Source: a virus. Taken from it: 64,000 nucleotides of DNA. The translations under genes were made by a program, and so were the position numbers. This document shows positions 1-64,000 of this stretch, one piece after another. The notes below the pieces were generated by a model, which made no database searches, had not been told where the DNA came from, and was given only the letters and a program-made list of their open reading frames with translations. The stretch is taken from positions 21,717 through 85,716 of IMG/VR virus record IMGVR_UViG_3300034073_003245; one strand, given 5' to 3'. The stretch's first letter is position 1; the number at the start of each line of letters is the position of its first letter.

Positions 1-555
1 CTCATGTGTCGCCCAGTCAAGAGTAATACCGTGTCTTTCGTCTGCGAAGAAATACGCTTTATCGTCTGTGGCGTTCCAATAGACGTAGGCAGTTGGCGTG
101 TCTTCATCCCATGTAAAAAATGTTGTTTTATAAGAAAGAACACCGCTTGCATTAAAGTAGATGTAGTAAAGGCCAGTAGTGTCAGGAATCGTGACGGTTT
201 CTGTTGTGGTCTTTACGTAGCGTACGCCCTTGCACCAGACCGTATATGACGTTACGCTTGGGGCAATAGAAAATGTTCTTGTTGCCTCATTGAATGAAAT
301 AACGCTTTCTGACTTATCTTCGTGGCCAATTGGTTCTGAATCAGCGCCAGTTGCATTAACCCACTCTGAGCCGTCGTACTCTAGGAATTCTCCATTTTGT
401 GGCGTTGTTATGCCAACATCAGTCAGATCATCAAGCGGTATTCCTACGCCGGTTCCACTGACAAGACGCCAGGCACTGCCGTCCCACTTCCAGGTCTTGG
501 AACCGGCAGTAAATTCGTCGTTTACGGATGGTGTATTTGGGAAGTCAATAGCCAC
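1..555 (-). CDS. Tail fibre protein, partial (runs off left edge)
   Basis: The frame is open from a GTG at 553-555 to the window edge, giving 185 residues with no stop. The N-terminus (AIDFPNTPSVNDEFTAG, then TWKWDGSAW) is nearly the same as that of the fibre gene at 731-2029, so the two probably share a particle-attachment segment. It is followed by a fibre-type module (LTDVGITTPQNGEFLEYDG) and a beta-rich region of the type seen in many phage fibres (TTGLYYIYFNASGVL, AYVYWNATDDKAYFF). The GTG overlaps the TAG of the upstream micro-ORF by one base (TAGTG), which suggests coupled translation. The receptor-binding end lies outside the window. Role as a tail fibre is inferred from these modules and the neighbours. 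Confidence 0.8.
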   Translation of the reverse strand, partial: MAIDFPNTPSVNDEFTAGSKTWKWDGSAWRLVSGTGVGIPLDDLTDVGITTPQNGEFLEYDGSEWVNATGADSEPIGHEDKSESVISFNEATRTFSIAPSVTSYTVWCKGVRYVKTTTETVTIPDTTGLYYIYFNASGVLSYKTTFFTWDEDTPTAYVYWNATDDKAYFFADERHGITLDWATHE

Positions 556-731
556 TACTCAACCTCCCACGGTTCAGGTGTGTTACCCTCAGCAAGCCAC
601 GCAAGATACTGTTGATAATCAGTATTAGCAGGATCGGGGGGAATAGACAAAACCATTCCATCTTCAGTTCGTGCCATGATTGATTCCTGTGAACCAACAG
701 GCCGTTCGTGTTTCCAAATCAAGTATCGCAT
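555..731 (-). CDS. Micro-ORF between fibre genes (58 aa)
   Basis: This is a 58-residue frame. Its ATG overlaps the TAA of the upstream fibre gene (TAATG) and its TAG overlaps the GTG of the downstream fibre gene, so it is wedged between two fibre genes with one-base overlaps. The C-terminal half carries NTDYQQYLAWLAEGNTPEPW, almost identical to the end of the micro-ORF at 3578-3745. Short proteins with this sort of Tyr/Trp-rich end occur next to phage fibre genes and as C-termini of fibre-assembly proteins. A fibre chaperone or assembly role is plausible but inferred. A later in-frame ATG (MARTEDG) is a possible shorter start; the coupled start is preferred. Confidence 0.7.
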   Translation of the reverse strand: MRYLIWKHERPVGSQESIMARTEDGMVLSIPPDPANTDYQQYLAWLAEGNTPEPWEVE

Positions 732-2029
732 TACAACTCAGCCTGAACAGAAATAAACGCATTAGCATTTCTTGTGTACAACATCCCGGCTACCCCGTTA
801 GTGCTTGTTGCACCAACAATAGACCCATACACACGACAACTATGGGGTGTTGCTTGGTCAAGAGTCATTGAATCAACTCTTTGTTCTACGGCCAGCACAT
901 ACACACCGTAATATTGGGAGCCGGAAACATAGGACAGCGTGGGGGTAGCCCTCATATGTTGGGGAAAATGAAGCACTGCTTCCCATGTTGTGCTTCCTGT
1001 CATGTATGCCAATCCGAACGCTTTGCCTGTGCCGGATGCGAGATTGGTGTAGTACCGCTGGCAGAGTGCCAACTCAATACCATACGGTCTCTGCTCAAAC
1101 GGGGTCGCCTGAGAGTTGGCCTCTAATTGCACGCCCGTAATGGCAAATATGTCGTTTGTCGTATCAAGTGCATCAACTGTCCCAGTTGCACCAAGAATGA
1201 TTCCGGTAGAATCGCTAAACCAAGAATTAACCGTTGAGGTCTGCTGCTCGCTGCCGATCTGAACGGGGAAGTAAACACGCAGACCAGTGCCGTTGTCCTT
1301 TAACCATGTGCCAGACGAATCACCGGGCAAGGTAACTGTTTTGTACTCCCAAGTATTTACCGCATTAACCGTATAGGTAGTAATGTATTTTCTATCTTCA
1401 GAGTTATTCCCGAAGGCGACAGAATGAGTCCCAGTTGCTGCAGAACGGACCCAGAAAGAAAGGCTTAGTTGCTTTGCCTCGCTGGTGCCATAGGCTAGAA
1501 AAGCAACATTGTTTCCCTCAATACGGTGTTCAAAGTAGTTAGCCGAACTGGTCCCAGCGGCAAGACCTAGAGTTGCCGTCATTCTTAGGGAGTTTGTAAA
1601 CCCAGTAGGCGCGTCTGTTGATTGCGCTACGCTCATCGCGGAACCACCAAACTTAAAAAAATACCATCGGTCAACAGAGTACCCAGCGCCAGTAATGGTG
1701 GCATTACGCTGGTTTATCAGCATATCTCCATTGATGATGAGGTTGCGGTTCGCTGGGGCTCCCGTAGAGCCAGCCGGACCAGTCTCGCCCTGAATACCTT
1801 GCGGACCAGGGTCACCCTGAACCCCCTGCGGACCAGCAGGACCAGTTTCACCCTGAATGCCTTGCGGGCCGGTTGCGCCAGTTTCTCCCTGTGGGCCCTG
1901 TGGCCCTGTCGGCCCTACTGCGCCGCCGACAACCAAAAGAATCCAGGATGATCCGTCCCACTTCCACGTACGGTCGCCAGAAGTGAATTCGTCGTTTAGT
2001 GCTGGGGAGTTAGGAAAATCAATAGCCAT
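731..2029 (-). CDS. Tail fibre with collagen-like repeats
   Basis: A 432-residue protein. Residues 1-35 match the attachment segment of the fibre gene at the left edge. Residues about 37-92 are Gly-X-Y collagen-like repeats ([19 protein letters not shown] and on), which form trimeric rods in phage fibres. Then comes a globular module beginning [16 protein letters not shown] and ending in a segment with [20 protein letters not shown]. That same module makes up most of the fibre at 3745-4785, so the two are paralogues. The C-terminal part is probably the receptor-binding head. The stop overlaps the start of the next micro-ORF. Confidence 0.85.
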
Positions 2030-2039
2030 TTACATACCC

Positions 2040-2735
2040 CTAGTTACGGTAACCGTACACCCGAATAGTGCCACCATTGAAGTTTCCAGAACTCATGTTT
2101 AGCGTAAAGCCAGTGTATGGTTCATTATTTGCCTGCATCCCGCCGCCGTAGCCAAATACATCTTCCATGCTGGCCATCCATGTAGCGTTAGTGCGAAAGC
2201 CCCTATTTGGGTTGAAGACCGTCATATCAACAGCACCATCGTCTGTTCTGCTTGAATAAGCCAAGACCCAGTATGCTCCGTTGTTAATCCTGTTGTAAGA
2301 CGGAGTTGCACTTGATGCTGCTTGGTAACTGTAGACAGAGTAGTAACCGGAGTTTACCCCAGTTAATGTGAAAAAAATAAAAGCGGCTGCAGTATCAATG
2401 TCAATTTTTGACATCATAATTTTATAGTTGTCATAACTTGAATTGAAAGCATTTGTAACACTCACTGTTGATATTCCAGAGTTTACTGTGATGACACCAT
2501 TTGATGCTGTGCCACCCGCTGAACACCCAACACCCGTAATCAACTCTAATCCCGGTGGGTTTGCTGTCGTTGAGTTCGGCGCAACCCACGCCGACCCGTT
2601 CCACACCAACAACTGATTCGTGTCCAACTGGTAGATCAGTTGCCCCTCATACGGAGAGACAGGACGGCTAGCAGTGTCAGCAACAACACCAGCCTGAGCA
2701 ATACGAGACGACGGGATTTGATTACTGAGGCCCAT
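2040..2735 (-). CDS. Tail fibre / minor tail protein (YDNYKI type)
   Basis: A 231-residue protein starting at the ATG that overlaps the TGA of the upstream micro-ORF (TGATG); a GTG three bases earlier is an alternative. The N-terminal 60 residues contain RPVSPYEGQLIYQLDT and LLVWNGSAWV, a short module typical of phage fibre N-termini. The C-terminal domain has FNSSYDNYKI and ends NGGTIRVYGYRN. It is a clear paralogue of the next gene upstream (2844-3578), which ends in VYGYRKS. The family occurs at the distal ends of phage tail proteins, and a receptor-binding role is inferred. Confidence 0.8.
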   Translation of the reverse strand: MGLSNQIPSSRIAQAGVVADTASRPVSPYEGQLIYQLDTNQLLVWNGSAWVAPNSTTANPPGLELITGVGCSAGGTASNGVITVNSGISTVSVTNAFNSSYDNYKIMMSKIDIDTAAAFIFFTLTGVNSGYYSVYSYQAASSATPSYNRINNGAYWVLAYSSRTDDGAVDMTVFNPNRGFRTNATWMASMEDVFGYGGGMQANNEPYTGFTLNMSSGNFNGGTIRVYGYRN

Positions 2736-2863
2736 CACTCACCACCCAATAGTTCAGGTGTGTTCGCCTGCTGTTCCATCCAGGCCTCGTATTCCTCTTC
2801 CGTCATCGGACGCACAAGGTCATCAATCTGGATATTGGGCCATTCAGGACTTTCTGTATCCAT
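2735..2863 (-). CDS. Micro-ORF between fibre genes (42 aa)
   Basis: A 42-residue frame that begins inside the last 20 bases of the upstream fibre gene and stops at a TGATG shared with the downstream fibre start. The second half reads MTEEEYEAWMEQQANTPEL. This resembles the x-Y-x-x-W-x-x-x-x-NTPE end of the two other micro-ORFs (555-731 and 3578-3745) though it is more diverged. The position and motif argue that it is a real gene of the same micro-family. Function unknown; a fibre-assembly accessory role is a guess. Confidence 0.55.
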   Translation of the reverse strand: MDTESPEWPNIQIDDLVRPMTEEEYEAWMEQQANTPELLGGE

Positions 2864-3578
2864 AAACACAGATAACACCTCCATTCATCGCAGACGAAGA
2901 ACTAAGAACAAAACCAGTATAAGCAGAAGCAACTTTATGCACAGAAGTTGACCTCCCTAACCCCAAGTCTGTTCTCCAAAGTTCAGAATTGAAAATTGTG
3001 TGTCTGGCAAGATTTGGCCCCATCACGGTTATGTCACAGTATGTACCACCCGTGTAATTTGCCCCTGCCCAGTTAGCAGATGTCTGACTGACGCTCCTTG
3101 CGGCCTGTGGTGAACCTGAACCAAATGTTACATATGTGATAGCAGAGTCATAATCCGCACTAGTACCGCCAGACAACTGAATATTCATATCGCCATTAGC
3201 AGAACCAGCGCCCCCAGAATAAAGAATTTTATAGTTATCGTATGTTGAAGAAAAGGCACTAGATACTGTTACAGAATAAACATTATTGCCGACCGTTTGT
3301 GACTTAATAAAAACTAGACCACCAGCAGAATTAGCAAATGCGGTAGTGGCTATTTGTGTCGTATTTGTACCAGTCGTAGCAGTAGGTGATGTAGGAACCC
3401 CGGTTAGCGATGGTGAATCGCTAGAAATAAAATTTCCATCCCACGAAGAACCATTCCAAATTTTGACAAGGTCTGTGTCGGTCTCGTAGATCATCTGTCC
3501 CTCATACGGAGTGGTGGGGCGTGTGGTTGATGTGCAGACTCCGGGCCTGAACCCCGACTCAAGGTTGTTGATAGCCAT
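2844..3578 (-). CDS. Tail fibre / minor tail protein (YDNYKI type)
   Basis: A 244-residue protein. I chose the ATG at 3578 (MAINNLESGFRPGV) rather than the longer frame because it overlaps the TAA of the upstream micro-ORF (TAATG), as in the other gene pairs here. The N-terminal module (RPTTPYEGQMIYETDT, IWNGSSWDG) and the C-terminal domain (SSTYDNYKILYSGG, ending GGVICVYGYRKS) are paralogous to 2040-2735. Between them is a short linker (SLTGVPTSPTATTGTNTTQI) of a type common in fibres. Likely part of the adsorption apparatus. Confidence 0.8.
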   Translation of the reverse strand: MAINNLESGFRPGVCTSTTRPTTPYEGQMIYETDTDLVKIWNGSSWDGNFISSDSPSLTGVPTSPTATTGTNTTQIATTAFANSAGGLVFIKSQTVGNNVYSVTVSSAFSSTYDNYKILYSGGAGSANGDMNIQLSGGTSADYDSAITYVTFGSGSPQAARSVSQTSANWAGANYTGGTYCDITVMGPNLARHTIFNSELWRTDLGLGRSTSVHKVASAYTGFVLSSSSAMNGGVICVYGYRKS

Positions 3579-3745
3579 TACTGGGCCTCCCACGGTTCAG
3601 GTGTGTTGCCTTCTTCTAGCCACGCAAGATACTGCTGATAATCGGTGTTCGCTAAATCTTTAGGTATAGCACAAATAAAATCATCATTGTGAAACATGCA
3701 TAGATAATCAGAAACCAAATCTTTATATTCTTTATATTTAATCAT
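3578..3745 (-). CDS. Micro-ORF between fibre genes (55 aa)
   Basis: A 55-residue frame from an ATG overlapping the TAA of the fibre gene at 3745-4785 (TAATG) to a TAA overlapping the ATG of the next fibre gene. The last 25 residues contain NTDYQQYLAWLEEGNTPEPW, nearly identical to the micro-ORF at 555-731 although the first 25 residues differ. The conserved C-terminus with a variable N-terminus suggests a swappable N-terminal part and a constant interaction motif. No function can be assigned with confidence. Confidence 0.7.
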   Translation of the reverse strand: MIKYKEYKDLVSDYLCMFHNDDFICAIPKDLANTDYQQYLAWLEEGNTPEPWEAQ

Positions 3746-4785
3746 TACAACTCCGAACTAAGCCATAAAGTTCTATTTGGGTCGCCCCAGTTGCCAAAAT
3801 AAATTGTTCCATTTCCTAGTGCAGCGCCAGAATAATTAAACTGAATACCTAGCCCACCGCCATAGATTCCGTAAGAAGTGATTGTTCTAAGGTTTGAATT
3901 ATTGTCTGCAATGTATGGGGGGTAAGACCCTATTGGATATGTTGGGTCAGTGCTGGCGGAAGGGACAGCCCTCATAGGAACCGGGTTAAGAACATTAATA
4001 GGAACAACTGCATATGTTCCAAAACCTGAAATCTGAAATGAAGGCAACCCAGTAACAGACAAAGGCTTAGCCCAAAAGTACCGCTGGCACAACGCCAACT
4101 CGGCACCTATCGGCCTCTGCTCAAACGGGGTTGCCTTAAGATTGACTTCAACCTGCACATTAGTAATATGATACTCAAAAGAAGAAAAACTACTATTTTC
4201 AAACTCCAGAGCAACATAACTGGTGTTTGCAGTAGTGCCAAGAGTTTTTCCTGAAATACTAGGAGGAACAAAAGTGTACGAATATTCTTTCCACGATGAA
4301 GAAAGACTAATTGAAGTAGCAACAGTAGTAGAAACCTGACTTGACGGAGAACCACCAGTCCCAAAATTCTGAACAATTCTCAAGGTTTGTATTGCGTTGT
4401 TACTTGGAGATTTTGCCCAAAAAGAAACAGTAACAGGAAACGGAGGAAGAGAGTTGACATTCTCAATTCTCTGAATAAGCCTTCTAGAAGCACCAGTGCC
4501 CCCATACCAACGAATATACCTTTCAATAGGTGTTATACCCGCATAATCCACCCCAGGGGATGTAGAAACAATATCAACCATGCTCAAAGTAAGAGGAAGC
4601 CCTGAATCGCTAGATGAAATAGCCCACCTATCTGCGGTATACACCAAAGCACCCGCTTGACCTGCCGCGATACTTGTAGTAGTACCCCTTTGATTAATCC
4701 GCATATTTCCATTAATGATAAGATTGCGGAAACCCAACCCTGCCGGAAAAAATGCAGACGGCCCTAGAGCAGCAGAAATACCCAT
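3745..4785 (-). CDS. Tail fibre with NLIINGN module
   Basis: A 346-residue protein. The ATG at 4785 (MGISAALGPSAFF) lies two bases after the stop of the preceding gene and is preferred to the longer frame that overlaps it. After a short hydrophobic leader the whole protein is one module starting FRNLIINGNMRINQRG and ending with [20 protein letters not shown] plus a terminal beta domain. The same module follows the collagen repeats in the gene at 731-2029, so one fibre has it on a rod and this one on a short anchor. Receptor recognition is inferred from the family. Confidence 0.8.
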   Translation of the reverse strand: MGISAALGPSAFFPAGLGFRNLIINGNMRINQRGTTTSIAAGQAGALVYTADRWAISSSDSGLPLTLSMVDIVSTSPGVDYAGITPIERYIRWYGGTGASRRLIQRIENVNSLPPFPVTVSFWAKSPSNNAIQTLRIVQNFGTGGSPSSQVSTTVATSISLSSSWKEYSYTFVPPSISGKTLGTTANTSYVALEFENSSFSSFEYHITNVQVEVNLKATPFEQRPIGAELALCQRYFWAKPLSVTGLPSFQISGFGTYAVVPINVLNPVPMRAVPSASTDPTYPIGSYPPYIADNNSNLRTITSYGIYGGGLGIQFNYSGAALGNGTIYFGNWGDPNRTLWLSSEL

Positions 4786-4787
4786 CC

Positions 4788-5120
4788 CTAGACTTCCTTT
4801 TCCCAACCCATAACCGTGCAATTCACGCCCGCACGGTCAGCAAACCCCTGAAGGGTTTCAGCGGCCTCCAACACCAACGCCGTATCCCACACAATCGTGT
4901 CGTACGCCGCAATCGGCAACGCCGACAAAACACGGTTTGACGCTGTAGCCGCCGATCCGATAGCGAGATAGATCAACGCCTCAGCACCGCCAGTGTTAGT
5001 AAACACAACCTGCTTCAGCGTCCACTGCCGTGATGCTGGGACCGTTGCGAGGGTGTCGTTGCTGGTCGGCATCTCCGCAGGTCCATCTAGTCTTTTTTCA
5101 GTTCTGTCGCCAGCGGCCAT
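4788..5120 (-). CDS. Small virion-associated protein, unknown
   Basis: A 110-residue protein between two fibre-type genes, one base after the stop of the upstream gene. The sequence alternates short hydrophobic stretches with Thr/Gly turns (RQWTLKQVVFTNTGG, IYLAIGSAATASNRV, YDTIVWDTALVLEAAETLQG), which suggests a compact beta-sandwich. Its place in the fibre array suggests a structural or adaptor role at the distal tail. I do not recognise a named family. Confidence 0.65.
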   Translation of the reverse strand: MAAGDRTEKRLDGPAEMPTSNDTLATVPASRQWTLKQVVFTNTGGAEALIYLAIGSAATASNRVLSALPIAAYDTIVWDTALVLEAAETLQGFADRAGVNCTVMGWEKEV

Positions 5121-5121
5121 G

Positions 5122-6516
5122 TCAAACTCCTACGTCCATTGCCAAAATTGCGCCATAGCGAGGGTCGCTATAGGCATCTGTTGTGACGGCCTTATAGTTT
5201 GTGCCATCAGTTGTCAGTTCCCACTTGTCTGTTGTCTCGTTCCAGCGCAGTTGCACATTAACAGAAGTTCCACGCTCAATCTCTATTCCAGCGTTAAGAG
5301 TTGGAGAACCAGTGACGCCAGAATTTAGTACAACTATGTTGTCTTCAACGAGCAAATTCTCTGTATTGAGAGTTGTAGTTGTTCCAGAGACAGTCAAATC
5401 TCCAGTGACGACAAGATTGTCGTCAATCGTAACGGTGCCACCGGCTGAATCAATTGTTAGGTTCCCAGTAGTTGTATCAATTTCCCCAGTATCAGTTACC
5501 CCGACTCTTATTTTTCCAGATGTAACTGAGTCAAAAGTTACTGCGTCGCCCGTCCCAACCGCCTGCCCAATCGCAATAGTCGGGTTTGAGCCTTCGCCTG
5601 GGGTGTGAGTAACGGTGACGCCGGTGCCTGCGGTTACATCAGAAACATAGTTGCCAGTTGTATCTGTGCCAAGGTCAATAGCGTCGTTTACCCAGGCTGA
5701 GCCGCTCCATTTCAAGAACTGACCACTAGCAGGCTCACCGATGCTTACGTCGCCAATGTCGTCAAGAGAAGTAATAGTGGTGCCAGCATTGTCTGTGCTG
5801 TTAATCCAGTTGGTTCCGTTGTATTTGAGGACCTGTCCCTCTGTGGGGGAAGTGATTACAACGTCGCCAATGTCATTGATTGAAGTAATGCTTGGTGTTC
5901 CGCCAGCGAGTTCTACCCATGAAGAATCGTAGTAAATAAAACTGCGACCAGTGCTTGAATCAAACCATAAGTCACCCTCAGATGGAGCAATTGGAGCAGT
6001 GTCGCTTACCTCAATGCTTGCGCCACCACCGCCGCCACCCCCTCCGCCAGTTTCAATCCAGGCGGAGTCGTAGTAAACAAACATTGAACCGGTATCAGAC
6101 TCGTACCAAAGATCCCCTTCTTCCGGCTCTGCAGGGGGTGTGTCGCTAATTTCAATACTTGCTCCGCCCCCTCCGGTGACTTGATTCCAAAGATTGTTGG
6201 AGCGGAAGTAAAATACATGGTTAGTAGTGTCAATGGCAATCGCGCCATTTGGTAGTGCTGTAGTGGGGATGCCGTCTGTGGTTACGGTAATAAGACCACT
6301 GATGGCCTTGAACACATCATCTGTTACAAGGGTGTTCTCGCCATCCCTGTAAAGAGTGGTGTCACCAGCAGATGATCCTGCTGACCATGTAATACGCCCG
6401 CCTGCATCTATGCGGATTCTTGGGTGACCATCACCGTTGACACGGGCTGATACAGCCTCATCAGATGGGGAACTGAATTCAATCCCCCTCAGGGGAGTGC
6501 CAACGAATCTTGTCAC
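5122..6516 (-). CDS. Tail fibre with repeated slender modules
   Basis: A 464-residue protein from a GTG. The only purine-rich stretch upstream (GAGG) is very close to it, so the start is less certain. The body holds two copies of a module with EISDTPPAEPEEGDLWY-like sequence and WIETGGG-like ends, separated by poly-Gly. Two further copies carry a DDIGDV-type signature (INDIGDVVITSPTEGQ, LDDIGDVSIGEPASGQ). The C-terminal part contains VTGDLTVSGTTTTLNTENL, typical of long phage fibres and T4-like proximal fibres, ending WELTTDGTNYKAVTT. Likely a structural fibre or baseplate-attached tailspike stem. Confidence 0.8.
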   Translation of the reverse strand: MTRFVGTPLRGIEFSSPSDEAVSARVNGDGHPRIRIDAGGRITWSAGSSAGDTTLYRDGENTLVTDDVFKAISGLITVTTDGIPTTALPNGAIAIDTTNHVFYFRSNNLWNQVTGGGGASIEISDTPPAEPEEGDLWYESDTGSMFVYYDSAWIETGGGGGGGGGASIEVSDTAPIAPSEGDLWFDSSTGRSFIYYDSSWVELAGGTPSITSINDIGDVVITSPTEGQVLKYNGTNWINSTDNAGTTITSLDDIGDVSIGEPASGQFLKWSGSAWVNDAIDLGTDTTGNYVSDVTAGTGVTVTHTPGEGSNPTIAIGQAVGTGDAVTFDSVTSGKIRVGVTDTGEIDTTTGNLTIDSAGGTVTIDDNLVVTGDLTVSGTTTTLNTENLLVEDNIVVLNSGVTGSPTLNAGIEIERGTSVNVQLRWNETTDKWELTTDGTNYKAVTTDAYSDPRYGAILAMDVGV

Positions 6517-6540
6517 GACCTCAATCGCTTTCTTGTTTGC

Positions 6541-6556
6541 AGCCCCCTCGGGGGCT
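6541..6556. other. Short GC hairpin between genes
   Basis: A perfect inverted repeat AGCCCC-CTCG-GGGGCT lies in the 44-base gap between the small gene at 6561-6749 and the fibre gene starting at 6516. There is no T-run directly after it on the minus (coding) strand, so it is not a good intrinsic terminator. It may be an mRNA stability or processing structure. Confidence 0.4.
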
Positions 6557-6560
6557 TATA

Positions 6561-6749
6561 TTAGGCCTTCTTGCCGAATGCTGTGTCGCCTGGGTTCAGG
6601 TAACGCATCACCACTGGGAGCGCCGCCGCCCACAGAGCGTTGAGCGTCAACTTGATGTCCTGGGTGGCAACATAGGTTGACACGCCAGCACCAAGAACGC
6701 TGCGGGCGTAAGAGGCGAGCATTGCCTTGTGTTCTGCTGATAGTTTCAT
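6561..6749 (-). CDS. Small hydrophobic protein, holin-like candidate
   Basis: A 62-residue protein with a good Shine-Dalgarno (AGGAG, five bases before the ATG). The N-terminus is charged (MKLSAEHKAMLASYAR). Two moderately hydrophobic stretches follow, about residues 12-28 and 34-50 (LNALWAAALPVVMRYL), and the end is basic (GKKA). Similar short proteins are common beside phage fibre genes and are sometimes annotated as holins. No endolysin gene is adjacent, so the lysis role is only a possibility; it could equally be a small structural protein. Confidence 0.6.
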   Translation of the reverse strand: MKLSAEHKAMLASYARSVLGAGVSTYVATQDIKLTLNALWAAALPVVMRYLNPGDTAFGKKA

Positions 6750-6757
6750 GTTTTCTC

Positions 6758-8236
6758 CTAACCGATTACGACAACCGTAAAGGCATTTGATGATGGTGCT
6801 GACGAGAACTGAACAGTCACGGTATCCGCATCAGTGCGAATCGTGTCAGCGATAACCGTGTCATAACTTGATGAATCGTAAACCTGAATAAGCACTTCTC
6901 TTGTATTAAAACCATGAATTACGGTAAATGAAGTGTCAACTCCATTGCCAACAGTCTTGCTAACTTTTCTCGCAAGAGAAGGGGTCGTAACGCCGGAACC
7001 CTGAACTCCTCCAGCCGCAAGGTTAGTTCTTGCGTTGGCTTCAGTTGAGGCTCCGGTACCACCGTGGGTTACTGGAAGATCGTTTGTAACCGCAGCAGAC
7101 TGAGAAAGGTCAACTGCGCCAAACTCTGGCACACCGCCAGCAGCGGCGCGGAGAACTTGGTGCTGAGTGCCGGCCGCTGTTACGTCAAGAGCGCCTGTAC
7201 CATTGCCGTAAATAACACCGTTGTCAGTAAACGATTCTTGTCCAGTACCACCGGCAGTAACCGCAACTGTCGTTGCATCCCATGTACCGGTTGTAATCGT
7301 TCCGAGGGTTGTAATTGACGTCTGGCCGACATATGTGGCGGCGATGTCAATTGAATCAGCGTTGACTGTGATTCTGTCGGCAGTGCCAACAGCATCAATC
7401 GTATTGCCCGTCTTTGTAAGACCATTCCCTGCCGTAATCTGCCCGGCGCCAGAGAATTGAGCAAAGTAAAGTTCTGTTGTGCCAAGAGTGATTGTGTCGT
7501 TAGTTGTAAGAACCCATCCGCTGTCGGCGTTTACCGTTCCTTCTGTAACGAAGGTGAACATTCCGGCAGTGACTTTGGCACTCGTGTCTGCATCGTCTGC
7601 TCTTGTTGGAGCGGCGCCATCATTAATGACGTAGATGCCGTTTTGGGATGCGCCAGAACCGGAGTCTTTAATAAGAACCCTATCTCCGGCAGCAAGGGTA
7701 ACGCCGTCAAGCGTATCGCCGGCCTGCAGATCTGCCAGAGCACCCCACGGATCGCTTGTTGTCGCTGCGCGAACAGACGCTTTGACATCCAGGCCTGAAC
7801 GGGCTGCATCAACGTACGCTTTTGTTGCAGCATGGGCAGGATCGGTTGGGGTGCCAAATTTTGCTTGGCCATTAGCGTCTCTTTTTACAAGCGTGCTAAC
7901 TGTTGCTTCTGAAGTCGCTCCAGTAAGAAGATTCCAAAAATCGGCAGATAGCAAACCCGCCGAATCAGTGTCGGCAAGATTCAAAGAAATTGAAATACTG
8001 CCATCAGATGCAGGTGTTAGTGTAATAGCGTCTGTATGATCGCCCGTCTTTGACAGCGTATTTATGGCGTTTTTCCAAGCCGAGTCCGTATCGTCGTACC
8101 AGCGAACGACGCCATTGGCGCTGTTGTAGTACATCCGGCCAGGGAACCCCGTTGGGTCTGTGGCTAGGACCTCAAAACGACCATTAAGAATCTGATTCTG
8201 GTTGAGATCTAGATTTGTGACGAATTTTGTTGCCAT
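6758..8236 (-). CDS. Tail fibre protein
   Basis: A 492-residue protein. The N-terminus (MATKFVTNLDLNQNQILNGR, then GRMYYNSANGVVRWYDDT) is a module known from phage fibre bases. The middle has the AATKAYVDAARSGLD signature and a DRVLIKDSGSGASQNGIYV domain. Then come stem repeats (TAGNGLTKTGNTIDAVG, AVTAGGTGQESFTDNGVIYGNG, LPVTHGGTGAST) of the sort seen in long phage fibres. The C-terminal 75 residues form a small beta domain (SFTVIHGFNTREVLIQVYD, then FSSAPSSNAFTVVVIG) that resembles the end of the next gene upstream. Likely a main long fibre. Confidence 0.88.
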   Translation of the reverse strand: MATKFVTNLDLNQNQILNGRFEVLATDPTGFPGRMYYNSANGVVRWYDDTDSAWKNAINTLSKTGDHTDAITLTPASDGSISISLNLADTDSAGLLSADFWNLLTGATSEATVSTLVKRDANGQAKFGTPTDPAHAATKAYVDAARSGLDVKASVRAATTSDPWGALADLQAGDTLDGVTLAAGDRVLIKDSGSGASQNGIYVINDGAAPTRADDADTSAKVTAGMFTFVTEGTVNADSGWVLTTNDTITLGTTELYFAQFSGAGQITAGNGLTKTGNTIDAVGTADRITVNADSIDIAATYVGQTSITTLGTITTGTWDATTVAVTAGGTGQESFTDNGVIYGNGTGALDVTAAGTQHQVLRAAAGGVPEFGAVDLSQSAAVTNDLPVTHGGTGASTEANARTNLAAGGVQGSGVTTPSLARKVSKTVGNGVDTSFTVIHGFNTREVLIQVYDSSSYDTVIADTIRTDADTVTVQFSSAPSSNAFTVVVIG

Positions 8237-8246
8237 TTAGCCACCC

Positions 8247-8555
8247 TTACGTTAGATAGGCGTATCCCGAAAACGCCGCAGTGAAGGTCACCGTCACTTG
8301 CGTGTTGCTGTTATATGTTACCTCACCTATAACCACAGTATCTGCAGAATCAACCACCATTATTGACGGCTTCCCGCCCAAAGTGTGCTCAATCACCCAC
8401 TCGGTAGCAGGCATAGCCTGTGTATGTATGTGACGCCTCGTATTTCCTGCAGCGCCATTTGACCGGACGATAACTACATTTGGTGCGTCCTGGTCAACAA
8501 TGACCTGGTTAGGAGTGTCCTGAAATACATTGACGTTGTTGGGCACCGAACTCAT
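8247..8555 (-). CDS. Small tail-tip protein with C-terminal beta domain
   Basis: A 102-residue protein whose ATG overlaps the stop of the upstream gene by four bases (ATGA). The first 35 residues are low-complexity with V/N/D repeats (QVIVDQDAPNVVIV). The remainder (TEWVIEHTLGGKPSIMVVD, ending TVTFTAAFSGYAYLT) matches in pattern the C-terminal domain of the long fibre at 6758-8236. It is probably a connector or fibre partner. No enzymatic motif. Confidence 0.7.
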   Translation of the reverse strand: MSSVPNNVNVFQDTPNQVIVDQDAPNVVIVRSNGAAGNTRRHIHTQAMPATEWVIEHTLGGKPSIMVVDSADTVVIGEVTYNSNTQVTVTFTAAFSGYAYLT

Positions 8556-8917
8556 CTCGTCACCTCAGGCGACAGAATAAAATCACCCTGAATAACTCTT
8601 GACACATTTCCGCCGCCATCAATAATTTCTAAGTCATACACACCGCTAGAAGTGAGTGCGGAGGTTTGCGTGTCGGTAATAATCACGGAGACTTTGCCAT
8701 TGTCCCCGTCAATAGATATCCCACCGTTTTCTGTGGTTAGAGAAATCATAACAGTTGACGATTCAATCGTTCTTCTTACCTGCATTCTTGCTGTATGGCC
8801 GTTTAGGTCATACGGATAGAATATTTCTGGGTCAACAGAATCTGGATATTGAATCTCAAAAACGCGGCCAAAGGTAGTTCCCTGTTCACAATATATGTTG
8901 TAAACACCTGCAATCAT
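8552..8917 (-). CDS. Baseplate-associated beta-rich protein
   Basis: A 121-residue protein. It begins MIAGVYNIYCEQGTTFGRVF and continues with a segment YDLNGHTARMQVRRTIESS, then GVYDLEIIDGGGNVSRVIQGDF. This is the pattern of small beta proteins found next to baseplate genes in myoviruses, with the substrate-like BppU-type N-terminal fold as a loose comparison. It overlaps the next gene by four bases. Likely a structural subunit joining fibres to the baseplate. Confidence 0.65.
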   Translation of the reverse strand: MIAGVYNIYCEQGTTFGRVFEIQYPDSVDPEIFYPYDLNGHTARMQVRRTIESSTVMISLTTENGGISIDGDNGKVSVIITDTQTSALTSSGVYDLEIIDGGGNVSRVIQGDFILSPEVTR

Positions 8918-8964
8918 TTTAGCCTCTCGCGCTTGTCTGGGTACCTCTATTGTGCCCTATTTGC

Positions 8965-10143
8965 TTATAGTGTGGCAGAACCAAGCCGCCCATAAATTGG
9001 ATCCCCAAGAACAAGGTTGATTTCTTCAACCGACTCATGGCTTAGCGAATACCCCAGCGGTCTTGCCGGCTCTGCTGCGGCAAGGATTATTTCAGAATCA
9101 GGGCTTTCGCTAGTAATTGTAATAATTTTTATAGCCCATGGATCACCACCAGAAATCTGGGAAATGATGACTGTTTTTGTGCCAGTTAGAACGAATTGCA
9201 CCGCTTCCCTAATGGCCTGCTGGGTCCCCGCGCCAGAACCATAACCAGCAGGGCTCAACTGCCATGTTCTAAAATCTTCCAGATTTTCTTCTGGTATAAC
9301 TGGCGCGCCGAGATAATAAACCTGTTTTCTCAGTTTATTGCCACTGAACTGTGCCAGCCACTGTACATACTCGTCTCTTACGACCTTATAGTTTGCGACC
9401 CTACTTAGCATTCGTGGATCATCTTTTGTAATACCTGCGGGCACTTCTCTTTCTTCGTATTCAAACCATTCAGAATAAGAGAACATTGTGTCGGCAATTG
9501 CATCCGTAAGAACGTCAATAAACCTGAACATTGGGTAGCGCGGGTTTTCCTGCAAAGCGTCGTACTCAGCGTAGAAACCAGGCATATACGGCTTCATGCT
9601 GTTAATGACCGGATTAGATAGCCACGCTGAATCATTTACAAAATTGGGCGTTGAAATCCTTACTCTTGTGGTGTTGTGATTTGAGATAATTAAATCAAGT
9701 TTATAAAAGTTTGAATAAACACCATCTGCCTCATTGACCGTGTATTGGTTTGACCTAAAAGCCCCCCACAGCCCGGCTTGCAGTGTTTTTTGAACGCCGG
9801 CATTTGGTTCCGTTTCTTCAACATCATAAATACGCGCCGTTACTGTGACGTCGTAGTTTTGAGATATTAGTACACCTGTAAAAACGAATATTTGTCCAAT
9901 GTCTTCTGTTTCAAGAAAACTGTCAAGCGGTATTGTCACCGTGACTGGTCCAGGGCCGCTTGGCGCAACGTCAACTACATAAAAGTTTGGTGTATAAGGA
10001 TTATCTGATGTAACAACAAGTGAACCGCCAGAGCATGACCAGGCAAATGAAGAAGATATGTCATTTATTGAATACTCAGTAGTGCCGTCAACAGAAAACC
10101 TTCGTAGCGCGTTATAGTCGTCAAGTCTCTGTATTGTCTTCAT
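8965..10143 (-). CDS. Tail/baseplate protein following J-like gene (gpI position)
   Basis: A 392-residue protein starting at an ATG overlapping the TGA of the J-like gene (TGATG). It occupies the place of P2 gpI or T4 gp6/gp7-linked proteins: after the baseplate J gene and before the fibres. The N-terminal 150 residues are beta-rich. A conserved-looking helical part follows (YAEYDALQENPRYPMFRFID, MFSYSEWFEYEEREVPAG, then YVQWLAQFSGNKLRKQ). Near the C-terminus is QQAIREAVQFVLTGTKTV, typical of phage tail gpI-like proteins. The role in baseplate assembly is inferred from position and this pattern. Confidence 0.7.
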   Translation of the reverse strand: MKTIQRLDDYNALRRFSVDGTTEYSINDISSSFAWSCSGGSLVVTSDNPYTPNFYVVDVAPSGPGPVTVTIPLDSFLETEDIGQIFVFTGVLISQNYDVTVTARIYDVEETEPNAGVQKTLQAGLWGAFRSNQYTVNEADGVYSNFYKLDLIISNHNTTRVRISTPNFVNDSAWLSNPVINSMKPYMPGFYAEYDALQENPRYPMFRFIDVLTDAIADTMFSYSEWFEYEEREVPAGITKDDPRMLSRVANYKVVRDEYVQWLAQFSGNKLRKQVYYLGAPVIPEENLEDFRTWQLSPAGYGSGAGTQQAIREAVQFVLTGTKTVIISQISGGDPWAIKIITITSESPDSEIILAAAEPARPLGYSLSHESVEEINLVLGDPIYGRLGSATL

Positions 10144-11348
10144 CAGATATCAACAGACGTAAGGGCAACAGTGACATTCTGAAATGGCATGTATGGAAGT
10201 GTCCCCTTTTTGGGGAAATCAACTGAAGATGCACCGCTTGATGAATTTCCATCTTCGCTGGTTACTGATATTGATGGAACAAAAATAACGCCAGGAACAG
10301 AAGAAGCGAGAGCATAAAATTCCGACATTTTTATTGAATCAGTAAATCTATAGTTTTCTGGCGAAAAGTATTGAGATATTACAGACTGCAAATTTTCTTC
10401 AACTATTGTCGCTTCGTATTCCGATGAATACCCGGCCTCAATAACAAGACTCAACTCTGCAAGAGTTACCGGATTTACGCCAACCTCAAGGCCGGCAACT
10501 GTCCTTGCCTGGATTGCTAAAAGAAGATCAACCTTTTCATCTTCTGTTGGAAGTCTCCCAATCCCGTAGACATAAACCGTGACGTGGCCAACTTCCGCTG
10601 GTGTTTCCCACAATTGATCCCCAGCAGGATCCGTAAGGTCATATGTTTTACATCTAGAAACAGTTTCTGTGAACTGAGAAAGAGCAAAACCATCAATTTG
10701 ACTTGCTCTTGCAAAAGAAGAAGATAGCGAGCCTAAATATTGAACCGCCCTTTCAAGATACTCATCGGATGTTTCTGGATTAGAGCCATATGTAAGGATT
10801 GAATCAAGTGTTGCGGAAACAATGTTAGAAGTTGGTGTGTCAATTGAAAATTCAAGACCTTGCCCTATTGGGAGAATTACACCAACATCAAGTGCTCGGC
10901 ATTCAATGGTTGTAGAAGGAAGCGGTTCTGTTCCGGTATATGTAACGGGATCAATAATTCCTTCTTCTGCTGTTTCAAAATATATTGAAATCGGTTGTCC
11001 AAGATTTTCATAGTCGTATCTAATGACCGTTCCAGCAGGAATAGAAGTTCCGTCATAGTCAATGCATGTAAAAACTACGTCAATAGTTGCTCTTGCGCCC
11101 TCGTTTGCCGTTACCCCCATCATCCCGAGAATGCCCGACATTAAACGGTCTGGCAACCTGTTGATCGCCGCAATATTCAGGGATGAAATATAGGAAATCG
11201 CCTGAAGTATGGCGTCTTCTGGGGTTCCCTGGCGCAATTGAAATTCAGGCAAAGCAAGACGCCCGTATTCAATGGCATCAAAATAAATGTCGGTTGGAGA
11301 TACGTCAAAGTCTCTCAGTGTTACATATCTTGAAAAATCATACGGCAT
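10143..11348 (-). CDS. Baseplate J-like protein
   Basis: A 401-residue protein with the layout of the baseplate J family (P2 gpJ / T4 gp6 group). There is an N-terminal helical part with LRQGTPEDAILQAISYI. Then comes a beta domain with GTSIPAGTVIRYDYEN and a long C-terminal region with SDEYLERAVQYLGSLSS, a central helix-turn and a HVTVYVYGIGRLPTEDEK element, followed by VTLAELSLVIEAGYS. These proteins build the wedge ring of contractile-tail baseplates. The ATG overlaps the TAA of the gp25-like gene (TAATG), and the next gene starts on its stop. This is one of the clearest signs of a contractile tail. Confidence 0.9.
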   Translation of the reverse strand: MPYDFSRYVTLRDFDVSPTDIYFDAIEYGRLALPEFQLRQGTPEDAILQAISYISSLNIAAINRLPDRLMSGILGMMGVTANEGARATIDVVFTCIDYDGTSIPAGTVIRYDYENLGQPISIYFETAEEGIIDPVTYTGTEPLPSTTIECRALDVGVILPIGQGLEFSIDTPTSNIVSATLDSILTYGSNPETSDEYLERAVQYLGSLSSSFARASQIDGFALSQFTETVSRCKTYDLTDPAGDQLWETPAEVGHVTVYVYGIGRLPTEDEKVDLLLAIQARTVAGLEVGVNPVTLAELSLVIEAGYSSEYEATIVEENLQSVISQYFSPENYRFTDSIKMSEFYALASSVPGVIFVPSISVTSEDGNSSSGASSVDFPKKGTLPYMPFQNVTVALTSVDI

Positions 11349-11653
11349 TAACGATCACCAACTATCTTGAAGGAAAATTCAACGCTCAATGACCCGCTTA
11401 CTGGCTCTTTTGAGGGGACAATTGATGTTATCTCAACTTCTGGAACATATTTAGCCGCATTGAGAATAAAATCAGCAGGTTCAACTGGCATGAATGATGG
11501 ATCCAAAACTCCAAAGTCGGGCGTAATCGGATTTTCTCCCGGCTCTGTCAGTAGGGAGATTGTTAACATTTGTTTGTAATAATCGTATGTACCATCTGTG
11601 AGTTTGGCTATTCCTGTAGTGTCAAACTTTAATGGAAATTCAAGTGAGTCCAT
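11348..11653 (-). CDS. Baseplate wedge protein, gp25/GpW-like
   Basis: A 101-residue protein. It starts with MDSLEFPLKFDTTGIAKLTDG and has the family core MLTISLLTEPGENPITPDFG followed by VLDPSF. This corresponds to the gp25-like lysozyme-fold wedge proteins, where an N-terminal loop is followed by a pattern ending in fixed Gly and Phe. The length fits the family (about 100-130). It lies directly before the J-like gene, as in P2 and Mu-type baseplates. Confidence 0.85.
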   Translation of the reverse strand: MDSLEFPLKFDTTGIAKLTDGTYDYYKQMLTISLLTEPGENPITPDFGVLDPSFMPVEPADFILNAAKYVPEVEITSIVPSKEPVSGSLSVEFSFKIVGDR

Positions 11654-11670
11654 TTTCTTATTATCTCACA

Positions 11671-11985
11671 TTATCCGAACACTTGTGTTGCGATTATTGA
11701 ACTTGCGCTCAAGTCTCCGTCATCTGCGGATGGATTTGCCTCACCCATGACATACATTTCCGTATTAGAGGCATTTGTGTATGCGCAAAGCACTTGTGTG
11801 CCGACTGCCAATGGTTTGCCTAGCCTCGCATTTAAAACCCGCAGTGGGCCCACTGTCACCCCAAGTTTGGGAATGGTTACAAATGGTCTTTCTTGTTGGT
11901 TAACTGCTTTAACAATTCCAACATATATTCCTCCAGGAGGAGTCGGATGTTGTGATGCTTTTGATCTGTTGATGATGTTAGCCAA
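11671..11985 (-). CDS. Baseplate spike-type OB-fold protein (gp5/gpV N-terminal-like)
   Basis: A 104-residue protein starting at TTG (11985), which overlaps the stop of the hub gene by eight bases; no ATG is available near it. The sequence PPGGIYVGIVKAVNQQERPFVTIPKL, read as strands, then RVLNARLGKPLAVGTQVLCA and EMYVMGE, has the spacing of an OB-fold barrel. This is seen at the N-terminus of tail spike/hub assembly proteins. It is too short to include the spike helix itself. Position between hub and gp25-like genes supports this reading. Confidence 0.7.
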   Translation of the reverse strand: MANIINRSKASQHPTPPGGIYVGIVKAVNQQERPFVTIPKLGVTVGPLRVLNARLGKPLAVGTQVLCAYTNASNTEMYVMGEANPSADDGDLSASSIIATQVFG

Positions 11986-13657
11986 TTGAGCACCTACCTA
12001 TGTTTACAGCGATTGCATCGTCAACTTGTCCCTTGACAATTTTTTTATAAGATTTAGGAAAACGTTTTTTTAAAACTTCATCTTGTATTGCGTAAAGGAT
12101 ATTATTGTAAAATTTTGCACCTAATTGAGATTCAAAAATTCCATGATGCAGCGCCGAGTTGTAATACAGGCTTTCTGCGTCTTCTGGAGAACCGAGCAAC
12201 GGCGCACCATCGGCGCATGACAGCATTTCACCAATTACATATACGTTATTTTCTGCATCATAGAATATATGCGTGCTGATTGTAATTATTTGTTTACCGC
12301 CAATATTGTTTTGGATATATAGCGGCCTGTTGTAGATGTCAATATTCCCAAATTCAACCATATCTGCAATAGCATTAAGCGCTTCCTGCAAAGAAACTCC
12401 ACCTGGAACAAGTTTTCTTATTGCATTAGAGTTCACAAAATTTAAAACGTGGGGATAATAATCAGGTCTTCTTGAGTTTGGAAGTTTAACCATAGACAAT
12501 TGGCCGTCTGGAGAAAGTGTAGTTCCCGGTATTGCCCCAGTTGGGAGTATTTCTGCCCTAGTGACTTCGCCTATTGCGCTGGCGCCATAAATTGGTCTTT
12601 GTATTTTGTACTGAGATTCAAATATCTGACCCACTGGTAGTTGTGGGATATCCGGCTCTTTGCCGTCTTCTTTTCTCAAACGTTCAGGCGTTCTGAATTC
12701 AACACCAACCGGATCGGTTGTCTGCTCGGAAAAGTTAACTGCTGTTATTAAATAATATCCAGACATATTCGGAATATTTTTAATGCGTATTGTCATTCCC
12801 GGTCTTAACTGGACTCCGTTTTGGCGAGATACCTGAAGAGAGCCAGACGCCTCCATCGGGTCGTTTTCATTTCGCGATATTTGCGGAAGAGACATGACCT
12901 CAAATGCCGAAGGGTTTGCCGTATAGCCCACATAATCCATAGGTATGTAATATTTATTTGGATATAGTTCCGGTTTTTTTGTTTTTGGATTAATAATTGG
13001 CTTACCTTTTTTGTCCTTCTTTTGCTTGCCCTTTAGGACCTCCGTACCCCATCTATAAAGAAGCCATTCTTGTGTACCAAAGTACAAAACTCCATCTTGC
13101 ACAAAAAGCATGTACTGAGACTCATCTGCAATGCTCTTGATGACATTCCAAACAGAGTCAGATTGACCATCTCCAGAGTTTTTGCTTGAATGCTTGATTC
13201 TTGAACTTTTTTCTCCAACAAACTGGAGACCGTATCTTCTGGCTGCTTTTTGAACATAGGAATAACCAGAGCCACTAATTGCTTCAGGTTTTTTATCTCG
13301 CTTCATTTGCTGAACGGCTTTGGGCATGGCCTCAACAGACCAAATAGGCGAAGAACTATTTTGCTGCGAAACAGAAACCTGGCTTATTTCGTATATGTGT
13401 CGTATTCTTGTGACTATTGGAGAATCGTCACCCAAAACTCTTATTTTGTCTATTGAGGTTGTCTCATACACAACGTCAACTCCTACTTGGAAGTAGTTAT
13501 TTACGCCCATTACAAAACCTGGGTCAATAACAGAAAAAGAAAGTTGATTAGCCATATCCATTGAATAACTAACATTTATATTCAAAAGATTTGATGCTAT
13601 AGACGCCATCTGCGCTCTTGACAGATATCCAATCTGTAGAGACTCTCCCGTAAACAT
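11978..13657 (-). CDS. Tail hub protein, gpD/gp27-like
   Basis: A 559-residue protein. The N-terminal half shows the phage late-control gpD / XkdQ type pattern: SYSMDMANQLSFSVIDPGF, then a central FVQDGVLYFGTQEWLLYRWG element within a segment about interpreting a field of view, with RQNGVQLRPGMTIRIKNIPN and MSGYYLITAVNFSEQT near residue 300. In this family the protein forms the central baseplate hub that caps the tube. The C-terminal 200 residues (from about residue 355) hold an extension ending in RFPKSYKKIVKGQVDDAIAV that I do not recognise. It follows the 516-residue gene by four bases. Confidence 0.8.
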   Translation of the reverse strand: MFTGESLQIGYLSRAQMASIASNLLNINVSYSMDMANQLSFSVIDPGFVMGVNNYFQVGVDVVYETTSIDKIRVLGDDSPIVTRIRHIYEISQVSVSQQNSSSPIWSVEAMPKAVQQMKRDKKPEAISGSGYSYVQKAARRYGLQFVGEKSSRIKHSSKNSGDGQSDSVWNVIKSIADESQYMLFVQDGVLYFGTQEWLLYRWGTEVLKGKQKKDKKGKPIINPKTKKPELYPNKYYIPMDYVGYTANPSAFEVMSLPQISRNENDPMEASGSLQVSRQNGVQLRPGMTIRIKNIPNMSGYYLITAVNFSEQTTDPVGVEFRTPERLRKEDGKEPDIPQLPVGQIFESQYKIQRPIYGASAIGEVTRAEILPTGAIPGTTLSPDGQLSMVKLPNSRRPDYYPHVLNFVNSNAIRKLVPGGVSLQEALNAIADMVEFGNIDIYNRPLYIQNNIGGKQIITISTHIFYDAENNVYVIGEMLSCADGAPLLGSPEDAESLYYNSALHHGIFESQLGAKFYNNILYAIQDEVLKKRFPKSYKKIVKGQVDDAIAVNIGRCSIG

Positions 13658-13660
13658 CGT

Positions 13661-15211
13661 TTAACCTTTTGGTTGCGGATATGCAATAGAAGAAACGGTT
13701 GGGACAAAAGTGTAGGTATTTGTCCACAAGTCTCTTTGCGGATCTGTTTTTGGTGGCGGACAACATTCAGGCTTGCCGCTTCCTGGCCTTAATTTTGGAA
13801 TGCGAATAATGTCTCTTGCTATTATTGGGTACTCATTTAGTGTGATGGACACTTCAGCCGCCGCTATTTCCTTGCCATTCGGAGTAAGTCTGTTCGCGAC
13901 AATAGACATGTCAGCGATTACCCAACTAATTCCACCTGCTTTTTGCAAAAATGGGTATCTAAAAGTATTTGTCAGAAGCGTATTCATGTTATAAATTCTG
14001 ATCGGGCTAGGGGCGGCAGCCATGCTTCTTATGTTGTCAATTTGTTCGTCAATTGAAACATCAATACCGTCATTCAATGGTTGACCACTGAAAAATCCAG
14101 GGCCGAAAGCGGTTGTCCGTGTTCCGGTCACCAAAAACCTAAACGAAACTTTTGTTAGGTTGTAATTTGACCAGTCAACATAAGGATAATTTCCACTTCT
14201 AGGAACTTCATTCCAGGTTGAGTTTAGTTGAGAAAATTCAAAAGAATTTGGTATCAACTCAAATGCGTGCCGCCTAACGATGTCTGTTCTTGTAGATGAC
14301 GTAGCGCCAGTTCTTTCATAAACAGAAAATTTTTGCTCCATATAGGGAGCGGCGTTATTGTAGGCAATACCACTGTTAAAGTCTCTAGTATTTATTTGGA
14401 CGGTAACTGTGGACTTGGACGATGGAGTTTGGTTATTTTTTCTGTTGTCACCGCGCCTCTGGCTTGATCCTGTTGATGGGGTGTTGGTTGATGGGTTGCT
14501 TGAACCAGAAGAACCGCTAGACCACCCCTCAAACTCTCTCGGCACTCTATATTTGTCGCCAGGGTCAAAGCCCTCAAACTCCCTAACACCGCTTGGCCGC
14601 CCGGGATCAAAGCCTTCAAATTCGCGAGGTGTTGTGTATTTTTTCCCGTAGAAATTATCCCAAGCCTCATTTGATTTGCCAAGTTCTTCAAGGAAATCTT
14701 TGTCTACGCCAGGCTGATCTACAGTCGGAGGAACAATTCTTGATGGGGCGTCTGTAGTTCCACCAGAGGTTATTTCATCAATTTCTAGAGATGAAAGACG
14801 GATAAAAACAAAGTTTCCCCAAGCCTTTGAATTATCAAGCCTTGTTCTTTCAAGTTTATCTTTTACAAGATTATCTTCGTACTCTATTTTGGCGCCGGAA
14901 ATTGTTCTAACGGTAAATTTTTCATTTGACTTCCCCGGTTTTCCGGTTTTAACCCAAATGTACTGCCCTGCGCCAAGAACTGGTTTTCCATCAAGCCCAT
15001 CATTTACGATCTTTTCCCATATTGGAAAATTTTTTGTTTTTTCATTAGTACAGCGATAAACAACAAGGCCTGCATTCTGCTCGGCTACTTGCACGATCAT
15101 TCCAGGTCGCTGTTTTTCAAAAACATTATTTTGGCGCTCATATGAAAGACCGCCACTAGGGTGCGCCCGGATCGGGTTCTTGAATGTTCCGTTTTCCCGT
15201 GAGGTTGCCAT
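13661..15211 (-). CDS. Tail/baseplate protein next to hub (gp53/XkdP position)
   Basis: A 516-residue protein with an ATG on the stop of the tape measure gene (TAATG). Residues about 35-140 look like an OB or SH3-type beta module (GMIVQVAEQNAGLVVYRCT; GQYIWVKTGKPGKSNEKF). Around residues 195-235 there are three tandem copies of REFEG(F/W) separated by DPG and Ser/Gly linkers. The C-terminal half (FELIPNSFEFSQLNSTWNEV, YPYVDWSNYNLTKVSFRFLV, then SITLNEYPIIARDI) has the pattern of the protein that sits between tape measure and hub in Bacillus- and actino-type myophages. Role in baseplate assembly is inferred. Confidence 0.65.
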   Translation of the reverse strand: MATSRENGTFKNPIRAHPSGGLSYERQNNVFEKQRPGMIVQVAEQNAGLVVYRCTNEKTKNFPIWEKIVNDGLDGKPVLGAGQYIWVKTGKPGKSNEKFTVRTISGAKIEYEDNLVKDKLERTRLDNSKAWGNFVFIRLSSLEIDEITSGGTTDAPSRIVPPTVDQPGVDKDFLEELGKSNEAWDNFYGKKYTTPREFEGFDPGRPSGVREFEGFDPGDKYRVPREFEGWSSGSSGSSNPSTNTPSTGSSQRRGDNRKNNQTPSSKSTVTVQINTRDFNSGIAYNNAAPYMEQKFSVYERTGATSSTRTDIVRRHAFELIPNSFEFSQLNSTWNEVPRSGNYPYVDWSNYNLTKVSFRFLVTGTRTTAFGPGFFSGQPLNDGIDVSIDEQIDNIRSMAAAPSPIRIYNMNTLLTNTFRYPFLQKAGGISWVIADMSIVANRLTPNGKEIAAAEVSITLNEYPIIARDIIRIPKLRPGSGKPECCPPPKTDPQRDLWTNTYTFVPTVSSIAYPQPKG

Positions 15212-18200
15212 TACGACCTGTCTCTCTTCTGGCGCTCAATGTCCTTGACTTTTTGAAAAACCATTTCTGCAATTTCATTGGCAGACGCATTTGCGTTACC
15301 AGAAATATAGAAGTTGTAGTTGTTTCCGCCACCACTGCCCATGGTTAGTGGTTGGCGCGATGCCATTTGACCAACTGGAGTTGCAGAGTCTCCAATCCCC
15401 GGTCCTGGAACAACATGGAGATGTCTCGCTCCGCCTATGCCGTGGAACTCTGCAAACCCGCCACCAGCCCTAACTAGGGTTTGATACTGCCCTAGGTTTT
15501 GCCCAACTAAATCGTACGCTCTTCCGGTTACGTGGTCTGAGTTTATTGAACCAAGACCGTAGTTTCTAAAGGATGACGTGACCGTCCGTTTGCCAGTAAG
15601 CATTCCATCCATTGCTGAATGTCTTCCCATAGTCTGTGCAAGTTTGCTAGAAGTTGTGTCGCCAATTCTTGAGCCGCGAGGCGTGGGAGTGTCTTCTGTT
15701 TCAAGAAGTTTCTTGAAAGACTCCTTCGTATACCAGGACGGAACTTGTTCTTGCTGGGAAGTATAAAACTCTTTCATCTTGTTGATAAGTTCAGTTGTCT
15801 TGTTGGCCATCTCCTGTGGAAGATCTTCTAGTTTTGTTGCTTCGCTGGATGGCTTATCAAGGGCTGTCATCTTTAGACCACCAAGACCGAGAGACGTCAA
15901 GTATTCACCCATCCTGAGTGAACCCTGGTTAAAGCCGCCAATTGAAGCCTGCGCAATTTTTGCCAACTGCTCAGGGCTCATCTTCATGATCCGTTGATTT
16001 ACCTCTTCGGCATTGAGTGTTTGGCCACTCTTGCCTAGAAGCAGAGTGTTTAGTTGTCCAGATATCTGGCCGGCAAATTGCGGAAGAACCGCTTTTTGAT
16101 ATTCAACAAACGCAGGATTTTCGTAGAACTTTTGGTCGGCCATTCCCTCAAAAGCGCCGCCTTTTTGATATGCGGTGCCGCCCTTTTGGAACGAAAGCAT
16201 TGTCTGGGCAAGAGCCATTCCCGGATCGCCGTAGTATGCAATATTTTGCTCAATAATATCTCTAATAAATTTTGTTTTGTCTTTTTCCGATGCCTGACCA
16301 CCACTCGTTGAATCAACAAGATCTCTAAAGGCTCTTGCTGTTTCGTTAAGAATTTCTGGCGCCTCAAGTCTCTTGAGGTTCTCGTCAAAAATACTCAAGT
16401 TGTCAACCAAAATATTATTCAGAGAAGTTTTCATTTGCTCTGTAGTTTTCATGGTCGTTAGACCGAGTTCTTTCATGATCTCAATAGAACTCTTGGTTGC
16501 GTCATACAGGTTGACATTCATTGACTTGGCAAGTTCGTTAATTTCCCTGTCTGACTTGCCGGTTATGCGATTGAGGTCATCCATCCTCTTGTTGTACTTT
16601 TCCTGCAGAGGGCCCATAGCCTGCTCAGTAAGTTCCATGTCTTTTTTCATTGTTTTTAGAAATTCGCCAGGCTTTTTTAGGTTTTCCTCAAGTTCTTTTG
16701 AAGACATTTCAACGCCAAGTTGTTTTTGCAAAGAAAAAATTTGCTTGACTGTTTTTTCCTGGTCTGCCCTGTATGAAGGTATTTCCCCAATAACTTCCTG
16801 AACCCTTCTTTGCCTCTCTTGAAGATTTTTAAACACATCTCTAACTGCGGTGCGACCAGAGCCGCTTTCTTTTGCGACAGAATCAAAAATGCCACTCAAT
16901 GTTGTATTGAGTATCTCGTTTGTCATCTCTGTTGCGTTTTTACGGGCCTGTTTTGCTTCTGCTCGTTTTTTATTGAGATTTCCCGCAATAGCACCAACCA
17001 CACCGCCAACTACTGCTCCAACTGCCGCACCAACAGGACCACCCATCATCGCGCCAAGTGCCGCGCCTCCGCCTATTCCAGAAAGGGCTCCCCCAGCAGA
17101 AGTTTTTGCTGTAAGAGCAGTGCCGCCAAGACCAACAGCCAGGCCAGCAAGTGGGTTCATCATTCCCACCATTCCACCAAGGGCGAGCGCGCCCTGCGCT
17201 TCCTGTGGAGCGATCATTGATAGAGCAGATAGGCCCATTGAGGCTCCCATCTTCCCGCTCATTGAGCCCTGGAATTTGCCCATTCTTTTTCCAAATTTTC
17301 CTTCAGATCTTTGTCTTCTTAGGAAACTGGCAGTCCTTTGACGCCTTGTGTCCTTAAAGTCTTTTCCTCCAGGCGTGTCATCGTAGTCAACGCTTTGGTT
17401 ATAAAACCATTGCCCTATTCTGTTAAAGCGTGCTGCTCTGCCAGGAAGATTAACTCTGTAGTTTGGATCACCCGTGTACCATCTTCTGTTTACTGGACTT
17501 GTCGGCCCGGCTGGAATGCTTGGGGTTGGAAGCACAAACCCGCCCGGCCCTCCCGGCCCGCCTGGTCCACCCGGCCCGCCACCTGGTGCAATAATGATTG
17601 GTGCGCCTCCAGTTGACATCATGCCTCTTGATGACATGCCACCACCGCCGCCTGGGGTAATAACTTGGCCCCTGTTGAGCGCAGCCATTGTTGTGCCAAG
17701 GTTTCTTCCGCCAGCGACTGGTGTTGCTGGAGCACCGCGAGCCCCAATTCCGCCTATATTTACATTGTTGGCATTGACGTTCATGTTCCTGACGTTTTCT
17801 GAGGCGATAAAACCACCCTTGGTGTTTTTCGCTTTTTGAAGACCGGTTCTCATGAGGGCAAATGTTGCGAATGCCCCAAACGCTCCACCCCCGGTCAGGC
17901 CCTGAAGGCCTTTGACCATTGATGTAATAGCGCCAACGATTGCCGTTAGACCCGAGAGAACATCGTTAATAAACGGAAGCATTCTCTGGAAGAGTTTTGT
18001 CATCTCTCCCTGGAATTCCATAATTTTTCCGATTAATTCACCGACACGATCACCAAACTCAAGAACAGTATCGCTGTTGTTCTGAAGCCATTGGTTGAAT
18101 TGGCCGAATCTTGACGAACCAACCGCCTTTACGTGAGCCCAAACTCGGCCAAACATTTTCTCAATAACTCTCGCTCCGTCAATGTAGGGACGGAGTGTGT

Positions 18201-19410
18201 CCAGCATCTTGTTCCAGCCATAAGTGAATCTGTCCCACCAGTCGGACATTCTCTGGAAGATTCCCTCTGCTTCGTGGAGGTTATTGTTAATAAAATCTGT
18301 TAAATATCTAACAACTTTGTCTGTTGCAGAAACTATTGATTCCAGCATTGATCCCATGCCGAATCTCTGGGTGCTTGCAGAAATTCTTACAAAACCCCTA
18401 CGCAAAATATTAAATATATCGTATGCAGCCTGTTTCATTGGCTCAAGAAGAGGCTGACCCAAATCTGCAAGTTGATTTCTTAGAATATTAAAATACCCTT
18501 TGATTCTGTTCATGAGCGTTCCAGAAACGGCATCAAACTGGCCTTCAACTCCGGCGGCTTTTGCAAGTTCTCCACTAGTGATTGCTTGTTCAAGTTCTTT
18601 CTTTGTGTCAATACCAAGTTTTTTCATTGCCTTTTTCATGGCTTCTTGATCCGGGAAAAGACCTTCGGCTGCAACTTTCGCTTCCGAGAAACCCTTCTTT
18701 GTGTCTTGGAGAATTGCAATAAGTTCTCCAGCCTTCTTCACACCCTCTTCAAGAGGCTGGCCAGCAGAGGCAAAGTCCATCAGCCCTTTTAGTGTATTTT
18801 GTGATCTTTGGTTAAACGTTGAAGTTTTAGAAACTGTCGCAAAAACAGTTCCAAGATTTTGCATACCAGCAGCGGCAAGATATGCATCAGACTGTAGTGC
18901 TCTTAGAGTTTGACGAGACTGGTTAAGACCTGGGCCAAATTCTCTTTTTTGCGTGTAGCGAAACGCAAACATTGCCGCTTCTTGTTCCCTCATGGCGGCA
19001 GCAGCGGCAGATAGACCTGCTGTGAATGCTGCCATACCGGCAGCAAGTGGGCCCATAGTTGAGCGCATTGCTTTCATGATCCAGTTGCCGGCGACAAACG
19101 ACGCATGGACGGCAATCATGGCTGCTGACATCAAGCCAAGTTCAAGAACCACTCCCTTTAGGGACAGGTTCATGGCCTTAAGGCCTATTGTTCCCATCAT
19201 CTTGACGGATTTGTCAAGAGCATCAAAATGTTTACGCCATTTGACAGATGACTGATTTAGTCTGTTCTGGGTCTGATTTAAGCGTCCTACGGTGTTGTTG
19301 AGCGCTCTTGTGCGACTGTCTAACTGCCGTATGTCTCTGTTGGCTGACCGGAATCCACGCCCATCATAACGAGAGTCTATTTTTAAGACTGTCTCTGCTG
19401 TGGCCGCCAT
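15211..19410 (-). CDS. Tail tape measure protein with C-terminal M15-like peptidase domain
   Basis: A 1,399-residue protein, the longest gene in the tail block and placed after the tail chaperone as expected. Its N-terminal 130 residues are helical (RALNNTVGRLNQTQNRLNQ) with hydrophobic Ala/Gly stretches. A Gly/Pro-rich linker lies near residues 575-640 (GGPGGPGGPGGPGG), and glycine-zipper membrane-like repeats (GGAALGAMMGGPVGAAVGA) near 790-830. Near residues 1285-1340 it has SDHVTGRAYDLVG and ARHLHVVPG, matching the S-x-H-x(6)-D and H-x-H metal-binding pattern of M15 DD-peptidases. Such tail-tip domains open the cell wall during injection. The length would suit a long tail. Confidence 0.88.
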   Translation of the reverse strand: MAATAETVLKIDSRYDGRGFRSANRDIRQLDSRTRALNNTVGRLNQTQNRLNQSSVKWRKHFDALDKSVKMMGTIGLKAMNLSLKGVVLELGLMSAAMIAVHASFVAGNWIMKAMRSTMGPLAAGMAAFTAGLSAAAAAMREQEAAMFAFRYTQKREFGPGLNQSRQTLRALQSDAYLAAAGMQNLGTVFATVSKTSTFNQRSQNTLKGLMDFASAGQPLEEGVKKAGELIAILQDTKKGFSEAKVAAEGLFPDQEAMKKAMKKLGIDTKKELEQAITSGELAKAAGVEGQFDAVSGTLMNRIKGYFNILRNQLADLGQPLLEPMKQAAYDIFNILRRGFVRISASTQRFGMGSMLESIVSATDKVVRYLTDFINNNLHEAEGIFQRMSDWWDRFTYGWNKMLDTLRPYIDGARVIEKMFGRVWAHVKAVGSSRFGQFNQWLQNNSDTVLEFGDRVGELIGKIMEFQGEMTKLFQRMLPFINDVLSGLTAIVGAITSMVKGLQGLTGGGAFGAFATFALMRTGLQKAKNTKGGFIASENVRNMNVNANNVNIGGIGARGAPATPVAGGRNLGTTMAALNRGQVITPGGGGGMSSRGMMSTGGAPIIIAPGGGPGGPGGPGGPGGFVLPTPSIPAGPTSPVNRRWYTGDPNYRVNLPGRAARFNRIGQWFYNQSVDYDDTPGGKDFKDTRRQRTASFLRRQRSEGKFGKRMGKFQGSMSGKMGASMGLSALSMIAPQEAQGALALGGMVGMMNPLAGLAVGLGGTALTAKTSAGGALSGIGGGAALGAMMGGPVGAAVGAVVGGVVGAIAGNLNKKRAEAKQARKNATEMTNEILNTTLSGIFDSVAKESGSGRTAVRDVFKNLQERQRRVQEVIGEIPSYRADQEKTVKQIFSLQKQLGVEMSSKELEENLKKPGEFLKTMKKDMELTEQAMGPLQEKYNKRMDDLNRITGKSDREINELAKSMNVNLYDATKSSIEIMKELGLTTMKTTEQMKTSLNNILVDNLSIFDENLKRLEAPEILNETARAFRDLVDSTSGGQASEKDKTKFIRDIIEQNIAYYGDPGMALAQTMLSFQKGGTAYQKGGAFEGMADQKFYENPAFVEYQKAVLPQFAGQISGQLNTLLLGKSGQTLNAEEVNQRIMKMSPEQLAKIAQASIGGFNQGSLRMGEYLTSLGLGGLKMTALDKPSSEATKLEDLPQEMANKTTELINKMKEFYTSQQEQVPSWYTKESFKKLLETEDTPTPRGSRIGDTTSSKLAQTMGRHSAMDGMLTGKRTVTSSFRNYGLGSINSDHVTGRAYDLVGQNLGQYQTLVRAGGGFAEFHGIGGARHLHVVPGPGIGDSATPVGQMASRQPLTMGSGGGNNYNFYISGNANASANEIAEMVFQKVKDIERQKRDRS

Positions 19411-19443
19411 ATAAACCCCGTCGCACTAATAGGTCGGGCGCGG

Positions 19444-19644
19444 TTACTGAGATGCCCGTTTTTCCTGTTCTTCGCGATCTTGTTGAATAACTTTAGCACA
19501 GGCAAGCCGAATTAACCATTCGTCTTCCGTGCAATTAAGCAGCGAAATAGGGTCTGTTCCGAACAATTCCCCCAACCTTGCGGCTGAGATTATTGAGGAG
19601 TCCTCAACTAGTTCGCTGAAGACTCCATCGTAGGGTCCACGGTG
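19444..19644 (-). CDS. Frameshift extension of the tail assembly chaperone (gpT-like)
   Basis: Between the chaperone gene and the tape measure the minus strand is open for 66 codons in the -1 frame relative to the chaperone, from just after a TGA at 19645-19647 to a TAA at 19444-19446. No ATG or GTG begins it; only TTG codons occur. The peptide (LLNCTEDEWLIRLACAKV, then QQDREEQEKRASQ) is helical and charged, as in gpG-T type extensions of tail chaperones. The frame overlaps the last 11 codons of the 178-residue gene. A programmed -1 (or +2) shift between 19644 and 19608 would fuse them into one product of about 235 residues. I see no classic X-XXY-YYZ heptamer. Confidence 0.65.
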   Translation of the reverse strand, partial: HRGPYDGVFSELVEDSSIISAARLGELFGTDPISLLNCTEDEWLIRLACAKVIQQDREEQEKRASQ

Positions 19645-20144
19645 TCAACTGTATCCGAGTATCCTGCTGCGTCAAGGATTGCGAGCGCGCCAGCCTCAAG
19701 ATGTGGATCAACGCCAAAAAATGCCCGAACAGCATCGGGAACAGGCTTTGTCGCATCCGTCATCTCCAGAACATCTGGTGAGGCAAAGTTGAGGGCATAG
19801 CCATCTTCGTCAAAGACCTCTTCACCGTCAATGCAAATGCCGACAGTCGTGTGGCCAATAACGAAACATGAGAACTTAGTGGCATCAAGACCGTTCTTTG
19901 AGTCCTCTCCACAAGCCTTACGCCAGTTCTTTAACTGATTCTGTGTGATATTTGGGCTGATTCTCAGTGAAACGCCAGGACGTTCTGGGACCTCAAGGCG
20001 CACAACAGGACGCTCAACTTTTTTCTGTATCGCTTCCTTGAGACGGCCGAGCATCGTGGGTTCTGTGGCTGTTTTTGAAGCCTTAGCCTTTGGCTGCTTC
20101 TCGTCTGCCGGCTCTTCTGCGTATAGGGACGTGTTATCTGTCAT
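19608..20144 (-). CDS. Tail assembly chaperone (gpG-like)
   Basis: A 178-residue protein located between the tail tube and tape measure genes, the usual place of the chaperone that coats the tape measure. The N-terminal 45 residues are charged and low in complexity. The core contains VVRLEVPERPGVSLRISPN, QNQLKNWRKACGEDSKNG and FVIGHTTVGICIDGEEVF, a pattern shared by chaperones of actinophage myoviruses. The C-terminus (residues about 125-160) is PVPDAVRAFFGVDPHLEAGA. Its last codons overlap the -1 extension frame at 19444-19644, so it is probably made in short and long forms. Confidence 0.8.
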   Translation of the reverse strand: MTDNTSLYAEEPADEKQPKAKASKTATEPTMLGRLKEAIQKKVERPVVRLEVPERPGVSLRISPNITQNQLKNWRKACGEDSKNGLDATKFSCFVIGHTTVGICIDGEEVFDEDGYALNFASPDVLEMTDATKPVPDAVRAFFGVDPHLEAGALAILDAAGYSDTVDTVDPTMESSAN

Positions 20145-20205
20145 GCTGGCAGACTAGCACAAAGCGCGCAATAGCGTGCAACTAATTAGTAAATTGTTGT
20201 TTTAA

Positions 20206-20661
20206 TCAGACGACGCTCTGGACTGAAAATGTCAGCGCAAATGTCGTTGGCGCACCTGACGACGAGTCGCCGTCTGGCTCCGTAATCCCAACCAGGAGGC
20301 ATGAGGAGTAAACTCTGTCGGCGCCGCGAACCTTGATGTCACAGTCGTAAGTTGACACAGTGATGTCGTAGTAAGCACGGCCGACCAGCGGTCTAAGGTC
20401 CTTCAACTTCTTGGCAATGCCGGCAGCCTTGCCATCGTCGTTGTTGTCATCGTCAAAGTGGGCAGTCAGAGTGATGTCACCGATTTCTGCTGGCGCACAA
20501 AGAACTGTTGGAAACTTTGCGCCACCCTCATAAATCTTTTCAACAGATGCTGTGATTTCACCGCCTGAGACCTGGGCAAACCGGAAGGTTGTCCACTTTG
20601 GCAGCCCTTCGCTGACTGGTGTAATCTCGGCAAGAATTTGCCTCTGTGAAAGTTTAGCCAT
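20206..20661 (-). CDS. Tail tube protein
   Basis: A 151-residue protein immediately after the sheath gene, with an AGGAG Shine-Dalgarno. The sequence (FRFAQVSGGEITASVEKIYE, then GDITLTAHFDDDNNDDGKAA, and a C-terminal FALTFSVQSVV) is a compact beta-barrel pattern, as in inner tube proteins of contractile tails. The acidic loop DDDNNDDG is distinctive. Order sheath-tube-chaperone-tape measure is canonical for myoviruses. Assigned mainly by position, length and pattern. Confidence 0.85.
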   Translation of the reverse strand: MAKLSQRQILAEITPVSEGLPKWTTFRFAQVSGGEITASVEKIYEGGAKFPTVLCAPAEIGDITLTAHFDDDNNDDGKAAGIAKKLKDLRPLVGRAYYDITVSTYDCDIKVRGADRVYSSCLLVGITEPDGDSSSGAPTTFALTFSVQSVV

Positions 20662-20673
20662 TTCTGTCTCCTA

Positions 20674-22131
20674 TTAGACGGTAACTGTTGAGGTTAGGTT
20701 TGACTTGACAATCGTGACATTGATCTTGTCGCCAATGCCGGAAACGCGAACCCCAACCTGCGCCGAAACTGTTCCAGCAGCAAGGGAGGCTGTTGTGTTG
20801 ATTGATTCATCACACTTGACTGTATATCCATTGTCAACCTGAACGCCATTGGCATTGAAACCCTCGTACAGAGCGCCAATTGCCCTCATTCTCTCGCAGA
20901 TAGCAGTCAGTCTGCCGGTGATTGAAGCGAACAGGCTTCCTCTTGCGTCAATGACCGAGAACAGCAGGTCCTCCATTGAGGCAGAAGCCTCAACAACGAC
21001 ACTGTTGATAGTGTCTTGCGATGTGATGAAGCGGAAGTTCTCTGTGTCAGAGGAGAGTGACCGGGCTCCGTAGATCCGAACCTGATTTGCAATAATTCTG
21101 ATTGCATTAACGAAGTTCTCGTCAAGTTCGTCGCCAGTTGTCTTGTTTACATCAACCTCAACGCCATTGACGAAGTTTGCTGAAGAAATAAGACCGGCTG
21201 CTGGCTGATGAGGGCCAGTCTGGTTGTGTGCAAGAGCCCTCTTGCCGGCAATGTAGCCGTCGGGTGGGATCAGTCTATTGATGCCTGCGACCTCCGTTGG
21301 GACATAAACCCATGGGTAGTAGAGAGCGGCGTGTTCTGCACCATCTTCTCCCGCTAGGTCTGCTGCAACTGTTTCAGCGGCTGCGGCTGTCTGGCCATCG
21401 TCGGTGTGGAGAACGGCAATTCTATTGTAGGCATTTGCATGTGCAATTAGCGCAGTGTTGATTGAGTGAGTCTCTGGGCAAGAAACCGCACCAGCGCCGT
21501 ATGAGTCGCTGAACAACTCAAGGGCATCAACGAAGGCTGTAAATGTTGTATCAACGGTGTCATCGTCTCTGTCGTCATCGCCAGCGCTGAAAGAAACTGC
21601 AATTGTTGCTTCCGGAAGGTTGTCAGTGACTTTTGCCGCCGTAACGTACTTTGAAGCGATTGGGCTGTTGTTGATTGCGTTAACAATGGCGTCGTTAGAA
21701 GCCTTAAGGCCTGTAGCGTACACAAGGTCGCCCGCATAGTAAAGGCGAACGTTTCTCAGAAGGCCAGAGGCAACAACCTCTGCCTCAAGATCTTCGCTCC
21801 ATGAACCCTCGCCAACGGCAGTGAGAGTAATAACTGCAGCAGACGATGCTTCAAGGTCAAGCGAGCCGGAAGTAGCAGCAGGTCCAACAACTCTCGCGAT
21901 ATAGCACTGCGTGCCACCCTCTTCAAAGAAAGTCTGAACGGTTGGGTGCAGGTATGCGTAGGTGACATAGTCTCCATAGATTTGCTGGAACTCGGAAAGG
22001 CTTGTGACCTTAACCGCAGAGCCAGATGGCCCTCTTTGTGCAAGACCAACAAAAAAAGCCTGCGACGACTCTCTGATTGTTGCGCTAGTTGGACCAGTTC
22101 TTACTGCTGTGGATATTGTAACGCCCGGCAT
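20674..22131 (-). CDS. Tail sheath protein
   Basis: A 485-residue protein with clear sheath-family features. The N-terminus is MPGVTISTAVRTGPTSATIR and then AFFVGLAQRGPSGSAVKVTS, FQQIYGDYV and TVQTFFEEGGTQCYIARVVG. The C-terminal subdomain contains VNAIRIIANQVRIYGARSLS, then VEASASMEDLLFSVI, ending in a TVSAQVGVRVSGIGDKINV strand-loop. These match the donor/acceptor strand parts that let sheath subunits interlock. A GAGAGG Shine-Dalgarno precedes the ATG. The protein contracts to drive the tube through the cell envelope. Confidence 0.93.
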   Translation of the reverse strand: MPGVTISTAVRTGPTSATIRESSQAFFVGLAQRGPSGSAVKVTSLSEFQQIYGDYVTYAYLHPTVQTFFEEGGTQCYIARVVGPAATSGSLDLEASSAAVITLTAVGEGSWSEDLEAEVVASGLLRNVRLYYAGDLVYATGLKASNDAIVNAINNSPIASKYVTAAKVTDNLPEATIAVSFSAGDDDRDDDTVDTTFTAFVDALELFSDSYGAGAVSCPETHSINTALIAHANAYNRIAVLHTDDGQTAAAAETVAADLAGEDGAEHAALYYPWVYVPTEVAGINRLIPPDGYIAGKRALAHNQTGPHQPAAGLISSANFVNGVEVDVNKTTGDELDENFVNAIRIIANQVRIYGARSLSSDTENFRFITSQDTINSVVVEASASMEDLLFSVIDARGSLFASITGRLTAICERMRAIGALYEGFNANGVQVDNGYTVKCDESINTTASLAAGTVSAQVGVRVSGIGDKINVTIVKSNLTSTVTV

Positions 22132-22149
22132 GGCACCTCTCTCCGTTGG

Positions 22150-22530
22150 TTAAAATTCGTCGCCTGATGGTGTCTCGGATTCCTCTGACGAATCCAATTG
22201 TACAGATGGCGAAGGTTCGGGTTCTGCAACTGTAGTAAAAGTTTCAGGTTCAGGCTGTGGCTCTTCTGCTTTCGCCTTCTTGCTCTTTGGGGCTGGTGCA
22301 GGATCTGACTGTGAAACAATTTTGTATTTTTTTGACTTAACGCCATCAAGCACTGCTGGATGGCATGCGCAGGCAACGCCAGTGTTTCCCGGATAAAGAA
22401 GAACAGATGGATTTCCTACTGAGACATTTCTGCCGGACACGTTGACGAATGTAACAACTCCAGCATCGGTTGACGCAAGTTCGGCGTTGGAATTGCTTTT
22501 GATTTTCTTTACATCATGCACATGTGCCAT
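22150..22530 (-). CDS. Small acidic virion-type protein
   Basis: A 126-residue protein. I place the start at the internal ATG (MAHVHDVKKIKSNSN), which has GGAG six bases upstream, not at the ATG four codons earlier. Residues 15-70 form a small beta region (GVVTFVNVSGRNVSVGNPSV). The last 50 residues are acidic, Pro/Glu/Ser-rich and probably disordered (AEEPQPEPETFTTVAEPEP). It sits between the tail terminator-like gene and the sheath. Function unknown. Confidence 0.6.
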   Translation of the reverse strand: MAHVHDVKKIKSNSNAELASTDAGVVTFVNVSGRNVSVGNPSVLLYPGNTGVACACHPAVLDGVKSKKYKIVSQSDPAPAPKSKKAKAEEPQPEPETFTTVAEPEPSPSVQLDSSEESETPSGDEF

Positions 22531-22560
22531 AAAAATCTCCATTGACTACAAAGTGACAAA

Positions 22561-22566
22561 ATTGTA
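22561..22566 (-). promoter_or_regulatory. Possible -10 box (TACAAT) upstream of 22530 gene
   Basis: On the minus strand TACAAT follows a TG directly (ATGTACAAT) about 30 bases before the ATG at 22530. It resembles the TGGTACAAT at 24530-24539, which sits about the same distance from its gene. No good -35 hexamer is seen. Weak. Confidence 0.3.
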
Positions 22567-22578
22567 CATCATAAAAAG

Positions 22579-23160
22579 TCACTCAAGACTGAGCGAAGAG
22601 TATGTAATTCCTATTTCACTAGCAGTTCCTATTGGTTGTCTATCAACAACTTCATCTATTGACAGGTCGTAAGATATATACGCACCAGCCATTACTCTGT
22701 CTCCCTTGAGAAGCGTTAGATCAGAGAATTGCTCCTGCATTGATGCTTCGTCTATCTGTACTCTAAAAGTCTCACGCTCGTCCATTGCCTGTAAACACGG
22801 GTAGTCCAGCAGCGCAGACCTAACAACAGTGGTGAGCCGGTCCCTCATCAATGTCACTTCCTCTGATCCAATATCCCTGGCCCAAACATATGTTCTCATA
22901 GAGTAGTTGACTCTATATAGCGGATTGTCTCCGCTGTAGCCAATTCTATTAAAATTATTAGTTGACATCACAACAGTAATAACAGTTGGCCATGAATCAA
23001 GAGCAACTGGCTCGTAAGTGAGGAATGTAATTGGATCCGGCATATTCCCATCATGCGCAGACCAGCCGTTACGGTAGGAAACAAGCCGGACCGGAATATC
23101 CCTTTTAAGGTATTCATTAACGTAGTTCTTGGCAAACTGAGCGCCATTCATTAGTTCCAT
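22579..23160 (-). CDS. Tail terminator / completion-type protein
   Basis: A 193-residue protein starting on the stop of the upstream gene with one shared base. It opens MNGAQFAKNYVNEYLKRDIP and contains VITVVMSTNNFNRIGYSGD, then RVNYSMRTYVWARDIGSEEV and TLMRDRLTTVVRSALLDYP. This is the layout of tail terminator proteins, with a helix after the strand-rich core and conserved aromatic YxMRTYVWA. The place, after the connector and gpS-like genes and before the sheath, fits a protein that caps the tail at the neck. Family assignment is by pattern and position. Confidence 0.65.
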   Translation of the reverse strand: MELMNGAQFAKNYVNEYLKRDIPVRLVSYRNGWSAHDGNMPDPITFLTYEPVALDSWPTVITVVMSTNNFNRIGYSGDNPLYRVNYSMRTYVWARDIGSEEVTLMRDRLTTVVRSALLDYPCLQAMDERETFRVQIDEASMQEQFSDLTLLKGDRVMAGAYISYDLSIDEVVDRQPIGTASEIGITYSSLSLE

Positions 23161-23615
23161 CAGTCTGCATCCTCAAGGTATTCGGCAACGTCTTTCTCTA
23201 GTTGCTTTGCAAACAGCGGCGGCTCAAAAATGATCTCTCTTTTTGGCATGCTCCACGTCCCAAATTGGTGGAACTTGGCAACATCACCCCTAATACCAAA
23301 TGTTGCACTTTTCTTTCTTATGACCCTTACATTGAGCCTCTCAAGAGACCGGAACAGTTTGCCGTTTTGCACCAGCATTGGAGCGCCGATGTACCTCTTC
23401 GCTTTCCACGCCCCATACTCTGCGTCAAGCGGCTTCCAACCACCAACAAGACTTCCCTGGGTTGTGAAGTTAAAGATCCAAGATTCTTTAAGTCTTTCTT
23501 CTGCTTTTAAAAAAACAGGTTCTAAATTTTTAGTTCTTCTTTCAACTTTTTTTAATAAATCTCTTAAAGGATCGCCGTCAAACTCAATCTGGTATCTAAT
23601 TTTTCTCGCATACAT
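23160..23615 (-). CDS. Virion morphogenesis protein (P2 gpS-like tail completion)
   Basis: A 151-residue protein. After a basic N-terminus (MYARKIRYQIEFDGD) it has the family features W-x(4)-Y-x-x-W-K-A (GGWKPLDAEYGAWKAK), then LVQNGKLFRSLE and the C-terminal FGIRGDVAKFHQFGTWSMPK with ReIIFEP. The phage virion morphogenesis family, to which P2 gpS belongs, shows such a HQFG and P-x-R-x-F end. It likely takes part in joining head and tail. Confidence 0.8.
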   Translation of the reverse strand: MYARKIRYQIEFDGDPLRDLLKKVERRTKNLEPVFLKAEERLKESWIFNFTTQGSLVGGWKPLDAEYGAWKAKRYIGAPMLVQNGKLFRSLERLNVRVIRKKSATFGIRGDVAKFHQFGTWSMPKREIIFEPPLFAKQLEKDVAEYLEDAD

Positions 23616-23617
23616 TT

Positions 23618-24268
23618 TTACGCAACCCGAGTTCTACGGTACTTTTTCACGGACATGAGTTCCCGCTCGGTAAACCCAGTCTCTAGAGGGGCGACGTTTC
23701 TTGACTCTAAATCCTTGATCCCGACAACGTCGTCATGCATATTTTGCATTTCTCTTGTCGCGGCGCGGAGTATCAAAAGTTTGAAGAAAGGTATTGCCTC
23801 GCCATCAAGGCCAGCCTCGTAGGTAACCGTAACCAAATCATCAGCCAACAGCAGATACACATCAATCCCATAGCGACGCACTACGTAGTCTCTTTCTGCG
23901 ACGAGGGTCTGCTCGGTACCGTTGATGGGCTTAACCTTGACTTCCGATACGGACACAACGGGAGAATTTCTTAGATAGACAGTCTCTGGAGGCATCGCAT
24001 AGTTAATGGCGCTTTGCTGTGAATTTCCCTGGCTTGTATAAAAAGAAGATTCTAAATTGTGGTTGTAGAAAAATGAGGACATCGGCATTGGCTGGTTGAA
24101 CGAAGAAACCCTGTGTTCCTCAATAAATTCAGTCACCTCAATCGGCCTTCTCAGGTACGTCTCAAGTTCGCTTTGCAGGCCAGCGAGAACCATGTCGGCA
24201 GCGTCCTGTTGACGCAGCGACAGGCTTATGTCCATGTAAGTGACAAGGTCTTGTGCCGTAACCAGCAT
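23618..24268 (-). CDS. Head-tail connector protein (gp6-like adaptor)
   Basis: A 216-residue protein starting MLVTAQDLVTYMDISLSLRQ, continuing DMVLAGLQSELETYLRRPIE and later SVSEVKVKPINGTEQTLV and LLLADDLVTVTYEAGLDG. Its end is PLETGFTERELMSVKKYRR. The early helices and the GLxxELETYLRRP phrase are typical of phage head-tail adaptors of the HK97 gp6 type. It is the most head-proximal of the minus-strand structural genes apart from the Arg-rich gene before it. Confidence 0.8.
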   Translation of the reverse strand: MLVTAQDLVTYMDISLSLRQQDAADMVLAGLQSELETYLRRPIEVTEFIEEHRVSSFNQPMPMSSFFYNHNLESSFYTSQGNSQQSAINYAMPPETVYLRNSPVVSVSEVKVKPINGTEQTLVAERDYVVRRYGIDVYLLLADDLVTVTYEAGLDGEAIPFFKLLILRAATREMQNMHDDVVGIKDLESRNVAPLETGFTERELMSVKKYRRTRVA

Positions 24269-24275
24269 TGCTTAT

Positions 24276-24288
24276 ACCCCCTAGGGGT
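24276..24288 (-). promoter_or_regulatory. Hairpin overlapping the ribosome binding site of the 24268 gene
   Basis: The minus strand reads ACCCC-TAG-GGGGT just before the ATG at 24268. The purine run AGGGGG in this hairpin is also the best Shine-Dalgarno, eight bases before the start. A folded stem would hide it, so it may limit translation of the connector gene. Seen directly; the effect is inferred. Confidence 0.35.
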
Positions 24289-24293
24289 TTAAA

Positions 24294-24500
24294 TCAGCCG
24301 CGACCGCGACGACGGAACAGGTTGGTGACGCCCTCGCGCACGATGTCGCGGACACGCTCTTCCTGGGTTCCGCCCTGGCCAAAGCGCCGCCTGCCCAACT
24401 GTGCAGCGGAGCGGCCAACTCTGCGAATTCTGCTTGAGCGACGGCCGCCTCTTCTGCCTCCGCGACCGCCCCCGAGAGTAAACTTCAAGCCTGGGATCAT
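24294..24500 (-). CDS. Arg/Gly-rich basic protein
   Basis: A 68-residue, very basic protein with AGGAG six bases before the ATG. Residues 9-24 are Gly/Arg repeats (GGGRGGRRGGRRSSRIRR) and the end is RRRGRG. A short helix (QEERVRDIVREGVTNL) lies at about 46-61. This composition suggests nucleic-acid binding. It is the first gene in the connector-tail transcription unit, so it may be a DNA-binding head protein or a packaging accessory. No family recognised. Confidence 0.6.
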   Translation of the reverse strand: MIPGLKFTLGGGRGGRRGGRRSSRIRRVGRSAAQLGRRRFGQGGTQEERVRDIVREGVTNLFRRRGRG

Positions 24501-24529
24501 TGAAAACTCCTAATCAAGTGTTTTCAGTG

Positions 24530-24539
24530 ATTGTACCAC
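24530..24539 (-). promoter_or_regulatory. Putative extended -10 promoter for the tail block
   Basis: The minus strand has TGGTACAAT (TG-N-TACAAT), an extended -10 element, in the gap upstream of the Arg/Gly-rich gene, about 30 bases before its ATG. A similar TACAAT lies before the gene at 22150-22530. No matching -35 is obvious. Confidence 0.4.
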
Positions 24540-24558
24540 TATGCAAATAGCGCTTTTG

Positions 24559-25107
24559 TTATCTGTCAGCGTTTGGCGGTTTTTCAGCAGTAAAGCCAGA
24601 GTCAACAGTACCCGCTGGCGCCTCAACTGGAACCCATGCGCGAGAGTATTTGTGATTAGCCACATCTCTGTGCTTTAAAAGGGACCCGTCCATCATTAGT
24701 TGATACTCGTCGGTCTTCATTTGAAGCAAAGAATCCATGTCTTTTTTGTCATATTTTTTTGACCTAATGATGTTTCTAATAATGCTGGAAACTGGCTTGG
24801 CAACCATGGTTGTTCTGCCCCTGTTGAGACGTATGTGCATCAATTGTGCGTCAATGCTGTCGCAGTCAAAAAAGATCACAGGGCAACTACCTCCGCATGC
24901 ATCCTGTATGCGTTTTTGAGACTGCCCCAACAAGAGTCTCTCATTCCCATCAATAACTATATTTGTTGACGACTGGACAATCAGTGGAGAAAGAATCCCG
25001 TAGTCAGCCAACGAACGAGATAGGACCAAAAGATCCGGGCGAAGAATGTGGGTTGATTTAAATGGGGCAACATGAAGTTCCGCGAAGTCAACATAATCAA
25101 TCTTCAT
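24559..25107 (-). CDS. ParB-like protein, IbrB-like
   Basis: A 182-residue protein. Its first half has the ParB/sulfiredoxin-like fold pattern: VAPFKSTHILRPDLLVLSRS, then LADYGILSPLIVQSS and NIVIDGNERLLLGQSQ, which matches the ‘G-x-x-R’ type box as DGNERL. It overlaps the PAPS-reductase-like gene by 11 bases. A ParB-like protein paired with a PAPS-reductase-like protein is the arrangement of the E. coli IbrB/IbrA regulators and of similar phage pairs. The usual DNA-partition helix-turn-helix of true ParB is absent. Its chemistry is not known. Confidence 0.75.
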   Translation of the reverse strand: MKIDYVDFAELHVAPFKSTHILRPDLLVLSRSLADYGILSPLIVQSSTNIVIDGNERLLLGQSQKRIQDACGGSCPVIFFDCDSIDAQLMHIRLNRGRTTMVAKPVSSIIRNIIRSKKYDKKDMDSLLQMKTDEYQLMMDGSLLKHRDVANHKYSRAWVPVEAPAGTVDSGFTAEKPPNADR

Positions 25108-26236
25108 TTGCTAGTTCCTGTTCTGCTGCTTTCTGTCTAAGAGTGTGCGCCTTGGTCTTTGGCCCGACCGGCGCTGCTGCGGCAACGTTTATTTCATTGA
25201 GAAGAAGGTTCCGTATAAGCCAGTTGATCGGGTACGAGTACGGGTCAGCGAGATGCTTTTTTCTGAAGTCGGCTACATAAGCCTTTGCGCGACGTTCATT
25301 ATCTATTCCAAGCATGTTTTCATCTATGCATCGCTTAGCGCCATCAAAACCGTCATTCGCGTAACTCTCAATTAATTTCTCAACATCAAAGTCTTTCCAC
25401 CATCTGCGCTGAGCATCAATTTCCGGCCAACACTCCCAGAGCCTGTCGTAAAACTCTGGCTCGGTGGCTATTACGTCACCAATCCTACGGATAGCGACAG
25501 AGTGGAGGGGAATACCGACACGTGTGTTGCTCCCAGTTAGCGCAGCAACATCGTAATACTCGCAATACTCCGCATTATGCTCTTCTGAAATAAATTTCAG
25601 AACATCATCCATTTGCCAGTCATAGATTACTTTTGCAAACTTCAAAGGTATTGACTTCTTCATTCTGTACGGCGAAACAATGTAGTTTTCGTGCAGTTTT
25701 TGAACCAGAGAACGGTATCTAACCATGGACTCGTTGGCTCTAACGCCAGTGATAAAAGCAACGCTCCCCTTCTTTCCCTGCATTGTGTAGTAGTCAACCA
25801 TTTCCGGCAATCCCTCGTCTGAGGTGAGCCCAAAATGCTCTGCAGTGATAGCCCACTCAGGTATCGGTCTAACCCTGCGACCCTCTTTATATCTCTCATT
25901 GCTCCACAGAACAACAGGCTGTCTAGCCCCAAGAACCCATACTTCTGCCAGATATGGCAAGCAGTACCACTCCATATCAACCCAGTCATATTGCCTGACT
26001 TTGTTGGCATACTCGTAAATCATGGGGCTGACCATTTCTTCATCTCTAAAGATGACCTTTACTGGTCCGAGCCCACGTTCTTCATGCACTTCTTTTGCTA
26101 GATACAAAACGGCAGTGCTGTCTTTGCCCCCAGAAAACTGGACGCATACGGTGTCAAAGGAATCATAAACGTGCCTAATGCGCTGGCGGGCTGCTTCAAC
26201 TACGTCTATGTCAAGAAACATCCTCTGTCTAGTCAT
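25097..26236 (-). CDS. PAPS-reductase-like PP-loop protein, IbrA-like
   Basis: A 379-residue protein with the PP-loop SGGKDST at residues 35-41, preceded by VCVQF, as in the adenylyl-binding loop of PAPS reductase/ATP-PPase enzymes. Residues about 110-135 (SNERYKEGRRVRPIPEWAI) and the RANESMVR and YRMKKSIPLKFAKVIYDW motifs are typical of the IbrA branch rather than of assimilatory CysH. Lengths of about 380-400 are usual. It is sandwiched between ParB-like genes. It probably activates a substrate by adenylation or moves sulfur; which substrate is not shown by the sequence. Confidence 0.85.
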   Translation of the reverse strand: MTRQRMFLDIDVVEAARQRIRHVYDSFDTVCVQFSGGKDSTAVLYLAKEVHEERGLGPVKVIFRDEEMVSPMIYEYANKVRQYDWVDMEWYCLPYLAEVWVLGARQPVVLWSNERYKEGRRVRPIPEWAITAEHFGLTSDEGLPEMVDYYTMQGKKGSVAFITGVRANESMVRYRSLVQKLHENYIVSPYRMKKSIPLKFAKVIYDWQMDDVLKFISEEHNAEYCEYYDVAALTGSNTRVGIPLHSVAIRRIGDVIATEPEFYDRLWECWPEIDAQRRWWKDFDVEKLIESYANDGFDGAKRCIDENMLGIDNERRAKAYVADFRKKHLADPYSYPINWLIRNLLLNEINVAAAAPVGPKTKAHTLRQKAAEQELANED

Positions 26237-26502
26237 AGGTATGTAACCAATCCGCTCAGCCTTGAAATTTCCGCTCTCAGTTCATCAATAACTCTATTGA
26301 GGCGATTTATTTCAAGATCTTTTTCGTCGGGCTTGCTGTAGTAGGGGTTGTTTTTGTTGTGGACCAAAGTTGCGTATCCGGACATGAGATATTCACCCCA
26401 GTTGTCTCGCATATAGGCCCACCACTGTTCCCAGTCCTGCATGGACATCTTTCCTGCAGAACGGAATTCAACTCCAATTTCAGCGCCACTTCCTATAGCC
26501 AT
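26233..26502 (-). CDS. Small coiled-coil protein in ParB/PAPS cassette
   Basis: An 89-residue protein whose start overlaps the stop of the upstream ParB-like gene by one base and whose stop overlaps the next start by four bases (ATGA). It has aromatic residues in a conserved-looking part (SMQDWEQWWAYMRDNWGEY) and a C-terminal heptad region (EINRLNRVIDELRAEISRL). Its coupling to both neighbours suggests it works with them. No known family. Confidence 0.6.
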   Translation of the reverse strand: MAIGSGAEIGVEFRSAGKMSMQDWEQWWAYMRDNWGEYLMSGYATLVHNKNNPYYSKPDEKDLEINRLNRVIDELRAEISRLSGLVTYL

Positions 26503-27275
26503 CAGTAATCAGCAACCGAGTCAAGAAAGTTAATCAATTTTTCTGATGTTGTATTGCCGTCAGTTCCGGGGTCGTTGCGAAGCCACCGGATGAATTCATA
26601 CCATCGTCTCTGCTGTTCTGGATTGTCAAAAACAAGCGTGTATTGGACCACTGCCTGGGGGGCTGATCCCGGTGCAACAACAGTGCTGCCAGAAACGGCG
26701 ACTTCCCTGTGGTCAATATCCCTATTTGCGACAATCTTGCGCTCACCCTCTTCGTCTTCTTCAACATTGAGGGTTGGTGCCTGTGGGCGCTCCATGACGA
26801 CAGGTGGGACGTATCCACCAGCGATGGGAGAAATGACTTCACTGGCAATCTGGGATTCCTCCATAGCGGCCATCTCAAACTCATCCCAACCAAGATCTTC
26901 TAGCAATTCCGGATAGGAGTCATATACGTCAATAAGAAGATCGCTGAGTTCCCTGGGGTCTGTATGTCCAAGTTCCATCGTTCTGTTGTCTGCAAGCGCG
27001 TAGGCAATCGCCGTTTCGTCTGGCACGTCCATTTGTACGGCAGCAATTTCAGTCCACCCAAGACGTTTGGCGGCTTCAAGTTGGTGGTTTCCTGCGATGA
27101 CGGTGTATGTTCCGTCAGAATTAGGTCGCACGACTATTGGCTTCATCTGCCCGAACTCGCTGTACGAGGATGCAATAGCGCCGATGTTGCCTCGCCTGGG
27201 GTTTTTCTCCAGTGGTAACAACTGTTCTATTGGCAGTGCAAGTGACTGCAGGTCTTGGGAAATCTTATTAATCAT
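26502..27275 (-). CDS. ParB-like protein (second copy)
   Basis: A 257-residue protein. Residues about 15-115 form a ParB-like nuclease/CTP-fold domain: IEQLLPLEKNPRRGNIGAIA, FGQMKPIVVRPNSDG, then VIAGNHQLEAAKRLGW and AVQMDVPDETAIAYALADNR. The GNHQLEAAKRLG box is the usual signature, together with the N-P-R box. The C-terminal part (TLVFDNPEQQRRWYEFIRW) resembles a small domain found in phage ParB-like proteins linked to DNA modification. It shares a base with the coiled-coil gene and four bases with the following gene. The phage context favours modification or regulation over plasmid partition. Confidence 0.8.
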   Translation of the reverse strand: MINKISQDLQSLALPIEQLLPLEKNPRRGNIGAIASSYSEFGQMKPIVVRPNSDGTYTVIAGNHQLEAAKRLGWTEIAAVQMDVPDETAIAYALADNRTMELGHTDPRELSDLLIDVYDSYPELLEDLGWDEFEMAAMEESQIASEVISPIAGGYVPPVVMERPQAPTLNVEEDEEGERKIVANRDIDHREVAVSGSTVVAPGSAPQAVVQYTLVFDNPEQQRRWYEFIRWLRNDPGTDGNTTSEKLINFLDSVADY

Positions 27276-27619
27276 GAAATAACCTGCGCCCTCACATTGG
27301 CGTTTAGAGTACGCATTGCGTCTATTGATGTACGCAATGACAATAGTTTTTCGCGCTTTGACTTTAGGAGTGCTTCGGCAATTTTGAAGTCAAAGTTTTC
27401 GTCGGCAAGTTTGTAGTCAGCCCACGCTTCTCTCTCTTTAATTGACCCTTTGGCAGAGAGATACTCTTTTGCCCAGTTTGATTTGTAAAGTGCTTCTTTT
27501 TTAGCCTGATCTTCTGCGAGTGATTCAAAAGCCTCTGTCTCCTCTTCAAGTAGGCCTATCAGCCTGGTTAACTCATGCTCAATGTCAACTTGGCTGATCG
27601 GTTTGTTTCTATTTATCAT
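27272..27619 (-). CDS. Helical protein between RuvC-like and ParB-like genes
   Basis: A 115-residue protein. The start is the ATG at 27619 that overlaps the TGA of the RuvC-like gene (ATGA), not the longer frame. It is nearly all helix and charged (EHELTRLIGLLEEETEAFES, then WAKEYLSAKGSIKEREAWAD, ending LRTSIDAMRTLNANVRAQ). Proteins of this pattern are common beside recombination genes of actinophages and have been compared with recombination mediators, but that link is not secure here. Its place in the recombination operon supports a DNA-metabolism role. Confidence 0.65.
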   Translation of the reverse strand: MINRNKPISQVDIEHELTRLIGLLEEETEAFESLAEDQAKKEALYKSNWAKEYLSAKGSIKEREAWADYKLADENFDFKIAEALLKSKREKLLSLRTSIDAMRTLNANVRAQVIS

Positions 27620-28152
27620 TTTTCTCCAAGCAGAGTATCTAGCGGGGACCAATCTATCTTTTCCAAAGAAGACAGTTGCTCCTTGGTCCAACTGTATTGT
27701 GATTCACCAATTTTTACAATCCCCATTTCCCTCAAAACCCACGCATCACATTCGTCATCAGCGCTTCCTCCACTAAACAAGATCCCGGTCTTTGAAGAGA
27801 TTGCGGATATGACTTCAGACTTTCCTGCGTTGCCTTTTCCGGTGGCAAATTTCGCCCTAGATGTAGGCGGTATGTCAATGAACGGAATATTTGATTCCCA
27901 CAAAAGCATCCGTATGCATCCACCTAGTTCTCCAATGCTGTGCGCTTGGGAATTTCTTGAAGCAAATGAATAACTTTCAATTATTACAAGATCAATATTT
28001 AAATTTTCGCACAATTCAATCACGCCACGGCTAACCGCAGAAAGGCGTGATGCTCCCCGCAGAGTCGTTTTAATGACTTCTGTTCCAGCGCTTGTTGATA
28101 TCCCTGTTGAGGTCAAAGAAGGGTCTATGCCGGCAATATTGATTAATCCCAC
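27616..28152 (-). CDS. RuvC-like Holliday junction resolvase
   Basis: A 178-residue RNase H-fold nuclease. The catalytic acidic residues are visible: D10 in IAGIDPSLTSTGI, E59 in LVIIESYS, and a cluster D132, D133, E134, D136 in ADDECDAWVL. Length fits phage RuvC proteins. It is expected to cut branched DNA formed in replication and recombination before packaging. It overlaps the HNH gene by ten bases and the next gene by four. Confidence 0.88.
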   Translation of the reverse strand: MGLINIAGIDPSLTSTGISTSAGTEVIKTTLRGASRLSAVSRGVIELCENLNIDLVIIESYSFASRNSQAHSIGELGGCIRMLLWESNIPFIDIPPTSRAKFATGKGNAGKSEVISAISSKTGILFSGGSADDECDAWVLREMGIVKIGESQYSWTKEQLSSLEKIDWSPLDTLLGEK

Positions 28153-28442
28153 GAATGTCTCGCTAGACCAAGATCAAAAGCCAATTGCGGATTGTCCCCT
28201 ATCCGCCTATGACAAGGCCTGCAAACGGCAAGGAGATTGTCTTCATCAAGAATTGAGCCACCCTGAGAACGCCGTACAAGTTCATGGATGTCAACTGCCA
28301 TTTGGCGCGTGTAAACAACCTTGCCATCGTGTTCGGCAAAAACAGGGCACGCTTCGCAGAGCGGACGCTCTTCAAGCAGTCTCTTGACAAGTGGGCGTCT
28401 AAGCCGGTATTCCGCTTCTTTTTTCTTTGACCTGTATCTCAC
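28143..28442 (-). CDS. HNH endonuclease
   Basis: A 99-residue protein with a complete HNH domain. It has zinc cysteines C29-x2-C32 and C74-x2-C77 (CRPCHRR), the first catalytic pair in DIHEL (H53), N69 in LDEDNLLAV and H78. The first 28 residues are basic. Small HNH proteins beside terminase genes often assist DNA packaging, but this one sits among recombination genes. It could also be a free-standing mobile nuclease. Confidence 0.88.
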   Translation of the reverse strand: MRYRSKKKEAEYRLRRPLVKRLLEERPLCEACPVFAEHDGKVVYTRQMAVDIHELVRRSQGGSILDEDNLLAVCRPCHRRIGDNPQLAFDLGLARHSWD

Positions 28443-28462
28443 AGGGCGGATACTACTACTCG

Positions 28463-28969
28463 TTAGAGCGAGTCTCCGGATATGTCGTCAAATTCCCACT
28501 TGTTATTGAGTGCTGCCCAGAGTGCTCTGTCAACTGCGGTGTCTTCAAGATCAAACTCTTTCAACATCTGACGATGAGTAGCGATTGCTCGCTTGAAGAA
28601 CTCAACTTGCTCCCACCCGTCAGACTTGATTTGAGTTCCAGTTTCAATCATCATCATGACGTCATCAAGGCGTCTATTGACGTGAAACTTAAATCTGTCA
28701 ATCTTGATTATTTTGCCCTGGTATGCCTTCGCTGCCTCTCGGGCTAGTTTTTCTCCGCTACGCCCCATTGACAAATACCGGTCAGCATCTGCTTCGGCAT
28801 CCTCCTTGATGTTTTCAATTTGGGCATCAAGGTTGTCAATGAGCATCAAAAGAGCGTCTTTCCAACGGCCCCAGTTTTGGGGCTCAAGAAGGATCGCCCT
28901 CTGGCTTGGGGAGAGTTTGTTTTTTACCTCTTCCGCAACCATTCTGGCAAAAGTGTCGTCATTAATCAT
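28463..28969 (-). CDS. Unknown helical protein of the recombination operon
   Basis: A 168-residue protein. The start is the ATG at 28969, which overlaps the TAA of the Cas4-like gene (TAATG), rather than a frame starting 15 codons earlier. It contains LLMLIDNLDAQIENIKEDAE, a run RYLSMGRSGEKLAREAAKAY, then KFHVNRRLDDVMMMIE and a C-terminus ALWAALNNKWEFDDI. It looks all-helical and has no motif I recognise. Position suggests a replication or recombination accessory. Confidence 0.65.
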   Translation of the reverse strand: MINDDTFARMVAEEVKNKLSPSQRAILLEPQNWGRWKDALLMLIDNLDAQIENIKEDAEADADRYLSMGRSGEKLAREAAKAYQGKIIKIDRFKFHVNRRLDDVMMMIETGTQIKSDGWEQVEFFKRAIATHRQMLKEFDLEDTAVDRALWAALNNKWEFDDISGDSL

Positions 28970-29748
28970 TATTCCCACGCTGGACATATTTTTTTGTATG
29001 AACACCATCCGCACAAGACGGATTTAACTGGTTCAAATTCCTCCGATTCGCATTTCTTGTCTATTTCTTCTTTTGTCTTGACAACTGTTTCCTCAACAGA
29101 TTCAAGTTCTATTTTTGTAACACTCTTATTGAACTTAACCCCATCTTTTAGATAAAGAAGTTCAACCTCAGTTGCTGTCCCCAGACCTATTGATTCCAGC
29201 AAATGAGAATAAACAAGGAGTTGGAAAAACTTATCCCCGACCCACTTTTGTTTCGGTGTTTTACCTGTTTTGTAGTCAGAGATAACGAAAGTTTCGTCAT
29301 CTTCTGATTTGCTGTACCTATCAATAAAGCCTTTAATCCTGACGCCACCTATTTCACCGTTAAGTTCTGTTTCAATGCCGGTTGGCGAGACGTATTGTGG
29401 ATTTTCAATCTTCCACAGGTTTTCTATACACCACCAAGAGTTCCACCTGAACAGACGCATTTTGTCTTCCCCGCGAACATATTGGACAACCCTGTCGTGA
29501 TACTGCTCGTCCCAAACTTGCTTTGCGAGAAATTTCGCAGTTTCCTGCGTTCTGTCTTCTGGTGGAAGCGCGTACATCTCCTCAAGAACAGTGTGAACAA
29601 AATTGCCCATCAGGGTTGCCTCTGTGGGGGCGTCTGGGATCAGATCAATTTTGCTGTATTTGAACTTCAGGGGACACTGCTTAAATGTCCCCATTGAAGA
29701 CGGGGACAGATGCGGTGGCGGTGAAAACGCCAAGTTATTCCGCCTCAA
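28969..29748 (-). CDS. Cas4/RecB-like PD-(D/E)XK exonuclease with four-cysteine cluster
   Basis: A 259-residue protein. It has the nuclease motif G-F-I-D143 ... D158-Y-K160 (VISDYKTGK) with Q177-like FFQLLVYSHL following. It also has four cysteines placed as in Cas4/AddB iron-sulfur clusters: C25 near the start (FKQCPLKF) and C246, C249, C255 at the end (LCGWCSYKKICP). This suggests a 5'-3' or single-strand exonuclease that makes ends for the Rad52-like protein encoded next to it. The two genes overlap by 14 bases. Such pairs are common in phage recombination modules. Confidence 0.88.
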   Translation of the reverse strand: MRRNNLAFSPPPHLSPSSMGTFKQCPLKFKYSKIDLIPDAPTEATLMGNFVHTVLEEMYALPPEDRTQETAKFLAKQVWDEQYHDRVVQYVRGEDKMRLFRWNSWWCIENLWKIENPQYVSPTGIETELNGEIGGVRIKGFIDRYSKSEDDETFVISDYKTGKTPKQKWVGDKFFQLLVYSHLLESIGLGTATEVELLYLKDGVKFNKSVTKIELESVEETVVKTKEEIDKKCESEEFEPVKSVLCGWCSYKKICPAWE

Positions 29749-30373
29749 CAGCCATCATCAGAACCTGGCCTATGAGGGCCTCAAGGTCTTCGCGATTTGC
29801 TGTCATCTTGGTTGGCTTCTGCCTATCCCCTGCGTATTCGCTCCAGAAGGAATTTAGTTGCGACTTTTGCTCCTGATTTAGGCTCTTGGAAAGAGACACG
29901 AATTGATTCCACAATTCCTCAATCACTGGGTCAATTTCATTGACAGCCTCAATCTCCATCGCCTCTTCAGTTCTGGCGAGGTAAAGGCCGATGCCGAGAG
30001 CCTGAGCAGCCTTCTTCAATGCATCGGATACAGCGCCCTTGAACTCATCGCCAAGGTCAACGATGTCACCCTGCTTGGTGCGCTTGATTTTCTGACCGCC
30101 GAAGCCGTCCTTTGTAACTGAAACAAATCTGTCTGCCTCTGGAAAGGCGACTAGGCGGACGTGGGCGACGATGAAATCGGGATCAAGGGGATCGCGCTCG
30201 CACTTGATGATTTCGTACGACCATCCGTCATAGCCGAGAACCTTGTTGAGGCGGGTAATTACTTCGCTGACAGGGATGTAGGTGAGGCTCGCACCGCCCT
30301 TTTTGAGTACGCGCTCTACCTCCTTGGGGAATGGCTCGGACAGTTTGCTGTATGTCTCAGCGCTGTTTTTCAC
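29735..30373 (-). CDS. Rad52/22-family single-strand annealing protein
   Basis: A 212-residue protein from a GTG that overlaps the stop of the preceding gene (GTGA). The Rad52 N-terminal core is visible: YIPVSEVITRLNKVLGYDGW, SYEIIKCERDP, then VAHVRLVAFPE and the signature GDEFKGAVSDALKKAAQALG with IGLYLAR. The C-terminal part is a helical extension. Such recombinases anneal complementary strands in phage recombination. Together with the Cas4-like nuclease and RuvC it forms a complete recombination set. Confidence 0.88.
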   Translation of the reverse strand: MKNSAETYSKLSEPFPKEVERVLKKGGASLTYIPVSEVITRLNKVLGYDGWSYEIIKCERDPLDPDFIVAHVRLVAFPEADRFVSVTKDGFGGQKIKRTKQGDIVDLGDEFKGAVSDALKKAAQALGIGLYLARTEEAMEIEAVNEIDPVIEELWNQFVSLSKSLNQEQKSQLNSFWSEYAGDRQKPTKMTANREDLEALIGQVLMMAVEAE

Positions 30374-30876
30374 TTGTCAGTACCTTTCATGTAAATAGCA
30401 ATGTTTGTTTTTTCTTCACCAACTTCACAGAACTGGTCTGCGTTGATTCCGATCTTTGATAGTTCCTTCACCCGCCAGTAAGAGGGGTTGAAATACTCCA
30501 GCATCTTAATGGCGATTTCCCGTGAAGACAACACGACTTCGCCGGTGTCCATGTCAACAGAGGACTGACTGATGCGGTCATAGGTCGCTTCCATCAAAGA
30601 TTTGTGATCCCACGACTTGCGGGGACTGGCTGTTTTCTTTTGAACAGAAGCACCGGCAACGTCAATTTCGGAGATGTTCTTCTCCTCCATTTTTTCCATT
30701 ACCTTCTTTGAGAAGGACTCGTAGATGTCCGCTATGTCTCGCTTGATTTGATTGAGAACAACAAGGTGTTCCAGCATTTTCTCAACATCAAGCGAATCAA
30801 GTTCATCGTTGTAGTTAAGGAAGTTGTCAAGGTTGAGAAGCATCGCTCTCAACTCAGAGGGTGTAATAAGCAACAA
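30370..30876 (-). CDS. Unknown protein upstream of annealing gene
   Basis: A 168-residue protein, overlapping the Rad52-like gene by four bases. The N-terminal half is helical and charged (LVVLNQIKRDIADIYESFSK; KVMEKMEEKNISEIDVAGAS). The middle (SPRKSWDHKSLMEATYDRI) and the C-terminal region (FNPSYWRVKELSKIGINA) resemble short phage proteins found next to annealing proteins. It may be an accessory of recombination or replication. No catalytic motif is visible. Confidence 0.6.
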   Translation of the reverse strand: MLLITPSELRAMLLNLDNFLNYNDELDSLDVEKMLEHLVVLNQIKRDIADIYESFSKKVMEKMEEKNISEIDVAGASVQKKTASPRKSWDHKSLMEATYDRISQSSVDMDTGEVVLSSREIAIKMLEYFNPSYWRVKELSKIGINADQFCEVGEEKTNIAIYMKGTDK

Positions 30877-30897
30877 ACTCTCCGTTCGTGTTAGTTG

Positions 30898-32205
30898 CTA
30901 GACGATGATACTCACCCTTTTTCTCTGCGGCAACCCAAGACCAGCCAAATATGAAAATGCACCCACAGCAGAGTCAACTTGGTCGTCGTGGTCACAGGCT
31001 TCTGGGAATGAAGAAATCTCATCAAGCCAGTCGCTGACCCATGGACCACGAACGATCCGCACGTTTCCGTTTGCAACTGCGGCGGCAAATGGCCTTGCTC
31101 TTGTGACCTTGTCCCCGGTAGACCTAATACCCTGGAAGTCATACCCTGGGACCACATAACGGGCGTATTGGTCAACCAGGGCCTTGCCGGAAGAGCCAGG
31201 CTCCTGTTCCATTCTTATGGCCACCCCATGACCGTCTTCATAAGCGGTCTGAGCCACTAACTGCTCAACCTGCTCCCCCCTGACCCTTGCCTTACGCACA
31301 TCAAGGATGTAGGCAACACCCTGGTCAAAAATCATTAGTGTACCAACGGTCCAGTCGGGATTAGGGTTTGACGCTGAGGGCTCAGTCGCCGCTAAGTCCC
31401 AAAATCTGACAACTCTTGCCGCAGATGTCACATGGGGAACTTCAGCGGGGTCAATAATTACTACAGAAGTCCGCTCAAACATGGTCCCCAGGGTCGTAGA
31501 CCACCAGTCGCCTTCTTCTAGCCTTCTTCTCTCAACAGGATCAAGCGCTGACAGGGCCTGACGGTAGGAGTCGGCATCAATACCGGGGTTATCCGTCAAT
31601 TTTGATGGAACAAATATTCTGCCTTTTTCTTTACCCTCAATAATAAATCTTTGCCTAACCCAGTTGGGGGCTGGGTTTGATGCGGCCCTCATTCGTAGCG
31701 GGATTTGAGAAAGAGGGCCGGTTGCCGGGCGGCGCAAACGGGAGAACAAGTATCTGTAATCAGATTCGCGAATTTCCGTCACCTCGTCCATACCGATGAA
31801 CTGAAATTCAGATCCCTTGTATCGGAGATAATCGTTGGTGTTGTTCAGGTATCCGAAAGAAATTCTCGCCCCAGAAGGGAAGGTGGCAACATAACTATTC
31901 GCATTCCAGTGAATGTCCGACTCATTGTCAATCCATGACTTAAATCTGTCCATCAAAGCGCCAGGGAGAGAAAGGTCGGCAAATGTTCTTCTAAAAAGGA
32001 TTGCGGAATAGCCGGGTACATCAACATATTGAAGAGCAGACATCAAAAGGGCGGAAGACTTTCCGCCGCCAGCCGCGCCGCCAAAAAGAGCCTCAATCGC
32101 GTTTGTTCGCAAAAATACCCTTTGTGTAATGGACGCCGACTCAGGGCAATACAGAGGTTTCTTTGGTTCAAGATATTCAAGAACCTTGTTCCAGTCAGTT
32201 GCCAT
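30898..32205 (-). CDS. Terminase large subunit
   Basis: A 435-residue protein. The ATPase Walker A is GGAAGGGKS at residues 42-50 and the Walker B with catalytic Glu is FIGMDEV (D140, E141). The C-terminal RNase H-type nuclease starts at VVRFWDLAATEP (D270), with EQEPGSSGK and a later DHDDQVDSAVGA acidic motif. The protein cuts and pumps DNA through the portal. It leads the minus-strand recombination operon, diverging from the head operon. No small terminase was identified in the window. GGAAG seven bases upstream supports the ATG. Confidence 0.93.
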   Translation of the reverse strand: MATDWNKVLEYLEPKKPLYCPESASITQRVFLRTNAIEALFGGAAGGGKSSALLMSALQYVDVPGYSAILFRRTFADLSLPGALMDRFKSWIDNESDIHWNANSYVATFPSGARISFGYLNNTNDYLRYKGSEFQFIGMDEVTEIRESDYRYLFSRLRRPATGPLSQIPLRMRAASNPAPNWVRQRFIIEGKEKGRIFVPSKLTDNPGIDADSYRQALSALDPVERRRLEEGDWWSTTLGTMFERTSVVIIDPAEVPHVTSAARVVRFWDLAATEPSASNPNPDWTVGTLMIFDQGVAYILDVRKARVRGEQVEQLVAQTAYEDGHGVAIRMEQEPGSSGKALVDQYARYVVPGYDFQGIRSTGDKVTRARPFAAAVANGNVRIVRGPWVSDWLDEISSFPEACDHDDQVDSAVGAFSYLAGLGLPQRKRVSIIV

Positions 32206-32267
32206 CTAAACACTTCCTTCGCTTCATAACACAATAGAGCACTAAAATAGGCTACGGTGTAGCATGT
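32206..32267. promoter_or_regulatory. Divergent promoter region between terminase and head block
   Basis: A 62-base gap separates the divergently read terminase gene and the small membrane protein gene. It must hold the start signals for both long units. A TAAAAT (32243-32248) reads toward the plus strand and an inverted repeat GCTAC-GGT-GTAGC (32251-32263) could be an operator or a stem in the leader. No good -35 hexamers were found. Confidence 0.4.
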
Positions 32268-32483
32268 ATGCGCAAGAGAGCAAAAGAGAATCTTTCAAAG
32301 ATGATTGACAAATTAAGAAAATTTGGCCGCAAAATAGCAACTAGACAATTTTCTTCATACCTATTGATGGTAGGATTTATATTATTTACGAGCATAGGCG
32401 CAGGGATTTTTTCCCCTGCCTTGGGTTTTATTGCGGCGGGTATCTCATGCGGTCTATACGGATTTCTCTTGGGTCTTGAGTAG
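32268..32483 (+). CDS. Small membrane protein upstream of portal
   Basis: A 71-residue protein. The first 27 residues are basic (MRKRAKENLSKMIDKLRKFG), followed by two hydrophobic segments at about 29-47 (SYLLMVGFILFTSIGAGIF) and 50-69 (LGFIAAGISCGLYGFLL) joined by a short turn. A positive N-terminus and two membrane passes recall class II holins, but no lysis partner is near. It could also be an inner-membrane factor. The gene is the first of the head unit, eight bases before the portal ATG. Confidence 0.65.
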   Translation: MRKRAKENLSKMIDKLRKFGRKIATRQFSSYLLMVGFILFTSIGAGIFSPALGFIAAGISCGLYGFLLGLE

Positions 32484-32490
32484 ATAACAC

Positions 32491-34560
32491 ATGGCCTGGA
32501 ACTCAACACAGAACAAGTCTCTATCCGGACAGTCTTCTAAGGCTGCAGTTGGCCCTGGGGCGCCTATTGCACAAAACCTGGCACTTGCTGGTCGTCCGTA
32601 CACTGACTCATGGGACATTGAGCGCGTTTACAAAGAGGGCATGCAGAAGGTCACCTGGGTGGCTAGGTGCATTGACGCAATCGCAGGAAACCAAGCAAGA
32701 CTCCCGATTATTCTCCGAAAAGACAATTCTCCGGATGGGGAAGTATTGAGCGGAAGCAAGGCCAAAAACTCCGAACTTCTTAAGATCCTGAATACGAAGA
32801 GCAATATCGGGGAAAACTCATTTATCTTCAGGTACAGGCTTTCATCGCAACTCCTCATGAGTTCTAGGGGCGCTTTCATTGAGAAGATCAGGGGGCGCGA
32901 CGGGAGTATCGTTGGCCTCAACCTTTTGCCGCCACAAGCAACTGCACCAATACCTGATCCAAAGAAGTTTGTTGCTGGCTACGAAGTAAAAATGCCAAAC
33001 GGCGGTGCCGTGTACATGAAGCCTGAAGATGTTGTTTGGGTTCGTCGTCCACACCCGCTTGATCCATACCTTTCGCTCACTCCGCTGGAGGCTGCGGGAA
33101 TCGCGGTTGAAATTGAGAACTTGGCAAAGGTCTACAACAGAAACTTTCTCCTCAATGACGGCAGACCTGGAGGAATCGTTGTTCTTCGTGGCGAGATTGA
33201 CGACGACGACAAAGAAGAAATAAAAAACAGATTCCGTGGAAACCTAACAAAAGCGGGTCAAACAACAGTTATTTCCTCGGACGATGGAGCAGACTTTGTA
33301 GACACTTCGTCAAGCCCGAGAGACGCTGCCTACATACAAATGCGCCAGATCACCAAAGAGGAGATTCTCGCTTCCTTTGGTGTTCCTGAGTCGGTCATCG
33401 GCAATGCCTCGGGCAGAACATTCTCCAATGCTGGCGAAGAAATTAGAGTCTTCTGGAATGAAACAATGCTCCCCCATCTTGAGCCTCTCGCTAGGGCTCT
33501 TGATGAACTTGATGAGCAGTATTACGTTGACTTTGACACAAGCCAGGTACCTGTTCTTATTCTCTACGAACAGGAGAGAATGCGTTACATCAAGGAAGAA
33601 CTTAGCCAGGGGCTTATCAGCGTCAACGAATACAGGATTGCCGCCGGCATGAAGGAAGTTGAGAGCGATCTTGCCGACTCACTTCTGATGAACCCAAACC
33701 TGACCCCCATTGCAAACACAAAAAAGAAGATGGAGGAGCAGACGCAGGCCCAGGTCCAGGGGCCCCCAGGAATGCCGGGGATGCCCCCAGGCGCTCCCCC
33801 GGGGATGCCGCCCGGAATGCCGGGAGCAGGTCCGGTCGGAGCGGGTGGTCCACCGGGGGCGCCAGATCCAACGACCATGGAAGGCGCAATGCAACTCGCC
33901 GGACAAACCCAGGCAATGGCAGAAGATGCTACTGGCACAACAGACCTTCCACCTCTTCCAGTCGCAGAGCCCGAGGTTGCTCCCGCTACCGCATCAGCAC
34001 CTTCGGGCGGAATACAGACGAAGTCTGAAGATGAGTGGGACAAGAAGATTAAGACAACATTTAACAGGTGGACAGAAATCCTTGACAGAAGCCTTGAGAG
34101 GGTTTTTGAGCGCCAACAGAGAGTCGTCCTTGAAAAGGCAACTGGCGCAAAATCTAAAAAACAGATAGAAACCGGTTTGCTGGATGTTGATTCAGTTTTC
34201 TCAATTGACACTTGGGATAAGCAGATGGACGAAGACATCAAGCCAGTTCTTTCTGCAATCATCAATGATGCGCAAGAAACCTACGCAGAAAAAAGCCTCA
34301 TCAAGTCTCACATGAAGAAAGAGGACATAATCGCCCACATTGACTCTCAGATGTTGAGAATCAAAGCGATTAACGAAGAAACATCCTCAGAGATCAGTAG
34401 CGCAATTTTTGCTACACTTTCCATTAGGGACCCCGAAGAGCGAGCAACGGCACTTAGGAGCGCTATTGTCACAACTTTCACCAATCTTCTGGCAAAGAAG
34501 CGTGGACAAATTGCTGAAGACGAAGCCCGTCGTGCCTGGTCAGTTGGTGCCCAAATATAA
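32491..34560 (+). CDS. Portal protein with MuF-like C-terminal extension
   Basis: A 689-residue protein. Residues 1-410 match the HK97-type portal: VTWVARCIDAIAGNQARLP, SSQLLMSSRGAFIEKI, EDVVWVRRPHPLDPYLSLTP, FLLNDGRPGGIVVLRG, ASFGVPESVIGNASGRTFSN. About residues 420-460 are Gly/Pro/Met-rich (GPPGMPGMPPGAPPGMPPG). Then comes a helical C-terminus (DEWDKKIKTTFNRWTEILDR, TLSIRDPEERATALRSAIV, AEDEARRAWSVGAQI) that resembles MuF/gp7-like minor head proteins, which are often separate genes. The fusion of portal and MuF-like part by a flexible linker is unusual. Confidence 0.88.
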   Translation: MAWNSTQNKSLSGQSSKAAVGPGAPIAQNLALAGRPYTDSWDIERVYKEGMQKVTWVARCIDAIAGNQARLPIILRKDNSPDGEVLSGSKAKNSELLKILNTKSNIGENSFIFRYRLSSQLLMSSRGAFIEKIRGRDGSIVGLNLLPPQATAPIPDPKKFVAGYEVKMPNGGAVYMKPEDVVWVRRPHPLDPYLSLTPLEAAGIAVEIENLAKVYNRNFLLNDGRPGGIVVLRGEIDDDDKEEIKNRFRGNLTKAGQTTVISSDDGADFVDTSSSPRDAAYIQMRQITKEEILASFGVPESVIGNASGRTFSNAGEEIRVFWNETMLPHLEPLARALDELDEQYYVDFDTSQVPVLILYEQERMRYIKEELSQGLISVNEYRIAAGMKEVESDLADSLLMNPNLTPIANTKKKMEEQTQAQVQGPPGMPGMPPGAPPGMPPGMPGAGPVGAGGPPGAPDPTTMEGAMQLAGQTQAMAEDATGTTDLPPLPVAEPEVAPATASAPSGGIQTKSEDEWDKKIKTTFNRWTEILDRSLERVFERQQRVVLEKATGAKSKKQIETGLLDVDSVFSIDTWDKQMDEDIKPVLSAIINDAQETYAEKSLIKSHMKKEDIIAHIDSQMLRIKAINEETSSEISSAIFATLSIRDPEERATALRSAIVTTFTNLLAKKRGQIAEDEARRAWSVGAQI

Positions 34561-34669
34561 ATCTGTAAATTAGCCAAATAATTTAAAGATTTATCAATAT
34601 CTTCAAATTGATACTTCCCTTCGTGCCGGTTTTTATGACCTATTATTTTTGAAGTCACCGAGGAGTCGT

Positions 34670-37600
34670 ATGTCATATAGCAACATTGAGTTCAAGTCAA
34701 ACCCGGGCCAATTCAACATTGACGAGGCCCAGGGCATCGTTGAGTGTTTCGTGGCGGGCATTGGCAACAAAGACTCGGTAGGCGACGTTCTTGTTCCTGG
34801 AGCATTTTCAGAAAGCCTTAAGAGAAGAAAGCCTCGCGTTGTGTGGGGCCACAACTGGAATGACCCAATTGGAAAAGTCCTAGAGATTTATGAGGTTGGC
34901 CCTGGAGACGCCAGACTCCCACAGAAGATGCGCCAGGCCGGAATCGGCGGTCTTTACGCCAAAGTGCAATTCAACCTGAATTCGGAGAAGGGTCGCGAGG
35001 CTTTTGCCAACGTGGCTTTCTTCGGCCATGAGCAAGAGTGGTCAATTGGATACAAGACCATTGACTCAATCCATGACCCAGGCGTCAAGGCGAACATCCT
35101 CAAGGAAGTTGAACTTTACGAAGTTTCGCCAGTTCTTCACGGCGCCAACCAGTTGACTGGCACAATTTCTGTAAAGTCAGACGATCTGGCCCTGGCCGAT
35201 GCAGAAAAGGGTTGGGGCATGGGGATGCCACACCACATGATGGGCATGAAGCCGCAGCAACCACAGGTCATCGTTATTAGAGAAGACGACGATGATGATG
35301 ACAAGTACGAGTCTGAGAAGCCGATTTTTGCCGAGGGGCTCGCTCAGCCGATTGGCGGACAACAGCGACGTATGCTTGAAAAAGAAATCGCTGAAAGAAC
35401 CGGTTCTCAAATCCGCCTAATTGAGGCGACCGAAAACACGGCAGTTTTTTCAAGAATGATGCCTACTGGCGGAACAATGGTTTTCCGCGTCAGTTATCAC
35501 ACCCCTGACAATTTCAGAACTTTTATGTTTGGCAAGCCGGAACTTGCAGACGGCCAAGTGACAATGCCGGGTGCGACGCAAAAGCCAAGAACGGTTGTTC
35601 CCTCCCAGATGCCATCAATGCCCATGCAGGTTAAGCCCGGCTATTCGCAAGACGAAATGGGGATGTATTCATTCCCTAAGTCTGGTGAGACGGAAAAGTC
35701 TGATCTAGGTTCCCAGATTCAGGCCATTGAGGACATCCTCATGGCTGAAACTGAGGAAAAAGTTGGCAGAACCCTCAATAGAAGAAATCTTTCAAAACTG
35801 AAGTCAGTCATGGAGAGCCTTCAAGAAATAATTGCTTCTGCTGAAAAGGAAATGGACACAAAGGGGTACGTGATCCCGGTTCCATTGGAAGAGGCATTTA
35901 GCACCAAGCAACTTCTAGATCCAATCTTTGACTATCACAGAGTTGAGACTCAAGTTACAGAAGACGGAATTGTCATTACTTCCGGAGTTACACAGGAATT
36001 CATAGAGGCAATTGGCGTTGCCGAAAAAGCGCTCGGGCGCACGCTGAGGGGCGGCCCGGGAAAAGCGCGCCGCGCCGGGCGCGGCCTGGCGGCACGCTTT
36101 GATCCAAACGCCTGGGACGGAGACGGAGACGGCTTAGTTCAGGAAGGTACACCTTTCCAGCGTCCTGCGATTCCAGGAGTTAACGACCGTTCAACTCGCG
36201 GAAGAGTTGACCCAGCAGCAGCAACACAGGCCTGGCAAACAGGTCAGCGCGGAATGGCTTCGCGCGGCGGTCGCCGTATCACCTTGGGCAATGCGAACCC
36301 GAATAGTTTGGGCCCGATGTACGGCTATGACCCAGAAGAGCAGGACTTCAGTTCTGAATCTTATTGGGAAGAAGTTTTTACAGACAGCGACGATATGTTG
36401 CCGTTTTTTCAGGAATGGCTTGAAAAGGAAAAAGGCAAAGAAGCGCTCTGGCATGAACTATCAGATGATGAATTTGAAGAATTGGTTGATAAGTGGAAGT
36501 CAAGCGATGCGTTTGAAAAAGACGTAAAACGCTACGCTGAAATTCAGGCCGATGAAGGAATAGAAGATGGCGAAGCATTTAGGTCCCTATTCAAGCGGTC
36601 AACGCTTGACAAAGTGTGGGTAAGAAACGAACCCAAAGAACGCGGGATGGCATCTCGCGCCGATGTTTTGACAGATCTGGCCATAGATAGCGACGTATCT
36701 GAAGCAATAGATTCTATTGTCAGAGAAGTGCTTGTTTATTCTGGGACAGGGGATAAAGACAAGATTTCTGACTTGGTTTCAGACGCGGCCAGAGAGATTC
36801 TTGACTCCATTAATTTTGACTCCATCAAAGACAGCCCTGGTAAAGCAGTTTCTGATTTCAGAAAAAAACTTGTGGAAACACTGTCAGACGAGGACTTTTT
36901 GCGCGAAGCAATGAGGAAAAAGGACGCAATTAATGAGTTTGTTGATGGTTTATACGACGCCGTAAATTCTGCTTTTGAAAAATATGAAGATCATCTCAAA
37001 AAAACTGGTGGAGACTTTGAAGACTTTGCCGATTTGAAATTTGAACTCCTTGATGACCTTGACGGAAGAGTTTCTAAAATTCTCAATTCATCGCGCAAAT
37101 TATTTGGCGAACTAAAATCAAAGAAAACTGAAGACGAATATAAGTCCAGAGATGAACGTAGAAAGTTAATTGCCTCAATACGGGCAGGGGAACTTCCTAA
37201 AGACTGGAGAGGTAGAGAGACAGAAGACCTAGTGGATGGTCGTGTTGCGTATGAGGAAGCACTTGAAGAAATTGTAAACAACAGCCCAGATGCAGACATT
37301 GACGAGTTGATGTCTGACTATATTGAGGCCGTCAGAGAGGGCGCTAGGAAAAATCCGGACAACAGAGTCCTCGCAGTCCTTGCTGATGTGTACGGAGATG
37401 ATGGGAAAATAACAGACGAAGAACTCAAGAGAAACCTGCAGGACGTAGCAAGACGCTCTCCATTTAACAAAAAGAGGGGCAGAAATGAGAAAGAAGTTCT
37501 TCGCGGCATGGCATCTCGCGGTGGCGGGCGTCCTGGCGACCCGATAACCGACCAAGAGCGCAATAAGGTCAAGAGAGACAGCACTGCCGTATCAATGTTC

Positions 37601-40600
37601 AAAGAGTCAACAGACTACGACAATGCTTTTAATTCTTGGCAAAAAGCCAACCCTGGAAAGTCGGAAAAAGACTTTGAAAAGTCGCCGGAATTTACTGATG
37701 CACTGGTTGAGTTTGACAGATACCTGCTTGACCAAGCATCAAAGGCCACGGGGATTCGCTACAGCAGAACCATGCCATATAGCGGTGGTCCAATTTCTCT
37801 TGAGCAAATGACTGCTAAGCAAATTCTCAGAGACAGAATGTCTGGGATGTCTCTTGATGATGTCGCTGAAAAAATGAATCTGTCTCGCGAGAAAGTCAGA
37901 TCGCTTGAGGCTCAGGAAGTTATGCGCCTGAGAGATGATGCTTCACCTAGAGAAATACTTGCCTACAGAACAATGGGCTTGAGCCTTGAAGACACAGGTC
38001 GTCTCTTTGGCATGCGCCCAGAGGACGTGCGCAAAGCAGAAGCCAAAGAGATGGCCGACATCCGCAAGGATATGGACGACAACAAACTTATTGAACTCCG
38101 GATGATGGGCTTTTCTCTTGATGATCTCGCAGAAATCACCGGAGCCAGTAGGGAAGATCTTCGTAAGCGGGAAATACAAAGACTAAGAAGAGGCCCAGAA
38201 GACGGTGGCGGCGCGCGCGGAATGGCTAGCCGTGGAAGGTCAGAAGACTTTGACGGCGGGTATGACGAGGCGTACGGTCCGACACCCCCCATAACAAGAA
38301 GGCCGCCGGTCGGAGAATGGGATGTCCTCGTGGGTGAAGAAGCCTACGAGAGAGAAGATGCCAGCAGGCAGCAACGCGGCATGGCAAGCCAAAACGTTAG
38401 ACCAAACGCCGGTCTAGTTAAGTACTCAACAGATCTATTGAATGAAAAACTTGAAGACCTGGACTCAGATCCTCAACCAGGAATGGCCGGAGCGACCCTT
38501 GATAAGACATGGGCAGAGGGAGTGCTTGATGGGCTTCGTGACGGCAGACTTTCATCTGATGACGCAATCAACATCATTGGCCTAGCAGGCAACGATGTCT
38601 TTAACGAAGGCAAGAAGCCAGAAGGCGAAAGAAACCAGGCACTCATTGATTCACGTATCAAGTTGAGCAAGAGGCTAAGAAGGTCTGTCGTTGATTCAAT
38701 GTCCGAGGGCGACATGGAGGAATACCAGGCAAATCGCCGCAGAAGAATGGGTGCTGATCGTGGAATGAGAAGCACTCTTTCTGAGGCAAACAGAAGGAGG
38801 GATGCCGGCCTTACTCCAGGCACTGGTGATCCATCCCCGGGAACACGTGGCCAAAGAGTGGCATCAAGTGGCGGCGAGTACAAGCCGAACACAGAAGAAA
38901 GAGATGCTGCGATTATTCAAAGGCTGAGAGACATAGGCCTTAGCGATGATGAAATTTCCGAATTGACTGGAATAGACAATCTTCCAGACGCAGAAAGAGG
39001 AATGGCATCAAGAGAAATAAAACTAAACAATCGGCAGATTGATAACGCCTTATCAGAACTTGACAATTTGACAGATGATCGTGGTTATGAAGATTGGGAA
39101 TCAATCCAAAAACTGCGTCAGCAATTGTCGGACGCCAAAGACAACAACGGAGTTTTTTCTCCTTCTGAGAGGGATATTGAGGACTATCTTGACGAACTAG
39201 AAAAACTTGAAGATGCAGGATTTGACGACTGGGAAGGTCTGTCAATGATCCGTTCTATTATTAGTGATTCTAGGGGCGAACGTGGCATGCGCTCAAGAAA
39301 CTCCGAAATAGATATGACCCTTGAGGAATACGGTCAACTTCTTGACACTCTTGACAAATATGTTGACGGAAGCGCGGGCGAGGGAGTCGGCGCTGATGAC
39401 GACATGCGTGTTCTTCAGCAGGTAATGGACAAACTTGAGGCGAGCCAAAACGCCAATGACGCAGTTGAACTAACGTCTGACGAAATTTCTGACTATCTAG
39501 ACAGTCTTAAGAATATCCGCGACAACGGTCCAATGGAGGACGCGACTTCTGGCGACAAGGCTAATATCAACAAGTTGATCTCAGCCCTTGAGGGGGCTAG
39601 GGATTCACGGGATGGATCCTACGAGACGCCGGCATTAAGGCGTTCCGGCGCAAGAATTAGCGACCAGCAGGGAAGGGCGTTTAGGTCATCAAGCGGAACT
39701 GTTAACCCTCACGAAAAAATTGAGATGACCCTCAACGGCGATGATATCTCAGCAATGGTTGAAGACATTGACGCGCTTCTGAAACAAACCCCAAATTCCG
39801 CAGCACTTAAGGCTGCTAGAGAAAAGTTCTCAAAGGCCAAGACTGGTGAAAAGATCACCATGGATAAAGACGAGTACGAGCAACTCTACAAAGACATTGA
39901 GACAGCAAAAACGCAGGGCAATAGGGTCACTTCTGAACTCGCATCACTTCTTGACCAGGCAGCAGAAAGCAAAGATGGCAAGTACGTTGACCCCAACCTA
40001 AGAGGACGCGGCGGTATGGCGTCTCGTAATAATGGGGCTCCTTCAGACATTACAGAGGCAATGCAGAAGGAATACATCTTCTGGGCCAGAAATAACCCAA
40101 ATCTTTTTGTCGCTCAAAGAATCCTGAAGAAGTACGACGATAACGATGGACAATTGTCCGCTAGGGACTGGAGAGCGCTTGACACTCTCTACACGAACTT
40201 AAGCCCACGTGGAGGCGGTCGTCGCTCTGGAATGAGATCTCGTTCGGGCCGTGATGCGGAAATAGAGAAACAGAAAAAAATAGACGCCGAAAGAATGCGA
40301 TCAGGCTCCACCACGGGATCGGAGAGCGAAAGAATTGGCAGATCTTCAGAGGGAACTGGAGTCTCAGCCAGTGGTCTTGGAGACATTGGCATTCGTGGTG
40401 AAGGCGCAAGCCAGAGGACAGAAACACCTGGCCCTTCAGAGAAGAAATTTACAGGGAAGTCATTCAATGAAGTCCAACCAGATAACTGGGAATCTCTTGA
40501 CATTGAGGAGAAGTACGACTGGCTATTCAGCAATGGCAAGCCGGAGGTTTCAGGAATGTCGCCGGCGGCCTATGAGGGCGCTCTCAAGAAGTTAATTGCG

Positions 40601-41566
40601 GAAGAAGAGGCTCTTGAAAAGGCCAATACCCGCAGAGCCAGAAGAGCAGGGGCGGGCCAAGATCGCGGAATGGCATCACGTGGAAGAACCCCGAGTCAAA
40701 ATGCCACCTATGACTGGGTTAACAATTTAAGCAGCCCTACTGAAAAATGGCTTGAAGAAAAGAATAAAGCAACCCTTGATTCGTATAAGGAATGGAAAAA
40801 AAACCTGGGAACTATAACCCCAGGAGGACAAGCGCCAGAGATGCTCAGGGGCATGTCTTCTCGCTCCGGTGGTTCTGGTCGCCAGGGAAGAACAATGATT
40901 ACCGACGAAGCAACATACTTCGGTGAGATTGAGAAGAACCTCCCAGTTGAGATAAGAAAAGCAACAGAAGCAAAAGAATCAAAAATTTCCCAAGCATTAT
41001 CGCTGCTGCAGGACATTATCAAGAAACAAGAAGCATCAAAGACCGGTTCAAGAAGAACCAATACGGGAAGCATTTTTGTAACAGCCGACGAGGCTGATCG
41101 TATTCTTGATGCGCTTATGTGGGTTATTGATAGACAGGTCCAAAGAAATGGCAACGAAGAAAGAATATCTGCTTTTGCAAAACTGGTTGACAAGATGGCA
41201 CAAGCCGCCATGTCAACTTTTGTAAACAGAGACACATCAGAAATCGGTTCTCGCACTACAAAAAGAACCAACAGCCGAGGAAAAGAAGTTGAGATCCCCG
41301 ATGCCGGTATAGGCCTGCCAAGAGGAATGGCTTCTAGTTCTAATTTAGGCGGTTACAATAGACGCAGAACACAAGCGGCGGACAAAAAATTTGAAGACAT
41401 CCTTCGTGAGGAAGTTGAAACAAAATTGACTCCAGATCAGCAGAAAAGATACAGCAAACTATACGAAGCAGAAATGGCCAAGTACGGCGGCGCTGGGCTG
41501 GCATTAAAGAGACAAGAAAAAAAAGAAATACACCAAAGAATCATGAAAGAAATTCTCGGCCAGTAA
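34670..41566 (+). CDS. Prohead protease fused to a giant RGMASR-repeat polyprotein
   Basis: A 2,298-residue protein; the ATG at 34670 follows GAGGAG, so a longer TTG-led frame is rejected. Residues 1-165 are an HK97-type (S78) prohead protease with H61 (VVWGHNWNDPIGK), S125 (EWSIGYK) and E151 (LYEVSPVLHGAN). About residues 365-475 are helical (KVGRTLNRRNLSKLKSVM). At 478 it has an acidic loop DPNAWDGDGDGLVQEGT. From there on the motif RGMASR or a variant recurs 13 times (residues 527, 658, 945, 1183, 1236, 1364, 1443, 1538, 1781, 1853, 1999, 2060, 2218), separating 50-290-residue, mostly acidic helical segments. Ordinary prohead proteases are about 200-400 residues. This one may mature itself and neighbours; that is inference. 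Confidence 0.9.
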   Translation: MSYSNIEFKSNPGQFNIDEAQGIVECFVAGIGNKDSVGDVLVPGAFSESLKRRKPRVVWGHNWNDPIGKVLEIYEVGPGDARLPQKMRQAGIGGLYAKVQFNLNSEKGREAFANVAFFGHEQEWSIGYKTIDSIHDPGVKANILKEVELYEVSPVLHGANQLTGTISVKSDDLALADAEKGWGMGMPHHMMGMKPQQPQVIVIREDDDDDDKYESEKPIFAEGLAQPIGGQQRRMLEKEIAERTGSQIRLIEATENTAVFSRMMPTGGTMVFRVSYHTPDNFRTFMFGKPELADGQVTMPGATQKPRTVVPSQMPSMPMQVKPGYSQDEMGMYSFPKSGETEKSDLGSQIQAIEDILMAETEEKVGRTLNRRNLSKLKSVMESLQEIIASAEKEMDTKGYVIPVPLEEAFSTKQLLDPIFDYHRVETQVTEDGIVITSGVTQEFIEAIGVAEKALGRTLRGGPGKARRAGRGLAARFDPNAWDGDGDGLVQEGTPFQRPAIPGVNDRSTRGRVDPAAATQAWQTGQRGMASRGGRRITLGNANPNSLGPMYGYDPEEQDFSSESYWEEVFTDSDDMLPFFQEWLEKEKGKEALWHELSDDEFEELVDKWKSSDAFEKDVKRYAEIQADEGIEDGEAFRSLFKRSTLDKVWVRNEPKERGMASRADVLTDLAIDSDVSEAIDSIVREVLVYSGTGDKDKISDLVSDAAREILDSINFDSIKDSPGKAVSDFRKKLVETLSDEDFLREAMRKKDAINEFVDGLYDAVNSAFEKYEDHLKKTGGDFEDFADLKFELLDDLDGRVSKILNSSRKLFGELKSKKTEDEYKSRDERRKLIASIRAGELPKDWRGRETEDLVDGRVAYEEALEEIVNNSPDADIDELMSDYIEAVREGARKNPDNRVLAVLADVYGDDGKITDEELKRNLQDVARRSPFNKKRGRNEKEVLRGMASRGGGRPGDPITDQERNKVKRDSTAVSMFKESTDYDNAFNSWQKANPGKSEKDFEKSPEFTDALVEFDRYLLDQASKATGIRYSRTMPYSGGPISLEQMTAKQILRDRMSGMSLDDVAEKMNLSREKVRSLEAQEVMRLRDDASPREILAYRTMGLSLEDTGRLFGMRPEDVRKAEAKEMADIRKDMDDNKLIELRMMGFSLDDLAEITGASREDLRKREIQRLRRGPEDGGGARGMASRGRSEDFDGGYDEAYGPTPPITRRPPVGEWDVLVGEEAYEREDASRQQRGMASQNVRPNAGLVKYSTDLLNEKLEDLDSDPQPGMAGATLDKTWAEGVLDGLRDGRLSSDDAINIIGLAGNDVFNEGKKPEGERNQALIDSRIKLSKRLRRSVVDSMSEGDMEEYQANRRRRMGADRGMRSTLSEANRRRDAGLTPGTGDPSPGTRGQRVASSGGEYKPNTEERDAAIIQRLRDIGLSDDEISELTGIDNLPDAERGMASREIKLNNRQIDNALSELDNLTDDRGYEDWESIQKLRQQLSDAKDNNGVFSPSERDIEDYLDELEKLEDAGFDDWEGLSMIRSIISDSRGERGMRSRNSEIDMTLEEYGQLLDTLDKYVDGSAGEGVGADDDMRVLQQVMDKLEASQNANDAVELTSDEISDYLDSLKNIRDNGPMEDATSGDKANINKLISALEGARDSRDGSYETPALRRSGARISDQQGRAFRSSSGTVNPHEKIEMTLNGDDISAMVEDIDALLKQTPNSAALKAAREKFSKAKTGEKITMDKDEYEQLYKDIETAKTQGNRVTSELASLLDQAAESKDGKYVDPNLRGRGGMASRNNGAPSDITEAMQKEYIFWARNNPNLFVAQRILKKYDDNDGQLSARDWRALDTLYTNLSPRGGGRRSGMRSRSGRDAEIEKQKKIDAERMRSGSTTGSESERIGRSSEGTGVSASGLGDIGIRGEGASQRTETPGPSEKKFTGKSFNEVQPDNWESLDIEEKYDWLFSNGKPEVSGMSPAAYEGALKKLIAEEEALEKANTRRARRAGAGQDRGMASRGRTPSQNATYDWVNNLSSPTEKWLEEKNKATLDSYKEWKKNLGTITPGGQAPEMLRGMSSRSGGSGRQGRTMITDEATYFGEIEKNLPVEIRKATEAKESKISQALSLLQDIIKKQEASKTGSRRTNTGSIFVTADEADRILDALMWVIDRQVQRNGNEERISAFAKLVDKMAQAAMSTFVNRDTSEIGSRTTKRTNSRGKEVEIPDAGIGLPRGMASSSNLGGYNRRRTQAADKKFEDILREEVETKLTPDQQKRYSKLYEAEMAKYGGAGLALKRQEKKEIHQRIMKEILGQ
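36101..36265 (+). repeat. Acidic-loop plus RGMASR module, copy 1
   Basis: This part of the giant protease protein encodes DPNAWDGDGDGLVQEGTP, then FQRPAIPGVNDRSTRG, an Ala-rich spacer and RGMASR. Copies are at 52600-52842 and 56437-56679 in two other proteins. Copies 1 and 2 keep the amino acids but differ at many third bases, so selection acts on the protein. The D-x-D-x-D-G spacing looks like a calcium-binding loop. Copy 3 is more diverged and its cleavage-like motif reads RGMASF. Confidence 0.8.
37808..38192 (+). repeat. Three tandem helix-turn-helix-like repeats in the polyprotein
   Basis: Residues about 1047-1174 contain three aligned units of about 37 residues: MSGMSLDDVAEKMNLSREKV, MGLSLEDTGRLFGMRPEDV and MMGFSLDDLAEITGASREDL, each followed by a charged helix. 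Each unit has the helix-turn-helix look of sigma-factor region 4 or small regulators. The segment lies between the RGMASR sites at residues 945 and 1183, so cleavage would release it as one piece. A DNA-binding role is inferred only. Confidence 0.6.
39014..40010 (+). repeat. Tandem helical repeats in the polyprotein
   Basis: Between RGMASR sites at residues 1443 and 1781 the protein holds repeated helical units with matched phrases: NRQIDNALSELDNLTDDRG, then DIEDYLDELEKLEDAGFDD; TLEEYGQLLDTLDKYVDG, then DEISDYLDSLKNIRDNGPM; and DISAMVEDIDALLKQTPNS, then DEYEQLYKDIETAKTQGN. The pattern is a pair of helices with a Ser/Thr-x-x-E/D-x-I/Y cap. They look like copies of one small helical domain. Function unknown. 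Confidence 0.55.
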
Positions 41567-41690
41567 AAATTCCAAAATCTTGTCAAAGATTAAAAGAAAG
41601 ATAGACTAATACAAATAATCGCATTTACTCTCTGCGCACAGCGGAGTTAGTGCTAAGTTATACTTTTACCAAGAAGTTCATATTTGTGTA

Positions 41691-41720
41691 TTGACAGTTT
41701 TTCCTGTCTTGTCGCATAAA
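41691..41720 (+). promoter_or_regulatory. Sigma70-like promoter before the acidic protein gene
   Basis: A perfect -35 box TTGACA at 41691-41696 is followed after 18 bases by CATAAA at 41715-41720. The gene's AGGAG (41724-41728) and ATG (41738) lie directly after, so any transcript would have a very short leader. The whole gap 41567-41737 contains no gene. A weak AT hairpin at 41576-41591 follows the giant gene. Confidence 0.45.
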
Positions 41721-41737
41721 ACCAGGAGTAAGAAAAA

Positions 41738-43123
41738 ATGGCCGAAAAAGTTCAAGTTAGCATTGACGCCGAGGGCAACGTCCTTAAGTGTGCAAAAAAC
41801 CTTGCCGGCGGCGAGTGCGGCTATACGCCTGGCGCAAAAGTGTGTGGCAAGTGTGGTGCCATGCCTATTGAAATGAAGATGGTTCCGGTTGATGCCGAGG
41901 AAAAAGGTGGCGACTGGATGATGGGCGACGAAATGATGCCGGCTAAGAAAAAGAAGAAGGGCGGCATGGCTCTTCCGGACGACCTTGCTATGGATGAGGA
42001 TGAGGACGGCGAGATGATGCCGTCAAAGAAAAAGGCCATGGCTGAGGCTATGGAAGACGACGAAGAGGAAATGGACGAAGAGGAAGGCGCACCAATGCCT
42101 TCAAGCAAGAAGGCCATGAACGAGGAGATGGACGACGAAGAGGACGAAGAGGAAGACGACATGGAGGAAGAGGATTCCGACATGGCTGTTGACCTTGAGG
42201 CAGCCAAGAAGAAAAGACTTGCTTCACTTGGCGAGAAGTCCGCAGAATACGGCAAGAACGCCTACATGTGCGCCATTGAGCGCAAGGTCTACCCAGGTGG
42301 CGTTTCCGTTTGTGACGACTGCCCTGGTGGTTGTGTTTCAGAGAAGGGCATGCCAGGCCTTCTCCATGTTGAAGGCCTCGCTGAGCAGATGTTTGAGGGC
42401 AAGATCCTTGACTCGGGCTATTCGTCAGATGCCGACATGTTCGTTGTTGACGTTCAGACAAAGAGCGGCAAGGCAGTTGAGGTCTTTGTTGACGGAACAA
42501 CAGCAGAAGTTCTTGGTTGGCACAAACTTGATGATTCAAACTTTGAACAGAAGTCTGCCCTTGAGTCAATGATGGTTATTGACTTCCAGGAGGCCGCTGA
42601 GATCGCAGTTAAGTCAATCCAGGGCGATGTTGTGGCTGTTGAACCAGACATCTTTGAGGGCTTTGACGCTTATGCAGTTGAGATTGAGGGCATTGACGGA
42701 AAGTCATACGATGTCTTCGTTGCCCTTGATGGCGAGGTTCTCGGCTACGACAAGTATGAGCCAGAAGAGGCCGAAGACATTGAGGCCGAGGCTGCTGAAA
42801 TTGCTCTGAAGCGTGCTTTTAGCGACGAGATGCGTCAGCAGATGGCCAAAGAAGGCAATGCCCTCCCGGATGGCTCATACCCAATTGCCAGCGTTGACGA
42901 TCTGAAGAACGCAATCCAGGCATTTGGAAGAGCCAAGGATAAGGAAGCCACAAAGAAGCACATCATGAAGCGCGCCCGTGCTCTCGGCCAAGAGAAGTTG
43001 ATTCCAAGCAACTGGATTGGCGGAACAGAAGAGAAGTCGGCGGAACTGCCAGAAGACATCAAGGCATCGCTGATTGAATTTGAACTTCTTTCCGAAGAGG
43101 TGTCAAACCAGGAAAATAACTAA
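41738..43123 (+). CDS. Acidic zinc-ribbon / PepSY-like head protein
   Basis: A 461-residue protein. N-terminal cysteines C18, C27, C36 and C39 form a zinc-ribbon-like pattern (VCGKCG). Residues about 55-160 are Met/Lys and Asp/Glu-rich low complexity (EDDEEEMDEEEGA). A second Cys group (VCDDCPGGCVSEKG) follows. Two PepSY-like units end with VEVFVDGTTAEVLGW and DVFVALDGEVLGYD. The C-terminus (GSYPIASVDDLKNAIQAFGR, then ATKKHIMKRARALGQEKL) is a small helical domain common in phage head regions. The gene has its own promoter-like TTGACA. It might be a scaffold or internal head protein; none of this is proven. Confidence 0.75.
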   Translation: MAEKVQVSIDAEGNVLKCAKNLAGGECGYTPGAKVCGKCGAMPIEMKMVPVDAEEKGGDWMMGDEMMPAKKKKKGGMALPDDLAMDEDEDGEMMPSKKKAMAEAMEDDEEEMDEEEGAPMPSSKKAMNEEMDDEEDEEEDDMEEEDSDMAVDLEAAKKKRLASLGEKSAEYGKNAYMCAIERKVYPGGVSVCDDCPGGCVSEKGMPGLLHVEGLAEQMFEGKILDSGYSSDADMFVVDVQTKSGKAVEVFVDGTTAEVLGWHKLDDSNFEQKSALESMMVIDFQEAAEIAVKSIQGDVVAVEPDIFEGFDAYAVEIEGIDGKSYDVFVALDGEVLGYDKYEPEEAEDIEAEAAEIALKRAFSDEMRQQMAKEGNALPDGSYPIASVDDLKNAIQAFGRAKDKEATKKHIMKRARALGQEKLIPSNWIGGTEEKSAELPEDIKASLIEFELLSEEVSNQENN

Positions 43124-43141
43124 AAGAAAGCGTGCCCGCCT

Positions 43142-46100
43142 ATGACGGGTTTCAACCAAAGAAAAATCAGGCATTACGCTAATAGTCTTTTAGAACCGAA
43201 TCACGCCAAGAATGTTGATTTTCGCGCCATTCTTTTTCGCGAAAGCCTGAAGGCGTCTTCTTCTAAAGATGTCCTTGATGCGACGTACTCCATAAAGGCG
43301 GCGTCCCCATTCCAGGGTGATTCAGACAACAAAAAACGTTCACCAGCGCAAAAGGCAAAATCTCCCTACAACATTGAGTACGGTCTCGTATACGACCCTA
43401 ATGCCAAGTGGGCGCCAGGCAAATACTTCAAGCACTATGTAACTGAAGAAGAGCGCAAACAAGCGATGCAGTTGGATAACCCGAATCCAAACTGGGGCTG
43501 GCTTGACGGCACTGAGGGCTCAAACACCATGCCGGTGTCAAACAGCAAAGGCGACCTGAAGGTTGTCTACGAAAAAATCACACAAAAGCCAAGAGGCGAT
43601 GATTTTGAAGAAAAAGGCCTTCTTGGAAGATCAATAGGGGAAAGAAACCCAGCGGGGAAACTTGGAACCAGGGCGGCTAGGGCGTTTGGAGTAGTTGTTG
43701 ATGCGCTGGGTAAGTTCAGATGCCCCCCTGGTACTCCGGCGGCCAACCAGTTCACAAACGAGCGTGGCGAAAACTGTTTTTCCATATCTGGGGTGGCCCA
43801 GGATCTTATAGCAAACAGGTTGATCGGATTCTTGGAAGGAAAGCCGAAGTCTGATTCCAAACTTGTTTCATCCCTGCTTTCCGCTGGTGTTAGTTATTCA
43901 AGAATTAGAGATGCGTACAGAAGTGATGGGTGGAGAGGTCTAGCCAGCCTTGCTTCAGCAGCACTTGAGGGCGGCGGTCTTGTTGGAGACGAATACGATG
44001 ACGGTTCATATAGAACGTCCGTAATCCAAAAAGTTTTAGAAAGAGCAAAGGAAACACAGAACACTGTTTCCAGGACGAGAGCCAAGAGTGATGAGCGGAG
44101 AAAAATGGTCTCCGATTTGTTGGCAAAATACGGAATACCCGAAACTGGCGACAATTCAGATATGGTCCAACTTGTTGACGCAATGACAAGAGATGGAGTA
44201 CTACACCCGCTCACTAAGGGATCAGATCTTTTTATGGGTGGAACTCTTGCTTCCCATCAAGATGAACTCTTAGAAAAAATAATGGGTGACGCCGATTTCG
44301 CGGAATACAAGCGGATGAAAACAGCGGGGGAAACTGGCCCATTAACAGATATCGCTGACATGATACTTGAGAGGGACCGTCAATACATGCGCGGCACTAT
44401 TTCTGGAATTCTGCAAATGGCGCTCAGAAATCCTGACTCATACGGAAAAGTAAAATTTTCTTTAAAGCCGGAAAGAGATAAATCAGGCACTCATGCAGTA
44501 TCTTTCTGGTGGGGTACTAAAAGTTTTGAAGGACATCAGATTGTTATAAACCCATACGCAGTTGCAAAAGACATCATGCCGAACCTAAAAAAAGGTGAGT
44601 CAATTCTCGTAACCGCTACTGGAGGTGATTCTCAAGAGGACCACTGGAAAGCAATCGCGGCGAAACTTGGCGATGCAGAAAGAATGAGCATTTGGGCCAG
44701 GACGCACATGACCGACCTCGCTGCAACCGTTGGCAACGGTTGGGAGGATTTTGGCGCAGAAGTAGGAATACACGAGATGGTCCATGTCCAACAGTTTGAA
44801 GCGATGATTCCAATGGTGCTTCAAATGAATGGCCACCCGGATGCAAGGTCTTATACACCAGATCAAATTAACGACGCGCTGCGCACGCTTAGCAACTGGC
44901 AAATTGGCATTTCTATGGGTGAAATCGCAAATGATCCAGACTTGACAAAAGAAGTTTTTGGTCTTGACATCTACGATCTTGTTGAAAAACGTCTTGACGC
45001 TCTTGCTGGTTCATACAGCGCAATAACACAGCAGGAAGCACTTGAGGCACTGCAGGCGGCAAACGAACTTTCTGATGAATCAGAAAAAGAAGACGCTATG
45101 TTTCTATTCGCACAAAGTGTAGCCACGGCCACATACGAAACACTTGCAGAACTTGGTACAGCGCGAGAAATGGGATTGATTGAGGGGGAGGATGTGGACG
45201 AGGCGCTTTCGTTTATGAGCCCACCTAAATATGCCCCAATATCTGTTCCGTCTTCCCCCTCGGGTCCGCTATCTCCGGACCCAACTGCACCACGACCAAG
45301 CACGCCGTCCGGCGCTCCAACTCCGATCCGCCCTGGGTCACCAGGACCCGCTGTTCCTGACCTAGTTGACTCCACGGTTAGCACAGAAGAAGTTGAAATG
45401 ATGTGGGGTCTCAGACCAAGGCCTGGAAGAAAAGAAAAGACATACGACATCGTCAGAAACCGAAGAGGGAAGGTGCCTACTTTGATTCTTGACGGACGCA
45501 TGACAAGAGAAGATGTTGAGGATCACATATTTGGAGAGGTGGGGGTTAACGGGAAGCGAACTGGTGGTGTTCTTGGACAGATTCGTTCAATCAGAAACAT
45601 GTCCAAAAACGATACTCCTGACAAACCAACCGCCAGAGAAAGAAGAAGAATACTTAATGCCCTTCTTGACAGTTTGCCATTAGATGAAAAGGAAATAGAA
45701 AGAATTGGCCTTGATACTGGACCACTGACTGGTGAAGACAGAGAGAAACTTGAACAGACAATTGCAATACTTAGAAATGCTGTTTATGAATACAGGGAAA
45801 AAGCAGAAAAAGCAAGAGAGGCATACAGAAACTACCAAGGCGTAAGTACAGAATACGACTACGACGACTATGACGCCAACTACAGAGCCCTCCAGCGTCT
45901 TGATAATGAAGCAAGGATGTGGGACGCGCTCGCTAATAGAATAGGCAGAGGACTAGCCGCGTCTCTTGACGACATTATTGACATTAGGGACAATGGGCCA
46001 TATCCTCCGTCAACTGATCGCGGTAGAAGGAGAGCCGCAGTTCCCGGCAGGACTTTTGATGTTGACGGAATGGAAATAGACAGGGACACTGGGGAAATTG

Positions 46101-48850
46101 TTTTTAGACGCGAAGCGCCAGCAGACACAACCCCAACAGTTGACATAACCGATGCTGATGTTGCCGGAATTGCGGAATATCAAGAGTCAATAAGAAAGCC
46201 AGAAGAAAACGCGGCTATATCCGAAGCGCTTTCCTCACCTCCGCGAACATCCATCATTTTTGGGCCGGATGGTTCTGAGTTGTTGTCTGTAATTTTGGAT
46301 GACGCCGAGATTTCAAGGGCATTCAAAGAAAACGGAATGACTCCTCCGCCCGGAATTAAAACTGCTTCAAAAGAAATAGATAGATCTCGCTTGATTATTT
46401 CTGGAATTGATAGATCTGAAGTTCGCAAAGAAATAGTTGTTGACGTTGAGTTGGACATACCGGATGATGCAGAAGAATATGAGATGCGCGACATTTCAAT
46501 TGCCTCACCAATAACAGACGAGATGGCCAACAGGGGAATGGCGTCCAGGGGGCGCATAACAAGTGCTGCCGGAATGCTTGCGTCAAAAAGAGCGCGTAAA
46601 CTTCTTGAAAAGGCCGGTATTGACCCAGAAAGAGCAGAAACCGTTCAGGTTGTTGCTCAATTGGGAATTGCCTTTTCTATCGGTGGGCCTCCCGCTGTAG
46701 CAGCACAATTGCTACGAATGGGCTCCCGTGATGCTGCGCTAGCAGGCCTAGACAGGGCTGTTGAGAAGGGCTGGATTGAGCCGTCAACCGCTTTAAGAAT
46801 ACGCTCAATGATTATTGACAGAATTGCGCCAGATGGCATTCCGCAAGACGTAAAGGACGCAGTTGAAGCGTCAAAAGAAAAAGTTTGGACCCCAGAAAAT
46901 AGACAAAAGGCCCAGGAGTTGGCAGACGCTGCTCACGAAAGGGTGATGGAACTCGGTGAAAGGGCTTCTGAATTTGCATCTGATGTCAGGGAAAAGGCAT
47001 CAGAAGTGGCGGAAAGAGCGAAAGAAAGAGCATCAGATACAGCGGATAGAGCGAGAGATGCTGCTGGCGCTGTTGGTTCAAGACTGGGTGAAAGATTCAG
47101 AAGAAGAAGGGGTCAAGAACAGGAAATAACACCTTCCCTGTTAGACGATCCATTTTCTTCCACCCCTTCTGGTGACCCATTCCCCCTTGCCAACCCCTGG
47201 GATGACAGGTTTAAATCTCTGTATTTCAACGCCTTTACAAAGAATGTTTCTTCATTTGATAGCAAGCAACTCGGAGAAAAAAGCAGAAAGAAAAAAGTCA
47301 ACCTGCTTTTGAGCCAGGGACAAAAGGCGGCCTTTACAAAATCACAAAACGGCAAAACTCAAGTCGTTCTTCCGCCGGGCAAAGTAAAAGTTACATCAAG
47401 AAACGAAGATGGCTCTATCAACGCAGAAATGAAGAGTCAGGAAAATACCGAGTCGTATTTGAAAAATGTTGAAAAGAAATTTTCAGATTTGGAAAAAAAC
47501 GACAGTTTTGATGTTAGATCTCGCGCCAAAGAAACTTCAGAATACGCAAAAAGAAAAAGAGTTGAATATTCCGTACAGAAGTACATGCCTCCAAAATCTT
47601 CTGAAGCATCAAGAATGTCTCTTGAAAAAACAAATAAAATTATTGAAGACATAAACTCTTCTGGAATACCTGTTTTTAGAATCACTGATGCGTCAGAAAA
47701 CAAGGAGACTATTTTTAAAGGTATTAGCGTTTTGCGCGTTATGGCAGATGAGATCATAAATACATCTGATATTGGCAAAGAGATTATTGCTATTCTTTCA
47801 AGAAATTCAGATACGCAAATTTACGAAATGATGAGAAAATTTGCCATTGACGCCCACAATTCCCTTGACAAAAGAACGCGCATATCTGTCACGAAAACAG
47901 AACTAAATCAGATCGCAAAAAACGGAAGAATTACAGTCGGTGAAAAGCCGCCTGCAGTTGAAAATTTGGCAAAGATAAAAAACATCATGAGGGGTGTTGC
48001 TAACGACTCCTACTCCCCACAGGTCGTAAATGTTGAACTGTCGCCATCATGGGTTACTGACGAAATTGAACAAAGTCTTTATATTGGTGGGACAAGAGTC
48101 GGCTCTGAAGAGTTTTACAACTCAGACAATAGAATTAAGATAGTTCTTAGGGCAGAAAACGCTCAAAGAATCGGATACGCGATCAAGCCACACGATGTTT
48201 CCCCGATCTATATCTCGCTGGCAGAAGACAACGAGGACGTAATTGTTAACGCTATTTTTGGCAATATTTCCGATGACGAAAACGAATCAGCGAAACAGAT
48301 AGCCACCGTGCTCCAGGCCATGTATGACAAGAATTACTCCAATGTTTTTGGAAGTAAAGGTTCATCAAAAGTTGATGCTTTTATAGTTGGGGATATAAGC
48401 CTTGATGACATTGAGCACGTCAAGGTGCCAAACACGGTATTCGGCTATAGAGGGAGAATACCGGCTACAACGCCAATTTTTGGCGAAAAGAACATGAGGG
48501 ACGCCATGAGACAGGCTGGAGTTCCAGAAGAAAAAATAACAAAGTTCTTCTCCCAAGACGGAACCATTGGTGGTGGTTTTAGCCCGAGGCACATTTCTTA
48601 TTTGCTGGAAATCGCGGAGGCTCAAGAGATGAAAGAAAAACTCATATCTTCTGGATTTCCTGATGTTGTTTTCACCAACAAAGACGGGATTGACATGCTT
48701 TCCGAAGACACGTGGGGCAGGAGCGGAATGACTGGCAGCAAGAAGGGCAAGGCAAAACTTGCAGAACTTGCCATGAACGAGTTAAGTGAAATAATGAAAA
48801 AACTGTCAGAGTCAAAGCCTTCTGAGCAAAAGAAGGAGAGCGTGGCGTGA
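43142..48850 (+). CDS. Giant polyprotein with HExxH metallopeptidase domain
   Basis: A 1,902-residue protein. Residues C194 and C212 bracket a CPPGTPAANQF motif that recurs in a neighbour. A metallopeptidase domain covers about 420-700: H544-E-M-V-H548 in GIHEMVHVQQF, with E666 or E670 (YETLAELGTAR) as a possible third ligand. A Pro-rich linker follows (SPSGPLSPDPTAPRPSTPSG). One RGMASR site is at residue 1131. Around 1265-1325 lies an amphipathic, LEA-like repeat (ASEFASDVREKASEVAERAK). The C-terminal third (about 1360-1902) looks globular and could hold another enzyme, ending GDISLDDIEHVKVP-like sequence. No signal peptide. Probably carried in the virion. Confidence 0.8.
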   Translation: MTGFNQRKIRHYANSLLEPNHAKNVDFRAILFRESLKASSSKDVLDATYSIKAASPFQGDSDNKKRSPAQKAKSPYNIEYGLVYDPNAKWAPGKYFKHYVTEEERKQAMQLDNPNPNWGWLDGTEGSNTMPVSNSKGDLKVVYEKITQKPRGDDFEEKGLLGRSIGERNPAGKLGTRAARAFGVVVDALGKFRCPPGTPAANQFTNERGENCFSISGVAQDLIANRLIGFLEGKPKSDSKLVSSLLSAGVSYSRIRDAYRSDGWRGLASLASAALEGGGLVGDEYDDGSYRTSVIQKVLERAKETQNTVSRTRAKSDERRKMVSDLLAKYGIPETGDNSDMVQLVDAMTRDGVLHPLTKGSDLFMGGTLASHQDELLEKIMGDADFAEYKRMKTAGETGPLTDIADMILERDRQYMRGTISGILQMALRNPDSYGKVKFSLKPERDKSGTHAVSFWWGTKSFEGHQIVINPYAVAKDIMPNLKKGESILVTATGGDSQEDHWKAIAAKLGDAERMSIWARTHMTDLAATVGNGWEDFGAEVGIHEMVHVQQFEAMIPMVLQMNGHPDARSYTPDQINDALRTLSNWQIGISMGEIANDPDLTKEVFGLDIYDLVEKRLDALAGSYSAITQQEALEALQAANELSDESEKEDAMFLFAQSVATATYETLAELGTAREMGLIEGEDVDEALSFMSPPKYAPISVPSSPSGPLSPDPTAPRPSTPSGAPTPIRPGSPGPAVPDLVDSTVSTEEVEMMWGLRPRPGRKEKTYDIVRNRRGKVPTLILDGRMTREDVEDHIFGEVGVNGKRTGGVLGQIRSIRNMSKNDTPDKPTARERRRILNALLDSLPLDEKEIERIGLDTGPLTGEDREKLEQTIAILRNAVYEYREKAEKAREAYRNYQGVSTEYDYDDYDANYRALQRLDNEARMWDALANRIGRGLAASLDDIIDIRDNGPYPPSTDRGRRRAAVPGRTFDVDGMEIDRDTGEIVFRREAPADTTPTVDITDADVAGIAEYQESIRKPEENAAISEALSSPPRTSIIFGPDGSELLSVILDDAEISRAFKENGMTPPPGIKTASKEIDRSRLIISGIDRSEVRKEIVVDVELDIPDDAEEYEMRDISIASPITDEMANRGMASRGRITSAAGMLASKRARKLLEKAGIDPERAETVQVVAQLGIAFSIGGPPAVAAQLLRMGSRDAALAGLDRAVEKGWIEPSTALRIRSMIIDRIAPDGIPQDVKDAVEASKEKVWTPENRQKAQELADAAHERVMELGERASEFASDVREKASEVAERAKERASDTADRARDAAGAVGSRLGERFRRRRGQEQEITPSLLDDPFSSTPSGDPFPLANPWDDRFKSLYFNAFTKNVSSFDSKQLGEKSRKKKVNLLLSQGQKAAFTKSQNGKTQVVLPPGKVKVTSRNEDGSINAEMKSQENTESYLKNVEKKFSDLEKNDSFDVRSRAKETSEYAKRKRVEYSVQKYMPPKSSEASRMSLEKTNKIIEDINSSGIPVFRITDASENKETIFKGISVLRVMADEIINTSDIGKEIIAILSRNSDTQIYEMMRKFAIDAHNSLDKRTRISVTKTELNQIAKNGRITVGEKPPAVENLAKIKNIMRGVANDSYSPQVVNVELSPSWVTDEIEQSLYIGGTRVGSEEFYNSDNRIKIVLRAENAQRIGYAIKPHDVSPIYISLAEDNEDVIVNAIFGNISDDENESAKQIATVLQAMYDKNYSNVFGSKGSSKVDAFIVGDISLDDIEHVKVPNTVFGYRGRIPATTPIFGEKNMRDAMRQAGVPEEKITKFFSQDGTIGGGFSPRHISYLLEIAEAQEMKEKLISSGFPDVVFTNKDGIDMLSEDTWGRSGMTGSKKGKAKLAELAMNELSEIMKKLSESKPSEQKKESVA

Positions 48851-49257
48851 AGTCGGTTTTAGTCGCCTCAGTCGGTAAAGATTTAAAATTGTATTATGTC
48901 ATTGACTCAACTTCAACTTCAAATGACGGTGTACTAGTTATTGATGGCGCGCCAAAGATTGTAAACTTCTGGGAAACCGCTATTGCGATGAGAAATCTAG
49001 TACCATTAATGAATAGCGACTTCCATAAGTACCTATGGGATGGCGGGTCTGATGAAGACAGTCAAGATAGGTGGGAAAGAATATTTATCAAAAAAACCCA
49101 GTCACTAGAAGATTCAATGACGAGGGGATTAACGATATCAACAGATGTTATGAAACAAAAGCAAAAGTCAAAATCAATCAACCAAAGAGCGTTTGATTTC
49201 AAGTCGCTACTTGTAACTCAAAACACAAGTAAAATAAGAGGAATATCCGGAAGATGA
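48847..49257 (+). CDS. Small unknown protein of the head island
   Basis: A 136-residue protein from a GTG overlapping the stop of the giant gene by four bases (GTGA). It opens with a strand pattern (VLVASVGKDLKLYYVIDS; GVLVIDGAPKIVNFWETAIA) and has a Lys-rich C-terminal tail. No motif recognised. Tight coupling to its neighbours suggests it works in the same pathway, perhaps as a partner or immunity-type protein, but nothing in the sequence shows that. Confidence 0.6.
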   Translation: MKSVLVASVGKDLKLYYVIDSTSTSNDGVLVIDGAPKIVNFWETAIAMRNLVPLMNSDFHKYLWDGGSDEDSQDRWERIFIKKTQSLEDSMTRGLTISTDVMKQKQKSKSINQRAFDFKSLLVTQNTSKIRGISGR

Positions 49258-49853
49258 GCGAGTACGAATACAAGGCACCGCAAGACGTTTTGCTTGATCT
49301 ACCCCAGGAAAGAATTACTGGAGACATACTCAAAGGACGTGGACCAAGACGCGGAAACCTTGAAAGACTTTTGCGCTACTGGAGACCAATTATGCGCAAG
49401 CCTGGCGGTTTTCGCAGATGCAAAGTAATTCTTGCAGACCACCCGGAATTGTACCCCCTGAACAACATCTGCGCCTGGCTACACCATGAGACAACTGGCT
49501 TGTGGCCAAACGAGGGGTGCCATCACCCCGGGATGAAAAACTGTAGAAAAAAACTAAAGGGCGTTGTTCGCGGATCAATATGGTCAGACGCTGAGTTTAA
49601 TAAAAGAGTTACAAGAAAAGTTCGGGGACAAAACAAGAAAACAGCCCTTGTTGAAGAGCAAGATTATGATGATGTAGTCACAAATGACGACATTAAATAC
49701 GCCCTTATAGTGATGAGGGACTTCCAGGAAATGGAAGGACCATTCTGCAAAATGATCGCAGACGACAACAACTGGGAAATAGAAGCAGAAGATGAGCAAA
49801 CTGGCGAAACAAAGTCGCTTCCTTTTATAAGAACCAGCGAGGATTGTTGCTGA
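49254..49853 (+). CDS. Conserved-looking phage protein with Cys/His motif
   Basis: A 199-residue protein whose ATG overlaps the stop of the previous gene by four bases. It contains GPRRGNLERLLRYWRPIMRK, then DHPELYPLNNICAWLHHETT and a Cys/His stretch WPNEGCHHPGMKNCRKK, which could bind zinc. The C-terminal half is acidic (EQDYDDVVTNDDIKYALIVM, and EIEAEDEQTGE) and it ends DCC. It is a head-neighbourhood protein of unknown role. The Cys-x-His-His-x(4)-Cys arrangement is the best functional hint. Confidence 0.65.
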   Translation: MSEYEYKAPQDVLLDLPQERITGDILKGRGPRRGNLERLLRYWRPIMRKPGGFRRCKVILADHPELYPLNNICAWLHHETTGLWPNEGCHHPGMKNCRKKLKGVVRGSIWSDAEFNKRVTRKVRGQNKKTALVEEQDYDDVVTNDDIKYALIVMRDFQEMEGPFCKMIADDNNWEIEAEDEQTGETKSLPFIRTSEDCC

Positions 49854-51862
49854 TGTCCGGATGCTGTGGCGAATCAATATCTTTCGTAAAGCAGAGAACT
49901 GTACTTATTCAGTCAACCAAAAGTTTCTCTACTTCAACAAGGGCATACAAAAAGCCAATCGCCAGAAATCAAAATCTCATTGAATACAAGGCACTTGCAA
50001 AAAGAGCCGGAATAAACAAAAACTATGACGTAAAGGTTGGCTTAATCGGAACCCATTCTCCGATAGGCCAGGCTATTCAGTCAATAGGTTCTGCGGCTAT
50101 TCCTGGCAATCTCAGCCCTGTAAGAAGCCCTATTAGGTCGGGCATTTTTGGGGCATTGACACCAGGAAAGCCAAGAATTCCCGGAGGCACTGGTGGGTCT
50201 AACAGGGCATATAGATGCCCAGAGGGTTACCAGTACGGAGGTCGTTTTACAGACTCCCGTCTTTCAACCTGTGGGGCAAAACTATTTGATATACCTGGTC
50301 CACTTGGAGCAGCGATAGGTGCTATCAGAAGAATCGCTCGTGGAGCGAGGGCGATAGCAGCAGCATCTACTCCGATTACAGGAGAGCCAGTGGGAGATTC
50401 CCTGGTCCAATCAAGAAAACCTCAAATCCCTAGGGTTTCAAATGCAAACCCCAAAGCAGCGAGTGTCAATGCGAGAGACATTGTTCGGCAGATGGGACAA
50501 CTCAGCACTCCTGTTACAAGAATGGTCAGAAGAGACGGCTTTATTCTTGAGCCAGTCGTTCCGGCACAGGTGTTAAGAGCGATCCCGGATAACAGGGACA
50601 TGGAGGGGGCCAACTACATAATGCTGGCAACCAGACTTCCTGATCTCGGTGGACAGGAACTTGGTCTTCTATCAAATACTGGCGTCACAAAATTGACATA
50701 CGTTCTTCCCGGCGGGTCTTCAATCACCCTTGAAAAGAGAAGGCCGCTAACAGTTGGTGAAAGAAGAAAACTCGGCAGAACTGTGAACTCCGCCGCAAAA
50801 ATCAGTATTGAAAACGACCCTACTGCACGTCTTCGGGAAGTCGTCAATCAGACAGGAGATGGCATTGGATACACGGAATCTTTTGTAAACATCAAAAACC
50901 CAAACGAAACCGTTGTCAAAAATGGCAAGTCAATACCCAAGTGGGCTGATGAAATTTACGGCAAGGGAAGAAAGGCAAGGCCTGTAGCGGAATCCGCCAG
51001 AGAAACAGATTCTGACGCAGAAATTGGGAAACTCATTACTTCAATAGACGAAGCGATTGACCACATCGCAAAAGGTGGATCCCTTTCAAAAGTTGACCCA
51101 TCAATTCTTCAGCAAGCAATTACGAGAGCAAATGTTTTCAAAAGGCAAAAACTTGACTCTTCAAGGGAGATTATTACGGCCCCAGATGGAAGAAAGTACG
51201 TTCAGTACCGTTCTTCATCCAACTTTGAGCATATTGCCCAGAAGTTCTCTGCCGACATTCAGCAACATCTAGGCCTTGAAAGCCCTGACGTTTTCTTTGT
51301 CGGCACAGGAGACAGGCGTCAATACCTAACAGAAGAGGCCGGCTCAATTTTGCGCGGCTTCAATGTTGATAGAAGAAAAACGATGAAAGACTACAGTCCG
51401 GAAGATGTGGCAAAGATGCTTATATCCGACTGGCTTACAGATAGCCGTGGCAGACCTCCTGGGTCAGTAATTTCTGTTTCAAACGGAGAAGAAACAAGGC
51501 CCGTTATTTCTGACAATAGAAAATCAGGGCTTGTTGACCTTGATAAAATTTCTATAGTTGAGAGACAAAAGGCAACATTCGCTGATTTCCTTAATGCTGA
51601 TGAAAATTTGGACTACAGAAGATATTTCCAGGAACTCAAGGAACAGCAAAGATTTGCCTTCAGAAAGGAAATTGAGGCTCTACTATTGAGGGCTAGAAGA
51701 TTCAACTTTACTAAATTCAAGGATCGTCTTTACAGTGACGGGAAGTTGAGTTCTGCGGAAAAAGCCCACTTGAACATCATCGGCAAAATCCTTGAAACAC
51801 GAATCAAGATTTACAGCAACAGCAAAGACACGCTTATGGATATTCTTGGAGCCAAAAAATGA
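49853..51862 (+). CDS. Large head-island protein with kinase-like C-terminus and C-x17-C motif
   Basis: A 669-residue protein. The start is the ATG on a TGATG junction with the previous gene. It begins MSGCCGES; C122 and C140 in YRCPEGYQYGGRFTDSRLST mirror the motif in the metallopeptidase protein with the same 17-residue spacing. A Pro/Arg-rich middle follows. The C-terminal 200 residues (QYLTEEAGSILRGFNVD, DVAKMLISDWLTDSRGRPPG, then GLVDLDKISIVERQ) fit the layout of the HipA/PI3-kinase-like domains seen in phage head proteins, but the catalytic residues are less clear than in the next gene. Confidence 0.6.
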   Translation: MSGCCGESISFVKQRTVLIQSTKSFSTSTRAYKKPIARNQNLIEYKALAKRAGINKNYDVKVGLIGTHSPIGQAIQSIGSAAIPGNLSPVRSPIRSGIFGALTPGKPRIPGGTGGSNRAYRCPEGYQYGGRFTDSRLSTCGAKLFDIPGPLGAAIGAIRRIARGARAIAAASTPITGEPVGDSLVQSRKPQIPRVSNANPKAASVNARDIVRQMGQLSTPVTRMVRRDGFILEPVVPAQVLRAIPDNRDMEGANYIMLATRLPDLGGQELGLLSNTGVTKLTYVLPGGSSITLEKRRPLTVGERRKLGRTVNSAAKISIENDPTARLREVVNQTGDGIGYTESFVNIKNPNETVVKNGKSIPKWADEIYGKGRKARPVAESARETDSDAEIGKLITSIDEAIDHIAKGGSLSKVDPSILQQAITRANVFKRQKLDSSREIITAPDGRKYVQYRSSSNFEHIAQKFSADIQQHLGLESPDVFFVGTGDRRQYLTEEAGSILRGFNVDRRKTMKDYSPEDVAKMLISDWLTDSRGRPPGSVISVSNGEETRPVISDNRKSGLVDLDKISIVERQKATFADFLNADENLDYRRYFQELKEQQRFAFRKEIEALLLRARRFNFTKFKDRLYSDGKLSSAEKAHLNIIGKILETRIKIYSNSKDTLMDILGAKK

Positions 51863-54800
51863 AACAAATGGCAGTTCTTTTTGACGCAATCCGCAACGAG
51901 CGTTTTGCCATCGCTGTAAAGTCAAATGGATCCATTGAATATTTTGGCGCTGAAGGTCAGGCAAGGGAGTGGACTAACTGGGCCAACTCCGATGTAAGAA
52001 ATAAGTCTGCAGAATTGCCAATGGGGATTGTTATAGGCCCATATAAGAATGTTTCTGAATTTGAAATTAATCAGGCTATTAGCAATCTTGGCTACTCTGA
52101 AATCACTAATGTCAAAGAAGTTTTTTCCTCAAAGTCGTACAGAAACGCTGGATCAGTCAAGGTTTCAAATACATCGCGTGTTCCCTCAGTTTACGACACG
52201 CCCGTCTACCACTTTCCAGACTCAAAGTACGCAAATGCTGTTAATTACAAAGCACTCGCTTTTAGAGCAAACATTAAGCAGGCAAGCGCCCTGTATGAAG
52301 CAAGGGTAAATAACTATGTGTTTAATGCAGATAAAAACCACTTCATTGCAAAGCCTGGAAGCCTAGAAGAAAAGACGCTGCGCCCAAGATTTGAATCCTC
52401 AATGACAAGAGGAATTGAGAGAAGACTTGGCAGGAAAATTCTTAGAAGCATGGAAGAAATTCCAGTTAGAACCAAGACTGGAATTATCCACGAACTTGAA
52501 ACAAAGTCTCTTGACTTTGAGTTCAAATCAATCGGCCAAAGAATAGGCGGCGGAACTAGAGGCGCTAGAAGGGCGGCAAGATTTGCTTCAGCAACTTTTG
52601 ACCCCAATGCATGGGACGGTGATGGCGACGGGATAGTGCAAGAGGGAACGCCATTCCAAAGACCAGCAATTCCTGGTGTTAATGATCGCTCAACCCGTGG
52701 CAATGTTGACGTTTCTGCGGCAACTAGGGCATGGGAAAACTCGGGTAGTTCGGCAGAAAGAGGCTCAATCGCCAGAACTCCATCAAGAGCAAGAACGGAG
52801 TCTGCTCAAGTCCAACAGGTTGAGCGCGGCATGGCATCTCGCGCCGAAAGGGCCAAAAAGAAATCTAAGCGCAGAGCAGTACCAGGAAAAGACAAGGTTT
52901 CGGAAACAGACGGTCAATGGTGGGCTCAACTCGGTGACGAGCAGAGAAAAACCGTTGTTGAAAACTTGAGAAATAGGCTCACTGACCTTGAGGCCCTAGC
53001 CAAGGGGTCAAAGAAGGGGGCATACGGTCTCCTGACAAGCGATGGTGGCTGGTGGCAGGGATGGCTTGATGCAAACAGGGGCGTAAAAGACGGAGACGGT
53101 AAGCCATTTGAATTCGGGAGCAAGATCAGAGGTGCCGCACTTGCCGACCTCGGAACCGAAATCATGGACATCATTGATGACATTGACGCAAATAAAAATC
53201 TTGATGACAACAAGAAGGCGCAAGAGAAGCAAAAATATCAAAGGCTTCTTGACGATATAAAAACATTGGCTCAGATGGATGAGTCTGATGACTTTTCACT
53301 TCTTGAACATCTGCACCCAGCATCAAGAAGGGCAGGGCTTGGAGATGCGGGTAAAAGCGCAACAGGTTACAAAAAAGTTGACGGCAAAGTTCCTGCTGGC
53401 CTTGGAGACCCCAAAACTGTTTCTAGTATTCATGGAAGAACTGGCGGCGCTGTTGTTGACGAAACAAAAGCAAAAGTCAAGAAGCGCGATCCAAAACTTA
53501 AGAACTTGGTGAGACGCCTAAGCGAAGAAAATCCAGAAAGAGCGCGCAGAAGAGCGCAGAGAAGAGCGAGAAGGGCTGGCGCTAACGTCGGCGGATTCAC
53601 TGTAGATAGAGAAAATACAAAAGAGAAGACAAAGAGAAGAATAAGAAAAGCAAAAAGACAACTTGCTAGAAGAAAAACAAGATCAAATATTGAAGCAATT
53701 GCGCGTGATGCTGCAAAAAACAAACTCAAAGCGGTTGGTATTAGAAAAGGTCCAGATGGAAATCAGATTGAAACAAGCGGCTACGTTTCAAGGGATGCTG
53801 ATGGAAAAATAATTTTCACCAAAGAAGGCGTGAGTGCAGTTTTTGAAGCACTTTCTATCTATAGAAGAGAAAAGAAACCAAAGTCTTCAAAAGAAAATAG
53901 AGAAGCAACATTTATTGCCTCTTTGTGGGACGCTATTGGTTTTAATGGAACACCACATCTAGTAAAAGATGAAGAAATTCCTTTGCTTGTTAATGCCGGA
54001 TGGAAGCCGATCAGGAGAGGTCACGGGGAAGAAAGATGGGCTGACGAATGGCTTTACGACCCAGAAAGGTTTGTTACTGGCCAGAAAGGCGAGGCTGCTG
54101 GCCCTGGCGAATACTGGGCGACACAAGATGGCGGCTGGAGGGAAAGTTCATATTGGGGTGGCCCTAGTGAAAAGGGCGGAACATTCGCATGGCTGTCGCC
54201 TTCTGCAAAAACCATCAAACAGGATAAATTGAGACAAGAAAGGCAGAACGCCAACAAACTTGACACTTTTTCTGATGGATTAATAAAGATACTGGGCGGC
54301 AAAGGCGATCAGATTGACAAAGATTCCCTATTGATGGAATATGACCGCGCGCGCTCGGGAGATGGCGAGTTTGCATCGGGATCGCAAATCTGGGATACCG
54401 AAATGGGTCAAGTTTATTCGCAGTTGTTTGAACTTCTGCGCAATGGCGACCTGACAACATCGCAACTTCAAAATGCGCTAGACGGATTGAGTCAGGCCGC
54501 CAAGCATGAAAACTATCTAGCACCTATCCTTGGATATGACGCTATTGAGGTTGATGACAGAGTTTTGGTTATGAACAGGGCTGCTCTTGTTGCTCTTGAC
54601 AGACCAGTTTCAATCAATGAAGCGCTTGAAATCGGCAAAAACATTGAACCGCCGCAAGTTCCAAGCCCCCCCGCGCAAAGCAGGGCGCCGAGAGTTAATG
54701 GACGCCTACAGGTTGACAGCCTGAAATTCGTTGGCGGGCCACTTGGTTCACAGGCGGCCGGGCAGTATGAAGATCCGGCAACAGGTGAGCGCTTCTACGT

Positions 54801-55392
54801 AAAGTCGCCACGCACAAAACTGCATGGCGAAGTAGAAGTTCTAGGATCAAAACTTGTTGAAATGTTAGGTCTCAATGGGGTCAGAATGGGCTTCGCAGAT
54901 CTCAAGGGTCAAGAAGCAATAGCAAGCACTATGCTTCCAGTACGAAGCGGAAAGCCCGACGACCCTGCTTTTAAAAAGAAAGTCCGCGAAATGTTTGTCG
55001 GCCTAGCATGGCTGGGGAATAGGGACACAACCGGAAATCTTTCAAACCTGAAAATGGATAGCAAGGGAAACCCGATCATCATAGATCATGGGGATTCAAC
55101 GATCTTCCGTGCGAGAGGGGACAGAAAGACTGACTGGGGAACAGAAGTGGGTGAAATGTTTTCACTCAGAGACCCCAGCATAAACCGGGGCGGCGCTACT
55201 TATTTCGGTGATATTTCTGAAAAAGAAATAGCAGATCAAGTTAAGGCCATAGGGAAAATCAGTGATAAACAAATCATGGACCTAGTCAACTCAACCATTT
55301 CAGATCCCGCCGAAGCGAAGCAAATCGCGGATACGCTAATCGCCAGAAGGGACTGGTTGACCACCAACTGGTCCAAGGGGAGAAAGGCCTGA
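51859..55392 (+). CDS. Polyprotein with C-terminal kinase-like domain
   Basis: A 1,177-residue protein; its ATG overlaps the stop of the previous gene by four bases. At residue 248 it has the acidic-loop module DPNAWDGDGDGIVQEGT, and at 323 the motif RGMASR. A very basic stretch lies near 555-620 (ERARRRAQRRARRAG). Residues 950-1177 form a kinase-fold candidate. K982 is in ERFYVKSP. LGSKLVEMLGL follows. D1056 and N1060 lie in GNRDTTGN, the catalytic-loop position. D1076/D1079 lie in IIIDHGDST, the metal-binding position. Similar domains occur at the C-termini of other phage head proteins. Substrate unknown. Confidence 0.7.
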   Translation: MKQMAVLFDAIRNERFAIAVKSNGSIEYFGAEGQAREWTNWANSDVRNKSAELPMGIVIGPYKNVSEFEINQAISNLGYSEITNVKEVFSSKSYRNAGSVKVSNTSRVPSVYDTPVYHFPDSKYANAVNYKALAFRANIKQASALYEARVNNYVFNADKNHFIAKPGSLEEKTLRPRFESSMTRGIERRLGRKILRSMEEIPVRTKTGIIHELETKSLDFEFKSIGQRIGGGTRGARRAARFASATFDPNAWDGDGDGIVQEGTPFQRPAIPGVNDRSTRGNVDVSAATRAWENSGSSAERGSIARTPSRARTESAQVQQVERGMASRAERAKKKSKRRAVPGKDKVSETDGQWWAQLGDEQRKTVVENLRNRLTDLEALAKGSKKGAYGLLTSDGGWWQGWLDANRGVKDGDGKPFEFGSKIRGAALADLGTEIMDIIDDIDANKNLDDNKKAQEKQKYQRLLDDIKTLAQMDESDDFSLLEHLHPASRRAGLGDAGKSATGYKKVDGKVPAGLGDPKTVSSIHGRTGGAVVDETKAKVKKRDPKLKNLVRRLSEENPERARRRAQRRARRAGANVGGFTVDRENTKEKTKRRIRKAKRQLARRKTRSNIEAIARDAAKNKLKAVGIRKGPDGNQIETSGYVSRDADGKIIFTKEGVSAVFEALSIYRREKKPKSSKENREATFIASLWDAIGFNGTPHLVKDEEIPLLVNAGWKPIRRGHGEERWADEWLYDPERFVTGQKGEAAGPGEYWATQDGGWRESSYWGGPSEKGGTFAWLSPSAKTIKQDKLRQERQNANKLDTFSDGLIKILGGKGDQIDKDSLLMEYDRARSGDGEFASGSQIWDTEMGQVYSQLFELLRNGDLTTSQLQNALDGLSQAAKHENYLAPILGYDAIEVDDRVLVMNRAALVALDRPVSINEALEIGKNIEPPQVPSPPAQSRAPRVNGRLQVDSLKFVGGPLGSQAAGQYEDPATGERFYVKSPRTKLHGEVEVLGSKLVEMLGLNGVRMGFADLKGQEAIASTMLPVRSGKPDDPAFKKKVREMFVGLAWLGNRDTTGNLSNLKMDSKGNPIIIDHGDSTIFRARGDRKTDWGTEVGEMFSLRDPSINRGGATYFGDISEKEIADQVKAIGKISDKQIMDLVNSTISDPAEAKQIADTLIARRDWLTTNWSKGRKA
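52600..52842 (+). repeat. Acidic-loop plus RGMASR module, copy 2
   Basis: The second copy of the module lies in the kinase-like polyprotein, with DPNAWDGDGDGIVQEGTP, FQRPAIPGVNDRSTRG, a longer Ser/Arg-rich spacer and RGMASR at 52825-52842. It is almost identical in amino acids to copy 1 over the first 35 residues, with frequent codon differences. Confidence 0.8.
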
Positions 55393-55393
55393 C

Positions 55394-55726
55394 ATGGACG
55401 GCAACAGAATCGGAGACATGGAGAAAGCACATATTGAGTTTTCTGTTATCGCTCAATACCCACCATTTTCAATATCGCTCAAAAAACAGCGCCCATACCT
55501 TGAGGACCTCAATAAGGAAGAAGCCCGAATTGTTTCGGAGTGGAAAGAGGGGAATCCTGACGCATTCAGGAGGATGTTCTCCACTCTTGAGGCTAAGTGG
55601 CAAGACGACATAGATGAAGCGCGCCTGTACCAGAAGCGTTTTAATTCACCAACAGAGGCCTGGGAATATTACGTCAAAGAAAACAGTCTTGACGAAATGG
55701 ACAGGGACGTTCCACTCCGTCCATAG
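55394..55726 (+). CDS. Small unknown protein of the head island
   Basis: A 110-residue protein starting one base after the previous stop. It is helical and rich in aromatic residues (KKQRPYLEDLNKEEARIVSE, then WKEGNPDAFRRMFSTLEAKW, and FNSPTEAWEYYVKENSLDEM). It lies between the kinase-like and Zeta-like polyproteins. No motif known. Its place suggests an accessory or partner protein. Confidence 0.6.
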   Translation: MDGNRIGDMEKAHIEFSVIAQYPPFSISLKKQRPYLEDLNKEEARIVSEWKEGNPDAFRRMFSTLEAKWQDDIDEARLYQKRFNSPTEAWEYYVKENSLDEMDRDVPLRP

Positions 55727-55728
55727 TT

Positions 55729-58065
55729 ATGCATACAGAACTCCAGAAAAAAGTAGCAGCCCTGCGAGGAGCCATTTCACTTGGCTGCACGGGGGCACAT
55801 AAGTCGGCTTCTGGAGACTGGTTACCGTGTTCAACGCCGGGAGAATTGCTGCAAGCGGCTTTCGGTGACGAGATAAAGTCACGCATCACCCCAGGCGATA
55901 TTGAGTCATGGCGTTCAAGGAGAAAAAAGCGCGGCAAGAGAAGAAAAAGACGCGATAACTGGGAGAAACTGGGCGAACGCGGCGTGGCAGGCATTGACCG
56001 CATATCAACTGGCCTAGTATCTGCTGTCACCGGTGGTTCAAGGCCCCCAATTACCAATGGTTATGTTGCTCCGGCAGGAATGTCTACAAAATCTGCTCAA
56101 CAGGCGTTCAATCCCCGAGACGACGACGACGATGTTTACTTTGACATTGAGTCTGCGAGAAAAAGATCAAGGCAACTCGGGTGTATAGGCGTCAGTAGGC
56201 GCGTGTCTAAGTCTGGCAAAACCGTGTGGATGCCGTGTACAAATATGTCCGACTACGCAAGACTAACTGGTTCAACTGCGCTAGGCAGAAGACATATCCA
56301 AAATGCAGCGCGCGGAGTAGTTAGAACCGTAGTGAGGGAAGAACTCAAAAGACGCAAAAAAAGCATTTATGAAGAACTTTCTAACAAGTCAATAGGAAGA
56401 AGGATCGGCAGAGCAGCCGGCAGAGTTGAGCCATTTGACCCAAATGCGATTGATGGGGATGAGGACGGCGTAGTTCAAGATGGAACGCCATTTGAGCGTC
56501 CAGCAACACCATCCGCGCCAAAGATTGAAAATCCGGTTGAAAGAGATGCAACAGAGAATGATATTGATTCAGTGAGGAACTGGATTGAAAAATCGTCCAC
56601 AGATGACCGCGAAGCACTTCGTGGTGACCCAATTGAAATGTTTGACGCCATCCCAGGGCAGAGAGGCATGGCCTCTTTTTCGGTTGGCGACAGAGGGTCA
56701 AGACGTTCAACAAAAAGACCAAGACCACAGCAAAAACCGCAAAAAATCAGCGGAATGGAGAACCGGGAAGCCAGCCAAACTAACCCGTTTAGGAATATGG
56801 GTGGAAGGGCTATGGGTCAGATCATACGTGGTCTTGTAAAGCCTGAAAACAAGGGCAAAAAAGATAGGACTGCATACATTATCGGAGGAAACATCGGCTC
56901 CGGAAAAACTACAGTCCTTGAGGGGCACCTAGTACCGCAGGGTCTTGTGCCGGGAGTTGAGGAAGCAGCAACCATAGACCCCGACTTCATTAAACTTGGG
57001 CTGCGTGGATATGACGACGGCGCAGGCGCAAGAATGGTGCATCGCGACTCACAAAAGGCGACAGACAAGACAATCGTTGACGCGGCCGCTGAAGGTGCTG
57101 ATCTGGTCATAACCGGGAGTGGTGCGAGTCGCCAAAGACAGCACATAAGAGAAGCAAAGGCGCGCGGCGAAAGGGTTGTTGGGCACTATGTCCACGTTCC
57201 CAAAGAAGAAGCGGCAAAAAGAATTAGATCAAGAGCACAGAGGGACGGACGCCAGATAGACGACAACACTGGGCATATGGCTAGAAGTATTCCGCAAATG
57301 GTTTCTTCCGCAGTTAATGCTGGCGATATGGACGAATTTTATCTCTGGGACAACGATGTGCCTGAAGGTGGAACACCAAGACTTATAGCATCAAGCGTTG
57401 ACGGAGAACTATCAATCATTGACCAAGACAAATTTGACGAATTCATGATGGGCAATGAAATAATAAGTGCAAAGCGGACAAGGGGAATGGCGTCTAGGGC
57501 TACTTCGCTCAACGGGGAAGAGACAGCAAAGGCGCTTAAGGACATGGGTCTTGAGGTATCAATGGTCGGGGATATAATAGTAGAACTTCCCAAAGGTACG
57601 GCTATTAGGAAATACTACGAAGAATACGTTTTGCCACGCTTAGTAGTGCAGTTCGGAAGAACTCATACGCATGCTTCACGTAAAGATAAACCAGGTGTCC
57701 CAATCGTTGAGGACGTAAATAAACTTCTTGGATTGGGGATTGACAAAAGGGAAATCTCGGATAAAAGATATCGTAAAAGAATGAAGGAAATTATTCTTTC
57801 TGATGATCGCCAGGTTTTTATTCCCCTGTTCTCTAACGCTCCGATCAATGGCCCAAGGGGCGAACAAAGATTTGGGGACCTGGACATCGCGGATCAAGGA
57901 ATTTCTATTGACATAGACAGCGATTCCATAGTCTTAGATAGCATTGCCAAAAAAGTTGGTGTGTCAAGAGAAGATATAGACTCATTAATTGCCGGGGGGA
58001 TTTCTGTTGGGCAACTGCAAGAAATGTCAATAGACGAAATAAAAGATTATCTAAAATTAATCTAA
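55729..58065 (+). CDS. Polyprotein with Zeta-toxin-like kinase domain
   Basis: A 778-residue protein, starting two bases after the previous stop. Two cysteine pairs occur: C20-x13-C34 (LGCTGAHKSASGDWLPC) and C152-x17-C170 (LGCIGVSRRVSKSGK to WMPC). The acidic loop DPNAIDGDEDGVVQDGT is at 237, with RGMASF at 312 and RGMASR at 585. Between them a P-loop domain has GGNIGSGKTT at 386-395, then ATIDPDFIK, ARMVHRDSQKATDKTIVDAA and VGHYVHVPKEEAAKRIRSRA. This is the order of the Zeta/PezT kinase family, which phosphorylates UDP-sugars in toxins. No partner antitoxin is seen beside it. A role as a cargo enzyme is inferred. Confidence 0.8.
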   Translation: MHTELQKKVAALRGAISLGCTGAHKSASGDWLPCSTPGELLQAAFGDEIKSRITPGDIESWRSRRKKRGKRRKRRDNWEKLGERGVAGIDRISTGLVSAVTGGSRPPITNGYVAPAGMSTKSAQQAFNPRDDDDDVYFDIESARKRSRQLGCIGVSRRVSKSGKTVWMPCTNMSDYARLTGSTALGRRHIQNAARGVVRTVVREELKRRKKSIYEELSNKSIGRRIGRAAGRVEPFDPNAIDGDEDGVVQDGTPFERPATPSAPKIENPVERDATENDIDSVRNWIEKSSTDDREALRGDPIEMFDAIPGQRGMASFSVGDRGSRRSTKRPRPQQKPQKISGMENREASQTNPFRNMGGRAMGQIIRGLVKPENKGKKDRTAYIIGGNIGSGKTTVLEGHLVPQGLVPGVEEAATIDPDFIKLGLRGYDDGAGARMVHRDSQKATDKTIVDAAAEGADLVITGSGASRQRQHIREAKARGERVVGHYVHVPKEEAAKRIRSRAQRDGRQIDDNTGHMARSIPQMVSSAVNAGDMDEFYLWDNDVPEGGTPRLIASSVDGELSIIDQDKFDEFMMGNEIISAKRTRGMASRATSLNGEETAKALKDMGLEVSMVGDIIVELPKGTAIRKYYEEYVLPRLVVQFGRTHTHASRKDKPGVPIVEDVNKLLGLGIDKREISDKRYRKRMKEIILSDDRQVFIPLFSNAPINGPRGEQRFGDLDIADQGISIDIDSDSIVLDSIAKKVGVSREDIDSLIAGGISVGQLQEMSIDEIKDYLKLI
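56437..56679 (+). repeat. Acidic-loop plus RGMAS module, copy 3
   Basis: The third, more diverged module lies in the Zeta-like polyprotein: DPNAIDGDEDGVVQDGTP, FERPATPSAPK and, after an acidic helical spacer, QRGMASF. A full RGMASR at 57481-57498 comes after the kinase domain, so the two sites bracket it. Confidence 0.7.
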
Positions 58066-58081
58066 AGAAAACTAGTCATAC

Positions 58082-58191
58082 TTGCGCTAGCGCCCGACAA
58101 AATAGCGTTATTATTTCTCAATAGGGCTGGGTGCTCACCTGGGCCAGCAAAAACATCCAACCCATCAATCTTCACAGTAGGAGAAGAAAAA
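58082..58191 (+). promoter_or_regulatory. Leader and probable promoter region of the capsid gene
   Basis: The 126-base gap before the capsid gene has no ORF. It contains a palindrome GCGCTAGCGC (58084-58093), an AT-rich stretch with TTATTAT (58108-58114, a possible -10) and a leader that can fold (GCTGG with CCAGC at about 58127-58149). A TAGCGTTATT (58103-58112) also occurs upstream of the ribonucleotide reductase gene. AGGAG lies at about 58181. An independent strong promoter would fit the need for much capsid protein, but the exact boxes are unclear. Confidence 0.45.
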
Positions 58192-59526
58192 ATGTCAGAT
58201 CAAGCAAGACTAGGCGAACTTCAGGCGGCGCTCCGCCAGAAGATGGCAGACAACAAGGCCATCGCGGATTCGTTCCGCGTTGAGGATGGCACCGTTGTTG
58301 TGTCAACGCAGCAGAAGAGCGCCTTTGACAAGAACATGCAGGACATCAAGGAAATCAAGGGCCTCATTGAGGGCATTGAGGCCATGAACACCGTGGAGCA
58401 GTGGGGCTCAGAGGCCCCAGCAGAGTCAGTCGCCGCTGCGGCTGCCGCTGGCTACTCGGTGAAGGGTCTTGACCGTTCCGCTTCGGTTGGCGAACTGTTC
58501 CTTGCCTCGGCAGAGTTCAAGTCGCTGAACGGCGGTCGTAACGGCGCAAACATGCCTTCGCCATTCCAGTTGGGCGCTTCGCTCACCACGCACGGCGCTT
58601 ACAACGTGAAGGACGTCTACTCGGCAATTCCATCAGGTACGCCAGGATCGTTCGGCACCATCCAGCGTGACCCAATCGTCGTTCCTCCAATGCGAGTGAA
58701 GAGAGTGCGCGACCTGTTCCCAACCCGCACCACCACGGCTGCGGTGATTGAGTACTTCCGCATGCTCGGCTTCACCACCGCTGGTGGCGGCACGAACAAT
58801 GCTGCGACAGTCGCTGAGCGCAACTCGGGCAACACGGCGTTTGCCGCGAAGCCACAGTCGGGAATGGTGTTTGAGGGCCATCAGGCTCCAGTGCGCACGA
58901 TTGCTCACTGGGAGGCTGCGCACCGCAACGTCCTGGCCGACGAGCCACAACTTCGGTCAATCATTGACAACGAGTTGATGTACGGCCTGCGCCTGCAGGA
59001 AGATGCCCAGATCCTCTCTGGCGACGGCACTGGTGAGAACCTGACCGGCGTTCTTGAGACCTCAGGCATCCAGGAGTACAACTGGTCATCAGGCGCCACT
59101 CTTCCAGTGGCGGACACTAAGGCTGATGCGATCCGTCGTGCGGCTACCCTCTCGTTCCTGGCTTACTACGAGCCATCAGGCGTGGTTCTCCACCCGAACG
59201 ACTGGGAAGACATTGAGTTGACCAAGGACTCGCAGGGCCAGTACCTGGTCGCCGTGTCCGTGGCACTCGGTGGCGAGCCTCGCGTGTGGAGACTGCCAGT
59301 CGTTGAGACCCCAGCAATCCCAGAGGGAACCGCTCTCGTCGGTGCCTTCGGTACGGGCGCGCAACTCTACGACCGCGAGCAGGCGAGCATCCGCATCTCC
59401 GAGCAGCACTCAGACTTCTTCGTCCGCAACGCCATCGTGGTGCTCGCTGAGCAGCGCCTGGCCCTCGCGGTGAAGCGTCCAGAGTCGTTCGTGAAGGTGA
59501 ACTTTGACGGAGCACCAACCGTCTGA
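58192..59526 (+). CDS. Major capsid protein (HK97 fold)
   Basis: A 444-residue protein. About the first 100 residues are helical and charged (MQDIKEIKGLIEGIEAMN), like a delta/scaffold domain removed by the prohead protease. The core shows HK97-fold landmarks: VVPPMRVKRVRDLFPTRTT, KPQSGMVFEGHQAPVRTIAH and EAAHRNVLADEPQLRSIIDN, then DAQILSGDGTGENLTGVLE. The C-terminus includes FFVRNAIVVLAEQRLALAVK. The gene is more GC-rich than its neighbours and I saw no ATA codon in frame, fitting high expression. RGMASR is not present. AGGAG precedes the ATG and a strong terminator follows. Confidence 0.93.
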   Translation: MSDQARLGELQAALRQKMADNKAIADSFRVEDGTVVVSTQQKSAFDKNMQDIKEIKGLIEGIEAMNTVEQWGSEAPAESVAAAAAAGYSVKGLDRSASVGELFLASAEFKSLNGGRNGANMPSPFQLGASLTTHGAYNVKDVYSAIPSGTPGSFGTIQRDPIVVPPMRVKRVRDLFPTRTTTAAVIEYFRMLGFTTAGGGTNNAATVAERNSGNTAFAAKPQSGMVFEGHQAPVRTIAHWEAAHRNVLADEPQLRSIIDNELMYGLRLQEDAQILSGDGTGENLTGVLETSGIQEYNWSSGATLPVADTKADAIRRAATLSFLAYYEPSGVVLHPNDWEDIELTKDSQGQYLVAVSVALGGEPRVWRLPVVETPAIPEGTALVGAFGTGAQLYDREQASIRISEQHSDFFVRNAIVVLAEQRLALAVKRPESFVKVNFDGAPTV

Positions 59527-59548
59527 TTAAGACCGCTCCTTAGGCAGG

Positions 59549-59584
59549 ACCCCGGGGAACCCAAGTAGGGAACCCCGGGGTTTT
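59549..59584 (+). terminator. Strong intrinsic terminator after the capsid gene
   Basis: ACCCCGGGGAACCC, a five-base loop AAGTA, and GGGAACCCCGGGG form a long GC stem (with a small AA/AA internal loop) followed by TTTT. It begins 23 bases after the capsid stop codon. It will limit read-through into the following small genes, as befits a highly expressed capsid gene. Confidence 0.85.
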
Positions 59585-59635
59585 GCATATATCGGATAGA
59601 ATAATAAAAAGTCAAATTAAGAATGGAAATTAAAA

Positions 59636-59803
59636 GTGCCACGCGGTAACAAAGACGACCACTTTGACGAGTATGTTAAATACGTCCAAAACTCAAGAGG
59701 CGTTCCTGACGAGTTTGATGTTTGGGCTCTTGATAACGGGATAAAATTGCCACCCAAGAAGCAGAAAAGAGAGCAAAGAGACGACGATGACTACGCCGAG
59801 TGA
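59636..59803 (+). CDS. Small acidic protein (55 aa)
   Basis: A 55-residue frame from GTG (PRGNKDDHFDEYVKYVQNSR, then EFDVWALDNGIKLPPKK) to TGA, too short to stand out in a long-ORF search. GGAA a few bases upstream is a weak Shine-Dalgarno. The end is acidic (EQRDDDDYAE) and it overlaps the next gene by 17 bases. The run of overlapping small genes here argues that it is real. Function unknown. Confidence 0.6.
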   Translation: MPRGNKDDHFDEYVKYVQNSRGVPDEFDVWALDNGIKLPPKKQKREQRDDDDYAE

Positions 59804-59948
59804 AGACATCTTCAAGGAAAAACCAGAAGATGTGAGAAAGATCCTAAAAGATATCTCTATCGGAATGAGCGCCGAAGAGTTGATGAAAATTGAAAAGAAC
59901 ATCAATGTTGACAAGATCAACAGCGCCGACAACCCCTGGAGAAATTGA
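59787..59948 (+). CDS. Small protein (53 aa)
   Basis: A 53-residue frame (MTTPSEDIFKEKPEDVRKIL, then MSAEELMKIEKNINVDKINS) between two other overlapping genes; its TGA shares a base with the ATG of the next gene (TGATG). It is helical and charged. No family recognised. It fits the compact run of head-completion-type genes after the capsid. Confidence 0.6.
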   Translation: MTTPSEDIFKEKPEDVRKILKDISIGMSAEELMKIEKNINVDKINSADNPWRN

Positions 59949-60127
59949 TGCATTACGACCCTAGCGCCGACCCAAAAGTTATTGCAAAGGCAAGGCAGCA
60001 GGAACAAGACGGCACAAAAAAGGCTCAGCAGGCAATGATCCTTACTGGGTTCATGCCAATAGAAGAGGTCTTTGAGAAGATGTTCGGAGCAAAGTTGGAG
60101 ATAGACGAAGAGGACACGAACGTATGA
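59948..60127 (+). CDS. Small helical protein (59 aa)
   Basis: A 59-residue protein. The ATG at 59948 is chosen since it shares a base with the previous stop; a TTG one codon earlier is rejected. The sequence (DPSADPKVIAKARQQEQDGT, then QQAMILTGFMPIEEVFEKMF) is helical, with an acidic end. The last four bases overlap the next start. Function unknown. Confidence 0.65.
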   Translation: MHYDPSADPKVIAKARQQEQDGTKKAQQAMILTGFMPIEEVFEKMFGAKLEIDEEDTNV

Positions 60128-60816
60128 ATGCCATTATCAACATCTACGAAGACAGCAAATGGCCAGTTTTTGATCCCAAGTATGCCCTGGAACTAAAGAG
60201 CGAATACCCAGAAATCTGGGTCAAGGGCGGCGGTTCTGTTTCTGACTATGCAAACACAGTTCTTCTAGACATTATTGACAACGGCGGGATCGCGGAGACT
60301 CCTGAGCAAGTTGAAATACTTGAGATGAGAGAGGCCTACCTAAACCGGCAGGCAAAGAATCTTTCAGTCGCTGGAGACATAGGAAGAGTCAAGTGGCTGG
60401 GGACGCTTGATAGTGAATCCATTATGAAGAAGTCAATCAACCAGGAAGTTTCGCGCTTTCACCAGAGAAGTGAATGGATTGAGACCAAGTCCGCAAAACT
60501 AAGAGACCCAAAGGGTGGGCTTACTGCCGCCGGAAGAAAGCACTTCAAGAAAAAAGAAGGTGCGAATCTCAAGCCCGGCGTAAAGGGTCCTGCAAATACT
60601 CCGGAAAAGATGCGCCGCAAGGGATCATTTCTAACTAGATTTTTCACGAATCCTTCCGGTCCGATGACAGACGAAAAGGGCAGGCCAACACGGCTAGCGC
60701 TATCTGCCGCCGCATGGGGAGAGCCAGTCCCCAAGAATGCTGCCGACGCGGCGAAACTTGCGGCAAAGGGAAGAAGAATGCTTGAACGCTATGAGAGAAC
60801 AAAGAAGAAAAAATGA
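60124..60816 (+). CDS. Phage protein with DUF6321-like C-terminal domain
   Basis: A 230-residue protein. Its last 110 residues (DPKGGLTAAGRKHFKKKEGA, NLKPGVKGPANTPEKMRRKG, SFLTRFFTNPSGPMTDEKGR, PTRLALSAAAWGEPVPK) match what I recall of the DUF6321 family, which is widely seen in phage genomes and is very basic. The N-terminal part (SEYPEIWVKGGGSVSDYANT) is a separate domain. The basic C-terminus suggests binding to nucleic acid or to the capsid. The exact family number is from memory and should be checked. Confidence 0.7.
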   Translation: MNAIINIYEDSKWPVFDPKYALELKSEYPEIWVKGGGSVSDYANTVLLDIIDNGGIAETPEQVEILEMREAYLNRQAKNLSVAGDIGRVKWLGTLDSESIMKKSINQEVSRFHQRSEWIETKSAKLRDPKGGLTAAGRKHFKKKEGANLKPGVKGPANTPEKMRRKGSFLTRFFTNPSGPMTDEKGRPTRLALSAAAWGEPVPKNAADAAKLAAKGRRMLERYERTKKKK

Positions 60817-61085
60817 GCGACAACATTGACGGCCTCAAGAAGAGGCAGATTGAAATGTACGAAATGTTTGAGGAAATTGCCGAGAAGTACGGCAAGTGGG
60901 ACCAGGGCAACGGAGCAAACGGCGCCCACTATATGGATAAGCATCCATTTGTAAAAGACGGCATGGTTTGCTCTAATTGTTCCTTTTTTATTGGCGGAAG
61001 AGCATGTGAAATCGTATCTGGGGACATCGCCCCAGAAGCGATCTGCAAACTTTGGGTTATTAAAGAGTCTCTTCTTAAAAAGTAA
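60813..61085 (+). CDS. Small four-cysteine protein, HiPIP-like
   Basis: A 90-residue protein, overlapping the previous stop by four bases. The last half contains C53-x2-C56-x8-C65-x12-C78 (MVCSNCSFFIGGRACEIVSG and ICKLWVI). This is close to the four-cysteine pattern of high-potential iron-sulfur proteins, where a C-x2-C is followed by two single cysteines and an aromatic C-x-L-W. A zinc or iron-sulfur site is likely. Short proteins of this type are seen in many phage head modules. The gene ends against the convergent reductase gene. Confidence 0.65.
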   Translation: MSDNIDGLKKRQIEMYEMFEEIAEKYGKWDQGNGANGAHYMDKHPFVKDGMVCSNCSFFIGGRACEIVSGDIAPEAICKLWVIKESLLKK

Positions 61086-63131
61086 CTACTTAGAGTTCTC
61101 TTTTACAAACTTGACTTCACAGGCATCTGTTGTACAGTAAGCCTCTCCGATGGCGTCGTGCGCCATGCCGCCGTAAACGCCGGAGAAGTCAATCTCAAAC
61201 AACTCACCTATATATGAGTTGTACTCTTCTTCCGTGATTTGCGTGTACGGCATTTGCGGATACGTGTGGTTACCCTGAGGTAAAAACGAGACAGTCTTAA
61301 GTTGGCCGTCATACATATGGAGTACAGTGCCCACATGTTCCTTTTCTTTTTCCGCATCAAAAGAAATGGTAACAGAAACGGAGTTGTCCGACCAGTAACG
61401 CTGGGCGACTGCGGCAAGTGACATCTTTTCAAAGATTGTTACGTCAACTTCAGACCTGAGAGCGTCTGATTTGATAGGGAAGAAAACAACTGACGTAGTT
61501 TCCGGGGACTCGGAAGCCTGCTCAACCCTATAGTTGGCCATCTTGAAAAGCGGAAGCATCGGATCGTCGTTGGCAAACCTGATTGCCCGCAGGAAATAGC
61601 GGCCGCCTGGCGTCCAGTGAACACCGGGGGACTCGCCGGCAAGAATTGAAACAGTCCCAGATGGCTTGATAGTCGTCATCTTGATTGACTCACGAATTCC
61701 GAGCCACTCCGAGTAGAGGACATCATATGACTTCACCACTGAGTATCCCTGATCCATCCACTCGCGCAAAACTGGCATGCCACGGTTGTCGGCAAAGTTT
61801 GCAACACCCGACATTGACGCCCCAATGCGCCTATTGCGCTGCATGATCGCATTCGTCTCTTCCCAGTGTGTTGGGAGAAGAGTGACAGTCTTGGCATAAA
61901 GATACGCGAACTTCAGTGTGCGCTTGTAGTCGTCCAATGATTCGTGCCTATTGAGATACGTCTCAACCAGAGTGCAGCACTCATATGACTCAAGTGATTG
62001 TTCAGCACATGGGTTATATCCCGCAACTCGCCAGTCTTTGTTGTTTGCCGGGTCAGCGAGTCTGCCGTACTTTCTGGACATATCAAGCCAGATAACTCCA
62101 GGCTCTCCATTGAGGGCAATTCCATCAACGATATTGGAAAGGTCTGCGCCGACATGGGTTTCAACGGAGTTGTTTGACATCCAGCCCCAGCCGGGATTGT
62201 CGGAGTCATATGAGTTGCGTTCTGGAAAAACCGATGAATTCTTGAGGTTGAGGAAATCTTCGTCGTCGGCAGAGCCGATCAGAAGTTCCGCAGAGCGCCT
62301 GACGTTCCCAGAAACAACGCAAACGCCGATCATGTTGCCGATGTCTGCGATATCAACCTTTGTAAGTTTCTGGCCATCGCGTCCAGTGAACATCTTTCTG
62401 ATGTGGCTGTGCAATTTCTCAAGAGGGGCGGAACCCGCTGCTGTACCACCGAATGTCTTGATCGGAGTACCGGCAGGGCGTATTTGAGAGTAATCAAACT
62501 CAACAATGTTCTGGTCTGGCTTGAGGTATGAATTGAGGAGTAGGACGAGAGAGGAAACCCAACCCTCACGGCTGTCTTCAATCACTTCGGTAATCACGTC
62601 CTTCTTTGGCTCGCAAATAGTGAAGTCCTTCTCGGCTCCCTTGTTGTCAAAACCAACACCAACGCCAAGCATTGATGCCTCCATGAGGAATGCAAAAGGC
62701 TTGGCTGGATTGTTCTTTGTCATTTCGGCAGTGGAAACAAATGCGCAGTTCTGAAGGGCGGCGGAGTTCTTGTGAACGTTTACAAGCGGCGTACCCATAA
62801 CCCAAAGGCCGCGCCCAGGAGGTGTCCACTTCAGGTGGAACAATCTGTCAAAAGCCTCTTTTGCTGAAGCCTGTGCTTTAGCGTCATTCCATGGCAAACG
62901 GTTGGTCTTGCAGTGCTCTTTCTGCAGTGAGTACATGCCATTGATGACACGCTCGCACACATCAACCCAGGTTTCCTTTGTTCCGTCCTCCTTGAGTCTG
63001 GAATACGTGCGGAGGAACGTTATTTCACCAACAGAGTTGCCACCAACGTCGGAATAGCCAAAGGGTGGTTTTTTGTCCTTGTAACCAGAGACAAATTCCT
63101 CGCTAAGACGAAAAGAGAAAATAGAGGACAC
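61086..63131 (-). CDS. nrdJ: Class II (B12-dependent) ribonucleotide reductase
   Basis: A 681-residue protein from a GTG, matching the monomeric adenosylcobalamin-dependent ribonucleoside-triphosphate reductases (RTPR). The key residues align with the known enzyme: C129 (QNCAF), C375 and E377 in YNPCAEQ, C386 in YECC (11 residues after C375, as in the Lactobacillus enzyme), and the C-terminal pair C666-x4-C671 (YCTTDACEV). FLMEASMLGVGVGFD and TIKPSGTVSILAGESPG are family motifs. It makes dNTPs for phage replication without a radical-generating partner. It would need host cobalamin. No thioredoxin or other NTP-synthesis gene is in the window. Confidence 0.95.
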   Translation of the reverse strand: MSSIFSFRLSEEFVSGYKDKKPPFGYSDVGGNSVGEITFLRTYSRLKEDGTKETWVDVCERVINGMYSLQKEHCKTNRLPWNDAKAQASAKEAFDRLFHLKWTPPGRGLWVMGTPLVNVHKNSAALQNCAFVSTAEMTKNNPAKPFAFLMEASMLGVGVGFDNKGAEKDFTICEPKKDVITEVIEDSREGWVSSLVLLLNSYLKPDQNIVEFDYSQIRPAGTPIKTFGGTAAGSAPLEKLHSHIRKMFTGRDGQKLTKVDIADIGNMIGVCVVSGNVRRSAELLIGSADDEDFLNLKNSSVFPERNSYDSDNPGWGWMSNNSVETHVGADLSNIVDGIALNGEPGVIWLDMSRKYGRLADPANNKDWRVAGYNPCAEQSLESYECCTLVETYLNRHESLDDYKRTLKFAYLYAKTVTLLPTHWEETNAIMQRNRRIGASMSGVANFADNRGMPVLREWMDQGYSVVKSYDVLYSEWLGIRESIKMTTIKPSGTVSILAGESPGVHWTPGGRYFLRAIRFANDDPMLPLFKMANYRVEQASESPETTSVVFFPIKSDALRSEVDVTIFEKMSLAAVAQRYWSDNSVSVTISFDAEKEKEHVGTVLHMYDGQLKTVSFLPQGNHTYPQMPYTQITEEEYNSYIGELFEIDFSGVYGGMAHDAIGEAYCTTDACEVKFVKENSK

Positions 63132-63201
63132 CTTTAACTTCTTTCTGAACCAAAATAACGCTAGGGAATCAATAATACAGGAGTGCTGGCCCGTGCCTCA
63201 G

Positions 63202-63510
63202 TCAAAGAATTCCCAAATCACGAGCCTCGTCAACGGTCACGTAAGAGCCCTTGTGATGCTTGACAACTTTCGCTTTTGTGAACGGAGTGATTTGACGCTC
63301 TTCGTAGATTGTTTCCTCAATGAGGACTGTTTTTTCAACCATCAAGTTCTCAATCAACCCGCCAAGGCCTATTATTTTTTGCGGAGGAGGAGAGTCTCCG
63401 GTACAATCACCAGTCGGGTGACCACAGACTGGACAAGGAGAACGATCAGCCCTTATAATTGAAACGCTATCACCGAGTCTCTCAGTGTTTGGGTCTCGGA
63501 AGGCTGACAT
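63202..63510 (-). CDS. Small zinc-ribbon protein upstream of the reductase
   Basis: A 102-residue protein on the same strand as the reductase, 70 bases upstream of its start. Residues 26-36 (CPVCGHPTGDC) give a compact zinc-binding loop with three cysteines and a histidine. The remainder (IENLMVEKTVLIEETIYEER, KAKVVKHHKGSYVTVDEARD) is a small domain. Similar short proteins are common in actinophages, usually unassigned. Confidence 0.65.
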   Translation of the reverse strand: MSAFRDPNTERLGDSVSIIRADRSPCPVCGHPTGDCTGDSPPPQKIIGLGGLIENLMVEKTVLIEETIYEERQITPFTKAKVVKHHKGSYVTVDEARDLGIL

Positions 63511-63526
63511 AAGACAATCTTAACAC

Positions 63527-63598
63527 GCCCCCGTCGTCTACTGGTTAGGACCCGACTCTTATAAAGTCGTTAAGGTGGTTCAATTCCACCCGGGGGTA
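63527..63598 (+). tRNA. tRNA with anticodon TAT (Ile, codon ATA)
   Basis: A full cloverleaf can be drawn. Acceptor GCCCCCG pairs with CGGGGGT and discriminator A598. The D stem is GTCT/GGAC, and the anticodon stem CGACT/AGTCG has loop CTTATAA (anticodon TAT at 63560-63562). The T arm GGTGG/CCACC carries TTCAATT. No CCA is encoded. Anticodon TAT reads the isoleucine codon ATA, common in many phage genes here but not seen in the capsid gene. The body looks partly Glu/Asp-like, so charging with Ile is not certain. It lies on the strand opposite its neighbours. Confidence 0.8.
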
Positions 63599-64000
63599 CT
63601 AGTCCACAATTTGGACGTGAAAACCCATTTTTAAGAGCCGCTCAATGACCTCTGATTCATCATACTCTCCTAGGTAGTAGGTTTCATTGAGAGTTTTGTA
63701 GAGCATCGCCGGATAACTGCGGTCTCTTAGGACATTCATTGCCCCCTGTGGGTAAACACTGAGGCGACCGAAGTTCACTCTTTTCTTTTCCCCGTACTTA
63801 TAGGGGAGAGAAACAAGCGAAACCATCGGGGAAGTGTCTAGATGATCTTTGGGAATTTCAACATGCGTCACCGTAAGGCACTCATTTACCGTGTCGCCCT
63901 GCTCCACGAAAGCCTTGGCTAAATCAAGTCCTTTTGTTTTTGCGAGGTCGTTGGAACAGTAGCCTTCGGCAATCATGGAAATAGCGTCTACTTCCCAGTA
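63599..64000 (-). CDS. Conserved-looking protein, partial at right edge
   Basis: The frame is open from the window edge to a TAG at 63599. An internal ATG at 63976 would give 125 residues, but the frame continues upstream without a stop (YWEVDAIS before it), so the start probably lies outside the window. The sequence (MIAEGYCSNDLAKTKGLDLA, EQGDTVNECLTVTHVEI, then YPAMLYKTLNETYYLGEYD) is not one I recognise. It ends next to the tRNA. Confidence 0.6.
   Translation of the reverse strand, partial: YWEVDAISMIAEGYCSNDLAKTKGLDLAKAFVEQGDTVNECLTVTHVEIPKDHLDTSPMVSLVSLPYKYGEKKRVNFGRLSVYPQGAMNVLRDRSYPAMLYKTLNETYYLGEYDESEVIERLLKMGFHVQIVD

What the first reader, a model, noticed from the sequence alone, without database searches (positions are those of the whole stretch)
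36248..57498. RGMASR motif repeated 17 times in four head-island polyproteins
RGMASR or a near variant occurs 13 times in the 2,298-residue protease fusion and once in the metallopeptidase protein (46532). It occurs once in the kinase-like protein (52825) and twice in the Zeta-like protein (56662, 57481). The Gly and Met are fixed and the codons vary (GGA/GGC/GGG; TCT/TCG/TCC/AGC; CGC/AGA/AGG), so selection is on the protein. The sites separate domain-like segments, so they look like processing sites for the protease that begins the first polyprotein. A weaker match (SSRGMMST) lies in the tape measure Gly-rich linker near 17620. The capsid protein lacks the motif, which argues that it may be cut elsewhere or that the protease has two specificities.
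Basis: partly seen in the sequence, partly recalled or inferred. Interest (0 to 1): 0.93.

Follow-up and report, generated by a model that had tools for sequence, protein, structure and literature searches.

The report
Repeated putative cleavage tags in phage polyproteins
A large group of uncultured tailed phages appears to carry its infection-helper proteins as giant chains marked by one short repeated tag, probably a cutting site, which differs between phage lineages but is shared within each genome, even by the tail's ruler protein; cutting itself has not been shown.

Summary
In detail: 17 RGMASR-type sites in four proteins (13+1+1+2), plus a related pair in the tape-measure linker. Codons vary; shuffling predicts about 0.2 GMAS copies where 13 are seen. 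In 20 related IMG/VR records examined closely, similar giant proteins carry a repeated G-x-x-S motif whose letters differ by lineage while each genome has a dominant form: GMRS, GFAS/GFSS, GLAS, GLRS, GLSS, GSKS, GSRS. The tape-measure Gly/Pro linker tends to carry its own genome's version (swap test, n=18, p about 1e-5; control regions 0.18 to 0.46), although the tape measure is not a head protein. Sites sit in disordered linkers and almost never precede the single N-terminal EF-hand-like module (2 of 301 sites; 50 expected). Best reading: sites read by one trans-acting protease, probably the S78 prohead protease that opens the first polyprotein, cutting cargo and tape measure. Cleavage was not shown. 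The capsid protein lacks the motif, the protease domain is highly conserved while the motif changes, and an ejected metallopeptidase, a binding role or a modification are not excluded. It is a new variant of polyvalent, prohead-processed ejection proteins.

The parts
34649..41566 (+). Polyprotein 1: S78 protease, linker regions, EF-hand-like module, then 13 motif sites between 36248 and 41338
34673..35218 (+). S78 prohead protease domain (WGHNW and EWSIGY signatures)
   Evidence: PF04586 E=2e-11; phrog_80 E=6e-29; signatures in all 112 relatives checked
36098..36178 (+). EF-hand-like module of polyprotein 1 (FDPNAWDGDGDGLVQEGTPFQRPAIPG), just upstream of the first motif site
36248..41338 (+). 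Thirteen G-M-[ARS]-S sites
43142..48850 (+). Metallopeptidase-type polyprotein with one site at 46532; CP-G-FT-C module at about 43721-43777; HEMVH zincin-like signature at about 44771-44785
46532..46549 (+). RGMASR site
51859..55392 (+). Kinase-like cargo protein; EF-hand-like module at about 52597-52677; one site at 52825
52825..52842 (+). RGMASR site
55729..58065 (+). Zeta-kinase cargo protein; EF-hand-like module at about 56434-56514; sites at 56662 and 57481 lie in predicted disordered segments on either side of the Zeta kinase domain
   Evidence: PF06414 E=1.7e-10
15211..19410 (-). Tape measure protein; Gly/Pro linker holds GGMSSRGMMST (about 17611-17643)
   Evidence: phrog_167 E=1.1e-7
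58192..59526 (+). Major capsid protein; lacks the motif, here and in relatives
   Evidence: PF05065 E=1e-43

Best explanation
The motif marks processing sites, read by one trans-acting protease, in cargo polyproteins packaged in the phage head and in the tape measure. The most likely protease is the S78 (HK97-type) prohead protease that opens polyprotein 1. Proposed mechanism: (1) each giant protein is brought into the procapsid by its N-terminal unit (the protease itself, or a unit ending in a single EF-hand-like or CP-G-FT-C module) [inferred]; (2) the protease cuts at the G-(M/F/L/S)-(A/R/S/K)-S sites in disordered linkers, plausibly just before the invariant Ser, as at the K103/S104 site of HK97 [inferred]; (3) this frees effector domains (Zeta-type kinase, kinase-like domain, zincin and others) for ejection with the DNA [inferred]; (4) when the recogniser's preference changes in a lineage, sites throughout that genome follow, tape measure included [the covariation is shown, the cause is inferred].
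For: Lineage-specific motif with a dominant form per genome, far above shuffles; protein-level, not DNA-level. Tape-measure linkers match their own genome's matrix (n=14, p<1e-5; n=18, p about 1e-5) while the rest of the tape measure and other proteins do not (p 0.18 to 0.46). Sites in disorder-prone linkers that interrupt conserved blocks and, in the Zeta protein model, in pLDDT<50 segments flanking the kinase domain. Sites spare the N-terminal unit: 2 of 301 lie before the EF-hand-like module, 49.6 expected; same for the CP-G-FT-C module, 17 of 17. S78 signatures present in all 112 relatives checked, and the protease is usually fused to the main substrate. Precedents: HK97 site K103/S104 in an unstructured segment (PMC10275583); a prohead protease cutting several head and ejection proteins at one motif in SPN3US (PMC10052503); frequent processing of tape measures (PMC1796659).
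Against: No cut has been shown. The capsid protein, the usual substrate of S78 proteases, lacks the motif and does not covary. The protease domain is strongly conserved (75-86% identity to the window's) while the motif changes, and no protease residue clearly tracks it. The tape measure is normally assembled outside the prohead. The swap test ignores relatedness of the genomes; own matrix ranks first in only 6 of 18 in the wider version, and G030 fits only with a motif redefined after the fact. Cultured relatives of the protease lack the repeat.
Confidence: 0.62

Rival explanations
1. The sites are cut after ejection, by the co-ejected zincin-like metallopeptidase or by a host protease, once cargo and tape measure have entered the cell.
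For: Both cargo and tape measure are expected to leave the particle at infection, which would explain the shared motif. An HExxH protein of the same type is in 25 of 26 records. Release of domains by embedded metallopeptidases was proposed for polyvalent proteins (PMC5512222).
Against: The corresponding protein of G014 has no HExxH, yet G014 keeps a GLRS motif. A host protease would not obviously explain lineage-specific motif changes.
Confidence: 0.15
2. The motif is a binding peptide (cargo-loading or chaperone/assembly tag) repeated for avidity, not a cut site.
For: Short motif with fixed Gly and Ser in disordered linkers, many copies per chain; the recogniser could be any fast-evolving phage protein.
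Against: The tape measure, not a head protein, carries the same lineage-specific form, so a capsid-loading tag is disfavoured. A single-copy N-terminal module is a better candidate tag.
Confidence: 0.12
3. The motif is a modification site, for example phosphorylation or glycosylation of the invariant Ser, by a phage or host enzyme.
For: Ser and Gly are the invariant residues and basic residues are common nearby; kinase-like proteins are encoded in the same island.
Against: The second position changes in concert between lineages, which a simple kinase rule does not predict, and sites separate domains and spare the N-terminal unit.
Confidence: 0.06
4. The repeat is a by-product of DNA-level duplication or gene conversion, or of a DNA element.
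For: Some neighbouring sites in one relative look tandemly duplicated (G016, SGMRSRSGGMRSR).
Against: Synonymous codons vary freely, with TCN and AGY serines and CGN and AGR arginines in the same genome; the same form appears in unrelated genes and the tape measure.
Confidence: 0.02

Closest known systems
Polyvalent proteins of phages and conjugative elements (Iyer et al. 2017, PMC5512222)
   Same: Giant multidomain proteins with effector and peptidase domains, predicted to travel with the DNA; release of domains by embedded peptidases was proposed there and compared with RNA-virus polyproteins; phage P1 DarA and DdrB are processed and packaged.
   Different: There the assemblin-like peptidase was always at the C terminus; here the S78 domain is N-terminal. 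The passages read describe no repeated, lineage-specific site motif and no link to the tape measure.
Prohead-protease-processed head and ejection proteins of SPN3US (PMC10052503) and, from general knowledge, of T4
   Same: One prohead protease acts on several head and ejection proteins at a short motif (A-x-E in SPN3US).
   Different: SPN3US cuts mostly remove N-terminal propeptides, the motif has Glu, and capsid protein is a substrate; here up to tens of G-x-x-S sites per genome separate domains, and the capsid protein lacks the motif.
HK97/D3 capsid maturation protease (S78 type; PMC10275583, PMC12749128)
   Same: Same protease family by profile; gene between portal and capsid; the known cut K103/S104 has Ser after a basic residue in an unstructured segment.
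   Different: In HK97 the described substrate is the capsid scaffold domain; no cargo polyprotein fusion is described in the passages read.
Processed phage tape measures (lambda gpH, TM4; PMC1796659)
   Same: Tape measures are commonly processed, sometimes internally.
   Different: The passage read mentions no cut motif shared with head cargo.

Membership tests
S78 caudoviral prohead serine protease | Profile match to PF04586 / head maturation protease families | tested here: met
   PF04586 44.8 bits against cut-off 21; phrog_80 E=6e-29
S78 caudoviral prohead serine protease | Conserved His and Ser signatures of the active site | tested here: met
   WGH[NS]W and EWSIGY present in all 112 relatives checked; assignment of the catalytic residues rests on family knowledge
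S78 caudoviral prohead serine protease | Gene lies between portal and major capsid genes | tested here: met
   Portal 32491-34560, protease 34649, capsid 58192, although a large cargo island intervenes before the capsid gene
S78 caudoviral prohead serine protease | Fold shared with assemblin-type proteases | tested here: inconclusive
   No PDB match at E<=0.001 for the model, mean pLDDT 62
S78 caudoviral prohead serine protease | Cuts the scaffold domain of the capsid protein | not testable with these tools
   No covarying motif in the capsid N-terminus
Polyvalent proteins | Several distinct domains including effectors and peptidases in one chain | tested here: met
   S78 protease with Sigma70-r4-like helix-turn-helix hint in polyprotein 1; Zeta kinase; HExxH proteins
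Polyvalent proteins | Packaged and delivered with the DNA | not testable with these tools
   Inferred only from position in the head gene cluster
Polyprotein processed at shared sites by its own protease | Shared site motif at domain boundaries that covaries in trans | tested here: met
Polyprotein processed at shared sites by its own protease | Demonstrated cutting at the motif by the encoded protease | not testable with these tools
   No biochemical or mass-spectrometry data found; no held paper mentions RGMASR

The most novel reading that the evidence does not exclude
A widespread uncultured phage group uses a virus-style polyprotein strategy: a prohead protease fused to, and cutting, kilo-residue effector chains and the tape measure at one motif, with a specificity that has drifted in step with its sites across the genome, giving a natural series of protease/site pairs.
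Probability: 0.5. Interest if true: 0.85.

Novelty: new variant of a known kind. Interest (0 to 1): 0.72.

Why it matters
If the sites are cut, they give the domain boundaries of many unannotated phage effectors by simple reading. They would tie head-cargo and tail-ruler maturation to one recogniser, and offer many naturally diverged protease/site pairs of the HK97 type.

Tried and rejected
Exact DNA pattern for RGMASR in IMG/VR gave chance hits only. A whole-polyprotein search found no relatives; the EF-hand-like module as query did. DNA-repeat origin rejected by codon use. Capsid-loading tag disfavoured by the tape-measure covariation. No covarying motif in the capsid N-terminus. Cultured relatives searched for any repeated motif: none clearly above shuffles. 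Protease residues against motif type: the highest columns may simply follow phylogeny; one lead, Asp instead of Glu five residues... before EWS in FFGxDQEWS, occurs in both independent GS[KR]S lineages but also in a GFSS lineage, so it is only a lead found after the fact. A first out-of-sample check on G030 with the 4-mer GSRS failed in the tape measure; its fuller motif is [LM]GSRS and the linker has EALGSGS, a post-hoc fit given low weight. The protease fold search was uninformative. Motif hits near the N terminus of some tape measures were not interpreted, as they may be chance.

Full report
What is there. The window is part of an 85,716-base IMG/VR record of a contractile-tailed phage: tail sheath, tape measure, baseplate J, portal, terminase and HK97-type capsid genes were identified by profile. 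Between portal (32491-34560) and capsid (58192-59526) lies a row of very large genes. The first begins with an S78 prohead protease (PF04586 E=2e-11; phrog_80 E=6e-29) and continues for about 2100 residues.

Chance and level of selection. Residue shuffles of the large proteins give 0.17 GMAS on average against 13, and never more than 7 of any G..S 4-mer. Gly, Ala/Arg and Ser codons vary at the sites, and Ser uses both TCN and AGY in every genome tested, at close to the genome's own ratio in several. The repeat is therefore a protein feature.

Relatives. A module shared by three of the proteins, FDPNAWDGDGDGLVQEGTPFQRPA, which resembles an EF-hand or dockerin loop by eye, retrieved 276 IMG/VR loci. 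I rebuilt 24 related records, and later parts or all of 8 more, from stretches of up to 20 kb. Similar giant proteins recur, but the repeated motif differs: GMRS, GFAS/GFSS, GLAS, GLRS, GLSS, GSKS, GSRS. Each genome has a dominant form, often with related forms mixed in (GFAS, GFSS and GLAS together in G003). Counts reach 38 GMRS in G016 (57 sites of the wider core pattern). A few records (for example G029, G040, G043) show no clear repeat of this kind. The common core is G-x-x-S, with M, F, L or S at the second place and A, R, S or K at the third. On a tree of 36 protease domains the form switches several times; GS[KR]S appears in two separate places, G019 (sister GMRS) and L381/G030 (sister GFAS).

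Tape measure. Homologues of the window's tape measure were found in 17 of the first 25 records, the window's included, and in 8 later ones. The Gly/Pro-rich linker, at about residues 570-770, often carries the motif in its own genome's form: GMSS in G000, GFAS twice in G003, GLAS twice in G006, GLRS in G007, GSKS twice in G019, GMRS in G018, GFAS in G008 and G028, GLASST in G033 and G041. Scoring each linker with each genome's cargo-derived matrix, the own-genome total exceeds all 100,000 label permutations: n=14, own matrix first in 9; with homology-defined linkers and wider matrices n=18, own first in 6, p about 1e-5. The rest of the tape measure and other 200-450 aa proteins give p=0.46, 0.34 and 0.18. 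The permutation ignores relatedness of genomes, and some linkers (G002, G014, G013, G022) match poorly. G030 fits only with its fuller motif, seen after the fact.

Where the sites sit. Across 379 sites in 87 proteins of 21 genomes, the surroundings are poor in order-promoting residues (0.18 against 0.27), and the sites fall inside conserved cross-genome blocks less often than rotated positions (0.66 against 0.76; none of 2000 rotations as low). In the AlphaFold2 model of the Zeta protein both sites lie in segments below pLDDT 50 (299-334 and 581-592) on either side of a kinase domain that Foldseek matches to epsilon/zeta and PezT toxins. In the model of the protease protein the first site is also in a low-confidence stretch (524-542). 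The EF-hand-like module occurs exactly once in 68 proteins and precedes the first site in 61 of 63; 2 of 301 sites lie before it, 49.6 expected under uniform placement. In the metallopeptidase-type proteins, which lack it, a CP-G-FT-C module stands in the same place (before the first site in all 17 that have it and at least two sites). This gives a syntax: one N-terminal unit, then domains and sites in alternation.

Mechanism. Something in each phage seems to read this motif in several unrelated cargo proteins and in the tape measure, and its preference has changed between lineages. A protease fits best: the sites separate domains, spare the N-terminal unit, and place an invariant Ser after a small or basic residue, as in HK97's K103/S104 site in an unstructured segment (PMC10275583). 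The S78 domain is the natural candidate because it is usually fused to the main substrate and its signatures are in all 112 relatives checked. Tape measures are commonly processed in other phages (PMC1796659), and a prohead protease is known to cut several head and ejection proteins at one motif (PMC10052503). All steps of cutting, packaging and ejection are inferences here.

Difficulties. The capsid protein lacks the motif and does not covary. The protease domain is strongly conserved (75-86% identity to the window's) while the motif changes, so what sets the specificity is not identified; one position near the catalytic Ser is a weak lead. The tape measure is normally assembled outside the prohead. 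These leave room for post-ejection cutting by the zincin (HExxH in 25 of 26 records but not in G014, which keeps the motif), for a binding peptide, or for a Ser modification.

Relation to known systems. The proteins fit the idea of polyvalent proteins (PMC5512222), where release by embedded peptidases was proposed and compared with RNA-virus polyproteins; there the assemblin-like peptidase was always C-terminal, here it is N-terminal. Cultured phages with homologous proteases (Gordonia GMA6 and DalanDe) and one with a related kinase-like domain (DSL-LC01) show no such repeat. I rate it a new variant of a known kind. The literature check is limited to openly licensed papers, and only passages found by term search were read.

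Noticed in passing
L010 14653-16161, 11718-12929, 16149-16730 (left part of the same record, outside the window): ORFs that look by eye like a flavin-dependent (tryptophan-type) halogenase, a cytochrome P450 and a 2-oxoglutarate oxygenase-like protein, unusual in a phage; not profile-checked.
   Followed up: no
window 60124-60816: DUF6321 protein after the capsid gene; a similar stretch (DPKGGLTAAGRRHF...LKPGVKGPADTP) is fused behind the protease in several relatives (G018, G020, G032, G040, G043).
   Followed up: partly
window 49844-51862: 672-aa protein with the CP-G-FT-C module and no motif; its counterpart in relatives also has the module and never the motif.
   Followed up: partly
window 55729-56300: Two DUF3721-like Cys modules (GC-GAH...W-PC) in the N-terminal unit of the Zeta protein.
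   Followed up: no
window 63527-63599 and 61086-63131: A tRNA-Ile with anticodon tat and a B12-dependent ribonucleotide reductase gene.
   Followed up: no
L442, L443, L444: Protease relatives on contigs binned in marine MAGs (Gammaproteobacteria, Phycisphaerae); these may be misbinned phage contigs, so no host is assigned.
   Followed up: partly

What the first reader, a model, noticed from the sequence alone, without database searches (positions are those of the whole stretch)
55729..58065. Zeta-toxin-like kinase inside a head-linked polyprotein, flanked by RGMAS sites
The P-loop GGNIGSGKTT, the DPDFIK segment and the VHVPKEEAAKRI region are typical of Zeta/PezT kinases. The domain is bracketed by RGMASF at residue 312 and RGMASR at 585, so cutting would free it. 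Zeta enzymes usually pair with an Epsilon antitoxin, and none is seen. It may be used at infection to stop the host rather than as a plasmid addiction toxin.
Basis: partly seen in the sequence, partly recalled or inferred. Interest (0 to 1): 0.72.

Follow-up and report, generated by a model that had tools for sequence, protein, structure and literature searches.

The report
Phage head protein with Zeta-like kinase
A phage head-region protein carries a Zeta-toxin-like kinase as an exchangeable module, bracketed by short repeated sites that look like cutting points for the phage's own head protease and preceded by a small acidic helical gene that may restrain it, which suggests an enzyme packed in the virus particle and released into the host.

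Summary
ORF 55729-58065 (778 aa), just upstream of the major capsid gene, holds a Zeta_toxin domain (Pfam 1.7e-10) whose model (pLDDT 93) best matches solved zeta and PezT (Z 17.1, 16.8). RGMAS lies at residues 312 and 585; it occurs 12 times in the window, only in four head-region ORFs (0.008 expected). Most of 19 phages compared have their own repeated motif of this kind. In 9 of 10 zeta-bearing phages a motif learned from the phage's other head genes recurs in the linker before the kinase; swapped motifs match in 12 of 90 cases. This supports, without proving, lineage-specific cutting by the S78 prohead protease. The N-terminal ~220 aa often stands alone in relatives, so the kinase is accessory cargo. 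Zeta residues K46, D67, R158 and R171 are kept; E116, needed for zeta toxicity, is Thr, so UDP-GlcNAc as substrate is doubtful. Zeta kinases in phage MuF polyvalent proteins are published; the non-MuF carrier, motif system and partner are new.

The parts
55729..58065 (+). Carrier-cargo head-region protein, 778 aa
   Evidence: ORF; follows the small ORF by 2 nt and precedes the major capsid gene by 126 nt
55729..56394 (+). N-terminal core (residues 1-222), two CxG...W[LM]PC elements (Pfam DUF3721 1.6e-10, best stretch residues 15-36; second element at 151-170)
   Evidence: homologous core stands alone as about 145-400 aa proteins directly upstream of the capsid gene in many relatives
56434..56505 (+). 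FDPNAIDGDEDGVVQDGTPFERPA motif (236-259), shared with ORFs 34649 and 51859; the first RGMAS follows 27-53 residues later in each
56662..56676 (+). RGMAS site 1 (residues 312-316), proposed cut after Ser316
56812..57447 (+). Zeta-like kinase domain (362-573): K393, D419, T462 (zeta E116 position), R502, R508
   Evidence: Pfam; HMM range; model and fold search; residue table
57481..57495 (+). RGMAS site 2 (residues 585-589), proposed cut after Ser589; predicted freed fragment 317-589, 273 aa, 29.8 kDa, pI 9.5
57496..58062 (+). C-terminal region (590-778); a related stretch lies in a different carrier ORF in L003 (1.7e-12), so modules move between carriers
55394..55726 (+). Small acidic protein, 110 aa, pI 4.9, predicted all-helical (pLDDT 90); candidate inhibitor or chaperone of the kinase
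34649..41566 (+). S78 prohead protease (29-173) fused to a 2305-aa polyprotein with 8 RGMAS plus RGMRS/RGMSS and looser variants; proposed processing enzyme
46532..46546 (+). RGMAS in ORF 43142-48850
52825..52839 (+). RGMAS in ORF 51859-55392
58192..59526 (+). Major capsid protein, context
   Evidence: PHROG 10, 1.2e-62
32491..34560 (+). Portal protein, context
   Evidence: PHROG 2662, 3e-68

Best explanation
The ORF encodes a head-associated carrier protein: an N-terminal core conserved next to the capsid gene, a DGDxDG linker motif, and a cargo module that here is a zeta-fold kinase. The S78 prohead protease encoded in the same cluster most likely clips the RGMAS sites during head maturation, leaving a ~30 kDa kinase fragment inside the head that leaves with the DNA and phosphorylates a substrate in the new host. 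Until then the kinase may be kept silent by its fused context and by the small acidic helical protein encoded just upstream. Shown: the zeta fold, the accessory nature of the kinase, the lineage-specific repetition and placement of the motif, the co-occurrence of the small gene. Inferred: cutting at the motif, packaging, ejection, inhibition. The substrate is unknown; UDP-GlcNAc is possible but not favoured because E116 is replaced.
For: Fold: model pLDDT 93; best solved matches zeta 1gvn Z 17.1 and 3q8x 16.7, PezT 16.8, AvrRxo1 14.9, over 197-210 residues; family profile to zeta 2.7e-13, next best Pnkp1 1.4e-5. Head context: terminase, portal, S78 protease, capsid. Cargo nature: the core occurs without the kinase in 24 of 48 dereplicated relatives. 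Sites: strongly repeated own motif in most of 19 phages, e.g. RGMxS 15, GLRS 17, GMRS 37, GLSxG 20, FSSG 18, GSKxxT 20 copies, against about 0.1-0.4 expected; motifs learned from other genes recur in the pre-kinase linker in 9/10, swapped motifs 12/90, Fisher 1.4e-6; a downstream site is seen in phages whose protein continues after the kinase (window, G008, G012) and not where the kinase ends the protein; related proteases tend to share motif types. Precedent: a giant-phage prohead protease cuts many head and ejection proteins at a short motif (SPN3US gp245, AXE; PMC10052503). Small gene; acidic pI 4.9 against the fragment's pI 9.5.
Against: No virion proteomics. The capsid protein has no RGMAS and its own maturation site could not be placed by alignment to HK97. 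In G008 the learned motif is absent from the pre-kinase linker (a GFRS is there instead), and the motifs of G011 (SRSxR) and G010 (GSKS) fit the consensus poorly. Several phages show only weak repetition (G009, G011, G014, G018, G020, G023). G005 continues for 540 aa after the kinase with no clear downstream site found. E116 is Thr462. Two zeta-bearing relatives (L014 and L016 = L162) lack the small gene. The zeta/small pattern reflects few independent events on the tree.
Confidence: 0.5

Rival explanations
1. The RGMAS-type repeats are not protease sites but short linker or docking peptides, for example binding scaffold or capsid, and the kinase is packaged as part of the intact protein.
For: No cut has been observed; the capsid protein lacks the motif; proteases 70-83% identical to the window's go with rather different motifs.
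Against: Sites lie outside the recognised S78 and zeta domains, flank the kinase, and follow the kinase only where more protein follows; this fits cutting better than docking. The motif appears in four different ORFs that otherwise share mainly one linker element.
Confidence: 0.25
2. The domain is a zeta-fold kinase acting on nucleic acid ends or nucleotides (RNA repair, counter-defence) rather than a cell-wall or growth toxin. This concerns the substrate and can hold together with the cargo model.
For: Polynucleotide kinases are the next fold group (4jt2 Z 14.7; Pnkp1 profile 1.4e-5). The E116 position is Q or D in many relatives and T here.
Against: Coverage including the N-terminal helix is found only with zeta, PezT and AvrRxo1 (197-210 residues; PNK 141-158).
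Confidence: 0.25
3. A canonical toxin-antitoxin pair used for phage or prophage maintenance: zeta toxin plus the upstream small protein as antitoxin.
For: Gene order small-then-kinase, 2 nt apart, acidic helical partner, co-occurrence 21 of 23.
Against: The kinase is fused to a head-region core and lies between portal and capsid genes; zeta E116 is replaced; fold search of the partner finds nothing above Z 5.2.
Confidence: 0.12
4. A degenerate kinase kept for a structural role.
For: The E116 position is Thr in the window and its nearest kin.
Against: The D67 and R158 positions are invariant in all 40 sequences and the K46 position is Lys in 34 of the 35 that cover it, which argues for retained catalysis.
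Confidence: 0.1

Closest known systems
Zeta/PezT toxins (Pfam PF06414; 1gvn, 3q8x, 2p5t)
   Same: Fold over about 200 residues; Walker A Lys, catalytic Asp67, Arg158 and Arg171 positions
   Different: E116 position is Thr, T118 is Ser, two-residue insert after GSG, fused to a head-region carrier, no Epsilon homologue found
Phage polyvalent proteins with zeta-like kinase fused to MuF (Iyer et al. 2017, PMC5512222)
   Same: Multi-domain head-neighbourhood phage proteins with a zeta-like kinase, proposed to act at DNA entry
   Different: No MuF domain in this family (0 of 15 records searched; distant zeta relatives G037-G041 have it); the carrier is a DUF3721-containing core; repeated lineage-specific sites
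Cyanophage PSS2 minor head protein (GQ334450)
   Same: Head protein of an isolated phage with a 26% identical kinase region
   Different: One 1499-aa protein; the window's N-terminal core has no match in the phage collection
SPN3US prohead protease processing of head and ejection proteins (PMC10052503)
   Same: One protease cuts many head and ejected proteins at a short motif
   Different: There the motif is AXE and cuts remove propeptides; here the sites separate cargo modules and the motif changes between phages
AvrRxo1-ORF1/ORF2 (4z8q)
   Same: Zeta-fold kinase with a second, partner protein; fold match Z 14.9
   Different: A bacterial type III effector and its partner, not a phage head protein

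Membership tests
Zeta_toxin kinase family (PF06414) | Pfam model above its gathering score | tested here: met
   41.1 bits against 22.3
Zeta_toxin kinase family (PF06414) | Zeta/PezT fold | tested here: met
   Z 17.1, rmsd 2.9, 199 aligned to 1gvn_B
Zeta_toxin kinase family (PF06414) | Walker A Lys46, Asp67, Arg158, Arg171 | tested here: met
   K393, D419, R502, R508 by profile alignment
UDP-GlcNAc-phosphorylating zeta toxin | Glu116, needed for toxicity (PMC6356619) | tested here: not met
   T462; the column holds Q 17, T 8, D 8, E 6, M 1
UDP-GlcNAc-phosphorylating zeta toxin | Phosphorylation of UDP-GlcNAc | not testable with these tools
   needs an assay
Epsilon/zeta toxin-antitoxin system | Epsilon antitoxin adjacent | tested here: inconclusive
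   PF08998 not found in the record but the control rang nowhere; a small helical gene of unknown family is adjacent
Polyvalent protein of phages | Multi-domain protein encoded with portal/terminase genes | tested here: met
Polyvalent protein of phages | Packaged in the capsid and delivered with DNA | not testable with these tools
   needs virion proteomics
MuF polyvalent protein | MuF domain | tested here: not met
   no MuF in the Pfam scan of the ORF or in 15 records of its family
Substrate of an S78 prohead protease | S78 protease in the same gene cluster | tested here: met
   PF04586 2e-11
Substrate of an S78 prohead protease | Observed cleavage at the site | not testable with these tools
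   needs virion mass spectrometry or an in vitro assay

The most novel reading that the evidence does not exclude
A virion enzyme-delivery system in which head-associated carrier proteins hold interchangeable enzymatic cargoes separated by protease sites whose sequence evolves with the phage's own prohead protease, with a dedicated small inhibitor protecting the producing cell from the kinase cargo.
Probability: 0.3. Interest if true: 0.78.

Novelty: new variant of a known kind. Interest (0 to 1): 0.56.

Why it matters
If the motif is the protease site, maturation sites for a large family of uncultured phages can be read straight from sequence, which tells what protein fragments each phage likely packs and injects. 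The small upstream gene offers a testable, undescribed partner for zeta-fold kinases, and the lost E116 suggests that phage-delivered zeta kinases may have substrates other than UDP-GlcNAc.

Tried and rejected
Capsid maturation site: capsid proteins were aligned with HK97 gp5 to see whether its known cut lines up with a GLxR/LSS element or GRNGANM; the alignment is ambiguous in the N-arm, so no claim is made. HipA-like kinase in ORF 51859-55392 (read by eye): profile searches in PDB and Pfam found nothing meaningful; left unconfirmed. Small protein: Pfam and PHROGs give only scattered chance-level matches; fold search best Z 5.2 (SCIN-B), not informative, Epsilon not listed. N-terminal core in isolated phages: no match. 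PADLOC: no match. A scan of bacterial genomes found only two relatives of the kinase. The small gene was first suspected to follow a kinase-like domain of ORF 51859 rather than zeta; rejected because L005, L125, L128 and L132 have the small gene and zeta without a match to that domain. Literature searches for this motif system or phage family found nothing specific, within an open-access library only.

Full report
Observation. The ORF at 55729-58065 is 778 aa and contains the motifs as described, at the positions described. Pfam assigns Zeta_toxin well above its cut-off. The window is part of an 85.7 kb virus record. Around the ORF lie a gene that reads as a terminase, a portal gene, an S78 prohead protease fused to a 2305-aa polyprotein, and the major capsid gene. 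The best isolated capsid matches are phages of Brevibacterium and Gordonia, so an actinobacterial host is likely but not shown.

Fold and active site. A 40-sequence alignment from environmental viral contigs gave a model with mean pLDDT 93. The best solved matches are zeta and PezT (Z about 17), then AvrRxo1 and polynucleotide kinases (Z about 14.7-14.9, the latter over fewer residues). A profile of the family finds zeta 1gvn at 2.7e-13 and Pnkp1 at 1.4e-5. By that alignment Lys46, Asp67, Arg158 and Arg171 of zeta are Lys393, Asp419, Arg502 and Arg508. Glu116 is Thr462, and Thr118 is Ser464. In zeta, alanine at K46, D67, E116, R158 or R171 removes toxicity (PMC6356619). The wider phage family mostly has Q, D or E at the E116 place; Thr is typical of the window's nearest kin. 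A working kinase is likely; UDP-GlcNAc as substrate is uncertain.

Carrier and cargo. The first ~220 residues, with two CxG...WxPC elements (Pfam DUF3721), occur next to the capsid gene throughout the relatives. Among 48 dereplicated relatives 24 have this core without kinase and without the small gene; one further apparent case (L167) is a frameshifted copy of a kinase-bearing gene. Three ORFs of the window share a FDPNAxDGDxDGxVQxGTPFxRPA element, each followed by its first RGMAS 27-53 residues later. The region after the second RGMAS matches a stretch in another carrier of relative L003. The kinase is thus one exchangeable module.

Repeated sites. RGMAS occurs 12 times in four head-region ORFs and nowhere else in the record, with 0.008 expected. 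Enrichment was repeated for 19 phages (window included) whose protease and head genes were fetched. Most have a strongly enriched short motif of their own, such as GLRSxT, GMRSR (37 GMRS copies), GLSSG, RLSSG, RFSSG, FASxS or GSKSxT; in several (G009, G011, G014, G018, G020, G023) the signal is weaker. The shared pattern is roughly G/R, a hydrophobic residue, any residue, Ser; G010 and G011 depart from it. For ten phages with a kinase, motifs learned from all other head genes were sought in the linker before the kinase: nine had at least one of their own top three, whereas motifs of other phages matched in 12 of 90 swaps (Fisher 1.4e-6, with the caveats that phages are related and linker limits were set by hand). 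The window, G008 and G012 also have a site after the kinase; where the kinase ends the protein there is none. G005 continues long after the kinase without a clear site. Closely related proteases tend to share motif types. This is what protease sites would show, but docking peptides remain possible.

Small upstream gene. A 110-aa ORF ends 2 nt before the kinase ORF. Its homologues (conserved YPPF and DDLEEARLYQKRYG) lie at the same place in 21 of 23 dereplicated kinase-bearing relatives; the two exceptions are L014 and L162 (= L016). It is absent from the 24 without kinase. L080, which groups loosely with the kinase-bearing side, lacks both. The tree implies few independent events, so the association is suggestive only. 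The protein is predicted helical (pLDDT 90) and acidic (pI 4.9), while the predicted kinase fragment is basic (pI 9.5). No known family or fold was recognised.

Known work. Zeta-like kinases fused to MuF in phages were reported with the idea that they weaken the wall at entry (PMC5512222). MuF is present in distant zeta relatives here (G037-G041) but in none of the 15 records searched from the window's own family. The present family is therefore a different carrier. Multi-protein head processing by one protease at a short motif is established for SPN3US (PMC10052503).

Verdict. Literature coverage was limited to open papers.

Noticed in passing
window 34649-41566: S78 prohead protease fused to a 2305-aa polyprotein with about 15 RGMAS-type sites; in relatives this ORF reaches 4805 aa.
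   Followed up: partly
window 51859-55392, residues 882-1167: By eye a HipA-like kinase pattern (AWLANWDAxLNxN, IDxGGS in the family); not confirmed by PDB or Pfam profile searches.
   Followed up: partly
window 43142-48850: By eye a zincin-like IHEMVHVQQF motif and a possible ADP-ribosyltransferase-like C-terminus; untested.
   Followed up: no
L179, L181, L185, L186: Environmental phage proteins with two zeta-like domains in tandem; MuF was found in the record of L179 (G039).
   Followed up: no
L014 and L016/L162: Kinase-bearing giant carriers that lack the small upstream gene.
   Followed up: no
L080: Core protein of 830 aa with neither kinase nor the small gene; its cargo was not identified.
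   Followed up: no
window 63527-63599: tRNA-Ile with anticodon TAT next to an ORF at 61086-63131 that reads by eye like a ribonucleotide reductase.
   Followed up: no
L167: Apparent frameshift splits the kinase from its carrier relative to the near-identical L168.
   Followed up: no
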